64,000 nt of DNA, taken from NCBI GenBank assembly GCA_026745465.1, contig JACYXH010000022.1, positions 30,001 to 94,000 of the forward strand, read 5' to 3'. The notes beneath the pieces were generated by a model. It was not told the DNA's origin and made no database searches. It saw nothing but the letters and a program-made list of their open reading frames with translations. The position numbers and the translations under genes were made by a program. This DNA comes from Lota lota (taxonomy: Eukaryota; Chordata; Actinopteri; Gadiformes; Lotidae). Positions 1 through 64,000 of the stretch are shown in pieces (positions within the stretch are counted from its first letter, which is position 1; each line of letters begins with the position of its first letter).

Positions 1-509
1 CACTTAGCACCAGAGAGCGCTACAGGCTGATTATCTGGAGTTGTTGATGCCACACGGTGCCAACAGTTTATTAAAAAACATTCATAGTTGACGAATGTAC
101 GGCGCAAGAATACAGTCAAATATAGTGTTGAAAAATAAATACAAACACACATTCATTTATGATGAAACGGAAACGTGGTGTAACTCTACAGCAGAACACA
201 CCTCCTCCTGCCTCATGGGGGCTGTAGGTCTGGCTAGGCTGGATACAGACCAAACCCGAGTGTGTGTGACGTGTTGTGAACGCAAACCAGGGTGGTACAG
301 CTCTGGAAAGGACACCACGGCGGCCATCAGTTTCTCGGTAAACAGCCGTATGCTACAATGCTAACGTTGTTGTAGCATACGGCTGATCGCTGGCTTACGT
401 GATTGGCCACCGCAGCGTTACGTCGGGGTGCTGGTTTGATCGGAATCGGGCCGTAGCCGTCTTTTTACACAGTCACACATAATCGCACAAAATAATGCAG
501 TGAACGTCT
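1..509. other. Non-coding stretch, probably dop1b intron
   Basis: I recognise no exon here. The segment lies upstream of the first visible dop1b exon, so it is most simply intron. It holds one clear inverted repeat: 16-nt arms at 343-358 and 370-385 (arm begins CAGCCGTATGC) around an 11-nt spacer. This could be a small hairpin or a transposon remnant. No flanking target duplication was seen. Confidence 0.4.
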
Positions 510-1019
510 GTGCTCACCTGGTATTCACCATGTGCTCAGCTGGTATTCACCATGTGCTCACCTTGTAGTCACCATGTGCTCACCTTGTATTCACCATGTG
601 CTCACCTTGTAGTCACCATGTGCTCACCTGGTGCTCACCTTGTATTCACCATGTATTCACCATGTGCTCAGCTGGTATTCACCATGTGCTCACCTTGTAT
701 TCACCATGTATTCACCTTGTATTCACCTGGTATTCGCCATGTGCTCACCTTGTATTCACCATGTGCTCACCTTGTATTCACCATGTGCTCAGCTGGTATT
801 CACCATGTGCTCACCTTGTAGTCACCATGTGCTCACCTTGTATTCACCATATATTCACCATGTGCTCACCTGGTATTCACCATGTGCTCACCTTGTATTC
901 ACCATGTGCTCACCTGGTGCTCACCTTGTATTCACCATGTGCTCACCTGGTGCTCACCTTGTATTCACCTGGTATTCGCCATGTGCTCACCTTGTATTCA
1001 CCATGTGCTCACCTTGTAG
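510..1019. repeat. Minisatellite of 11-bp half units running into a dop1b splice acceptor
   Basis: About 500 bp are built from alternating half units of roughly 11 bp (CCATGTGCTCA and CCTTGTATTCA, with variants). Long open frames appear in all three + frames only because the repeat has few stops. The array runs directly into the acceptor of the exon at 1020; the final half unit ends in TTGTAG. Confidence 0.9.
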
Positions 1020-4000
1020 GAGGTCACCCAGCGGGTGCTGGAGGCGGTGGGTGGGGTCGCAGGCTCGTCCCTGGAGCAGACCAGCTGGCTGAGCCGCAAC
1101 CTGGAGGTCAAAAATCAACCGCAGATTTGTCCCGAGCTAGAGGACTCCGCCGAACCCGATGACGCAGATGCCGAAGTGGACTTAGTCGGTTGGTAGTTGA
1201 ATCCCGGAATCACAGTTAAATGTGACTTACACATCTTGTGACCTCCTGACACTTGGCAGCACGTCAGACCTCGATTTTATATAGACACGAATCTGGGGTG
1301 ACTGACCACAGCCCTAGCTACACAATGTAAGGTTAAGCTTCTCTTAACACAAGTCAAGGGCCATGTTCTTTGTAGTGCAGCGATATGGATCCTATCTATA
1401 TCAAGTCCAGGCCTATCTAGCCCAGACTGGTGATGTGAACATGCTGTGTGTCTCCTTCTTCAGATGTGGGGTCCCAGGCCAGCACCATGGTCTCCGCCTC
1501 AGCCCCGTCCGTCTACAGCGTCCAGGCCCTCGCACTTCTGGCTGAGGTAGGTTTCGTCAAGTGTGTGTCGGTGTGTGCGTGTGTCGGTGTGCGCGTGGGT
1601 GTGTTGGTGTGCGTGTGTCGGTGTGTGTGTGCGCGCGGGTGTGTCGGTGTGTGTGTGTGTGTGCGTGCGTGCGTACTGTTCACCACTTCATCTTCCTGCA
1701 GATCCTTGCCCCGCTCCTGGACATGGTGTACCGCAGCGATGAGAAGGAGAAGGCTGTCCCCCTCATCACTAGGATCATGTACTATGTTTTCCCGTACCTC
1801 AAGAACCACAGGTAGCCACTGCAGCACACACTTTTATAAAAGAACAAACTTTTTTAAAAGAACCCTCTTATTGTGTACACTTTCTTTCGTTTTTCGTCCA
1901 CAAACGATGACTGCGTTATTCCCAGGAGCGCGTTAAAACTGTCCCGTCTTTCAATGTTCTTAAAGAATGAAGAGGTTGGCAAACACCTCCTCGCCGTCTG
2001 CTTCCGTCGCGGTCGGGGTGCCAGTGAGCGCTGCAGTGAGCGCTGCAGTGAGCGCTGCAGTGAGCGCTGCAGTGAGCGCTGCAGTGAGCGCTGCAGTGAG
2101 CGCTCTAGTGAGCGCTGCAGTGAGCGCTGCGGTGAGCGCTGCAGTGAGCGCTGCGGTGAGCGCTGCAGTGAGCGCTGCAGTGAGCGCTCTAGTGAGCGCT
2201 GCAGTGAGCGCTGCGGTGAGCGCTGCAGTGAGCGCTGCGGTGAGCGCTGCAGTGAGCGCTGCAGTGAGCGCTGCAGTGAGCGCTCTAGTGAGCGCTGCAG
2301 TGAGCGCTGCAGTGAGCGATCCCCTGCGTGGCGTCAGCTTGCGGGCATTCGTCCAGTTTCCGCTCCGCTGCCCGTATCTGCTCCTTCGATCCTTCGCTTG
2401 CGCGCTTTATAGGCAATTTTGTTCGGGAAATCACCGCACTTAGCGGAAAATTGGGGTCCAACGGCGCGTGCGTTATATCTGAATTCAGGGTATGTCAAAC
2501 CGTGTTGTATCGCGGTTTAAGTGTACGTAAGATGCCTTGTCCAAAATGATTTCCTTTCTCAGGACTGCCCCGTGTGTGACTGTCCACTTGGTAAACACAA
2601 CTCTTGAGTCTTCAGGGTCTGCTAGTAGGGGTGTTTGACCTCCCAGTGGAAAGGTTATATCTGTCTACCCGTAGGCACCTAGAAAACACCGGAGGTGTCC
2701 GCTGAAGGATCAAATAGTTCTAAAATAGTAGCAATCTTCCTGATCCACAAGTCGACCCCTCCGTGGCATGTGACCTGCATCATGTTCATCCTGATCTTCT
2801 CTGTGTGTCAGTGCCTACAACATGCCCAGTTTCGGAGCCGGGGCCCAGCTGCTGAGCAGCCTCAGTGGGTATGCCTACACCAAGCGGGCTTGGAGGAAGG
2901 AGGCCTTTGAGCTGTTCATGGACCCTCTGTTCTTCACCATGGAGGCCTCCTGTGCCCTTCAGTGAGACCACAAGTACATTTGTTTCACAGTAAGAACTAC
3001 TTTAGGTAAGACCCTCGTCTAACTTCGTTGGGTTTCTCCCCAGCTGGAGGTCCATCATTGACCACCTACTGACCCACGAGAAGACCATGTTCAAAGACCT
3101 CATGAGTGAGTACATGTGTTGAGCTACCAGCAGCGTTTATCCTCATCTCACGTGTTGGAGTGTGTTCTAGAGGGTTTGCTGTCTGAAGCTTGTATTTCCC
3201 CATTTCGATTTGTTTCTAGGCATGCAGAGCAGCTCTCTGAAACTGTTTCCCAGTGCAGAGCAGAAGCCCATGTTGCTGAAACGACAGGCATTCGCAATGT
3301 TCAGCGGAGAGGTGGACCAATACCATCTCTATCTGCCCTTAATTCAAGGTATGCGTGTGGTATGTTATAGTGTCACAAATCGAGCAGAGTAGCTGTAATC
3401 TGGTTGAATGGGGCGTTTCGCTTTCTTTAGCTTCATATTAGTTTTGACCAATCGTGTTGCTGGGGGCGGGGATCTGAAAGCGTGTAATTGGCTAACAGAA
3501 AACACGGTCGGCCAGCACTGGTTAAACTTTTCTCGTAGCTGGTGGGAAGACCAGCTAAATTCCTGGCCAGACACCAGCATTGTTAGACAAAATGTCTGTA
3601 AAGGTTTTGAATTACCACCGTGCAGACGGGCAGGTGAAGAGTACACTTATCTTAACACACCCTCAGAGCGCCTGAGTTAGTCTTTACGCGTGACCCTTAG
3701 ATGACACTTATCTTAACATGTCACTGTTTCCACCTCAGAGCGCCTGAGTGACTCTTTACACATGACCCTTAGATGACACTTATCTTAACTCATGTCGTTG
3801 TTTCCACCTCAGAGCGCCTGAGTGACTCTTTACACATGACCCTTAGATGACACTTATCTTAACACACGTCGCTGTTTCCACCTCAGAGCGCCTGAGCCAG
3901 TCTTTACGCGTGACCCTTAGATGACACTTATCTTAACTCACGTCGTTGTTTCCACCTCAGAGCGCCTGAGCGAGACTTTACGTGTGACCCAGACCCCGGC

Positions 4001-5143
4001 CGTCTCCGCCCAGACCTTCCTGATGTTCCGTGTTCTGCTGCTACGCATCTCCCCGCAGCACCTCACCTCCCTCTGGCCCATCATGGTCACGGAGCTGGTA
4101 AGAAGCGCCTGGGCTCCACGTGGGTCTGTGGATCCAAAGCATCGTCTCTAGGTTCTCCGTGAATGAACCCAAGCGCTAAAGCGTCACGTTTCTTTTGTTG
4201 TTTTCTATTCTATTTTCAGATCCGAATATTTTCCCGTCTAAATAAAGCCCTGCAGTCAGACGTTGAGGTCACCAAGTATGTAACGGTGTAATTCTCTTAA
4301 ACCATTGATTAACACCTTGTTTTGTATTTAGACACATCACTATGAACATTCAGATGAATGTTTGTTCCTTGATGAACCCCCCCCCCCCCCACCCCCCTTA
4401 GACTTTCTAAGGTGGTGCGTGGAGCCCTGGGCCGGAACAGTCCACTGAACATTCCCCAGCAGGACCTGGACATGTATCTGTCCGCCTGCAAGTTCCTGGA
4501 TACGTCCCTCGCTTTCCCTCCAGATAAGATGCCCCTATTCCAAATGTAAGAGCCACGGGCAGGTCAGATCCGACGTGGAAGTGGTTCGTGTGACCCACTG
4601 AGCGTGTGACGGGCCGGTAACAAACATCTGCACACAGGTATCGCTGGGCCTTCGTCCCCGAGGTGGATGTGGACCGCTACAGTGGGCCGGAGAACGCACT
4701 CCTAGAGGGAGAGCAGGAATGCAAACCGCACATTCTTCGAATACTGGAGGGGATACAGCTGCGGCATGGGGTGAGCTTACAGAAAGCGCGTGCTTGAGTT
4801 CAATTGAAGTTGCAAAACGTGGCGGAACGAAAGCGAAGCCCCAATTGTGCCTCTGTTCTTGTTGTTGTTTCAGGTGTCCAATGGGCTGGCGGAGGAATCG
4901 AGCACAGAACCGCTGGAGTTCCCTCTCCTCAGCCAGCGCTCCCTGCCATCCATCACCCATCTGGTGCCCTTCTTCCACACCCTGTGCTGCTCCTTCCAGG
5001 GCCCCTCGGCCCAGAGCCCCTCGGCCCCGGGCCCTGCACGGAGCCAGCCAATGGTAGACTACCCGGCGGCCAGCAGCGACGGTGTCCTGAGGAGGCTGGA
5101 AGCCATCACCGAAGAGGAATTCTTGGATCCTATGGAGAGTTAA
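1020..5143 (+). CDS. dop1b: dop1b (DOPEY2), C-terminal 480 codons in 11 exons
   Basis: DOP1 family proteins are very large cytosolic proteins that work with MON2 and P4-ATPase flippases in endosome-to-Golgi traffic. Exons read by splice sites and phase: 1020-1188, 1464-1546, 1702-1811, 2812-2961, 3044-3105, 3220-3348, 3961-4097, 4220-4275, 4402-4545, 4638-4770, 4874-5143 (TAA at 5141). They sum to 1443 nt in one frame. Family landmarks include [71 protein letters not shown] and [20 protein letters not shown]. The 5' part, most of the protein, is outside the window. Introns hold three minisatellites, two of which touch acceptors. The next gene is morc3-like, the same neighbour as on human chromosome 21. 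Identity is near certain; single exon edges are by eye. Confidence 0.95.
1561..1676. repeat. GT/GC-rich simple repeat in a dop1b intron
   Basis: Imperfect (GTGTGTCG)n and (GTGTGCG)n tract filling most of the 155-bp intron between the exons ending at 1546 and starting at 1702. It ends about 25 bp before the acceptor. Confidence 0.9.
2022..2318. repeat. 12-bp minisatellite
   Basis: About 25 tandem copies of the 12-bp unit AGTGAGCGCTGC, with variants ending CTCT or CTGCGG, in a dop1b intron. Because 12 is a multiple of three, two + frames stay open through it (SERC or AVSA repeats). These are not genes. Confidence 0.95.
3661..3985 (+). repeat. Tandem 72-74 bp repeat carrying a copied splice acceptor and exon start
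   Basis: The motif CCTCAGAGCGCCTGAG recurs at 3661, 3733, 3807, 3881 and 3955. Each unit holds a pyrimidine-rich acceptor (TTTCCACCTCAG) and about 25 nt resembling the start of the dop1b exon. Only the last copy (acceptor ending 3960) leads into the full coding exon 3961-4097; the others run into CTTAGATGACACTTATC. The array therefore grew from the intron/exon junction. Confidence 0.9.
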
Positions 5144-5950
5144 CTATCCCTGTTACGCTCTCGGAGCAACTGGACCGAGCCTGGGAAGCGAAGCTTGTGA
5201 AATCATGAAGGGGAAGCGACTGGAGCAATATTCCCCTTGCGTTGTTAACGAGAGCAGAAAAGAAAATGACAAATGGTGGTGGTTTTTAAAGAGCTGCTGA
5301 ACGTCTTACTTTGTCTTGTTCCCATGCTCGTACATCTCGCCTAGGCTGCGCTTACACACTTACCTGGGATACAGAAATGTAGGGAAGCTTCTTTAGTTTT
5401 AGTTTTCTCTCGGTGGTTACGCATCATGTTCATGTTCTGGATCAGACATCTCTTTTGTTTTCTTGAGGTTAAGGGAATTATTGTCACAACTATGGATACA
5501 ACAGGGAATGTTTGAATACAGGACGGTCGTTATTAGTAGTATATTAAGAAGTCGTATCGTAATAATGCAGCGTAATTTTAATGGCACAGAACATATTGTT
5601 ATTAATGAAACCGTGTAAAGTATCTAAACATATTTCTGGCGTAGCTGAGTGGATTTGTGGGATGTTATGTGAGGCTCCATGTCAACAAGATGCGGTTCTC
5701 CTAACTGGTTGTAATTGGGTATTATTTAACTTTTAGTCCTGAATGTGATGTGTCCAAAATGTTTTATTTTTGTTTCTCTTTCTTGCTGTTTTCAGTAGTT
5801 TTTTTTTTTTAATGGAAGGCAAATATAACATGTTCATGGATATATGTTTGCCATTCCATCCGAAAAGTCCTGAATGTTAAGGTTGTTTTTGTTGGGAATG
5901 CTTATGACTGTGTGGAGGTTTCATTAATAAGTTATATTTAAAATAAAGAG
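5144..5950 (+). other. dop1b: dop1b 3' untranslated region with poly(A) signal
   Basis: The sequence after the stop is AT-rich with no further exon. AATAAA lies at 5942-5947. Positions from about 5627 to 6005 have a close second copy at about 50582-50945 inside the morc3 array, so this tail was part of a duplicated segment. Confidence 0.6.
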
Positions 5951-6340
5951 CATTCAAATCGACACCATTGAGATCTATTTATTTTGAAGTACAGTTGGCC
6001 TATTCCGTAAAACTCAACAATATATTACTACTTGTTTTGGTAACTGCAGAGGTTGATGTTGATGGCCGCGTCCGAGAGAGGGTTCATCTTCTCTGAGATT
6101 TTGGTGTTTGTGGCTCACATTTCATGGCAGTATTTGATGAGGGTTGCGATTAACTGACATTTTATCTTTGGTTATTTGATGCACATATTAAGCTTCTGCG
6201 TATGATGTACTGTTTTACACGGGTTTCTGGTCAGGTTATGATGTGGGCTGGTTCGCATTGCATTGGGCGGGTTTTAAGTTGTGATTGAGCAGGAAACTGT
6301 CAGGCTGTTCCGCACTCAGTTAGTTTCAGTTCCAGAGAAC
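5951..6340 (+). promoter_or_regulatory. Upstream region of morc3-like A1, with ISRE-like motif
   Basis: The block before the start codon is repeated at the 5' end of B1 and A3 and partly at A2, including GGGTTTTAAGTTGTGATTGA and the run to GAGAACATGGCG. AGTTTCAGTTCC at 6322-6333 is one base away from the interferon-response consensus AGTTTCNNTTTC. It recurs at B1 (17858-17869) and A3 (54202-54213). A2 keeps only the first half. The start site of transcription cannot be read from sequence, so the motif may lie in the promoter or the 5' UTR. Confidence 0.4.
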
Positions 6341-9300
6341 ATGGCGACTGGACAGACGGAACGCGGGGTCCCGCTGAGTAAGGTAAGGTTAACATATCAT
6401 CGGTATCGATTGGTGGAATTATGCCGGTACTAATCTTAACGACATACCAGGGGCGAAATCGATCCATGATCACCGCAGAAAAGAAAGCGGGGCGTTCCGG
6501 ACGTAACGGGCAACACTGCATTATTCCCAGAGCAACCAATGTCTTGTGTCGATAAAGTTTAAACCACACGTTTTAATGAAATTAAGTTCAGCATCAGAGT
6601 GCAATATTCACCTTTCTAATGCTACCATGTTCAATACCGTTTTATTATATTGGTAGTCCGTGTCAAGATGCTGCTCCAGCAGAAGGTGGCACGCCCTTGG
6701 CAACCGCCTATAAGACCTATGCCTTTAGCCGGCTCTGCATGTCAAGAGACTGCTCCAGCGGGTGTGGTGTATATGGGTGGTTCCTTTTAAAATGTATTTA
6801 TATGCAGGGCAGCACCAAATTGATTATCTGAAAAACATAAAACACACCTGTGTTTTAGTCCTGCCTTGAATTGTTCCATCATTATCGTTCATGACCGGCT
6901 TCAGAAACGTTTGTCCTCCGACTAATACTTAATCAATGATATTTTGCTGGAGTATTCCTATGAACAGAGAAGCTATTATAATAAAACCAGTCACAGTGAA
7001 GGAAATGGGAGAAAGGTTCACTTTTAAACTCTTAAAGTGATCATGTGTAAGATTTGCGCCTCTATTGGTTGCTAACATTTAGTTCGTTTTTTAATTAAAA
7101 ATTTTTTAAAAACTGAAGAAATCGCAACTGCTGTTGGTCTTGATGTGGCCCCTCCCACTTGCTGTTGGTCTTGATGTGGCCCCTCCCACTTGCTGTTGGT
7201 CTTAACTTTTACTAGTGCTGGCAGAGTTTGTGTTCACTGAAAGTATCCAATTACGCGCTTACAGATCCCTGCATCCAGCACCCTGATTGGTTGAAACAAA
7301 TAAAGTCAGATGGCATTTTGGAGCTTCTTTTGTGAGGCGTCTGCATAAAACCAGGGATTGGGGCGGGACGTAGCTTTTCAGAAATGGTAGAATTTGTCGC
7401 TGTGGCTAGGCGATATTTGAATCTGTCAAAAACCAAAGCTAGCTGTCAATCACGTGCTATGAGTTAGAGTTGACAATACTATATGTAACTATAGCTAACC
7501 CAATTTGGACCTAAAAGAGCTCATTTTACATTTTGTGGGAACTTTACCAGTAGAGGCAGTAGCATGACCTCAAATAATATCTCCATAGTCCAGTGAAGGC
7601 CAGATTTTAGATTGTATAATTATTTTCCTGCTCTCAAAATAGAAGCAAGCATTGTTCCTGTATAGGAAACTAAAATGAGTTTTGAGTTTATAAGCAAGAT
7701 GGTCAGTATGGGTTTGATAAGACAGCCTGCCGTCCGGCCATATTCTTAGATACGAGGATGGAACAATATTGATTAAATCACAATTAAGAGTACACAAGGG
7801 TTGATTGTGGGGTTGTTGTAGCAAATTAAATGACTGGTGGCTGGCTCGATTAAAGGCTGAGACAAAATGGATATCCGTAGTTGATTTATTTCATATGCTG
7901 CAGCACATAAAAGACACAGTTTCAAAGGCAACTCCACGCAGAGCAGAGTTCTCGAGAAAGCGCGCCGAGGACAGGAGGGAAGCCTTTTTATAAAGTGGGG
8001 CAAGCAGCATCTCAGAAATTACACTAGATGGCGCCATTTGACTGTCTATAACAGATTCGATGCCCAATTAAAGCCGGACATCTGGTTTGGGGAGAGAGCA
8101 TACAGTCAAGGCCAGACACAGATACATTGTTATGGAAAAAGGAGCTTGCTCAGGAGTTTCTCATATGGGAACAGAGCACCATGCAGGAATACAGACAGCT
8201 GTGGGGAGGTAGATAGTTGAAAAGACACATAGTACATCGAAATTGATTAGTTTTATCAAGCTGACCTCCGAATGGGCCTTGAGTCATTTTTCAACCACAG
8301 GGTAGACCGTGTGATCTAAAGATAAAATGCATGCATTTAATCATTTTAGAATTGAAAGCAATCAAGCTAATGAATTAACAGATTTCTGGAGGCCATTAAA
8401 GGTAATGTCTGACGTAATGTCACGTTATGTAATCTCCTTCTAATGAAATAGCCCCAAGTAACATAATGTTAACTTGCTAACTACCAATAAGATGAGTAGA
8501 CTAAGCAAATTGAACAAATACAAAAATGTATAGTTTTGTAATCAGTAATGGGCGTTCCCATTTCAGCTTAACCCAAAGTTTCTCCACACCAACTCTACCA
8601 GTCACACCTGGCCCTTCAGTGCTATTGCTGAACTCATAGGTGAGTCCTCCTGTAACTTTTGGTTTATGTGGCAGCATACATTAGTTTGAGTTTCTGGTTT
8701 GTAGAAGTGTGCTTTAAGTCGCCTAGAACCGGAAATTCACTTGACATCTGACAGAAGGCCAAATGTTTTACCAGAGACCTTCACAAATGCAGAGAATTTA
8801 TTTCTTCAAAATGTCTTTCAGCTAATTACAATATAGCAGCCATTTTATGTTTGTATAGACTTGAATTGAATAGTTTTTTCGTTATATTCTCCTTAATCCT
8901 TGCCGTAGACAATGCATATGATATTGATGCCAAAGAGATATGGATCGATAAGACCCAGATCAAAGACCAGGAGTGTCTAACCTTCATGGATAACGGAAAC
9001 GGACTCAGCTATGACATGATGCATCGGATGCTCAGGTGATAGTTGATCATTTACAATATCTATGATTATTTATAATATCACACCATCTGGGAATTCAGTT
9101 TATTGCTGACCGTGTCATGAGTTTAGTGGTTAATGCATGAACATATTTTCCCTTATAGCTTCGGATTCAGCGACAAAAAAGCTGTGAACGGCAAACATCC
9201 CATTGGAATGTATGGCAACGGTTTCAAGTCTGGCGCAATGCGTCTGGGCCAGGATGCCATCGTTTTATCCAAATCAGAGACTGACCTGTGTGTTGGCATG

Positions 9301-12300
9301 CTGTCACAGACTTACCTAAAGAAGACCGGAGTCGAGCACATCGCTGTTCCTATCATCAGCATTAAGAAACCAGAAGCAAATAAGTATATCCTTTTGAGCT
9401 TGTCAAATGGGTCTCAACTGTGTTCCAGGTCCTTGCTGTTGTGGGTTTTTGATCACTGTTATCAGGAAGTAAATTACTGTGGATATGTTAATCAAGTCAT
9501 ATTTGGTTCCTTCGCTAGGGCCTTATTAGGGGATATTAGTTATATTTGATTTTAGTATTTTTTTATTTGATTATAATTGTTAGCCCTTACCTTGCTCTCG
9601 CTTTCCAACATGAGAAATGGTTTATAATGTAATAATATTGTTCAGTTTGGATCTGGTTTCCCCTGCTATGACACCGATGTGAAAGGGGTCTGCTGGGTCC
9701 AAAGTGAGGAGAATATCGTTTATATCCACCAGGCCTAGTAAGAACTTCCTTGACCCGAGTGACTACTCAGTGTGTTGGAGGAGCACAGGGCCAGTCTGAG
9801 GGAAATACTGCGCTACTCACCCTTCAACACTCAGGAAGAGCTGCTTACTGCGCTCCAAGCTATCGAGTCCACCTGCTCCAGCACCGGGACCCGGATCATC
9901 ATCTGGAACCTCCGCAGGTCTGGGTTTATCCCCATGGTTACAGGCTCATCTGAAGGACCATTAACGCTTTAAGCCCACAGGACACTAAACAGGACATTAA
10001 ACAGTCTATGGTCGGCACACAAAATAAGGTTTTAGAATATTTGGGACCAAGATAGACCTATTGAGTCCTGTAATACAAAGCGAGCACAAATATACAGCGT
10101 GCATACATTAAAACTATATAATATGCCCTTTAAATCCACACAAACATTATCATTGATTTTACATGAAAATATCTCATATGCAAGCAAATGGTAAGATATG
10201 CTAAATTAATAATAGCTACTGTTATTATGAATCATTTTAAGTAATTTAGATTAATTTAATAAATAAATAATATCAAATATTAATACATATTTAGATAAGT
10301 CTACCAAGGGATACATTTTTTAAGTTACTATTTAGAATGTTTATATAAAGACTATTTTACCTTGTTTCATCTATTTGTATGTGCTATCTTTATGTCTTTG
10401 TTTTCATTATAGGACGTCTGAAGGGAATATGGAGTTTGAGTTCTCCAAAGATGATATCCGCATTCCCTCTGATGTCCTTAAATCAACGACTGAACCAGAC
10501 CAAAGACCAGAGCGATCAGACTCGTTCGTCCCTGAGAGTGACTTGTCGTTGCGTGTAAGTAGTAGCGACCTCGGCTGACCCCATGGCACACGTAAACAGC
10601 CTGTAGTTCTGGGGGAAGACCCCACATACCGAATGCAGAGAATGGGATCAGACGGTCATGATGCAACATTAACTGTGATCAAGATATTAAGATGACCGTA
10701 TTTCTAAAACCAGTTTAACACTTTGGTATTAACATTTTGAACATTTCACAAATGGGGATTTATAAGAAAACCTGATATCTGCATTGTAAAATGCTATATA
10801 CTTAAGCACTTTGTAAAGACCAAATAAATCAAATTTACTGATAAATAATATTACTATTTTTATGATGCTTGACTAGCGACTAGATGGGATTTATTTATCT
10901 AGTTGCTGTTGTATTGGTGATATACACACTTTAGTCTATGAAAGGTTGTATTTAGTTTTGTATCTATACTTATGAACGTAGGCATACTGCAGCGTCCTCT
11001 ACTTGAAGCCTCGTATGCAGATCAACATTCGAGGACAGAAGGTGGAGACTCAGCTCATCTCAGAGAGCCTTGCAATTAGGAAAAAGTACACCTACAAACC
11101 CAATGTTACAGTATCCTTTTCGTCCAGACACACAAACCTTCCAGCTCCTTCTTGCAAAGGAAGAAACCATTTATTAGTACAGTCTCTGCATTTAATCCAG
11201 GAGCAGTGGGCTGCCACAGTGTAGCGCCCGGGAACCAACTCCAGTTTTAGCATGCTTGTCTTGGTTATGGGAAGGCCAGGAGCTAGTGTTCTGTGGTTAT
11301 GTGTTATGGTGTGGGGGAAACCAGAGCACCCAGGTTAAACACAGTGGAAAACCCTCCTGATGGAACCCAGGAGCTTCTGAGGCAGCAGTGCTAACCACTG
11401 AACCACCGTGTTCCCCAACATCACAACATCCATCAGAGAGACAGATTCTTCACAACAGTCTTCTTGACCAGTGTGTGTGTGTGTGTATGTTTGGTTTATT
11501 CATGGAAGAAATGTTTTTCATTTTGTGAAGACTCTACATCAGTCTTCCTGGTCCAGTTTGTTCCTTAAGTCCGGTTCTAGAAACAAGAAATCCCCATCAC
11601 CTTTGGGTACAACGAGAATAACATGGACCAATATGGCATCATGATGTACTACAAGAACCGACTCATCAAGGCATATCATCGTGTCGGTTGTCAGCTAAAG
11701 GTGAGTGTGTGCCATAATTTAAAATGTGCCTTTTTATTAGGTCTTATTATTCATACGTTGGTGTTTGTTGTGGTAAACGTTGGTGTATGTGCTCCTAACA
11801 GGCTAACAACAGGCTAGGCATCGGAGTCATTGGTGTGATTGAGTGTAATTTTCTGGAACCGACTCACAACAAACAGAACTTCAACGACACCAATACGTAC
11901 AGGTAAGGCCTGTACCGTAATGGTGTTCAAATCATGATCTCACAATCAGGAACTCGTTTTTGACAGTTATCGTACTTTGTTTAGGTGTTGGTATACTACT
12001 TACTGTTACTATTTCGTCATTTAGCAGTCATTTTTCCACAAAGCAACAAGCAGTGAATTCAGATGTCTTTATGAGGTGGAAGAGGTTAGGATCTGGCTCT
12101 AGAGTGCCTACATGTAGACTGTCTTTATTGGGGTTTGAGCCCAGAACCTCTGGTCAACCACCCTAACCACTACACTGTCCCTCTTATCAAGACACAAGTC
12201 TGACTTTTTATGTTTGTTTTACAGGAACGCTATCAGAAATGTGGCAGGAAAGTTAGGAGAATACTGTAAAGAAATTTGGTTAAAGAGAAAGAAGAGCAAC

Positions 12301-14626
12301 CCCAGCGATAACGTGCCCGTTGAGGAAACAGAGTGAGTCCACAATCACAGCGTTTTGAGTACTTTAAGTATGGTCATAATAAAGTCCAAGTTACCTGTAT
12401 GATCTTTAATGGCTACAGCTAGATGTATCTCATGTTAACTGTTAGAACTTTATTCATTCACTGCACCCTCATACTGTGATACTCGTGGTTTTGTCAAGTG
12501 ATAAATCTGAAATCTTTTTGTGTTTTTCCCGGTCAAAGGTTATCAGCACTGCTTCCATTCAGAATAGTACAGGTCACCTGTATGTGGTCTAACAGGAACA
12601 TACAGAAAACTGTACATTGACTGACCTTGGCATTTCTGACAATTGTATTGTTTATGTTTACAGAGACAAAATGACTGGTGAATTAGAAGAGGTAAAGAGA
12701 ATATATATATTATACTGTATGTACTCTAAATTGTACATCAAATATGAATTAAAATGTGATTATCACAATAATACAAATAATGTTTATTCCATACTAATGT
12801 CATAAAAGCACTTCATGCAGATGAATAAGTTAAGGTAGCCTTTAATCATCAAGTCTTTATAATACTGTGTCTGCTAGTCAGGCAGGTGGTGGGTGTGAAG
12901 TAGTTTCTAGGTCTGCCTGACATTTCCACAAATATTCTTTATAATTCATGTATTGAATTACATAGTGAATTATGTTACGTGTAAATAGTGCTGCTACGAT
13001 AATTCTGGGTACTGAAACTGTCTTTTGATCCTCCCACCTCCACCCGAACACACCACAGACACCAAGAGAGGGAACCTCTGGTAAAATGTGATTTTGTATT
13101 ATCTGGGTGGTAAATACTTTATATTTACCTCATCTGTTTTCTTCACGCTCTGTCATTCTTTTTTTTGTTTGTGAGTAATAGCTGGTACAATATTTAATAT
13201 AATATTTATCTAGCATGCAGTGTGTCTACTAGCAGCAGTCATCTGGTAATAATGGATGTAGTCTCTCTGTCAAAACCCCCTCAAGGTATGACGGCCCCTG
13301 GGAACAGAACGGCGAAGAGAGCGAAGCCAAATGTTGAGAGAGAGTTAGAAATGCACATGAGCCTGAGAAGCTCTACGGCTCCAACAAACCCAGACCTACA
13401 CGAAAAGGTATGCTAGTTTGATTTAGTAGGTTGCAGGTGACTTGCCTTTTCGTAAGCTTTTCAGTGCCCAGTTGAATCCTCAGTTTCTCTGTGTACCTGA
13501 CAATAAAATACTTGAACCTGAGGGTAGGAAAATAATCTTGTTGCAATGAAATGTGTCTTTTGTACAAATGTTTGGTGAAGAATGATTGTGAGAAGGCCTG
13601 TGAAGCCCTTTGAGACCACAACCGTGATGGACTTTTATACAAATAAAATCAACACGACTTGTTGGTTGTTAGAACATCAAACACCGTGTCATTCCCCATT
13701 AGGTGAAGCAGTTGGAGGAGGAGAAGACCAGCATTTCTGCCGAGTGTGAAAATACCAAGTCAAGGTTAGTCTCTCACTCACTCACCAATTGTAAATCTAG
13801 ATCTATTATAAAAAAAATTGGTATACAATATGTATTATTCTATTTTTGTCTCTTGTCAACTCTGGAACAGTATGAAAGAGCTCCAAATAAAGGTACAGCA
13901 GTTGGAAGAGGAGAAAGCCAGCATTTCTGCAGAGTGTGAAAATGCCAAGTCAAGGTTAGTCTCTCACTCACTCACTCACTCACTCACTCACGTACGTACG
14001 TACATACATACATACATACATACATACATACATACATACATACATACATACATACATACATACATACATACATACATACATACATCTATTGTAGATTAAA
14101 AAAATTAAATGGTACACAATATGTATTATTATATTTCTGTCTCGTCAAATCTGGAACAGTCTGGTTAAATTGGTGGAGGAGAAAGCCAGTATTTCTGCTG
14201 CGCATGAAGAGACCAAAACAAGGTTAGTGTCGCTCTCTCTAATTGTAAATCTAGATCTATTATTAAAAAATGGTACACAATGTGTATTATTATATTTTTG
14301 TCTCTTGTCTGGAACAGTCTGACAGAGCTCCAAACAAGGGTACAGCAGTTGGAGGAGGAGAAAGCCAGCATTTCTGCAGAGTGTGAAAATGCCAAGTCAA
14401 GGTTAGTCTCTCTCTCTTACTCACTCACTCACTCATTGTAAATCTAGATCTATTATAAAAAAGGTACACATTATGTTTTATTATATTTCTGTCTCTTGTC
14501 AACTCTGACAGAGCTCAGAAACAAAATGGCTGCCCTTGTGAACGGGACCAAGTGAACTACCAGTGCAACATCATTGAGGAGATAATGGAACAGGTCCTCA
14601 GTAACAATGGTCCTACTTCACACTAG
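6341..14626 (+). CDS. morc3: MORC3-like ATPase A1, short form without CW zinc finger
   Basis: Eighteen exons join into 1800 nt, about 599 codons: 6341-6382, 8567-8639, 8909-9035, 9159-9385, 9767-9917, 10413-10554, 10982-11110, 11581-11700, 11802-11902, 12225-12332, 12664-12691, 13059-13080, 13286-13407, 13703-13764, 13871-13954, 14160-14222, 14318-14401, 14512-14626. The GHKL ATPase has AELIDNAYD (near residues 35-43), [10 protein letters not shown] and [11 protein letters not shown]5-like exons follow ([49 protein letters not shown]). MORC proteins are ATP-driven clamps that compact chromatin. The CW exon and the exon after it are absent. The 22-nt exon at 13059 is inferred from phase. The tail has four coiled-coil exons and ends [16 protein letters not shown], as in human MORC3. 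Exons 4-5 are split by an AT-AC intron. Identity is firm; tail exons are less sure. Confidence 0.85.
7127..7206. repeat. 31-bp tandem repeat, about 2.5 copies, intron 1 of A1
   Basis: Units of TGCTGTTGGTCTTGATGTGG plus CCCCTCCCACT. The same unit recurs about four times at 34128-34225, where it lies upstream of the A2 start codon rather than in an intron. Confidence 0.8.
7566..7800 (-). mobile_element. L2-like LINE fragment, late reverse transcriptase part
   Basis: The - strand reads residues typical of the C-terminal part of L2-clade reverse transcriptase: [20 protein letters not shown], then [15 protein letters not shown] and [11 protein letters not shown]. Only this part remains. It lies in intron 1 of A1; the same piece is in intron 1 of B1 (19794-20015). 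Confidence 0.7.
9386..9766 (+). other. Putative U12-type AT-AC intron 4 of A1
   Basis: No usable GT-AG pair keeps the frame equally well in all copies, but ATATCCTTTT at 9386 matches the minor-spliceosome donor. TTCCTTGAC at 9746-9754 matches the U12 branch consensus TTCCTTRAY. The intron would end AC at 9766, 13 nt after the branch adenosine. Joining gives KPEANK-FS-VLEEH in frame. Confidence 0.8.
13966..14084. repeat. (ACTC)n, (ACGT)n and (TACA)n microsatellites in A1
   Basis: The intron between two coiled-coil exons is almost wholly microsatellite: ACTC units, a few ACGT units, then TACA repeats of about 90 bp. The matching intron of A2 holds a TACA tract at 42955-43098. Confidence 0.95.
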
Positions 14627-15470
14627 TACCATTGACCCATGTTGGTTACTACAATTATGGATGCAGAGAGAATGTGTAAATATCATGTTTTATATAGTGA
14701 AGGGACTATCATTGGAATCTATGTTTATAAAGCAGTTTGGGGTAAACTCCCCACCTATCTCCCCTCACTGCTTTCCAGGTAGATCAATAGACATAAAACA
14801 AGGTCACAACATTCGATGTCCTTTAGATTCCCACGGGTGCGTTTGGATTGTGGCAAAGACAGCGTTTAGCTATGATATACCGAGCAGTTGGCTAGGCTCC
14901 AGGATCACCTTGGCCTGAAGGAGTTAGTCTGGATTTCAGCTTTATAACCTTTTTAAATGATTTTTATGCAAATGTTTTGATTACTCTTTCGTGTTTGGTA
15001 ATTTAGTGTTTTTATTGATGATAATGTTTTTATGTCTACTGTTTGTAACTGCATGGCATTGTTAATATTGTTCTGTAATGTAGGGCACTGCTGTTACAGA
15101 GACATTTTTTTTAATCGATTTTATGAAACATAACACATTTTATTGGTAATTGGTTTTTGTTTATTCATAAAGGGCAATGGTATTGAATTTATTCGGTTTG
15201 TGTGCTGATTGTTCATAATTACCAATATGTTAAAAATGTCCTTTACATTTCTATATCAAGTTTGTGTGTTGGCTCTTTAGTTTTTTCCAAAGCTTAGCAT
15301 GCCTCATTCCCAGCTGCCCTCCCTGACCACTGATCCTTTATCGGACAAGGCAAACGTCCATAGTCTGAACGATGCATTTGGCTTTGGCCTTTTCATAGTG
15401 TGTTCAACATGTTTGCTTTAGCTTAAACTGCACATTTGCAATCATATAATAAAGATTGAACAAATATTTT
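14627..15470 (+). other. morc3: 3' untranslated region of A1
   Basis: The sequence after the TAG at 14624 has no further exon. AATAAA is at 15448-15453. The region is nearly the same as 43590-44500 after A2, where AATAAA is at 44480-44485. An open frame at 14607-14918 is a by-product and also exists after A2. Confidence 0.6.
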
Positions 15471-17570
15471 CGCTTAATGCTGTTTAAAAAAAAGATTTTA
15501 ACAAAGTGTGTTTTCTTTTTCTTCTTCCTGTGTTGACTTTAGAGTACAGGCTACATTCAGATTGTGCTCTCTACACGGCCTTCTACACAAACGCCACGTT
15601 CTGAACTAAATACGCTGAGTAAACCTGGGTAGCGTTAAATGCTTTTCTAAAGACGAATGATGGATCAGATGGCATGCTCATGGTTGGTTTGAAGCAGGAG
15701 GGATTGACACTTAGGCTAGCAAAGATGAGTAGATATTTCTAAGAAGAACGTAATTCATGTATGTCCAAATAAACCGTGATCTATTGCCAAATATCTGCAC
15801 TTTGTAACGTAACTACTAACGTTGGCTTGCCTTGGTTATCTGCCTCATAAACAATGCGTATAACATTAGAGATGATAACATATTTGCTTGCAGCCAACGT
15901 TGTACGATATTAAGCTTGCTAACTGTATCAAGATGTTTCCTACCATAAATGTTACATGCATGCCTAGCTTACATGGTTGAAGCATTTTACAGTATTTCAA
16001 AACTTACCTGCAGGCGACGCAGGCGCGTCATCCCGGTGTTCCTTCTTTTTTCGCTGCTCTGTTCCCGACTCCTGTTGCCTTTTTGAAGCCATGTCGAGAA
16101 AACGAGTTACCGTCAGACTCGAGGTTGTCAGGTGCAATCAAAGAAACCGCACAATGATGGAGGGGGGTGGCACCATCATTAATTGTGTTATTACGAGCAA
16201 ATATGCATATCTTTGTATTGCCTGATGCCAATAATGGTGTAATCAATGATGCCAAGTGCAGTTGTTCTTCATCTTCAATTTAAATAATTCATCATTATGA
16301 TTGTTATGATGATGATCATAATTGAGCCGCCCCCTCCAGCACCTGGTGCCCTACGCGCAGCGCGTGGTGCGAGCGGCGGCCCTGGACATGTCCGTGATCC
16401 ACCCGCTTTGCAAATGTGGGGTGATTCTACCGTTGCAGCTCCCCCCACCAGTGACTGTTGTCCAAGCCCAGAAGCCTCTGATGTTACTCGGAGGCCAATC
16501 AAAGTTGGATGGTGGCCAGGGCACCTAGTGCTGGAGGGGGCACAATTTCCTTCACCCGTAAACCATACCATAACCCTAACCATAACTGGGTTGGTAACGA
16601 TTGGTTGCTAGCGTAAAACCCAATGAGCTGGACTAGGCCTAGAGAGGTGGAGCTGGACTAGGTCTAGATTGGTGGAGCTGGCCTAGGTCCAGAGAGGTGG
16701 AGCTGGCCTAGGTCCAGAGAGGTAGAGCTGGACTAGGTCCAGAGAGGTGGAGCTGGATGTCAAGCTCCCCCCATTAGACTCTGCAGTGAGGACCACTTGA
16801 CTTGAGCTGAAATAGCATATATTTACATATTTACTAATCATAGTTAGGGTTAAGGGAGGACCTACGTACCTTGACGTCATCATCATTGAAATGATTATAC
16901 GTAAAGATAAGGGAATTTGTATGTAGCCTTTTTGCACCTGGATTGATTAGTTCATTGTGTCACGCCGTCTACTGTCACGCCGTCCACTTCCGCCACCTAG
17001 CGGGCGCCGGCTGCCACTTCTGCCAGTGCCTCTCTGTTTACACACCTGCCGGCAATCTCCAATCAACGCTCCCTATTTCAGACGTGGATTCCTAGCAGCC
17101 GGCGCTAGTTCGTTGTTTACTCAACCTGTTAGTATCCGCGGTCCAAGCGTTTGGATGCTTGTCCCTTTCTCGGTACCTGCCCGTAACCTGTTCTCTCCCG
17201 GTGCTCAGCTGTCCGCAGGATTTCCTGCCCGTTGCCGAACCCCTGCCTGCCTGACCGCCTGCCCGTTGTCGAGCCCCTGCCTGCCTGACCGCCTGCCCGT
17301 TGCCGAGCCCCTGCCTGACCGACCGCCTGCCTGTTGCCGAGCCCCTGCCTGCCTCCCCGTTGCCGAGCCCTTGCCGTCTGAACACGGTTAGCTTAGCCCC
17401 CGGCTTGTCGGTACTCGCCCTTAATAAACTCCCTTGAACCTCTCCGCCGTCCCCGCCTCTCTGTGTCCTGCGTTTGGGTCTCCTCGCTCTGTTCACCATA
17501 ACAAATTGTAGCAATTTCTAAACCATTTTACTGATCAATTTCAAAACGTGTGTGGTTTTGTAAAAGGTTA
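15471..17570. other. A1-B1 spacer, duplicated after A2
   Basis: This spacer matches the A2 3' flank (about 45585-47058) closely. It holds a GC-rich block at 16322-16530 with short open frames on both strands that I do not recognise. It also holds a tandem array of about 28 bp (GAGAGGTGGAGCTGG) at 16624-16752; that array is shorter in the second copy (46681-46762). A solo-LTR-like element follows. No gene is supported. Confidence 0.55.
16968..17503 (+). mobile_element. Solo LTR-like fossil, possibly Ty3/Gypsy
   Basis: Begins TGTCACGCCG and ends CCATAACA (TG...CA), with a AATAAAC signal near 17423 and a short CTGCC-rich repeat inside. The flanks are imperfect five-base repeats (CATTG and AATTG). 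No internal retrotransposon genes are nearby, so it looks like a solo LTR fossil. The start of the same element is at 46967-47058 after A2, so it is older than that duplication. Family assignment is tentative. Confidence 0.5.
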
Positions 17571-17876
17571 GATTTTGGTGTTTGTGGCTCACATTTCATG
17601 GCAGTATTTTATTACTTGATTGTGGTTCCGCTACGACGCTAGAGGCGTTTATTAATGTAGGTCTGACTGCACTCTGTGAGGGTTGCGATTTAACTGACAT
17701 TTTATCTTTGGTTATTTGATGCACATATTAAGCTTCTGCGTATGATGTACTGTTTTACACGGGTTTCTGGTCAGGTTATGATGTGGGCTGGTTCGCATTG
17801 CATTGGGCGGGTTTTAAGTTGTGATTGAGCGGGAAACTGTCAGGCTGTTCCGCACTCAGTTTCAGTTCCAGAGAAC
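17571..17876 (+). promoter_or_regulatory. Upstream region of B1 with ISRE-like motif
   Basis: Homologous to the blocks before A1 and A3, starting at the equivalent of 6097. The segment GCTACGACGCTAGAGGCG recurs at 51225. AGTTTCAGTTCC is at 17858-17869, 7 nt before the start codon. Confidence 0.4.
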
Positions 17877-20800
17877 ATGGCGGCTGGACAGACGCAACGC
17901 GGGGTCCCGCTGAGTACGGTAAGGTTAACATATCATCGGTATCGATTGGTGGAATTATGCCGGTACTAATCTTAACGACATACCAGGGGCGAAATCGATC
18001 CATGATCACCGCAGAAAAGAAAGCGGGGCGTTCCGGACGTAGCGGGCAACACTGCATTATTCCCAGAGGAACCAATGTCTTGTGTCGATAAAGTTTAAAC
18101 CACACGTTTTAATGACATTAAGTTCAGCATCAGAGTGCAATATTCACCTTTCTAATGCTACCATGTTCAATACTGTTTTATTATATTGGTAGTCCGTGTC
18201 AACAGGGCCGGCACTAGCCACTTTGGTGCCCTAGGCGAGATTAGGATTTGGAGCCCCACAACATAACTTTTACATTTTAAGCATAGATGTAAACATAGTT
18301 ATTCCTTTAGTAAGGATAAAATATCATTAATTACAGCACATCAGGCAATAAACACCTCTGAAGCATAAATTATAGATACCGGTTGACCAGTACTGTTCAA
18401 TTACATGAGTGAAAAAGGTCAAGAATCTTGGTTTAAATAATGTTTTGATGGGAATAAGTTATTCTAGTTTTGTGTCCTTTAGACAACTTGAAAAAATTAG
18501 AGATGGTTGCAGTCTAAAATATAATCTAATAGATTCCCTAGCACCATAAGTGGACAAGACATTCCAGATGTACAGGGTTACGTATGTTCATAACTGATAG
18601 TGAATATTTTATATAACTATAGCAAAGATGTGTCAGGATTTGGCCATATTGACATTAGTTACACAACTGCAGCTGTAACATACAATTAACAGAACTTACC
18701 TGCTGCAGGTTGTGTTTCACTGGAGGTAGCTGGAGTGCTGGATGTTGCTTGACCTGCAGGCTGTGTTTCACTGGAGGTAGCTGGAGTGCTGGATGTTGCT
18801 TGACCTGCAGGCTGTGTTTCACTGGAGGTAGCTGGAGTGCTGGATGTTGCTTGACCTGCAGGCTGTGTTTCACTGGAGGTAGCTGGAGTGCTGGATGTTG
18901 CTTGACCTGCAGGCTGTGTTTCACTGGAGGTAGCTGGAGTGCTGGATGTTGCTTGACCTGCAGGCTGTGTTGCACTGGAGGTAGCTGGAGTGCTGGATGT
19001 TGCTTGACCTGCAGGCTGTGTTCAAACATACAGTTCATCCATAATGTTACACCACTGCATTAATTCCTGTCATTCTACTGCATATAAGGCAGCACTATAC
19101 AAATCAACTTTATATAATTTGACTAAGGCCTACATTTAATTAGTAACAAGGTTTAACTAACATTCAACAATAATAATAATAGCAGTGTATTATCAATTAC
19201 ACAGAGACCACAAATAATTGGCTGAACATTCATGTGATTCAAGTGATCATGTGTAAGATTTGCGCCTCTATTGGTTGCTTACATTTACTCAACATAATAA
19301 AAAAAAACTTATTTCAATAAGTGTATTTCTAAAGTCTACATGGTGTTCTTTCGAAACCATTACTGGCAGGGTTAGCCTAACCCTAACCCTTACAGTTTAC
19401 TAGTGCTGGCAGAGTTTGTGTTCACTGAAAGTATCCAATTACGCGCTTACAGATCCCTGCATCCAGCACCCTGATTGGTTGAAACAAATAAAGTCAGATG
19501 GCATTTTGGAGCTTCTTTTGTGAGGCGTCTGCATAAAACCAGGGATTGGGGCGGGACGTAGCTTTTAAAAAATGGTAGAATTTGTCGCTGTGGCTAGGCT
19601 AGAGCTTCACTACAGCAGCGCTAGGCTACCTTGATATTTGAATCAGTCAAAAACCAAAGCTAGCTGTCAATCACGTGCTATGAGTTAGAGTTGACAATAC
19701 TATATGTAACTAAAGCTAACCCAATTTGGACCTAAGAGAGCTCATTTTACATTTTGTGGGAACTTTACCAGTAGAGGCAGTAGCATGACCTTAAATAATA
19801 TCTCCATAGTCCAGTGAAGGCCAGATTTTAGATTGTATAATTATTTTCCTGCTCTCAAAATAGAAGCAAGCATTGTTCCTGAATAGGAAACCAAAATGAG
19901 TTTTGAGTTTATAAGCAAGATGTTCAGTATGGGTTTGATAAGACCGCCTGCTGTCCGGCCATATTCTTAGATATGAGGATGGAACAATATTGACTAAATT
20001 ACAATTAAGAGTACACAATGGTAGATCAATAGTGTGTGATCTAAAGAGAAATGCACACATTTAATCTTTTTTTTCATTCAAAGCAATCAAGCTAATGTTT
20101 TAACAGATTTCTGGAGGCCATTAAAGGTATGATATGTAATGTCTGACGCTAGGGGTCTCTCAATCAAACAATAACAAAATGTAGTTTGACGACATCGTGA
20201 AGTAGTGGGGAACCATGGGAGTTGTCTTCACCACCGTTGCTGGTGAAAATCTATCTGACTCAGACAGAAATCATGTTCACGGACGAGTTATGTATTAAAG
20301 TTGTATTCACGTTACGTTTATTCACGTTATGTAATCTCCTTCTAATGAAATAGCCCCAAGTAACATAATGTTAACTTGCTAACTACCAATAAGATGAGTA
20401 GACTAAGCAAATTGAACAATTACAAAAATCACCAGAACATTTACAAAAATGTATAGTTTTGTAATCAGTAATGGACGTTCCCATTTCAGCTTAACCCAAA
20501 GTTTCTCCACACCAACTCTACCAGTCACACCTGGCCCTTCAGTGCTATTGCTGAACTCATAGGTGAGTCCTCCTGTAACTTTTGGTTTATGTGGCAGCAT
20601 ACATTAGTTTGAGTTTCTGGTTTGTAGAAGTGTGCTTTAAGTCGCCTAGGACCGGAAATTCACTTGACATCTGACAGAAGGCCAAATGTTTTACCAGAGA
20701 CCTTCACTAATGCAGAGAATTTATTTTTATGTTTTTATTAACCTAATAACAATATAACAATATAGCAGCCATTTTATGTTGGTATAGACTTGATTTGAAG

Positions 20801-23800
20801 CGTTTTTTTTTTAAATATTTTCCTTAATTCTTCCCCTAGACAACGCATACGACCCTGATGTCAATGCCAAACAGATATGGATCGATATGATCCAGATCAA
20901 AGACCAGGAGTGTCTAACCTTCATGGATAACGGAAACGGACTCAGCTATGACGTGATCCATCGGATGCTCAGGTGATAGTTGATTATTTACGATATTGAT
21001 TATTTATAATATCACACCATCTGGGAATTCAGTTTATTCCTGACCGTGTCATGAGTTTAGTGGTTAATGCATGAACATATTTTCCCTTATAGCTTCGGAT
21101 ATAGCGACAAAAAAGCTGTGCGCGGCAAACAACCCATTGGAATGTATGGCAACGGCTTCAAGTCTGGCTCAATGCGTCTGGGCCAGGATGCCATCGTTTT
21201 ATCCAAATCAGAGAATGACCTGTGTGTTGGCATGCTGTCACAGACTTACCTAAAGAAGACCAGAGCCGAGCAGATCTTTGTTCCTATCATCAGCATTAAG
21301 AAACCAGAAGCAAAACAATATATCCTTTTGAGCTTGTCAAATGGGTCTCAACTGTGTTCCAGGTCCTTGCTGTTGTGTGTTTTTGGATCACATTTATCAT
21401 GAGGTAAATTACAGTGGATATGTTAATTAACCAATAGTTGGTTCCTTGGCCAGGGCCTTTTTAGGGGATATTAGTTTGTTTCATTTTTGATTGTTTTGTG
21501 GGAGGGGTGGGTTTAAGAAAATCTTTTTTTTTTTGGTTTAATATGCTGCATATATAATGTCCTTGTGTAGATAAGAAGCTAGACCTTAACTTGCACTGGC
21601 TTTCCAAAATGTAATAATATTGTTCAGTTTGGATCTGGTTCCCCTGCTATGACACCGATGTGAAAGGGGTCTGCTGGGTCCAAAGTGAGGAGAATATCGG
21701 TTATATCCACCAGGCCTAGTAAGAACTTCCTTGACCCGAGTGACTACTCAGTGTGTTGGAGGAGCACAGGGCCAGTCTGGAGGACATACTGGACCACTCA
21801 CCCTTCAACACTCAGGAAGAGCTGCTTACTGAGCTCCAAAACATCGAGTCCACCGGCTCCAGCACCGGGACCCGGATCATCATCTGGAACCTCCGCAGGT
21901 CTGGGTTTATCCCCATGGTTACAGGCTCATCTGAAGGACCATTAACGCTTTAAGCCCACAGGACACTAAACAGGACATTAAACAGTCTATGGTCGGGACT
22001 ATTGAGTCCTGTAATACAAAGGGAGCAACAATATACTGCCTGCATACATTACAACTATATAATATGGCCTCTTAATCTACGCAAACGTTATCATTGATTT
22101 TATTCGAAAATATCTCATATACAAGCAAATTATGTTAGGTAAGAATGGCTGAGTTAATAATAACTTGTTAGTATGAATAATTGTAACTAATCAGGGGTCC
22201 TACAACATCAGTAGGAACCCTATTGTATTTGTTAGGATTATTTTTAATTTCCTGACAAATTCGGCCACATCTAAAAAACGACTCAGGCAAAAGTTGAATA
22301 CATTTCCAGGCTTATAGAACTTGTTCAATGAGTAAGGGATGCAAAGGATAGAAATTCCAACAGGCTGCCATTTCCGCTAGGAAAGTGAAATGTGCATGAA
22401 CCTTTGTAGACCTGCACCATTCTTCACGATGAACAACTTTCTCGCTGCAACCCATGTGGTCAGACCATTTTGAATGAATGCAATGGCCACAACGCTGCCA
22501 AACGCACACACACAAACTGGTTGAGCACTGGTGCTCTACAGTGGTAGAGCCATTCTATATAGTGCTCTACAGTGGTAGAACCATTCTATATAGTGCTCTA
22601 CAGTGGTAGAACCATTCTATATAGTGCTCTACAGTGGTAGAGCCATTCTATATAGTGCTCTACAGTGGTAGAACCATTCTATATAGTGCTCTACAGTGGT
22701 AGAACCATTCTATATAGTGCTCTACAGTGGTAGAGCCATTCTATATAGTGCTCTACAGTGGTAGAACCATTCTATATAGTGCTCTACAGTGGTAGAACCA
22801 TTCTATATAGTACTCTACATTGGTAGAGCACACGGTAGGTGTGCAGGAGGTCCCTGGTTCGAATCCGACCGCTACCAAACATATTGTGAGACACGGCACG
22901 AAATCAAATGATGTCTACTATGATGTATGCATCAGGCAATGCTCTCCATGCCATGTAGGACACTGTTATCTTTGCTTGCAATAATATTTCTTTTTGAGAT
23001 TGCTTTGTTGATATGTCTAACATTAGAACTAGACTATATAAAGACTATTACAAAGACATTTAACCTTGGTTCATGTATGTGTATCTGCAATCTTTATTAC
23101 TTTATTCGTATTTTCGTTATAGGACATCTGCAGGAAGTATGGAGTTTGATTTCACCACAGACCGCTATGATATCCGCATTCCCTCTGATGTCCTTAAATC
23201 AACGACTGAACCAGACCAAAGACCAGAGCGATCAGACTCGTCCGTCCCTGAGAGTGACTTGTCGTTGCGTGTAAGTAGTAGTGACCTCGGCTGACCCCAT
23301 GGCACACGTAAACAGCCTGTAGTTCTGGGGGAAGACCCCACATACCGAATGCAGAGAATGGGATCAGACGTTCATGATGCTACATTAACTGTGATCAAGA
23401 TATTAAGATGACCGTATTTCTGAGACCACAATTTAACACTTTGGTTTAAGAATGTTGCTAAACATTTTGAACCATTCAGACATGGGGATTTAAGAGAAAA
23501 CTAGATGTGTGCATTGTAAAATGCTATGTACTTAATCACTTTGTAAATACCGAATAAATAAAATGTATTTACAGATAAAGACATATATTTAGGATACCTA
23601 ACAAGCGACTAGATGGGATTTATTTATCTAGTTGCTGTTGTATTGGTGATATACACACTTTAGTCTATGAAAGGTTGTATTTAGTTTTGTATCTATACTT
23701 ATGAACGTAGGCATACTGCAGCATCCTCTACATGAAGCCTCGTATGCAGATCAACATTCGAGGACAGAAGGTGAAGACTCAGCTCATCTCTAAGAGCCTG

Positions 23801-26800
23801 GCCCACATCACAAGAGAAATCTACAAGCCTTCTTTTGTGGTATCCTTTCTGTCCACAAACGTTCCAGCTTCTTCTGGCAGAAATAACTTATTCTCTGCAT
23901 TTATCCCAGTAACAGTGGGCTGCCGCACAGTGTAGCGTCAGGGAATCAACTCCAGTTTTTATCATGCTTGTTTGTTAAGGGAAGGCCAGGAGCTAGTGTT
24001 CTGTGGTTATGTGTTGTGGAAACCAGAGCACTAAGGTTAAGCACAGTGGAAAAACCTCCTGATGGCAATGGTTGGCCTCAGACCTTCTGGCTGTGAGGCA
24101 GCAGTGCTTACCACTGAGCCACCATGTAACCCAACATCACAAAATGCATCAGACAGATGCTTCACAACAGTCTGACCAGTGTGTGTGTGTTTGGTTTATT
24201 TATGCATGAAATGTTTTTCATTCTGTGAAGAATTTACATCAGACTTCCGGGTCCAGATTGTTCCTTAAGACCTGTTCTAGAAACAAAAAATCCCCATCAC
24301 CTTTGGGTACAACACGAAGAGCAAGGACCAATATGGCATCATGATGTACTACAAGAACCGACTCATCAAGGCATATCATCGTGTCGGCTGTCAGCTAAAG
24401 GTGAGTGTGTGCCATAATTTAAAATGTGCCTTTTTATTAGGTCTTATTATTCATACGTTGGTGTTTGTTGTGGTAAATGTTGGTGTATGTGCTCCTAACA
24501 GGCTAACAACAGGCTAGGCATCGGAGTCATTGGTGTGATTGAGTGTAATTTTCTGGAACCGACTCACAACAAACAGGACTTTGACAACACCGACAAGTAC
24601 AGGTAAGGCCTGTACTGTAATGGTGTTCAAATCATGATCTCACAATCATTAACTCGTTTGACAGTTATCATGCTGTGTTTAGGTGGTGGTTAGTTATTTT
24701 CTCAGTACGACTTTTTAATCTGCATTTTGTTATAATGGAAAACATTAGTTTATTTATTTTATTTATTACTTCAAACGTTAGTGCACATTTATAAGTGATT
24801 TTTTTTTTATAAATCATCAGTACATATTGGTATACTTCTTACTGTTACTATTTCAGCATTTGGCAGCCATTTTTCCACAAAGCAACAAGCAGTGAATTCA
24901 GATGTCTTTATGAGGTGGAAGAGGTTAGGATCTGGCTCTAGAGTGCCTACATGTAGACTGTCTTTATTGGGGTTTGAGCCTAGAACCTCTGGTCAACCAC
25001 CCTAACCACTACACTGTCCCTCTTATCAAGACACAAGTCTGACTTTATTTGTTTGTTTTACAGGAACGCTATCAGAAATGTGGCAGGAAAGTTAGGAGAA
25101 TACTGTAAAGAAATTCGGTTCAAGAGAAAGAAGAGCAACCCCAGCGATAACGTGCCCGTTGAGGAAACAGAGTGAGTCCACAATCACAGCGTTTTGAGTA
25201 CTTTAAGTATGGTCATAATAAAGTCCAAGTTACCTGTATGATCTTTAACGGCTACAGCTAGATGTGTCTCATGTTAACTGTTAGAACTTTATTCATTCAC
25301 TGCACCCTCATACTGTGATACTTGTGGTTTTGTCAAGTTGAGCATCCCAACGTTGTCTACTGTCACTGGAGGCTCTTATGAGGACGTGGCTGATAACTGG
25401 AGTGGTTCTGTGTTCCTGTGTTCTACAGAAAACGCCCGGATCAGATCTGGGTCCAGTGTGACGAGTGTCAGCAGTGGCGGAGGCTGCCGGATGGAATTAA
25501 CACGGAGAAACTTCCAGAAGAGTGGTTCTGCTACATGAACCCCGACCCTCAGTTCAGGTCAGGATAGCTAATGGTTCTGGGTTTGATCCCCGATGTGGAC
25601 ACACTGCCAGTAGGCCACTTTACCAAGAGGTCTTTGGGCATCAAGATGCCTTAATGCCAATCTATATGAATTAACTATAAGTCGCTCTGGATAAAAGCAT
25701 CTACTGAAATACTAAATGAGCATAGACATTTTCAGCAACATGTGCCTTCCTTGAAATGAAGGAATAGTTTGAATCCATATGGATCCACCACTACAGTACA
25801 CACAAGCCACCTGTACATTTAGATTGGTAATTAAAAATGTATGTTAAAATATATCTTTATTGTTCCTTAAAAATCCAAGAGGAGTATTAGCATATTGAAT
25901 GATGAATCCAGATTGAAATAATTAGCTCTAGGGGACATAATCATCAGTATAACATTTATATTGTTATACATTCACATCTCATCTCATTCAGGAGCTGTGA
26001 GACGAAGGAAGAGCCAGAGGACTCTGATTCTGAGCAGCCCACAAACCTGAAGACCTATAAAATACAGTAGGCTCCATATTTAGCATTACTTCTTCAGTCA
26101 GCCTGGTAAGCTAACTCGACTTTTACGTTTATTCTCAGTCAAAATCAAAGGTTATTCAGAATTCAGAATACCGTAATTTCCGGACTATTGAGCGCACTTG
26201 AATATAAGCCGCACCCACTGAATGTTTAAAAAACAATTATTTTGAACATAAATAAGCCGCACATGTCTATAAGCCGCAGGTGCCTACCGGTACATTGAAA
26301 CAAATGAACTTTAGACAGGCTTTAACGAAACACGGCTTGTAAAAAAAAAAAAAAGTAGCCTACCAAGAAAGTCATTGGTCACTATCTTCCTCCTCCTGTG
26401 CACTGAAAACACTGAAGTCATCTCCTTCGGTGTCGGAGTTGAATAGCCTCAGAATTGCTTCATCCGATGTTGGATCGTTTTCGCTGTCGCTCTCGTCACT
26501 TTCATCCGGAGGCTAATTCCCCGCTGAGCTCATGCTGCCCTCTTCAACACGCAGCAGTCCAGCCTTTCGAAACCCGTTGATGATAGTGGATTTTTTGACA
26601 ATGCTCCACACTGTCAGGACCCACTGGCAGACTTGACCATAAGTTGCTCTTCGCATGCGGCCCGTTTTAGTGAAGGATTTCTCCCCACTTGTCATCCAAG
26701 CCTCCCACTGAACACGGAACGCCACCTTAAATGCACGATTTAAACTGATGTCGAGCGGCTGCAAATACTTTGTTGTGCCCCCAGGAATCACAGCTGGAAT

Positions 26801-29800
26801 TGAGTGAATGATGGGAAGTTTGAGCGTGCTCGATTTAATCTAAACAGTAAACTAAAAAGTGACATTGTTTCACCTTAACCCGTTCGGCAATTTCATTGGT
26901 CTAATGAAAGCTTCATGCTGCCAAAACAATGAGCACCGTCACAGAATGTGTTTTTTTGCTTTTTGAAATCGGGAGAAATCCATAAATTAGCCGCGTCATT
27001 GTTGAAGCCGCGAGGTTCAAAGTGTGGGATAAAAGTAGCGACTTATAGTTCGGAAATTACGGTAGTACAGGTCACCTGTATGTGGTCTTATGGGGACATC
27101 CAGAAAACTTTTATTTAGTGACCATGGCGTTTCTGACAATTGTATTGTTTATGTAAACAGGGAGACGGAGGACAAAAAGAGACAAGATGAGATGAAAGAA
27201 TTAAATAAGGTAAAGTAAATGTCTTCAAGTATACATCATATTATACTGTATGTACTATTGTTTGTAAAATAAATATGAATTAAAATACTTCTTTATATTT
27301 TGTACCATAATCATAATGATGAATGTTTATTACATACTTATGTCATAAAAGCACTATAGATAGATTGAAAAAAGTTTGTTGAGAAAAGGTGGTAGCCTTT
27401 AATCATAAAGTCTTTTTCTATAATGTGTCCGCTAGTTTCAGGAAGAGAAAAGGCAACAGGAGCTTTCCCGCCAAAACGAGACCCTCAGAAGACAGAAGGA
27501 GGACGCCGAGAGAGCGTTGAGACAAAAGGTGTGTGGTGTGCATGAAGTTGTTTCTAGTTCTGCCTGACATTTACAGAAATACAAATTATAATGAATGTGT
27601 TGAATTACATATTGAGTTATATAACGTGTAAATAATGCTTCTACAATAGTTATGAGTAGGCTAATAAAACTGTCTTTTGATCATGGCAACCAGATATCTA
27701 CCCTGATCACACCACAGACACCAAGAGAGGAAGCCTCTGGTAAAATACAGTCTACAACTCCACAAAGCAAATCCAAAAGACAAAAGCTAGAGATGGAAGA
27801 ATCAAAAGAGGTAAAGAAAATGTCTTCAGATATGAATCATACCGAGTACCGATATGAGTACTTAATAATACCATTAATTAAAAAAAAAAACTCTAGGAAA
27901 GAGGGGGGCGTTATCGCCATGGTTACGGCCCACGACAACTTTGTGATACTCTTTTAGTACCGTCGTTGTGTTTGAGTGTTATAATGAGTAGCGATGTTGT
28001 AAACTAAATGCGCCACACACCGTAGCGTTATACTATATGCGTCCGGGAAGCCTAACCCTCGGACGCAGGTATTAAATAAATCGATGCTCAGACGGAGCTT
28101 CACCGTCCACACACACCGTAGCGGTATACAAAAAGTTTCCGAAAAGCTCAACTTTCTCTCGGACGCCGCAGTCACCGCTGCCCAGGCAGAGCTCCACACG
28201 GCCACAATCCGTGCCGGTTTTCTCTAAATTGGGGACTTATTTCAGTAACAGTGATACAATGGAATAGATTACTGTGTTTACGATCATTTTGGACAAATTA
28301 CCACGATAAAAAAAAAGGAAAAATGTTTTGGGTTCACTGGCTCTTCAACGTTACGTCACGTTGCGTAATGTGGTATCGGGCGGTTGTATCTGAGAAGTTT
28401 TACGAGTACATGAGCACAGTATCGGGCCGAGTCAGAGTACTGGTATCGGTATCGGTGCATCCCTGCTTCAAAATGCTTAATTTAATTTTGTACCATTATC
28501 ATAATAATAATAATGGCAAATGTTTATTACATACAAATTTCATAAAAGCAGAATATTCAAAAGACAGAAGGAGGACGCCGAGAGAGCGTTGAGACAAAAG
28601 GTGTGTGGTGTGCATGAAGTTGTTTCTAGTTCTGCCTGACATTTACAGAAATACAAATTATAATGAATGTGTTGAATTACATATTGAGTTATATAACGTG
28701 TAAATAATGCTTCTACAATAGTTATGAGTAGGCTAATAAAACTGTATTTTGATCATGGCAACCAGACCTCTACCCTGAACACACCACAGATACCAAGAGA
28801 GGACGCCTCTGGTAAAATACAGTCTACAACTCCACAAAGCAAATCCAAAAGACAAAAGCTAGCGATGGAAGAATCAAAAGAGGTAAAGAAAATGTCTTCA
28901 GATATGAATCATATTATACTGTACAATAAATTATACATGAAATATGGATACATGCTTCAAATGCTTAATTTTATTTTGTACCATTATAATAATAATGACA
29001 AATGTTTATTACATACAAATGTCATAAAAGCGCAACATGCAGATAATATCCTTGTGCCCCAGTATAGATGAAGCTAGAGAAGTAGCTAGACCTTAACTTG
29101 CACTGGCTTTCCAACATGAGAAATGGTTCATAATGTAATAATACAGTTTCAGACAGCGAAATGGCAACAGGACCTTTCCCTCCAACTGGAGACCATCAAT
29201 AAACGGCAGGACGACTTCGAGAGAGCGCTGAGTCAAATGGTGCGTGGTGTGCATGAAGTAGTTTCTAGTACTGACACTAACATGAAATATTAATTAAAAT
29301 GCTTAATTATTACTTTTTCTATTATAATAATAATGAGGCATTATTACATACTTATGTCATAAAGACAGTAAATGTATATTGAAATAAGGTCTTTGAGAAA
29401 AGTATTTTATCATCATGTCCTTTTTATCATGTCCGCTGTTCTCAGGCAGAGAAAAGGAAACAGGATCTTTACCACCAACTAGAGACCATCAATAAACAGC
29501 AGGAGTACCTCAAGAGAGCGCTGAGTCAAACGGTGTGTGGTGTGCATGAAGTCGTTTTTTATTCAACCTGACATTTACAGGAATATATGTTTATTTATTT
29601 ATTACAAATTAAAATTTACAATACACTAGAATAATAATAATCATGTATTGAATTACTTATTGAATTATATTACGTGTGAATAGTGCTGCTAAGAGTACTA
29701 AAACCATCTTTTGATCATGACAACCAGACCTCCACCCCGAACACACCACAGACACCAAGAGAGGGAACCTCTGGTAAAATGTGTTTTTGTATTATCTGGG

Positions 29801-31146
29801 TGGTAAATACTAGAGCCCGACCGATACTGCAGTTTACGGGCCGCTGTCGATACAGATATTAGTAAAAAAAAAATACCAGAATCTATATAGTGGCCGATAT
29901 TCCCCCCAAAAATGTATATATATATTGCGGTACCCTGGGGGTGGAGCAGCTCCTTGGGATTTGCTGCTCATCCTCCAGCAATGCTTCGGTCCACAGCAAC
30001 ATCCCATTAAAACCATGAGCAAAAGGAACCAATCACACAGAACATGATGGAAAACTGTTAGTGTTGAGAGTGTTTACGTGGATGTGCTCAGGAAAAGCAT
30101 TTAGAGGTTCAACCACAGTAGCGGATTTATAAAGAGGTAATTACATTTATAAATTGACACTATTTGTGTCTAAAGTTTTCATATCGATGCATAACGGCAA
30201 ACATATACGCCGATACCGATATACTGTGATAGGCCAATATCGGCTAACTGATATATCGGTTCGGCTCTAGTAAGTACTTTATTTTACTTCATCTGTTCTC
30301 TTCCCATTCTGTTGTACTTTGTTTTGTTTGTGAGTTAAAGTTGGTACAAACTTGAATATAATATTTCTCTAGCACACAGTATGTCCTCCAGTCATCTGGT
30401 AATAACGAATGTATTCTCTTGGTCAAAAATCCCCTCAAGGTATGACTCCCTTTTACCCCCCAGTGACTCCACAAAGCGAACCAAGCGGGAGAAGATCTAT
30501 GTCACCACCGATTAGTTTCCCTGTGGAGCCGAGCGGGGGAAAAGAGGCGTTACTGGAGGGCAATCCCAATATCCCTCAACAAAACCAGGAACAGGTGAAG
30601 CAAATTGAAGACTTGACGTGTAGATTGGACCAGCAACGAGCTGAAGAATCTGCACTTAAAGGTATGCTAGTTTGATTTAGTACTTTTCTTAAGCTTTTCA
30701 GTGCCCCGTTTAATCCTGAGTTTCTCTGTGTACCTGGCAATAAAATACTTGAACCTGAGGTGAGGGAAATAATTGTGTTGCAATGAAATGTGTCTTTTGT
30801 ATAAATGTTTGTTGAAAAATGATGGTAAGAAGAAGGCCTGTGAAGCCCTTTGAGACCACAACCGTGATGGACTTTTATACAAATAAAATCAACACGACTT
30901 GTGAGTTGTTAGAACATCAAACACCATGTCTTTCCCCATTAGGTGAAGCAGTTGGAGGAGGAGAAGGCCAGCATTTCTGCCGAGAACAAACAGTTCAGGT
31001 TAAAGTCGGAGGGGGAGCAGACCCTCTCAAAAATACATTATACCACCCAGACCACCTCCTTGGAGCCCCAAGATCATGGAGGGGTCGGAAGAATCAGGAG
31101 GAGAAGCATTGATGGCTTACTATATGATTTCAGCACAAACAAATAG
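17877..31146 (+). CDS. morc3: MORC3-like ATPase B1, long form with CW zinc finger
   Basis: Exons: 17877-17918, 20490-20562, 20840-20972, 21093-21319, 21748-21898, 23123-23270, 23711-23839, 24281-24400, 24502-24602, 25064-25171, 25429-25557 (CW), 25992-26066, 27161-27209, 27442-27528, 27694-27810, 28766-28882, 29153-29239, 29446-29532, 29728-29773, 30464-30594, 30943-31146; 2361 nt, about 786 codons. It has the same GHKL and S5 motifs as A1. CW residues [16 protein letters not shown] and [14 protein letters not shown] fall near residues 411-455, and the fourth Cys opens the next exon ([10 protein letters not shown]). In human MORC3 this module binds H3K4me3 and controls the ATPase. The tail has three 87-nt coiled-coil exons and two related 117-nt exons. 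The donor at 30594 was chosen over 30661 because it keeps phase. The normal MORC3 C-terminus is lost, and the frame ends [10 protein letters not shown]. Confidence 0.82.
18202..19236. mobile_element. B1-specific insertion with hAT-like end
   Basis: After GTCCGTGTCAA the sequence leaves the A1 alignment and rejoins it near GTGATCATGTGTAAG at 19245. It opens CAGGGCCGGCACTAGCC and then GTGCCCTAGGCGAG. A related end is at 45070-45115 after A2. This looks like a non-autonomous DNA transposon that carries the 51-bp minisatellite. The right end was not found. Confidence 0.45.
18709..19021. repeat. 51-bp minisatellite, about 6 copies
   Basis: Near-perfect 51-bp units beginning GCTGTGTTTCACTGG. As 51 is 17 codons, both strands stay open for over 110 codons with 17-residue periods. 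It lies in B1 intron 1 and shows no start or splice context of its own. Confidence 0.95.
19794..20015 (-). mobile_element. L2-like LINE fragment in B1 intron 1
   Basis: Same piece and orientation as 7566-7800 ([20 protein letters not shown] on the - strand), so the insertion is older than the A/B split of these copies. Confidence 0.7.
21320..21747 (+). other. Putative U12-type AT-AC intron 4 of B1
   Basis: Donor ATATCCTTTT at 21320, branch site TTCCTTGAC at 21727-21735, AC end at 21747. Here the two bases before the donor are AT, so the false GT seen in A1 and A3 is absent. The AT-AC reading is the only one that treats all copies alike. Confidence 0.8.
22531..22835. repeat. 31-bp minisatellite, about 10 copies
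   Basis: Units GTGCTCTACAGTGGTAGA plus GCCATTCTATATA in B1 intron 5. The unit holds TGGTAGAGC, which resembles a tRNA A box. The array runs into a tRNA-like 3' part at 22824-22878. Confidence 0.95.
22824..22878 (+). other. tRNA-like or SINE-like remnant
   Basis: Contains GGTAGAGCACACGG, then the B-box-like GGTTCGAATCC and CGCTACCA. The arms do not pair well enough for a working tRNA, and it sits at the end of a minisatellite. A tRNA-derived SINE head is likely. Confidence 0.4.
25429..25557 (+). CDS. morc3: CW zinc-finger exon of B1, unique in the window
   Basis: This is part of the B1 gene, listed separately because it is the key difference between paralogues. It reads [17 protein letters not shown] through NPDPQFR with the zinc-binding CxxC pair, the aromatic cage Trp residues and the WFC cysteine. 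No homologous exon exists in A1, A2 or A3, where the matching intron jumps from TTTTGTCAAGTG straight to the sequence before the following acidic exon. Confidence 0.95.
26171..27062 (-). mobile_element. Degenerate pogo/Tigger-like DNA transposon
   Basis: Terminal inverted repeats CCGTAATTTCCGGACTAT and its complement near ATAGTTCGGAAATTACGG are flanked by TA duplications (26169-26170 and 27063-27064). The - strand frame at 26513-26791 has [16 protein letters not shown] and [10 protein letters not shown], typical of the C-terminal part of pogo-type transposases in fish. At 892 bp it is internally deleted. A1, A2 and A3 carry the empty site AGAATAGTACAGG. Confidence 0.85.
27839..28465. mobile_element. 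hAT-like non-autonomous transposon in B1
   Basis: Interrupts the B1 tail repeat. The right end reads GGTATCGGTGCATCCCTG and the left end ACCGAGTACCGATATGAGTA, related as shortened inverted repeats. The inside is GC-richer than its surroundings, with no transposase recognised. Confidence 0.6.
28554..28602 (+). pseudogene. Truncated copy of the B1 87-nt coiled-coil exon
   Basis: Repeats the end of exon 27442-27528 ([13 protein letters not shown]) exactly, with its donor. Its 5' half is missing and the nearest acceptor (AAAAGCAG) gives the wrong phase. It belongs to the local duplication that also copied the 117-nt exon. Confidence 0.7.
29810..30270. mobile_element. MITE-like transposon in B1 intron
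   Basis: Inverted ends CTAGAGCCCGACCGATA and TATCGGTTCGGCTCTAG. Flanks TAAATA and TAAGTA are an imperfect target duplication. The A copies have the uninterrupted intron (GGTAAATACTTTATATT). No coding capacity was recognised. Confidence 0.75.
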
Positions 31147-34100
31147 ACGTAGAAAAAAATCAATCAATACATACTTGTTTTGTTACATTTCCCGGTTATA
31201 TTTATCTAAATGGTGATATTACTATTGGTTTTTTCCAGGTATAACACAGTATTTTAGATTCAGTATATAACATTTCAAAAGCAGTGATAAGGGATTCAAC
31301 CAATCTCTTCATTCCTCCTTTCCTGCGTTGTCGTTTTGTCTGACTGACTGACTGACTGACTGACTGACTGACTGACTGACTGACTGACATTGGAACAGGT
31401 CCTTAGTAACAATGGTCCTACTTCACATTGGCCCATGTTGGTTACTACAATTATGGATGCACAGAAAATGAAAAGCTAGGCCTTACAGACCACAGAACGT
31501 ACACGTTATATTCAACACATGCTTGTTTGTTGTATTTAACTGTAAATATTGTTTTATATTATATACAGAGAATTTTGTGGGAACTTTTGTTGGAAGTAAA
31601 TATATGAGCAAGGTTTTTACTTGTATATGTAAAGTTTGTGTGTTGGATCTTTAATGTGTTCTGAAGCTTAGCATACCTCATTCCCAACTGCCCTCCCTGA
31701 TCACTGTTCCTTTATCGGACAAGGCAGACAACCATAGTCTGAACGATGCATTAGAGAGAGGAGGGCTTTGGCTTTTCATAAGGTGTGAACATGTTTGTTC
31801 TTTCTTTCACTGCGCATTTACAATCATGTCACAAAAATTGAGAACCCTCAATCTTTGTGGGGTTCTCAAGACCTGTTGGTCTGAGGGGAATCTGTGTTGG
31901 GCTGTGAGACAAAAGAAGGGCCATTTGGGGCTGGAGACCGAGGTCTGGCAGGGAGCAGGATGAGAACAGGATGAAGGTGAATACACATAAATGAACCAAT
32001 AAACTCCTGAAGAGTAGTGGAGGGATAGAGGCTGATGTTTGACAGGGAGGGGGATTAATAACAGGATGAAGACTAAACACATTTATCAACAAAACGTGGG
32101 GGTCAGAGACAGGGCTCTGGGAGGGAGGGGGATAAAAACACAAAGGTGTAACCATATCTAACTGTTAAGCAATTAATACAATCCTCAACAGAAGCCTATA
32201 GTCTGCATCCCTTCTAGGTGCACTGTGTAGGATTCTGTGGCATCTAAAGGAACGGGCTTCACTGATGGACAATTATATTCGTACGATAGTTTAAATTAGT
32301 GTATAATCTCATGAAAATAAGAATTGTGGTTTTGTTATCTTCAAATTAACCCTATAAATCTGCATTGCGAGCGGGTCGTCTTCCACGGAGCCCGCCATGA
32401 TGCACCGCCATGTTTCTACAGTAGCCCAGAAAGGACAGAAGGCTCTAGAGAAGACGTGTTTTAGATTGTAAAGATACTATCTTACTTATAAGCTATTACC
32501 CATAGTTAACAGACTAAATACCGAATTAAAATTATAAATCTATCAAGGAATATCATCACTTGACACTTTGCTACTAGATGCTGTCATTGACTATGACATA
32601 ATTTGGAACAGTACAGGCCACCGTAGCTTCGTCCAAATTGTTTGGAAAGGTTAGGAGAGGGATTCAGTTGGTTGCAATCTGAAACCTCACCGCTAGATGC
32701 CACTAAATCCTAACCACTGCACCTTCAAAATGTTCTTCTCCTGTAGGGCATAGATTATGTATGATCCATCAGTCAAATGTTTATTTTTGGGTCTGAGCTG
32801 TATGAATAAACAAAATGAATTGCAGTACTTATCATCAGCTATTGTAATGTATATTTATTTATGCAACAGCATAGCCTAAATGTTTAGACTAATAAGAGAC
32901 ATTTTAAAGTGGCAATGTGTAATATTTTAACCTGCTCGTAGCTTACGATAACCTGGACATATCAGTATTCAATGCTGATCGATAGTGATTTCAATAATGT
33001 TAGCAATAAAATCACATCCTTTAACATGTACATGCTTCAAATGAAAAATTCAGAAGTAAAACGGATAGAAAAAGAAACATAGCCAGACATAACAAAAGGA
33101 CATAAAGCATCAGAGACAATCAGGCATCACTGAATAGATTTGAGATGAAAGTTTATAGTATATCATTTGGTCTTATGAGAGGGTGGTGAGGAGCAGTATG
33201 TAGAAAAAGCCTACAAAAGAAAGGGCAAGGAAAAGGTCCCATAAGGTATTGTTATTGATTACCAATCATATCTAGATAGTCTGCTGTGCACCTACTGTAC
33301 AACACTGACTTTACTTGTACTTTGTAGTCAACGTTAGTTCAATTGATATGGAGTTGAGATGGAGGACATTTTTAACATTTCTCTGAGTCTCACCATCCAC
33401 AACCCCAGTATATGCCTCGAGTTTGGCTGGAGCTGTAATGACTGGCGCACTAAGACGCTGGCACACTCCACTCATGACGTTAATTTTAGCATCGGGCGAC
33501 GATTAAGAACCATTTACATTCTGATTTCCATTTGAGAGATACTTTGATTTAATGTAAATAAGAGCCAATAGCTTTCCTGTCATCGCTGAGAGGTCCCTCA
33601 TCCATTTTATTTTGCCATCAACATCTGAACTACAATTTACAGCAACAATTATGTCTAAGATATGCTTGCATTTATTACAATGAAAACATATTCAACTTTC
33701 TAATTTCAATAGGTCTAAAATATTCCAAGATTGAATTTCTCTCAGACCATGTGACCCACTGAGGTCAAACCAGCTTTAATCTATTTTTATGGTGTAACCC
33801 CTTTCATTTACAACTTTTCATCATTCCATATTTCCCTTTGAAAATGTACATTCTGAATATAGACCTCTGGGGGTCATATAAGAGCTCCTAGGAAATATGG
33901 AAAGATGAAAAGTTGTAAATTGTATAGGACACATCATAGAAGAGATTAAAGTTAGTTTGATCCCTCTTGGTTACATGGTCCGACAGTTTTTATTTACACA
34001 AGTCACACTGAAAGAAATGGGAGAAAGGTTCACTTTTAAGCTGTTTAAGTGGAAATGTGTAAGATATGCGCCTCTATCGGTTGCTTACATTTACTCAGCA

Positions 34101-34557
34101 GAATAAAAAACAACAACATTGCAACTGCTGTTGGTCTTAACTGGCCTCCCACTTGCTGTTGGTCTAAACATGGCCCCTCCCACTTGCTGTTGGTCTTAAC
34201 ATGGCCCCTCCCCCTTGCTGTGGTTGTCAGCAGTCACTCAGTAACAACCAGCAGCCAAAGCCAACACTGGCCCTTCACTATACACATCCCATCACAAGTG
34301 GGAGTGTCCACCCAGATGCTGGATAGATCAGCCTACCAGCCTACCCAGTGGACTGTAGCATCTTAGCTGATCCATCCATCCTACATCGAGGTGGACACGC
34401 CCACTTGTGATGTCACAAAGTCACGGGGCGGGGCAGATTTAGAAAGGGTTTATAATGGCCAATCAGACTCACACCTGGTGGGGAAATAGGAATCCTTTAA
34501 GTTGTGATTGAGCAGGAAACTGTCAGGCTGTTCCACACTCAGTTAGTTTCAGAGAGC
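31147..34557. other. B1 3' flank, B1-A2 spacer and A2 promoter
   Basis: Holds a (TGAC)n tract at 31339-31389 that directly precedes a remnant of the usual MORC3 last exon (TTGGAACAGGTCC at 31391). Positions 31659-33460 match 51374-53480 and 33900-34557 match about 53840-54220. A dispersed repeat (CACCGCCATGTTTCTACAGT) is at 32395-32460, also at 50335 and 52095. The A2 start at 34558 is preceded by AGTTTCAGAGAGC, which keeps only half of the ISRE-like motif. No gene is recognised. Confidence 0.55.
34128..34225. repeat. 31-bp tandem repeat upstream of A2
   Basis: About four imperfect units of TGCTGTTGGTCTTAACATGG plus CCCCTCCC. Related to 7127-7206. A shorter form is at 53848-53880 before A3. 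Confidence 0.8.
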
Positions 34558-37500
34558 ATGGCGGCTGGACAGACGCAACGCGGGGTCCCGCTGAGTACGG
34601 TAAGGTTAACATATCATCGGTATCGATTGGTGGAATTATGCCGGTACTAATCTTAACGACATACCAGGGGCGAAATCGATCCATGATCACCGCAGAAAAG
34701 AAAGAAATGCTTTTAAGCTTGTTAAAAGCATCAGAGCACAATGTTCACCATGTTAATACCGTTGTCATATCGTTATTGTACTGGTAGTGTCAAGGCGCTG
34801 CTCCAGGGGGGGGTGGTTTAAAATGTACTTCTATACCGGGCAGCACCGAATAGAATGGCAGAACTACTTCAATACAAACGGAAGGAAACAATGGTCCTGG
34901 TTTTAGTCCTTAGTCCTGGTCCAGGAAAGTTGGTTTCTTATTTGATAATTGGTTGATATTCGTTTTTATATTTTCAATTACTTATTTATCCACATAAGAG
35001 AACATTGCTTAGTAGTATTGCAATCGGAGGACGATGAGGAACAATTTCCATTTTTAATTTCCATTTCTGGGATACTTTGTTTTAATGCAAATTAGTGCCA
35101 ATAGCTTTCCTGTCATCACTGAGAGGTACAACATCCATTTTACTTTGCCATCAACATCTCAACTACAATGTACAGCAACAATTAGGTCAAAGATATGCTT
35201 ACATTTATTACAATGAAAACATATTCAACATTCTAATTTCAATGTCATGCAGAGGGCTCTAACCAACGTTAAACTATTCTATGAAGTGTCCCTCAAATAT
35301 ATAAAAAATATTTCCATATTTCCCTTTGAAAATGTATTTTCCTTTTTTAATATTGTAAAATGCAATAGCTCTCAGACCATGTGACCCACTGAGGTCAAAC
35401 CAGCTTTAATCTATCCTTATGGTGTAACCCCTTTCATTTACAAATAATCATCATTCCATATAATTTTCTTTCTTCTTTCACTCTGAATATTGACGTCTGT
35501 TCGTAATTCAAGAGCTCTTTGAGCTATGTATTTAGCAATATTCAGAAAGGAATATACATTTTCGAAAGGGAAATATGGAAAAATGTAAAGTTGTAAATTG
35601 GAAGAGATTAAAGTTAGTTTGACCCCTCTGGGTGACCTCTGGGTAGTCTAATTAAGCTATCATAGGCCCATGTTGGCAGCATTAAATGTGGTGTCTAATT
35701 ACAACATAATTTGGCAGTAAGGGTAGAATAGTGTCTAACTAGCATATTATGGATGTGATATGGCATTGTCTTTGATGTGGATCATGGACAATGGTGTCTA
35801 ATAGTGTGTTAGGGACTCCTATTTGGTTTCTAATAATATATATCATATATAATATATCTATAGTATAATTTGGTGTAATAGTGTCTAATTACAGTATATT
35901 TGTGATCTAATATGGCATTATATGTGGTTTCTAATCACAGCATAATTTAGGTGTATGGTGTCTAGTTAAAGTATAACTGTGTTTATTATGTTATATTCAG
36001 GCTTTTGTCGGAAGCGACTAACAACCGTTCATACACACGGCGAGCAGATAGGGTGAGGTGTCTTGCTCAGGGACACCTCGATACTCAGCTAGGAGAAGCC
36101 AGGGATCGCACTAGCAACCTTCCGGCTACAAGTCAACCCGCTCTACCACCTGAGCTACTGCCGCCCAATTGGTTGTTCTTTAATAAAGAACATATTATTT
36201 CTCAGTTTTGTCAAATTTTATATAAAGTACAGCTTCTTATTATGTTTATTATGTACCATAAAATAAAGTGTGACCAGAACAAGTTACACCCTTTGAATTC
36301 CATTTCTAAGATACTTTGTTTTAATGCAAATAAGTTCCAGGTACGAATATTTCATATTTTTTTCCATCGAAATCCCAAAAGGAATAAACTATAAAACAGG
36401 TCCATTTTCAGTTTTTCTGTACTAAACCAAAACCAGACTTCACAGTCCCTCAATGGTTTGAGTATTTGAAGTTTCAGATTTCACAGTAGCTCATTCCTGA
36501 AATAAGGTGCATAATACCTTACTAATTTGGAGCCTTGCAGTCATGAGATCTACTCTGATGTGTTTTCGATTTAAATTAGTTAAGGCTGTTACATATTCTG
36601 GCAATTTGAATAGTAGCCTAATGCCTTATAAATGGTGATACAACAGGTTACTTATGTAACAGACTATTATGCTCAACTGTGTCAAAAGCTTTGGACCAGT
36701 CATAAAGAGTTCAGCACAATGTTGCTTAGTATCCATGTAACTAATAATACTGTATATGTCCAGTTCTGAAGCCTGACTTTTGAGGCTGGACAACATTATT
36801 AACCTCGATAAAGGCACGGAGTCAGCGAGTTTACCAATCATTTTAGATAAACAGGATAGTTTAATATAGGCCGATAATTATTGAGATCATTGGTATCACC
36901 ACCCTTATGCAAAGGAACTACCTGGGCTGTTTCCATAACAGTGGAATCTTACCAGTAGTGAATATTAAGTTGAAGATGTACAAGTGATGTAGTAATAACA
37001 GGCACTAAGACATGGAAGCAGTGTGGAGGATTTGTTTGTCAAACATTTCGCTGTTTTCCAAAATCTCTCTCCATTACCATTAGTTGGAAAATGACGACAG
37101 TAGATTTAGCCTTCCTATCCATCCTACTAAGGTCATCCTGTATCTGCCTTCTGAACGTCTGCTCGTCAGCTGGAGTTCCAGTAGCCCGTGCAGTACACCA
37201 CACTTTGTTTCTATAGCGAGGAGCTAGAGACAGCTCCCGTGAACACCATGGGTTTGACCTGTTTTTTATTCTAAAGGTCTTAAGTGGAGCAAGCTTGTCA
37301 TTAATGCAGGACAATACATGAGAAAAGTGTTGAGCGGAGTCTGGGTCTGGCATAGCTGAGGTTCATTAAACTCTTGAATTCTTGTAAATCATTAAGAAAG
37401 TCCCGCTCATTTTAGTTTATAAAAAGGTTTTTTAGGAATGTTTTGGTATTTCTGATGCAGACTATTGGGCAGTGGTCACTGATATCCAGAGAGAGGACAC

Positions 37501-40500
37501 CAGAGGCAGAGTAGTTTGGGGTTTGATAGTAAGAATGAGGTCTAGCAGTGTAGATTCATCAGGGTTTCTCATGTTTGGTCTTCTTGGTTTGGGCATGAGT
37601 TGGGATTGATTTAGTTGTAGACAGATGTCTTATAGCTTGTCAGAGTCAACCATTAATATTGATATCAGATATTTGATCCTGATGAATGTCCTTCCCTTGA
37701 TGTCATTTTTGGGTGAATCACCCCGGTGTTGTGTGATCACTAATGAGCGTTCCCATTTCAGCTTAACCCAAAGTTTCTCTACACCAACTCTACCAGTCAC
37801 ACCTGGCCCTTCAGTGCTATTGCTGAACTCATAGGTGAGTCCTCCTGTAACTTTTGGTTTATGTGGCAGCATACATTAGTTTGAGTTTCTGGTTTGTAGA
37901 AGTGTGCTTTAAGTCGCCTAGGATCGTAAATTCACTTGACATCTGACATAAGTGTTTGACCAGAGACCTTCGCAAATGCAGAGAATTTCTTTCTTCAAAA
38001 TGTCTTTCACCTAATTACAATATAGCAGCCATTTTATGTTTGTATTGACTTGAATTGAATAGTTTTTTCGTTATATTCTCCTTAATCCTTGCCGTAGACA
38101 ATGCATATGATATTGATGCCAAAGAGATATGGATCGATAAGACCCAGATCAAAGACCAGGAGTGTCTAACCTTCATGGATAACGGAAACGGACTCAGCTA
38201 TGACATGATGCATCGGATGCTCAGGTGATAGTTGATTATTTACAATATCAATGATTATTTATAATATCACAACATCTGGGAATTCAGTTTATTCCTTACC
38301 GTGTCATGAGTTTAGTGGTTAATGCATGAACATATTTTCCCTTATAGCTTCGGATACAGCGACAAAAAAGCTGTGAACGGCAAACATCCCATTGGAATGT
38401 ATGGCAATGGTTTCAAGTCTGGCTCAATGCGTCTGGGCAAGGATGCCATCGTTTTATCCAAATCAGAGAATGACCTGTGTGTTGGCATGCTGTCACAGAC
38501 TTACCTAAAGAAGACCGGAGCCGAGCAGATCACTGTGCCTATCATCAGCATTAAGAAACCAGAAGCAAAACAATATATCCTTTTGAGCTTGTCAAATGGG
38601 TCTCAACTGTGTTCCTGGTCATTGCTGTTGTGGGTTTTGGATCACTGTTATCATGAAGTAAATTACAGTGGATATGTTAATCAAGTCATATTTGGTTCCT
38701 TCGCTAGGGCCTTATTAGGGGATATTAGTTATATTTGATTTTAGTATTTTTTTATTTGATTATAATTGTTAGCCATTACCTTGCTCTGGCTTTCCAACAT
38801 GAGAAATGGTTCATAATGTAATAATATTGTTCAGTTTGGATCTGGTTTCCCCTGCTATGACACCGATGTGAAAGGGGTCTGCTGGGTCCAAAGTGAGGAG
38901 AATATCGGTTATATCCACCAGGCCTAGTAAGAACTTCCTTGACCCGAGTGACTACTCAGTGTGTTGGAGGAGCACAAGGCCAGTCTGAGGGACATACTGG
39001 ACCACTCACCCTTCAACACTCAGGAAGAGCTGCTTACTGAGCTCCAAGCTATCGAGTCCACCTGCTCCAGCACCGGGACCCGGATCATCATCTGGAACCT
39101 CCGCAGGTCTGGCTTTATCCCCATGGTTACAGGCTCATCTGAAGGACCGTTAACGCTTTAAGCCCACAGGACACTAAACAGGACATTAAACAGTCTATGG
39201 TCGGGACACAAAATAAGGTTTTAGAATATTTGGGGCCAAAATAGACCTATTGAGTCCTGTAATACAAAGCGAGAACTATATAATATGTCCTTTATATCCA
39301 CACAAACATTGTCATTGATTTTACATGAAAATATCTAATATACAAGCAAATGGTAAGACATGCTAAAATAATAATAGCTACTGTTATTATGAATCATTTT
39401 AAGTCATTTAGATTAATTTAATAAATAAATATCAAATATTAATACATATTTAGATATGTCTACCAAGGGATACATTTTTTAAGTTACTATTTAGAATGTT
39501 TATATAAAGACTATTGCAAGGTCATTTTACCTTGTTTCATCTATTTGTATGTACTATCTTTATGTGTTTATTTTCATTATAGGACGTCTGAAGAGAATAT
39601 GGAGTTTGATTTCTCCAAAGATGATATCCGTATTCCCTCTGATGACGTAGACTCTTCAGACTCGTTCGTCCCTGAGAGTGACTTCTCGTTGCGTGTAAGT
39701 AGTAGCGACCTCGGCTGACCCCATGGCACATATAAACAGCCTGTAGTTCTGGGGGAAGACCCCACATACCGAATGCAGAGAATGGGGTCAGACGGTCATG
39801 ATGCAACATTAACTGTGATGAAGATATTAAGACGTCAGTATTTCTAAAACCAGTTTAACACTTTGGTATAAGTATATTAATGTTAACATTTTGAACATTT
39901 CACAAATGGAGATTTATAAGAAAACCTGATATCTGCATTGTAAAATGCTATATACTTAAACACTTTGTAAAGACCAAATAAATCAAATGTATTTACTGAT
40001 AAATACAATTACTATTTTTATGATGCTTGACAAGCGACTAGATGTGATTTAATGGCTTATTTGCTGTTGTTTTAGTGATGTATACTTGTATGTGTATATG
40101 AAAGGTTGTATTTAGTTTTGTATCTATACTTATGAACGTAGGCATACTGCAGCGTCCTCTACATGAAGCCTTGTATGCAGATCAACATTCGAGGACAGAA
40201 GGTCGAGACTCAGCTCATCTCCAAGAACCTTGCAGATAGGGAACGGTACACCTACAAACCCAATGTTGTGGTATCCTTTTCTTCCAAAGACTTTCCAGCT
40301 CCTTCTTGCAAAGGAAGGAACCATTTATTAGTACAGTCTCTGCATTTAACCCAGGAGCAGTGGGCTGCCACAGTGTAGCGCCCGGGAACCAACTCCAGTT
40401 TTTAGCATGCTTGTCTTGGTTATGGGAAGGCCAGGAGCTAGTGTTCTGTGGTTATGTGTTATGGTGGGGGGGAAACCAGAGCACCCAGGTTAAACACAGT

Positions 40501-43048
40501 GGAAAACCCTCCTGATGGAACCCAGGACCTTCTGAGGCAGCAGTGCTAACCACTGAACCACCGTGTTCCCCAACATCACAACATCCATCAGAGACAGATT
40601 CTTCACAACAGTCTTCTTGACCAGTGTGTGTGTGTGTTTGGTTTATTCATGCAAGAAATGTTTTTCATTTTGTAAAGACTCTACATCAGTCTTCCTGGTC
40701 CATTTTGTTCCTTAAGACCCGTTCTAGAAACAAGAAATTCCCATCACCTTTGGGTATAACACGAAGAACAAGGACCAATACGGTATCATGATGTACTACA
40801 AGAACCGACTCATCAAGGCATATCATCGTGTTGGCTGTCAGCTAAAGGTGAGTGTGTGCTTCTGTGCGATATTTTAAGATGTGACTTTTTATTAGTTCTT
40901 ATTATTCATACGTTGGTGTTTGTTGTGGTAAACGTTGGTGTATGTGCTCCTAACAGGCTAACAACAGGCTAGGCATCGGAGTCATTGGTGTGATTGAGTG
41001 TAATTTTCTGGAACCGACTCACAACAAACAGGACTTCAGCGACACCAATACGTACAGGTAAGGCCTGTACTGTAATGGTGTTCAAATCATGATCTCACAA
41101 TCATGAATTCGTTTTTGACAGTTATCGTACTTTGTTTAGGTGTTGGTATACTACTTACTGTTACTATTTCGTCATTTAGCAGTAATTTTTCCACAAAGCA
41201 ACAAGCAGTGAATTCAGATGTCTTTATGAGATGGAAGAGGTTAGGATCTGGCTCTAGAGTGCCTACATGTAGACTGTCTTTATTGGGGTTTGAGCCCAGA
41301 ACCTCTGGTCAACCACCCTAACCACTACACTGTCCCTCTTATCAAGACACAAGTCTGACTTTTTATGTTTGTTTTACAGGAACGCTATCACAAATGTGGC
41401 AGGAAAGTTAAGAACTTACTGTCGAAAAAATTGGCACAAAAGAAAGAAAAACAACACAAGCGATAACGATGAGGAAACAGAGTGAGTCCACAATCACAGC
41501 GTTTTGAGTACTTTAGCTATCGTCATAATAAAGTCCAAGTTACCTGTATGATCTTTAATGGCTACAGCTAGATGTATCTCATGTTAACTGTTAGAATGTT
41601 ATTCATTCACTGCACCCTCATACTGTGATACTCGTGGTTTTGTCAAGTGAGAAATCCGAAACCCTTTTGTGTTTTTCCCGGTCAAAGGTTATCAGCACTG
41701 CTTCCATTCAGAATAGTACAGGTCACCTTTATGTGGTCTAATAGGAACATACAGAAAACTGTACATTGACTGACCTTGGCATTTCTGACAATTGTATTGT
41801 TTGTTTACAGAGACGAGGTGACTGATGATAAATTAGAAGAGGTAGAGAAAATATATATATTATACTGTATAAACTGTCAATTGTACATCGAATATGAATT
41901 AAAATGCTTAATTTTTTTTACGATTATCACAATAATTCTCATGAATGTTTATTCCATACTAATGTCATAATAGCACGTCTTGCAGATGAATAAGTTAAGG
42001 TAGCCTTTAATCATCAAGTCTTTATAATACTGTGTCTGCTAGTCAGGCAGGTGGTGGGCGTGAAGTAGTTTCTAGGTCTGCCTGACATTTACACAAATAT
42101 TCTTTATAATTCATGTATTGAATTACATAGTGAATTATATTACGTGTAAATAGTGCTGCTACGATAACTCTGGGTACTGAAACTGTCTTTTGATCATGGC
42201 AACCCGACCTCCACCCCGAACACACCACAGACACCAAGAGAGGGAACCTCTGGTAAAATGTGTTTTTGTATTATCTGGGTGGTAAATACTTTATATTTAC
42301 CTAATCTGTTTTCTTCACGCTCTGTCATTCTTTTTTTTGTTTGTGAGTAATAGCTGGTACAATATTTAATATAATATTTCTCTAGCATGCAGTGTGTCTA
42401 CTAGCAGCAGTCATCTGGTAATAATGGACGTAGTCTCTCTGTCAAAACCCCCTCAAGGTATGACGGCCCCTGTGAACAGAACGGCAAAGAGAACGAAGCC
42501 AAATGTTGATGAGAGAGAGTTAGAAATGCACATGAGCCTGAGAAGCTCTACGGCTCCAACAAACCCAGACCTGCACTTAAAGGTATGCTAGTTTGATTTA
42601 GTAGGTTGCTGGTAACTTGCCTTTTCATAAGCTTTTCAGTGCCCAGTTGAATCCTCAGTTTCTGTGTACCTGACAATAAAATACTTGAACTTGAGGGTAG
42701 GAAAATAATCTTGTTGCAATCAAATGTGTCTTTTGTATAAATGTTTGGTGAAGAATGATTGTGAGAAGGCCTGTGAAGCCCTTTGAGACCACAACCGTGA
42801 TGGACTTTTATACAAATAAAATCAACACGACTTGTTCGTTGTTAGAACATCAAACACCATGTCATTCCCCATTAGGTGAAGCAGTTGGAGGAGGAGAAGA
42901 CCAGCATTTCTGCAGAGTGTGAAAATGCCAAGTCAAGGTTAGTCGCTCTCTCTCATACATACATACATACATACATACATACATACATACATACATACAT
43001 GCATACATACATACATACATACATACATACATACATACATACATACAT

Positions 43049-43079
<31 letters not shown>

Positions 43080-43584
43080 TACATACATACATACATCTAT
43101 TGTAAATCTATTATTATTTATTTTTTAATGGTACACAATATGTATTATTATATTTCTGTCTCTCGTCAAATCTGGAACAGTCTGGTTAAATTGGAGGAGG
43201 AGAAAGCCAGTATTTCTGCTGCGCATGAAGAGACCAAAACAAGGTTAGTGTCGCTCTCTCTTATTGTAAATCTAGATCTAATATTAAAAAATGGTACACA
43301 ATGTGTATTATAATATTTTTGTCTCTTGTCTGGAACAGTCTGACAGAGCTCCAAACAAAGGTACAGCAGTTGGAGGAGGAGAAAGCCAGCATTTCTGCCG
43401 AGTGTGAAAATGCCAAGTCAAGGTTAGTCTCTCTCTCTCACTCACTCACTCATTGTAAATCTAGATCTATTATAAAAAAGGTACACAATATGTATTATTA
43501 TATATTGCTGTCTCTTGTCAACTCTGACACAGTCTGACAGAGCTCAGAAACAAAATGGCTGACCTTGTGAACTGGACCAAGTGA
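34558..43584 (+). CDS. morc3: MORC3-like ATPase A2, short form without CW zinc finger
   Basis: Seventeen exons: 34558-34599, 37762-37834, 38098-38224, 38348-38574, 38956-39106, 39583-39694, 40142-40270, 40728-40847, 40957-41057, 41380-41481, 41811-41841, 42231-42252, 42458-42582, 42876-42937, 43181-43243, 43339-43422, 43533-43584; 1623 nt, about 540 codons. GHKL motifs are complete (IDNAYD across exons 2-3, [21 protein letters not shown]). Exon 6 is 30 nt shorter than in A1, losing most of the acidic linker after RIPSD. The CW exon and the exon after it are absent, as in A1 and A3. Only three coiled-coil exons remain. The last exon ends [10 protein letters not shown] and loses the usual MORC3 C-terminus. 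Exon 1 is 3.2 kb from exon 2. Gene identity is sure; the 22-nt exon and the terminal exon are less so. Confidence 0.82.
36640..37450 (-). mobile_element. L2-like LINE fragment, endonuclease/early RT part
   Basis: On the - strand: [39 protein letters not shown] and [19 protein letters not shown], typical of the linker between endonuclease and RT in L2-clade LINEs, followed by a degraded SKAFDTVEH-like part. It lies in intron 1 of A2; the same segment is in intron 1 of A3. A1 and B1 carry only a later part of such an element. Confidence 0.7.
38575..38955 (+). other. Putative U12-type AT-AC intron 4 of A2
   Basis: Donor ATATCCTTTT at 38575, branch site TTCCTTGAC at 38935-38943, AC end at 38955, exactly as in the other copies. 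Confidence 0.8.
42955..43098. repeat. (TACA)n microsatellite in A2
   Basis: About 140 bp of TACA with a short ACAC run, in the intron after the first coiled-coil exon. Corresponds to 13966-14084 in A1; the A1 exon 13871-13954 has no partner here. Confidence 0.95.
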
Positions 43585-46500
43585 ACTACCAGTGCAACAT
43601 CATTGAGGAGATAATGGAACAGGTCCTCAGTAACAATGGTCCTACTTCACACTAGTACCATTGACCCATGTTGGTTACTACAATTATGGATGCAGAGAGA
43701 ATGTGTAAATATCATGTTTTATATAGTGAAGGGACTATCATTGGAATCTATGTTTATAAAGCAGTTTGGGGTAAACTCCCCACCTATCTCCCCTCACTGC
43801 TTTCCAGGTAGATCAATAGATATAAGACAAGGTCACAACATTCAATGTCCTTTAGATTCCCACGGGTGTGTTTGGATTGTGGCAAAGACAGCGTTTAGCT
43901 ATGATATACCTAGCAGTTGGCTAGGCTCCAGGATGACCTTGGCCTGAAGGAGTTAGTCTGGATTTCAGCTTTATAACCTTTTAAAATTATTTTTTATAAC
44001 TCTTTCGTGTTTGATAATTTAGTGTTTTTATTGATAATAATGTTTTTATGTCTACTGTTTGTATCTGCATGGCATTGTTAATATTGTTCTGTAATGTAGG
44101 GCACTGCTGTTACAGAAAAAAAATGTTAACCGATTTAATGAAACATAACATACATTTTATTGGTAAGATGGGACATATGGTCTTTTTTTTGTTTATTCAT
44201 AAAGGGCAATGGTATTGAATTTTTTCGGTTTGTGTGCTGAATGTTCATAATTACCAATATGTTAAAAATGTCCTTTACTTTTCTATATCAAGTTTGTGTG
44301 TTGGCTCTTTAGTTTTTTCCAAAGCTTAGCATGCCTCATTCCCAGCTGCCCTCCCTGACCACTGATCCCTTATCAGACAAGGCAGACGTCCATAGTCTGA
44401 ACGATGCATTTGGCTTTGGCCTTTTCATAGGGTGTTCAACATGTTTGCTTTAGCTTAAACTGCACATTTGCAATCATATAATAAAGATTGAACAAATATT
44501 TTCGCTTAATGCCGTTTATAAAAGATTGAAACAAAGTGTGTTTTCTTTTACCCTATACAAGTATATATACTATACTATACCCTATACAAGTTAAAATATA
44601 GTCTTCAATATGGCATCCATTATTTATGCCATATATTTATTTCACTTCTGTCACTAAATGCATTATAAACTCCATAGTTTACAAATAAACAAACCGTACA
44701 ACAAATTAAGAACATAATGGTGGTATTCTGTCAGTGAGCACAGATCATGGATGTATGAGGCACAGATATATAATAACACATAACCGCTTATTACAAACTC
44801 ATGAACCGGTTACATCATCAACTACGACACAGTCCCTGATTGGCCCCGATTACATTGTAATTTCAGAAAGTTTATGTGGGCGGCTAGAGGTCCAGACTGA
44901 TCCATGTAGCGAAACAGAATGTGAGGTCACGTGATCAGGATGGTCTCCGGGCTACCACAATGTGGCCAGTCTTCACTGCAGAGCCATATAGGTGGAGCCA
45001 GAGCCATTTAGAGAGGGAATTGCGACATCTCCATTTTTTTTACAGCATTAGCGGATAGTGAGCCTCCCAGGGCCGCTGCTAGCCGTTTGGGTGCCCTAGG
45101 CGCGATAGCTTTGTTTTCAAGACACTCAAACTTCAGGAATTAACTGGGCATTAAGAAAGATAGTATAAAAGTTTAAAAACTAAATGGAACAAATATTAGT
45201 ATTAATACATTAATCACATAATTATGTAAGCTGTAATCATTCAATTCTTCTATGATTAGAAAAACATACTTTACATTTACATGCATACTAGAAATGAAAA
45301 CACAATGAATAGGTTGCAACTCAAACAAGACCTTAAATTCCTTTATCTAAACATTATAATCCATGATGGATCAATTAAAAAATTGCAATTGTCTTCCAAA
45401 TAATTACAAATTATGACTCGATTTCACCTGCAGATGTTGACCTTTCCCTCATCCTGACAGCCAGTTATCAATCTCTGAACGCTGGTTCATTTATCATGTC
45501 AGATCTGTCACATTCAGTTATTCAGTGGTGTAGTGTAAGGATAGGTTTCTTCAGATTACAAGTAGCCTACTATGCCCATAACTTCTTCCTGTGTTGACTT
45601 TAGAGTACAGGCTACATTCAGACTGTGCTCTCTACACGACCTTCTACACAAACGCCATGTTCTGAACTAAATACGCTGAGTAAACCTGGGTAGCGTTAAA
45701 TGCTTTTCTAAAGACGAATGATGGATCAGATGGCATGCTCATGGTTGGTTTGAAGCAGGAGTGATTGACACTTAGGCTAGCAAAGATGAGTAGATACTTC
45801 TAAGAAGAACGTAATTCATGTATGTCCAAATAAACGGTGATCTATTGCCAAATATCTGCACTTTGTAACGTAACTACTAACGTTGGCTTGCCTTGGTTAT
45901 CTGCCTCATAAACAATGCGTATAACATTAGAGATGATAAGATACTTGCTTGCAGCCAACGTTGTACGATTATAAGTTTGCTAACTGTATCAAGATGTTTC
46001 CTACCATAAATGTTACATGCATGCCTAGCTTACATGGTTGAAGCATTTTACAGTATTTCAAAACTTACCTGCAGGCGCGTCATCCCGGTGTTTCTTCTTT
46101 TTTCGCTGCTCTGTTCCCGACTCCTGTTGCCTTTTTGAAGCCATGTCGAGAAAACGAGTTACCGTCAGACTCGAGGTTGTCAGGTGCAATCAAAGAAACC
46201 GCACAATGATGGAGGGGGGGGGGGGGGGGGTGGCACCATCATGAATTGTGTTATTACGAGCAAATATGCATATCTTTGTATTGCCTGATGCCAATAATGG
46301 TGTAATCAATGATGCCAATTGCAGTTGTTCTTCATCTTCAATTTAAATAATTCATCATTATGATTGTTATGATGATGATCATAATTGAGCCGCCCCCTCC
46401 AGCACCTGGTGCCCTACGCGCAGCGCGTGGTGCGAGCGGCGGCCCTGGACATGTCCGTGATCCACCCGCTTTGCAAATGTGGGGTGATTCTACCGTTGCA

Positions 46501-47058
46501 GCTCCCCCCACCAGTGACTGTTGTCCAAGCCCAGAAGACTCTGATGTTACTCGGAGGCCAATCAAAGTTGGATGGTGGCCAGGGCACCTAGTGCTGGAGG
46601 GGGCACCATTTCCTTCACCCGTAAACCATACCATAACCCTAACCATAACTGGGTTGATTGGTTGCTAGCGTAAAACCCAATGAGCTGGACTAGGTGGAGA
46701 TTGGTGGAGCTGGCCTAGGTCCAGAGAGGTGGAGCTGGCCTAGGTCCAGAGAGGTGGAGCTGGATGTCAAGCTCCCCCCATTAGACTCTGCAGTGAGGAC
46801 CACTTGACTTGAGCTGAAATAGCATATATTTACATATTTACTAATCATCGTTAGGGTTAAGGGAGGACCTACGTACCTTGACGTCATCATCATTGAAATG
46901 ATTATACGTAAAGATAAGGGAATTTGTATGTAGCCTTTTTGCACCTGGATTGATTAGTTCATTGTGTCAGGCCGTCTACTGTCACGCCGTCCACTTCCGC
47001 CACCTAGCGGGCGCCGGCTGCCACTTCTCCCAGTGCCTCTCTGTTTACACACCTGCCG
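43585..47058. other. A2 3' untranslated region and flank
   Basis: Matches the A1 flank from 14627 to 17058 except for an A2-specific insertion at about 44550-45585. That insertion contains CAGGGCCGCTGCTAGCC and GTGCCCTAGGCGCG, hAT-like ends related to 18202. AATAAA is at 44480-44485. A run of G lies at 46216-46230. The match stops abruptly at 47058 inside the LTR-like element. Confidence 0.6.
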
Positions 47059-48096
47059 GTGTTACACCGTATTCTGTGACCCACCGTATTCTGTGACCAC
47101 AGGGATCGCTGTTGCACATTTTCTGCAACATGCACGAGTTTGAAGGCATAAAGTCGTTCATGTGCGGAAACATGCATGAGCTTCAAACCAAATAAACATC
47201 GTATCGCCATCGCTCACTCGGGATGGGTTCGTTCGTTTTGTAAAGCCCGTTGAGTGGATAAAGCAAAGAGGTTGATTTGGCTCTGTGGTGGCACGATGAT
47301 GACGGGTCCTTCTTTCTTGATGCAAACGTGAATAAAGAAACGGTGTTGGTCAATTCTAAACAGCATTTTACACAGTAGCCTATAGTAGGAAATACTCAAA
47401 GGTAAATCAACGTAATTAAACGCTGATTGTTGCTTCTTATGGGGAAAGAAGCAACGGTGGTGGATCGTAGTAAACGCCCCATCCATAGTATGTGTCTGTA
47501 AAATGCCAATCAAATCAAATGTATTTATAAAGCACATTTAATAACAAGGGGATGGGGGAGAGATCTTTCTCCATTACGAGCCATTCTCTGATTGCTCAAA
47601 CTGTGGTTATGTTTTTGTTAAAATGCCCACCGTTTTTTGATTACTGCAGTTTACGAAATAAACGGAACTAATGCCTGTATGGGCGTGAAGTGTGCGTGAT
47701 TGCAGTGACTTGGGTGATTTGCAGCGTAAGGGTGATTTTAGTGACCTAAGAGCACAATTTTTTAAAAGCCGACAGTATTGCGCCCTGAGTATGGTGGCCA
47801 CTGAAGAGGCAGTAGCCTATAGTTCCAGTGGAAGCACGGCGGGACGAAGCACCCGACAGCAACCTGTTTTTCATTTGTCATCCTGTATAATTATTCATGT
47901 CTGCGATCATCACAGAGTCCACATGCAACAGGAAACCATCCACGGCTGGCCGTCGTATTCTGTGACCCCACTGTAAATGTTAAAAACATGTAGTTAAACC
48001 CCAACCAAATGTGTTCAGGTCATTTGGCATCCTCATATCTGTATGTGTACAACATTATTCATGTCTGATCATCACAGAGTCCACACGCAACAGGAA
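47059..48096. other. Unassigned segment flanked by short direct repeats
   Basis: CGTATTCTGTGACC occurs at 47069, 47085 and again at 47956, bracketing about 0.9 kb with no partner elsewhere in the window. About 75 bp ending CAACAGGAAAC (47873-47940) are repeated at 48020-48098. Short frames on both strands resemble nothing I know. This replaces the 5' part of B2. Confidence 0.5.
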
Positions 48097-48932
48097 ACAA
48101 TAAAAAAATAAGTTTATTTTGGTCTCATCAGATCAGATCTGCTTGTCTTCAGCAAACAGTTTGCGGGCTTTCTTGTGCATCATCTTTAGAAGAGGCTTCT
48201 TTCTGGGACGACAGCCATGCAGACCAATTTGATGAAGTGTGCGGCGTATGGTCTGAGCACTGACAGGCTGACCCCCCACCCCTTCAACCTCTGCAGCAAT
48301 GCTGGCAGCACTCATACGTCTATTTCCCAAAGACAACCTCTGGATATAACACTGAGCACGTGCACTCAACTTCTTTGGTCGACCATGGCGAGGCCTGTTC
48401 TGAGTGGAACCTGTCCTGTTAAACCGCTGTATGGTCTTGGCCACCGTGCTGCAGCTCAGTTTCAGGGTCTTGGCAATCTTCTTATAGCCCAGGCCATCTT
48501 TATGTAGAGCAACAATTCTTTTTTTCAGATCCTCAGAGAGTTCTTTGCCATGAGGTGGCATGTTGAACTTCCAGTGACCAGTATGAAGGAGTGTGAGAGC
48601 GATGACACCAAATTTAACACACCTGCTCCCCATTCACACCTGAGACCCTGTAACACTAACGAGTCACATGACACCGGGGAGGGAAAATGGCTAATTGGGC
48701 CCAGTTTGGACATTTTCACTTAGGGGTGTACTCACTTTTGTTGCCAGCGGTTTAGACATTAATGGCTGTGTGTTGAGTTATTTTGAGGGGACAGCAAATG
48801 TACACTGTTATACAAGCTGTACACTCACTACTTTATATTGTAGCAAAGTGTCATTTCTTCAGTGTTGTTACATGAAAAGATATACTTTAACATTTACAAA
48901 AATGTGAGGTATCTCACTTTTGTGAGATACTG
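48097..48932 (-). mobile_element. Truncated Tc1/mariner element
   Basis: The - strand frame 48133-48633 encodes about 166 residues of the N-terminal half of a fish Tc1 transposase: KELSEDLKKRIVALHKDGLG (helix-turn-helix), STVAKTIQRF, GRPKKLSARAQ and RMSAASIAAEV. It ends at LFAEDKQ and rejoins at DETKINLF after a small internal deletion; the DDE catalytic part is missing. The right terminal repeat ends CTCACTTTTGTGAGATACTG at 48932, followed by TA. No left end remains. Confidence 0.88.
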
Positions 48933-48953
48933 TAATTATTTTGTGAACTGCAG

Positions 48954-49387
48954 GAGCAAGAGGCCGCAGCCTACGATTCCACAAAGCAAATCAAAAATAC
49001 CAAAGAGAAATAGTGAAGAGAGAAAGTCAGACACACCTATGAGCCTGAGAAGCCATGCAGCCTTGGAGGCGAGATCTACAGGAAATGATGCCACAGAGGA
49101 GATGAGCGACACAAGCGCCCAGATGCAAGGACCACAAGGGAACGATGAGGAGGAGATGAACCTCAGCACAGCGGCTAACGATGGAGCTCAAGTGATGGAG
49201 GAGGGAATGATTAGCATCATCCAGGCCCAGGAACAGCAAGACCGGCTCATGGAGCTCCTGCAGTCTGTGTGCAACGAGAGAGACTCCTTGAAAGAGAAGG
49301 CAGAGGAGCTGAGCAGAGAAAAAGAGGCATTAGAGGCGGAGAAAGCCAGCATTTCTGCCGAGTGTGAAAATAAAAAGTTAAGGTTAG

Positions 49388-49425
<38 letters not shown>

Positions 49426-49655
49426 AGATCTAATATAATTAAATGCACACAATTGGAATCGACCACAGTATTTATAAGACTATGTTTGTCTCTTATGAAC
49501 TCTGTTAAAGTCTGGTGGAGCTCCGAAAAAACGTGGGACGCCTTTTGTTGTTGCAACAAGTCCCGTTGGAACTGGACCAAGTTGACTAAGAGTGCGGCGT
49601 CATTGACGAGATATTGGAACAGTTCCTCAGTACATATGTTCCTAGTTCACACTAG
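48954..49655 (+). pseudogene. morc3: B2, 3' remnant of a MORC3-like gene
   Basis: Two exons remain. 48954-49382 (429 nt) reads RSKRPQPTIPQSKSKIPKRN, TPMSLRSHAALEAR, then a coiled coil IQAQEQQDRLMELLQSVCNE to [17 protein letters not shown]. 49511-49655 reads SLVELRKNVGRLLLLQQVPL then ELDQVD, has a TAA at 49587, and remains recognisable to VPSSH and TAG at 49653. It lacks ATPase, S5 and CW exons. The first exon combines parts that are separate exons in A and B copies, and the last keeps the full LRxxxGxLL motif known from the human MORC3 C-terminus. Its 3' flank matches that of B1. It may still be transcribed from elsewhere, but nothing supports a start. Confidence 0.8.
49388..49422. repeat. 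(CA)n microsatellite in B2 intron
   Basis: About 17 CA units directly after the donor of the 429-nt exon. Confidence 0.95.
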
Positions 49656-50419
49656 TACCATTGACCCATGTTGGTTACTACGATAATGGATGCAGACAAA
49701 ATTTAAAGGGAGGCCTAAAAGACTACAGAATGTACACATGTGATATTGGACACACTTGTTGCATTCTAACTGTAGTTATTGTTTGTTGCTTGAACTTTTG
49801 TTGGAAATTACGAAACATATCGATAATCGTAAATATATTAAACATATAAAATCCAGTATCTGTGGCTGTCCCAAGCCTGTGATAAACCCGTCCAATCATT
49901 TCATTCGGCCCGAATGAAATGATTGGATTGTCTGTCTACCCACCTAACCGTGCCCTTGCACACATTGCGCATGAACAGGCTTCCACGAGGCTAGGTAGAC
50001 TGATTGATAAAGCTAGTGAACAAGGCAGATGTCAGAAATTCCTATCTGGCAGAAAGGCTTTAGGAAGTCAGGTGAAGTAGCATAAAGAGCGACAAAGTAC
50101 ACTACAGACTGCATCCCTTCTATTAAAGGTACACTATGTAGGATTCTGTGGCATCTAAAGGAACGGACTTCATTGATGGAATATTATATTCATACGATTG
50201 TTTAATCTGAAAGTAACAGTAACAGTAAAAGTAAAGTAACAGTAGTGAAAATAAGAATATTGCTTTTGTTACCTTAGAAAGAGCCCTATAAATCTATATA
50301 GCGAGCTGGTCCTCTTCCACGGAGCCCACCATGATGCACCGCCATGTTTCTACAGTGGCCCAGAATGGACAAACGGCTCTAGAGAGGATGTGTTTGAAAA
50401 TATGGTTATTAATCAAATC

Positions 50420-50581
50420 CCCATTTGAAGAATAGGATACACACTTTTTGTGCATTGACTAATCAATGAGCACAGGTTAAACCAGCCATCGTCACACACA
50501 ATCGGGAGACAACAGCCCCCAGAGTACAATCAGTCTGACTCAAGCCAGGTGAGGCTGCTGTACCAGCCATCACACACTCCG
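50420..50581 (-). mobile_element. Fragment of an LTR-like fossil
   Basis: TCAGTCTGACTC and AGGTGAGGCTGCT are the reverse complement of parts of the solo LTR at 53038-53372. Partial and old; family unassigned. Confidence 0.5.
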
Positions 50582-50945
50582 CAACATATTTCTGGTGTAG
50601 CTGAGTGGATTTGTGGGATGTTGTGTGAGGCTACATGTCAACAAGATGTGGTTCTCCTAACTGGTTGTAATTGGGTATTATTTAACTTTTAGTCCTGAAT
50701 GTGATGTGTCCAAAATGTTTTATTTTTATTTCTCTTTCTTGCTGTTTTCAGTTGTTTTTTTTAAATGGAAGGCAAATATAACATGTTCATGGATATATTA
50801 TTGCCATTCCATCCAAAAAGTCCTGAATGTTAAGGTTGTTATTGTTGGGAATGCTTATGACCCTGTGGAGGTTTCATTAGTAAGTTATATTTCAAATTAA
50901 AAGCACCATTGAGATATATTTATTTTGTAGTACAGTAGGCCTATT
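50582..50945 (+). other. Second copy of the dop1b 3' region
   Basis: Matches 5627-6005 with few changes, for example CTGAGTGGATTTGTGGGATG and CCTGAATGTTAAGGTTGTT. No dop1b coding exon accompanies it. The AATAAA of the original is changed here. It lies between B2 and A3. Confidence 0.85.
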
Positions 50946-51097
50946 CATTCAGGCATGGTTGGGGGTATGACGTGTGTGTTTTCTTGTGTGGTTGTGTGTT
51001 AAATAAAAAGACAGTTCTCGTAGTCGTGCAGTGTATGGGGCACGAGAGTTGTAATAACTTTTAACCCTGGTCTCCGTCTGGTTCTTAGGGTTAAGGG

Positions 51098-54220
<3,123 letters not shown>

Positions 54221-57200
54221 ATGGCGGCTGGACAGACGCAACGCGGGGTCCCGCTGAGTACGGTAAGGTTAACATATCATCGGTATCGTTTGGTGGAATT
54301 ATGCCGGTACTAATCTTAACGACATACCAGGGGCGAAATCGATCCATGATCACCGCAGAAAAGAAAGCGGGGTGTTCCGGACGTAGCGGGCAACACTGCA
54401 TTATTCCCAGAGGAACCAATGTCTTGTGTCGATAAAGTTTAAACCACACGTTTTAATGATAGTGAGCTTGTTAAAAGCATCAGAGCACAATGTTCACCAT
54501 GTTAATACCGTTGTCATACCGTTATTGTACTGCTAGTGTCAAGGCGCTGCTCCAGGGGGGAGGGGTGGGCGGATCGATCCCAAAATATCGATACTTCAGA
54601 TACTACGTCTCGCTTTTGAAGATCGATTCTAGATTCAATAGGATCGATACCAGTTTCCGTTTCTCTCTTCTACGTTGAACCCATTTCATAAAGACTAGAA
54701 CAAAAGCCAGGATACAATGAGAACGAGGCTCCATCTGTACTGAAAACAGGTTCCCGTTCAGTGGGGTGTACGAGGTGGTTTCCGTTTTGTGACAAAGTCA
54801 CATTCATTTTATTCCCACCAATGTCGAGCTTTGAAGGCTCTAGCCTGCGAATAAATCAGTTGAACCAATCCCATTCAGGTATCTTTGTCATGACAGTCAC
54901 CATGGTCACTGTACATGTTGTAGGACATGGCAAAGGTAACAGCCTAGTTACTTTCTCACACAGTCCTCTTATTGCATCCACAGTAAAGTGTCAGCTCCTC
55001 CGTTTTGGGACTCAGTGACTCTGTGGTCTCCTGCTGGTTATTAGGTGTTTTTGTCTATGTGCCTGCTTCTGTTGTGCCCCTGTCTACGCCCCTCACCTGT
55101 ACACCCTGCCATTGTCATTTTCCTGCTCACCTGTTTGACATTATGCTAATTACTCAGCCTATTGATGTCCTGTGCTTTCAGTTCCTCATTGTCCGTTTGT
55201 TCTTATGTTTGCTCTTAGCTTACCTAGTGAGTTCCCTCTGCCTGTATTCTGCCTGCCTGTCTGATTCCTGCCTGTTTGATTCCTGCCTGCCTGTTTGATT
55301 CCTGCCTGTTTTTTGGATTTGCCTACGGTTTTTACCTTTGCCTGCCTCTGGACTGCTCTACTGACAGTGACCTGGCCCTTTTCTTTGTGCAGATTTTTTG
55401 TGTTTTTGCATTCCTCCTGAGAAACAAGAGTTATTCTGCTTTTGGGTTCGTATTTCACTCCCTTCCTGACAGTAAACTACATTCACAGACCTATAATTAT
55501 CGTAGTGATCATTCATCTCGATAGCGGTCAGCGCTACAAGCCGATGTTTTCTTGCACTGCGGGACGTGAATATAGGTTGCTTTTGATGACATGAAGGTGT
55601 GCAGTTGTATCGCAACAGTTTCGTTTTTGGATGCAAGCTTTCTCTGAAAGAATAGCCTCATTTAGTAACCAAACAGGGAAACTACCTCAAACATGAACGT
55701 CTCCAAAACATGGATGCATTAAAGAATGCACACACACTTATCCTAGTCCCCCTCATCCGCCAACTGCCATTCGCTGCACTATTTTACACTTGGATTAAAA
55801 AGTGGAACTCCATTATAAATGAATCCTGATGTGTTGTCTTCCCACCAGCTACGCCAACAGGTCCCATTAACTCTTAAGTGAGAGTGTAGTCTGGTTTTTA
55901 CTATTTAACATAATTGACAGACGTATAACCTTTTTGACAGACGTTTTTAGTCCCTTCCACTCTAAGGTCAGCCGGATCACGTTTGTTTTGGTTCCGCCAC
56001 TCAGGTTGTTTCCAGTAGAGACCTATTCTGTGTAACACGCGCCTAAATATCCTTGCCCCCAGGAACATGATTGGTCAAAACTAATTTAAGGCAACAGAAT
56101 CTGAAATGCCCTGGTCACAGATTTGAGCTCGTCTAATTTGTGAGCCTACCAATGCACAAACTATATGTCCTGGTAGAGCCGGAATATCCATTCTGCAACA
56201 GGGAAAATACAGCAGGGCCAAGTCATACTGTAACTATTCAAACAAATATATTAAACTATCAAAGTTTTGTTTCTTTGCCATTATCTTAGTTACGTATAAC
56301 ACATCTATCCATGAAGAGTGCTTATTATGTTCCCTGATCTCACGAAATAGAATGTCAGAACTTCAATACAAACGGAAGGAAGCAATGGTCCTGGTTTTAG
56401 TCCTTGTCCAGTAAAGTTGGTTTCATATTTGATAATTGGTTGATATTCATTTTATATTTTCAATAACTTATTTATCCACATATGAGAACATTGGTTAATA
56501 GTTTTGTAATCGGAGGACGATGAGGAACAATTTACATCTTTTAATTTCCATTTCTGAGATACTTTGTTTTAATGCAAATTTGTGCAAATAGTTTGCCTGT
56601 CATCACTGAGAGGTACAACATCCATTTTGTTTTGCCATCAATATCTCAACTACAATTAGGTCAAAGATATGCTTGCATTTATTACAATGAAAACATATTC
56701 AACATTCTAATTTCAATGTGACGCAGAGGGGTCTAACCAACGTTAATCTCTTCTATGTTGGGTCCCTCAAATTCTTAAATTTTTCCATATTTCCCTTTGA
56801 AAATGTCTATTCCTTTTTTAATATTGTAAAATGCAATAGCTCTCAGACCATGTGACCCACTGAGGTCAAACCAGGTTTAATCTATCCTTATGGCGTAACC
56901 CCTTTAATTTACAAATTATCATCATTCCATATAATTTTCTTTCTTCTTTCACTCTGAATATTGACGTCTGTTGGTAATTTAAGAGGTCTTTGAGCTATGT
57001 ATTTAGCAATATTCAGAAAGGAATATACATTTTTGAAAGGGAAATAAAGGATAAATTAGATTAAAGTTAGTTTGACCCCTCTGGTGACCTCTGGGTAGTC
57101 TAATTAAGCTATCATAGGCCCATGTTGGCAGCATTAAATGTGGTGTCTAATTACAGCATCATTTTGCAGTAAGCGTCTAACTAGCATATTTTGAATGTGA

Positions 57201-60200
57201 TATGGCATAGTATTTGATGTGGATCATGCACAATGGTGTCTAGTAGTGTGTTAGGGACTCCGATTTGGTTTCTATATGTAGTATAATTTTGTATAATAGT
57301 GTCTAATTACAATATATTTGTGATCTAATACGGCATTATATGCAGTTTCTAATTAGGGTATAACTGTTTGTTTATTTTCTAATCAAGAACATTATTTCTT
57401 GGTTTTGTCAAATTGTATACAAAGTACAGCTTTTTACATCTTATTCGTGTACCGTAAAATAAAGTGTGACCAGAATTATTTACATCCTTTGATTTCCATT
57501 TCTCAGACACTTGCAAATTAGTGACAATAGGTTTCCTATGTAATCTCTGACATCCATTTTATTTTTGCCATCAACAGCTCAACAACAATTAATAGCATCA
57601 AAGATTAGCTGTTTTAGTTTTTTGGTGTATATTTGTTTTTCTATTTTCCTTAGCTTATGAATTATTCACAGGAGAACATTGGTTAATAGTTTTGTAATCG
57701 GGGGACGATGAAGACCAATTTACATCCTATGATTTCTTTTTCTAAGATCCTTTCTTTTAATGCAAATAAGTGCCAAGGTACGAAGGTTTAATCAGTTTTC
57801 CCATCAAAGTCCAAAAAGGAATAAACGATGAAACAGGTCCATTTTCAATTTCTCTTTATTAAACCAAAAACAGACTTCAAAGTCCCTCAAAGGTTGGAGT
57901 ATTTGATTTCACGGTTTCTCATTCCTGAAATAAGGTGCTTAATACCCAAATCGTTTGGAGCCATGCAGTCATGAGATCTACTCTGATGTGTATTCGATTT
58001 TAATTAAGGTTAAGGATGTTTGATATTTTGGCAATTTGAATCGTAGCCTAATACCTTTGTAGCAAAGGTCAATGCTACATGCCAGCTAGGTGGCTGCCAC
58101 ACTCTTTATCTTGGGCTCCTCCAAACAAAAAACGCAGGGTGGTGATGGGAAAGCTGGTTTATTGTAAGTTTTGCAGGTCATAAACATGGCAAGTGTGATC
58201 AACTGCCATGCAGGAGATCTCCCGAGTATGTGTGTGGAGATGGCACAACAGGTGTGCAGCCTCACCCAGCCCCAAAGTCCAATCAGACTCGGCCAGGTGA
58301 GACTGCTTAAACCAGTTATCATCCACACATACTCCCACAGCCTTATAAATGGTAATAAAAAAGGTTACTTATTTAAAAGACTATTATGCTCAACTGTGTC
58401 AAAAGCCATAAGTCATAAATAGTTCAGCACAATGTTAACATTATTAACCTCGATAAAGGCACGGAGTCGGGAGTTTACCAAGGATTCAATCATTTTAGAT
58501 AAACAGGATAGTTTAATATAGGTCGATAATTATTGAGATCATTGGTATCACCACCCTTATGCAAAGGAACTACCTGGGCTGTTTCCATAACGGTGGGATC
58601 TTACCAGTAGTGTTTCACTGTTTTCCAAAATCTCTCTCCATTACCATTAGTTGGAAAATGACGACAGTAGATTTAGCCTTCCTATCCATCCTACTAAGGT
58701 CATCCTATATCTGCCTTCTGAACGTCTGCTCGTCAGCTGGAGTTCCAGTAGCCCGTGCACTACACCAGACTGGTTTCTATAGCGAGGAGCTAGAGACAGC
58801 TCCCGTGAACACCATGGGTTTGACCTGTTTTATTCTAAAGGTCTTAAGTGGAGCAAGCTTGTCATTAATGCAGGACAATTCATGAGAAAAGTGTTGAGCG
58901 GAGTCTGGGTCTGGCATAGCAGAGGTTCATTCAACTCTTGAATTCTGTAAATCATTGAGAAAGTCCCGCTCATTTTAGTTTATAAAAATGTCTTTTAGGA
59001 TTGTTTTGGAATTTCTGATGCAGACTATTGGGCAGTGGTCACTGATATCCAGAGAGAGGACACCAGAGGCAGAGTAGTTTGGGGTTTGATAGTAAGAATG
59101 AGGTCTAGCAGTGTGGATTCATCAGGGTTTCTCATGTTTGGTCTTCTTGGTTTGGACATGAGTTGGGATGGATTTAGTTGTAGACAGATGTCTTATAGCT
59201 TGTCAGAGTCAACCATGAATATTGATATCAGATATTTGATCCTGATGAATGTCCCTTCCCTTGAAGTAATTTTTGTGTGAATCACCCTGGTGTTGTGTGA
59301 TCACTAACGAGCGTTCTCATTTCAGCTTAACCCAATGTTTCTCCACACCAACTCTACCAGTCACACCTGGCCCTTCAGTGCTATTGCTGAACTCATAGGT
59401 GAGTCCTCCTGTAACTTTTGGTTTATGTGGCAGCATACATTAGTTTGAGTTTCTGGTTTGTAGAAGTGTGCTTTAAGTTGCCTAGATCCGGAAATTCACT
59501 TGACATCTGACAGAAGGCTAAATGTTTGACCTGATACCTTCACAAATGCAGATAATTTCTTTCTTCAAAATGTCTTTCACCTAATTACAATATAGCAGCC
59601 ATTTTATGTTGGTATAGACTTGATTTGAAGCGTTTTTTGTGATATTTTCCTTAATTCTTCCCGTAGACAACGCATACGACCCTGATGTCAATGCCAAACA
59701 GATATGGATCGATATGATCCAGATCAAAGACCAGGAGTGTCTAACCTTCATGGATAACGGAAACGGACTCAGCTATGACAGGATGCATCGGATGCTCAGG
59801 TGATAGTTGATCATTTACAATTTCAATGATTATTTATAATATCACAACATCAGGGAATTTAGTTAATTCACGACCGTGTCGTGAAGTTAGTGGTTAATGC
59901 ATCAACATATTTCCCCTTTTCCCTTATAGCTTCGGATTCAGCGACAAAAAAGCTGTGGATCACATACAACCCATTGGAATGTATGGCAACGGCTTCAAGT
60001 CTGGCTCAATGCGTCTGGGCAAGGATGCCATCGTTTTATCCAAATCAGAGAATGACCTGTGTGTTGGCATGCTGTCACAGACTTACCTAGAGAATACCGG
60101 AGCCGAGCACATCGCTGTTCCTATCATCAGCATTAAGAAACCGGAAGCAAATAAGTATATCCTTTTCAGCTTGTCAAATGGGTCTCAACTGTGTTCCAGG

Positions 60201-63200
60201 TCCTTGCTGTTGTGTGTTTTGGATCACATTTATCATGAAGAAAATACTGTGGATATGTTAATCAAGTCATATTTGGTTCCTTCGCTAGGGCCTTATTAGG
60301 GGATATTAGTTATATTTGATTTTAGTATTTAGTTATTTGATTATAATTGTTAGCCCTTACCTTGCTCTGGCTTTCCAACATGAGACATGGTTCATAATGT
60401 AATAATATTGGTCAGTTTGGATCTGGTTTCCCCTGCTATGACACCGATGTGAAAGGGGTCTGCTGGGTCCAAAGTGAGGAGAATATCGGTTATATCCACC
60501 AGGCCTAGTAAGAACTTCCTTGACCTGAGTGACTACTCAGTGTATTGGAGGACCACAAGGCCAGTCTGGAGGACATACTGCGCTACTCACCCTTCGACAC
60601 TCAGGAAGAGCTGCTTACTGCGCTCCAAGCTATCGAGTCCACCGGCTCCAGCACCGGGACCCGGATCATCATCTGGAACTTCCACAGGTCTGGGTTTATC
60701 CCCATGGTTACCGGCTCATCTGAAGGACCATTAACGCTTTAAGCCCACAGGACACTAAACAGGACATTAAACAGTCTATGGTCGGGACACAAAATAAGGT
60801 TTTAGAATATTTGGGGCCAAGATAGATAGTCCTGTAATACAAAGGGATCAACAATATACAGCCTGCATACATTTAAACTATATAATATGGCCTTTAAATA
60901 TACGAAAACATTATCATTGATTTAATATGAAAATATCTAATATACAAGCAAATGGTAAGATATGCTAAATTAATAATAACTACTGTTATTATGAATCATT
61001 TTAAGTTATTTAGATAAATTTAATAAATAAATAATATCTAATAGTAATACATATTTAGATAAGTCTACCAAGGGATACATTTTTTAAGTTACTATTTAGA
61101 ATGTTTACATAAAGACTATTGCAAGATCATTTTACCTTGTTTCATCTATTTGTATCTGCTATCTTTATGTGTTTATTTTCATTATAGGACGTCTGAACTG
61201 AATATGGAGTTTGATGATATCCGTATTCCCTCTGATGTCCTTAAATCAACGACTGAACCATACCAAAGATCAGAGCGATCAGACTCGTCCGTCCCTGAGA
61301 GTGACTTCTCGTTGCGTGTAAGTAGTAGCGACCTCGGCTGACCCCATGGCACACGTAAACAGCCCGTAGTTCTGGGGGAAGACCCCACATACCGAATGCA
61401 GAGAATGGGATCAGACGGTCATGATGCTACATTAACTGTGATCAAGATATTAAGATGACCGTATTTCTGAGACCACAGTTTAACGCTTTGGTATAAGTAT
61501 ATTAATGTTAATGGTAAAATTTTCAACATTTCAGACATGGGGATTTATAAGAAAACCTGATATCTGCATTGTAAAATGCTATATACTTAAGCACTTTGTA
61601 AATACCAAATAAATCAAATGTATTTACTGATAAATACAATTACAATTTTTCTGATGCTTGACAAGCGACTAGATGTGATTTAATGGCTTATTTGCTGTTG
61701 TTTTAGTGATGTGTACTTGTATGTGTATATGAAAGGTTGTATTTCGTTTTCTATCTATACTTATGAACGTAGGCATACTGCAGCATCCTCTACTTGAAGC
61801 CTCGTATGCAGATCAACATTCGAGGACAGAAGGTGGAGACTCAGCTCATCTACAAGAGCCTTGCAAATAGGAAAAAGTACACCTACAAACCCAATGTTGT
61901 GGTATCCTTTTCCACAGACACACAAGACTTTCCAGCTCCTTCTTGCAAAAGAAGAAACCATTTATTAGTACAGTCTCTGCATTTAACCAAGGAGAAGTGG
62001 GCTGCCACAGTGTAGCGTCCGGGAATCAACTCCAGTTTTTAGCATGCTTGTCTTGGTTATGGGAAGGCCAGGAGCTAGTGGTCTGTGGTTATGTGTTATG
62101 GTGGGGGGGAAACCAGAGCACCCAGGTTAAACACAGTGGAAAACCCTCCTGATGGAGCCCAGGACCTTCTGAGGCAGCAGTGCTAACCACTGAGCCACCG
62201 TGTCCCCCAACATCACAACATCCATCAGAGAGACAGATTCTTCACAACAGTCTTCTTAACCAGTGTGTGTGTGTGTGTTTGGTTTATTCATGCATGAAAT
62301 GTTTTTCATTTTGTGAAGATTTACATCAGTCTTCCTGGTCCAGTTTGTTCCTTAAATCACGTTCTAGAAAGAACAAATCCCCATCACCTTTGGGTACAAC
62401 ACGAAGAACAAGGAGCAATATGGCATCATGATGTACTACAACAACCGACTCATCAAGGCATATCATCGTGTCGGCTGTCAGCTAAAGGTGAGAGTGTGCT
62501 TCTGAGCGATATTTGAAAATGTGTAGTAGTTCTTATTATTCATACTTCATTGGTGTTTGTTGTGGTAAACGTTGGTGTATGTGCTCCTAAAGGCTAAGAG
62601 CAGGCTAGGCATCGGAGTCATTGGTGTGATTGTGTGTAATTTTCTGGAACCGACTCACAACAAACAGGACTTCAACGACACCAATACGTACAAGTAAGGC
62701 CTGTACTGTAATGGTGTTCAAATCATGATCTCACAATCATGAATTCGTTTTTGACAGTTATCGTACTTTGTTTAGGTGTTGGTATACTACTTACTGTTAC
62801 TATTTCGGTATTTAGCAGCCATTTTTCCACAAAGCAACAAGCAGTGAATTCAGATGTCTTCATGAGGTGGAAGAGGTTAGGATCTGGCTCTAGATTGCCT
62901 ACATGTAGACTGTCTTTATTGGGGTTTGAGCCCAGAACCTCTGGTCAACCACCCTAACCACTACACTGTCCCTCTTATCAAGACACAAATCTGAATTTTT
63001 ATGTTTGTTTTACAGGAACGCTATCAGAAATGTTGCAACCAAGTTAGAAGACTACTGTAAAGAAATTCGGTTCAAGAGAAAGAAGAGCAACCCCAGCGAT
63101 AACGTGCCCGTTGAGGAAACAGAGTGAGTCCACAATCACAGCGTTTTGAGTACTTTAAGTATGGTCATAATGAAGTCCAAGTTACCTGTATGATCTTTAT

Positions 63201-64000
63201 TGGCTACAGCTAGATGTATCTCATGTTAACTGTTAGAACTTTACTCATTCACTGCACCCTCATACTGTGATACTTGTGGTTTTGTCAAGTGAAAAATCCA
63301 AAACATTTTTGTGTTTTTCCCGGTCAAAGGTTATCAGCACTGCTTCCATTCAGAATAGTACAGGTCACCTTTATGTGGTCTAATAGGGACATACAGAAAA
63401 CTGTACATTGACTGACCTTGGCATTTCTGACAATTGTATTGTTTGTTTACAGAGACGAGATGACTGATGATGAATTAGAAGAGGTAGAGAAAATATATAT
63501 ATTATACTGTATAAACTCTCAATTCAATCAAATATGAATTAAAATGCTTCATAATTTTTTTTACGATTATCACAATAATTCTCATGAATGTTTATTCCAT
63601 ACTAATGTCATAAAAGCACTTCTTGCAGATGAATAAGTTAAGGTAGCCTTTAATCATCAAGTCTTTATAATACTGTGTCTGCTAGTCAGGCAGGTGGTGG
63701 GTGTGAAGTAGTTTCCAGGTCTGCCTGACATTTACACAAATATTCTTTATAATTCAGGTATTGAATTACATAGTGAATTATATTATGTGTAAATAGTGCT
63801 GCTACAATAATTCTGAGTACTGAAACTGTCTTTTGATCATGGCAACCCGACCTCCACCCGAACACACCACAGACACCAAGAGAGGGAACCTCTGGTAAAA
63901 TGTGTTTTTGTATTATCTGGGTGGTGAATACTTTATATTTACCTCATCTGTTTTCTTCATGTTCTGTCGTTGTTTTTTTTGTTTGTTTGGAAGTAACAGC
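54221..64000 (+). CDS. morc3: MORC3-like ATPase A3, CW-less, runs off the window
   Basis: Exons seen: 54221-54262, 59326-59398, 59667-59799, 59930-60156, 60537-60687, 61188-61317, 61773-61901, 62368-62487, 62593-62693, 63016-63123, 63453-63483, 63873-63894; all phases agree. The 3' coiled-coil part is outside. GHKL motifs IDNAYD (across exons 2-3), [10 protein letters not shown] and [11 protein letters not shown] are intact. Exon 2 has NPMFLH where the others have NPKFL. Exon 4 has AVDHIQPIG for AVNGKHPIG. Exon 3 ([15 protein letters not shown]) is of B1 type. The acceptor at 62592 is AAAG rather than AACAG. No CW exon follows 63123. Intron 1 has grown to 5.1 kb by insertions. Whether it is active is unknown. 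Confidence 0.83.
54540..56340. mobile_element. A3-specific insertions in intron 1
   Basis: About 1.8 kb with no counterpart in A2 intron 1; alignment resumes at AACTTCAATACAAACGGAAG (34866 and 56360). The first 120 bp carry GATCGATCC and ATCGATAC pairs like a hAT-type MITE. 55200-55400 is a CTGCCTG-rich stretch as found in some fish LTRs. Ends were not defined and no transposon protein was recognised. Confidence 0.45.
58068..58340 (-). mobile_element. Second solo LTR fossil of the same family
   Basis: Reverse orientation relative to 53038, starting TGTAGCAAAGG and ending ACTCCCACA on the + strand. The A2 intron has the empty site (CCTAATGCCTTATAAATGG near 36620). Flanks ACCTT and GCCTT fit a five-base duplication. 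Confidence 0.7.
58341..59010 (-). mobile_element. L2-like LINE fragment in A3 intron 1
   Basis: Homologous to 36640-37450, same orientation, with some deletions. It was therefore present before the A2/A3 duplication. Confidence 0.65.
60157..60536 (+). other. Putative U12-type AT-AC intron 4 of A3
   Basis: Donor ATATCCTTTT at 60157, branch site TTCCTTGAC at 60516-60524, AC end at 60536. Elements are the same as in A1, B1 and A2. Confidence 0.8.

What the first reader, a model, noticed from the sequence alone, without database searches (positions are those of the whole stretch)
6341..64000. Alternating A-B-A-B-A array of MORC3-like genes
Five MORC3-like units follow dop1b in one orientation. 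A1, A2 and A3 share a short CW-less form; B1 has the CW exon; B2 is a B-like 3' remnant. The 3' flank of A1 equals that of A2 up to 47058, and the 3' flank of B1 (31659-34557) equals that of B2 (51374-54220). The repeated unit is therefore a two-gene dimer. Human MORC3 restricts herpesviruses, is a target of ICP0 and represses interferon-beta, so an expanded, diversifying fish cluster could be an immune guard family. The immune role is inference.
Basis: partly seen in the sequence, partly recalled or inferred. Interest (0 to 1): 0.9.

Follow-up and report, generated by a model that had tools for sequence, protein, structure and literature searches.

The report
Haplotype-variable fish MORC3 gene array
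A fish appears to carry a long row of shuffled copies of the antiviral chromatin gene MORC3 whose number differs between its two parental chromosomes, which resembles an immune gene cluster and can be tested.

Summary
The window has four MORC3-like ATPase genes with open exons 1-10 (A1, B1, A2, A3) and a 3' remnant (B2), all on the + strand after dop1b. A1-A3 lack the CW zinc finger; B1 has it. In the source genome exon 4 has 18 matches: 10 on contig C22 (which holds the window) and 8 on C23. Both contigs carry dop1b and chaf1b; both begin in sequence also on C21. Two alleles of one locus is the best reading. A1 is missing at its place on C23.

A fixed AB dimer is not supported: order outside the window does not alternate, and 5' flanks pair A1+B1 against A2+A3. 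CW-less genes group together in exons 7-10, much less in exons 2-6; recombination is detected.

Ten of ten C22 copies keep exons 2-10 open; pooled pN/pS is 0.74. An interferon-response core sits at 12 of 15 first exons, though one of its two sites is repeat-borne. Best reading: interferon-linked restriction/guard genes with CW-free forms. The immune role is inference; there are no expression data.

The parts
3957..4103 (+). dop1b exon (DOP1_C domain), left flank gene
   Evidence: PF24598 match at C22:33957-34103
6341..14626 (+). Gene A1, CW-less, 18-exon model, 623 aa: ATPase and S5 (exons 1-10, 6341-12332), then eight exons with coiled-coil-like repeats to a stop; the part after 12332 is tentative
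17877..26066 (+). Gene B1, exons 1-12; further coiled-coil exons as far as about 31500 not resolved
25429..25557 (+). CW zinc-finger exon of B1
34558..41481 (+). Gene A2 exons 1-10, CW-less; 3' exons as far as about 43630 tentative
48844..49686 (+). B2: 3' coiled-coil remnant of a CW-class gene, 5' part missing; a stop codon interrupts the conserved C-terminal segment
54221..63123 (+). Gene A3 exons 1-10, CW-less; 3' end lies beyond the window
6138..6666 (+). 5' repeat around A1 exon 1; equals 17677-18202 (97.5%); shorter matches at 34496-34704 and 54153-54459
54652..54663 (+). Exact ISRE core AGTTTCCGTTTC in A3 intron 1, inside a dispersed repeat
9386..9766 (+). U12-type AT-AC intron 4 of A1; also 21320-21747, 38575-38955, 60157-60536
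   Evidence: coordinates; U12 consensus recalled
11111..11580 (+). U12-like GT-AG intron 7 of A1; also 23840-24280, 40271-40727, 61902-62367
   Evidence: coordinates; U12 consensus recalled
31694..34704 (+). 3' flank of B1 plus 5' end of A2; repeated at 51385-54367 (B2/A3)
15521..17052 (+). 3' flank of A1; repeated at 45582-47059 after A2

Best explanation
This is the MORC3 locus of a fish, expanded in tandem between dop1b and chaf1b. Copies arise and vanish by unequal crossing-over and exchange sequence by gene conversion, so that the two alleles held in one assembly carry 10 and 8 ATPase copies in different order (copy numbers and order shown; that the two contigs are alleles is a strong inference). 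Two protein classes exist: a CW class (ATPase, S5, CW, coiled coil) and a class that lacks the CW exons but keeps an open ATPase (shown at gene-model level). Inferred mechanism: the proteins are ATP-driven chromatin silencers and restriction factors like human MORC3, some of them switched by interferon through ISREs. CW-class members are autoinhibited until CW binds H3K4me3. CW-less members cannot be held or recruited that way and would act as constitutively DNA-competent members, or as forms that escape viral proteins that bind CW. Many non-identical copies would make it hard for one viral antagonist to remove all. Shown: locus, copy number, class split, open frames, recombination. Inferred: expression, interferon induction, protein activity, antiviral role.
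For: MORC3 identity: B1 matches human MORC3 chain 6o1e over ATPase and CW, 631 bits. No exon-4 match outside C22 and C23 at E<=0.001. Alleles: C22:1-3000 matches C21:96553-99546 (rounded 100%) and C23:368-3363 (99%); chaf1b-type matches on C22, C23 and C535 (about 30 bits each); the right end of C23 lies on C535 at 99%. On C23 the dop1b flank runs into a B1-like gene, pieces 97.4-98.4% identical, and A1 is missing there. Exons 2-10 open in 10 of 10 C22 copies with 268 inferred changes; chance of no stop at random about 6e-6, ignoring shared ancestry. Recombination: PHI p = 0.0005, the smallest value 2,000 permutations allow. Classes: between/within divergence 2.20, 1.68 and 1.96 in exons 7, 9 and 10; 1.03, 0.95, 1.07, 1.15, 1.22 in exons 2-6; 1.11 in exon 8. 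ISRE core: 14 exact in 329,597 bases, 13 at two morc3 places. Autoinhibition by CW, NS1 binding to CW, self-guarding after ICP0: passages of PMC10612106, PMC7596504, PMC8516933, PMC12409349. MORC3 an ISG in bats, weak in human and mouse: passages of PMC10472940.
Against: No RNA or protein data. Pooled pN/pS 0.74 is below 1; the excess in exon 5 (22 to 3) is not significant (p = 0.15), and over all codons there is a slight deficit of amino-acid changes (p = 0.049). ISRE site 2 sits in a dispersed repeat; site 1 is exact in 7 of 15 first exons; A1, B1 and A2 in the window have no exact core; the long core was chosen after a looser one had pointed to site 1. A Morc3 CW mutant fails in ERV silencing (passages of PMC8516933), so CW-less forms could be inactive rather than freed. 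h4 has a frameshift in exon 5, h5 lacks the usual exon 7 donor, g5 has no exon 1, h3 has a changed DNGNG motif, C-terminal exons differ and may be decayed. The direct search of C22's right end against the genome did not complete.
Confidence: 0.55

Rival explanations
1. The array serves genome defence against retroelements rather than viruses: diversified MORC3 copies silence different transposon families, and the interferon elements are incidental.
For: Mouse Morc3 silences ERVs through Daxx and H3.3 (passages of PMC8516933). At least one array intron carries a dispersed repeat.
Against: An exact ISRE core 20 bases before the start codon in 7 of 15 first exons is not predicted by it. I recall no sequence-specific DNA reader in MORC3 that copies could diversify.
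Confidence: 0.27
2. Near-neutral churn: unequal crossing-over has multiplied a chromatin gene; copies are redundant and some are decaying.
For: Remnant B2, g5 without exon 1, orphan exon 1 on C23, frameshift in h4, lost donor in h5. Pooled pN/pS of 0.74 shows weak constraint.
Against: 10 of 10 C22 copies keep exons 2-10 open; five ATPase motifs are all present in 13 of 14 copies checked.
Confidence: 0.14
3. Assembly artefact: a single MORC3 multiplied by misassembly, or haplotypes joined in tandem inside the window. A variant: C22 and C23 are true tandem duplicates of the whole locus, not alleles.
For: Two contigs of the same locus are present in one assembly.
Against: Exon 2-10 identity between C22 copies is 85.7-97.1%, with in-frame length differences, against 97-99% between the contigs in flanks and B1. 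Each contig holds many copies between the same two flank genes. Both contigs overlap the same left contig, as alleles would.
Confidence: 0.04

Closest known systems
Human MORC3 (single gene beside DOP1B and CHAF1B; gene order recalled)
   Same: Same flank genes; ATPase, S5 and CW align end to end with chain 6o1e.
   Different: 10 and 8 ATPase copies; a CW-less class; short coiled-coil exon repeats; ISRE cores at 12 of 15 first exons.
Fish morc3a and morc3b (names seen in papers)
   Same: Fish MORC3 genes; at least two are already named in other fish.
   Different: Those papers' passages and listings mention no tandem array, no CW-less class and no difference between alleles.
Self-guarding of MORC3 against ICP0 (Gaidt et al. 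2021, not held; known from passages of PMC12409349 and PMC13373173)
   Same: Same protein family; the idea that loss of MORC3 triggers interferon could apply.
   Different: No interferon gene target and no viral antagonist shown here.
Haplotype-variable immune clusters (MHC, fish NLR, finTRIM, KIR; recalled)
   Same: Tandem copies, gene conversion, gene content differing between alleles, open genes mixed with remnants.
   Different: The members are nuclear chromatin ATPases.

Membership tests
MORC3 | GHKL ATPase plus MORC S5 domain | tested here: met
   HATPase_c_3 and Morc6_S5 in 4 of 4 window genes
MORC3 | Closer to MORC3 than to MORC4 or MORC2 | tested here: met
   B1: 631 bits to human MORC3 chain, 488 to MORC4, 221 to MORC2; only B1 was searched in full
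MORC3 (CW class) | CW zinc finger with two aromatic-cage Trp | tested here: met
   Six CW exons on C22, both Trp kept in 6 of 6
MORC3 (A class) | CW zinc finger | tested here: not met
   Absent in A1, A2, A3 and g9: MORC3-derived, without full MORC3 architecture
MORC3 | Between dop1b and chaf1b | tested here: met
   DOP1_C and CAF-1_p60_C matches on both contigs, about 30 bits each
MORC3 | Nuclear bodies, H3K4me3 binding, ATPase activity | not testable with these tools
   needs protein
Interferon-stimulated gene | ISRE in promoter | tested here: inconclusive
   Exact core at -20 in 7 of 15 and at +430 in 6 of 15 first exons; 12 of 15 have at least one; the second site is repeat-borne
Interferon-stimulated gene | Induced by interferon or virus | not testable with these tools
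   no RNA data
Haplotype-variable immune cluster | Copy number and order differ between alleles | tested here: met
   10 against 8 exon-4 copies; A1 missing at its place on C23, provided that the contigs are alleles
Haplotype-variable immune cluster | Positive selection on variable sites | tested here: inconclusive
   pN/pS above 1 in some 20-codon windows; pooled 0.74; exon 5 p = 0.15

The most novel reading that the evidence does not exclude
A vertebrate lineage has turned MORC3, a self-guarding nuclear restriction factor, into an interferon-wired, haplotype-variable multigene guard system: a shuffled pool of ATPase heads joined to two kinds of tail, one CW-regulated and one CW-free, so that a viral antagonist that hits CW or one head cannot silence the system, and loss of part of it still reports infection.
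Probability: 0.3. Interest if true: 0.93.

Novelty: new variant of a known kind. Interest (0 to 1): 0.74.

Why it matters
In human and mouse work MORC3 is treated as one gene that both restricts viruses and guards interferon. A fish with 8 to 10 ATPase copies per allele, partly shuffled, some without the regulatory CW finger, and with interferon elements at many starts, is a natural experiment on what CW autoinhibition is for and on whether guard proteins diversify as sensor families do. It makes the question whether MORC3 guarding is older than mammals directly testable.

Tried and rejected
Rejected: the strict A-B dimer. Rejected: misassembly inside the window (identities; flanks). Rejected: ordinary U2 splice sites for intron 4; a U12 AT-AC intron fits the four window genes and the further copies modelled. 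Looked for and not found: another MORC3 exon 4 in the genome; Rfam families in the window at gathering scores (0). Pfam on seven raw ORFs of the dop1b end gave no match over its cut-off; one search settled dop1b. A positive-selection claim for exon 5 was dropped for lack of significance. The first splice scans printed nothing useful. Structure prediction was not attempted: that tool takes proteins that the DNA gives letter for letter, and these are spliced.

Rows dropped and hand choices: h4 (frameshift) and h6 (partial) were left out of the alignment and so; the counts of selection and PHI use the ten C22 copies only. g6 was counted as CW class in the divergence test but left out of its list of fixed differences. 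Splice sites of g7 exon 3 and h5 exon 8 were moved by hand. g5 and h6 have no exon 1 and are not among the 15 first exons (14 gene starts plus the orphan hx). The ISRE count covers what was read: C22 less its masked bases, and 107,497 of 203,497 bases of C23. Three motif types were tried (ISRE, a looser IRF form, GAS); the longer ISRE core came after.

Full report
The finding. I checked this by self-comparison, by tblastn with human MORC3 recalled from memory and by splice-level gene models. Four units have open exons 1-10: A1 at 6341-12332, B1 at 17877-25171, A2 at 34558-41481 and A3 at 54221-63123, all on the + strand. Intron 4 fits a U12 AT-AC intron and intron 7 a U12-like GT-AG intron (consensus recalled). 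The spliced proteins match HATPase_c_3 and Morc6_S5 in 4 of 4 and zf-CW in B1 only. B1 aligns with human MORC3 (6o1e) at 631 bits, MORC4 at 488 and MORC2 at 221. A1 can be carried through eight further exons to a stop at 623 aa; its tail matches several coiled-coil families of Pfam weakly, none over its cut-off. That tail is tentative.

Beyond the window. The source genome became reachable: 575 Mb, 867 contigs, the window being C22:30001-94000. Exon 4 has 18 matches at E<=0.001: 10 on C22, 8 on C23, none elsewhere. DOP1_C lies left of the array and CAF-1_p60_C (chaf1b) right of it on both contigs, each near 30 bits and over the family's cut-off. The first 3,000 bases of C22 match C21:96553-99546 (rounded 100%) and C23:368-3363 (99%); C21 is 114,488 bp long. 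The right end of C23 lies on C535 at 99%, which also has the chaf1b match. Two arms between shared flanks are what two alleles give, and zf-CW genes elsewhere in the genome do not come in such pairs (three single matches). The same search with the right end of C22 did not complete, so for C22 the right flank rests on chaf1b. A true duplication of the whole locus is less likely but not formally excluded.

Difference between the contigs. On C23 the dop1b flank (97.6%) runs into a B1-like gene (pieces of 97.4-98.4%); the A1 unit is missing at that place. Further copies on C23 have no clear partner: over exons 2-10 the best C22 matches of h2, h3 and h5 are 94.4, 94.9 and 91.1%, that of h1 is B1 at 98.1%. 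A second B1-like gene, h4, has a frameshift in exon 5. C23 was read for 107,497 of 203,497 bases.

Order and classes. CW exons occur after six of ten C22 copies (B1, g5, g6, g7, g8, g10) and not after A1, A2, A3, g9. In g6 the CW exon follows a second exon 10, so its membership is uncertain. In the window the 5' flanks pair A1 with B1 and A2 with A3. B2 matches g7 at 96.6% over 1,045 bp. So the array is not a chain of AB dimers. Two classes remain: in exons 7-10 the CW-less genes A1, A2, A3, g9, h2, h3 group together (support 0.97), and between/within divergence is 2.20 in exon 7, 1.68 in exon 9 and 1.96 in exon 10 (permutation p 0.001, 0.001, 0.009), 1.11 in exon 8 (p 0.10). In exons 2-6 it is 1.03, 0.95, 1.07, 1.15 and 1.22 (p 0.43, 0.70, 0.15, 0.049, 0.048); exons 2-6 together give 1.10 (p 0.023), so the heads are not wholly free of class. 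The permutations treat related genes as exchangeable; the p values are descriptive. Recombination among the ten C22 copies: PHI 0.448 against 0.565 expected, p = 0.0005.

Selection. Ten of ten C22 copies keep exons 2-10 open. 268 changes were inferred; at a nonsense fraction of 0.044 the chance of none is about 6e-6, ignoring shared ancestry. Pooled pN/pS is 0.735; the median of 45 pairs is 0.76 and 5 of 45 exceed 1. Over all codons 200 amino-acid and 68 silent changes are a slight deficit (p = 0.049); codons 301-360 show a deficit (p = 0.026); exon 5 shows 22 to 3, p = 0.15. A four-residue stretch just before [10 protein letters not shown] is strikingly variable (NGKH, RGKQ, RGKH, DHIQ, NNIH, DNIQ, DQIQ, NNIQ). 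Five ATPase motifs are all present in 13 of 14 copies checked; h3 has one changed.

Promoters. The ISRE core AGTTTCNNTTTC (consensus recalled) occurs exactly 14 times in the 329,597 bases read of C22 and C23. Thirteen are at two places: 20 bases before the start codon (7 of 15 first exons) and 430 bases after it in intron 1 (6 of 15); 12 of 15 have at least one. Order-1 Markov sequence gave 0.75 per 197 kb on average over 20 runs. Copies are related, so these are two events, not 13, and the long core was chosen after a looser one (0.27 per kb) had pointed to the first site. The intron site lies in a dispersed repeat: of 34 further genome matches listed for that stretch, 27 cover its position (40 of 129 candidates were scored); whether they carry the core I did not test. 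In the window only A3 has an exact core (54652-54663); A1, B1 and A3 have one mismatch at -19.

Mechanism. In human MORC3 the CW finger holds the ATPase off DNA until CW binds H3K4me3, and influenza NS1 binds CW (PMC10612106 and PMC7596504: passages). Herpesvirus ICP0 degrades MORC3 and so frees interferon (PMC12409349: passages). Human MORC3 represses a tandem-repeat enhancer of IFNB1 (PMC13373173: passages). MORC3 is an ISG in bats and weak in human and mouse (PMC10472940: passages). From these the best reading is a family of MORC3 restriction or guard proteins, some interferon-driven, with CW-free members outside the usual switch. Against it: a Morc3 CW mutant fails in ERV silencing (PMC8516933: passages), and nothing here shows expression.

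Print. Five searches of the held library (of, 25 of 37 papers were listed) showed no paper on a MORC3 array in fish by title or start of abstract. Passages of three fish papers were looked at: carp (PMC10762839), trout (PMC5946108) and sturgeon (PMC11395957); they mention morc3 or morc3a but no array. Most subscription journals are not held.

Noticed in passing
C22:122520-123503 (loci L011 and L012): Gene g6 has exons 7-9 unlike the other copies and in part closer to human MORC3 ([13 protein letters not shown]); it may keep an older transducer, with a second exon 10 and CW behind it.
   Followed up: partly
window 27485-27841 and 28557-28913: B1 holds a 357-bp direct repeat (97.8%) that seems to carry a coiled-coil exon and a TPRE-type exon, so its tail may grow by exon-pair duplication.
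   Followed up: partly
window 13703-14401 and 42876-43422: A1 and A2 tails contain repeated short coiled-coil exons of matching phase, next to TACA/CATA microsatellites.
   Followed up: partly
C22:93124-98666: Gene g5 has no recognisable exon 1 of its own; it follows A3 and could be read through from it.
   Followed up: partly
C23:81639: Orphan exon 1 (hx) with an exact ISRE core; the next recognisable exon behind it is an exon 12 at C23:82410.
   Followed up: no
window 54561-54701: The intron-1 ISRE of A3 sits in a dispersed repeat found at many genome places: a possible transposon-borne interferon element.
   Followed up: partly
window 509-1018, 2022-2318, 3661-3990, 18703-19022, 22531-22827: Several minisatellites lie in and around the array; human MORC3 represses tandem-repeat enhancers, so self-regulation is conceivable.
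   Followed up: no
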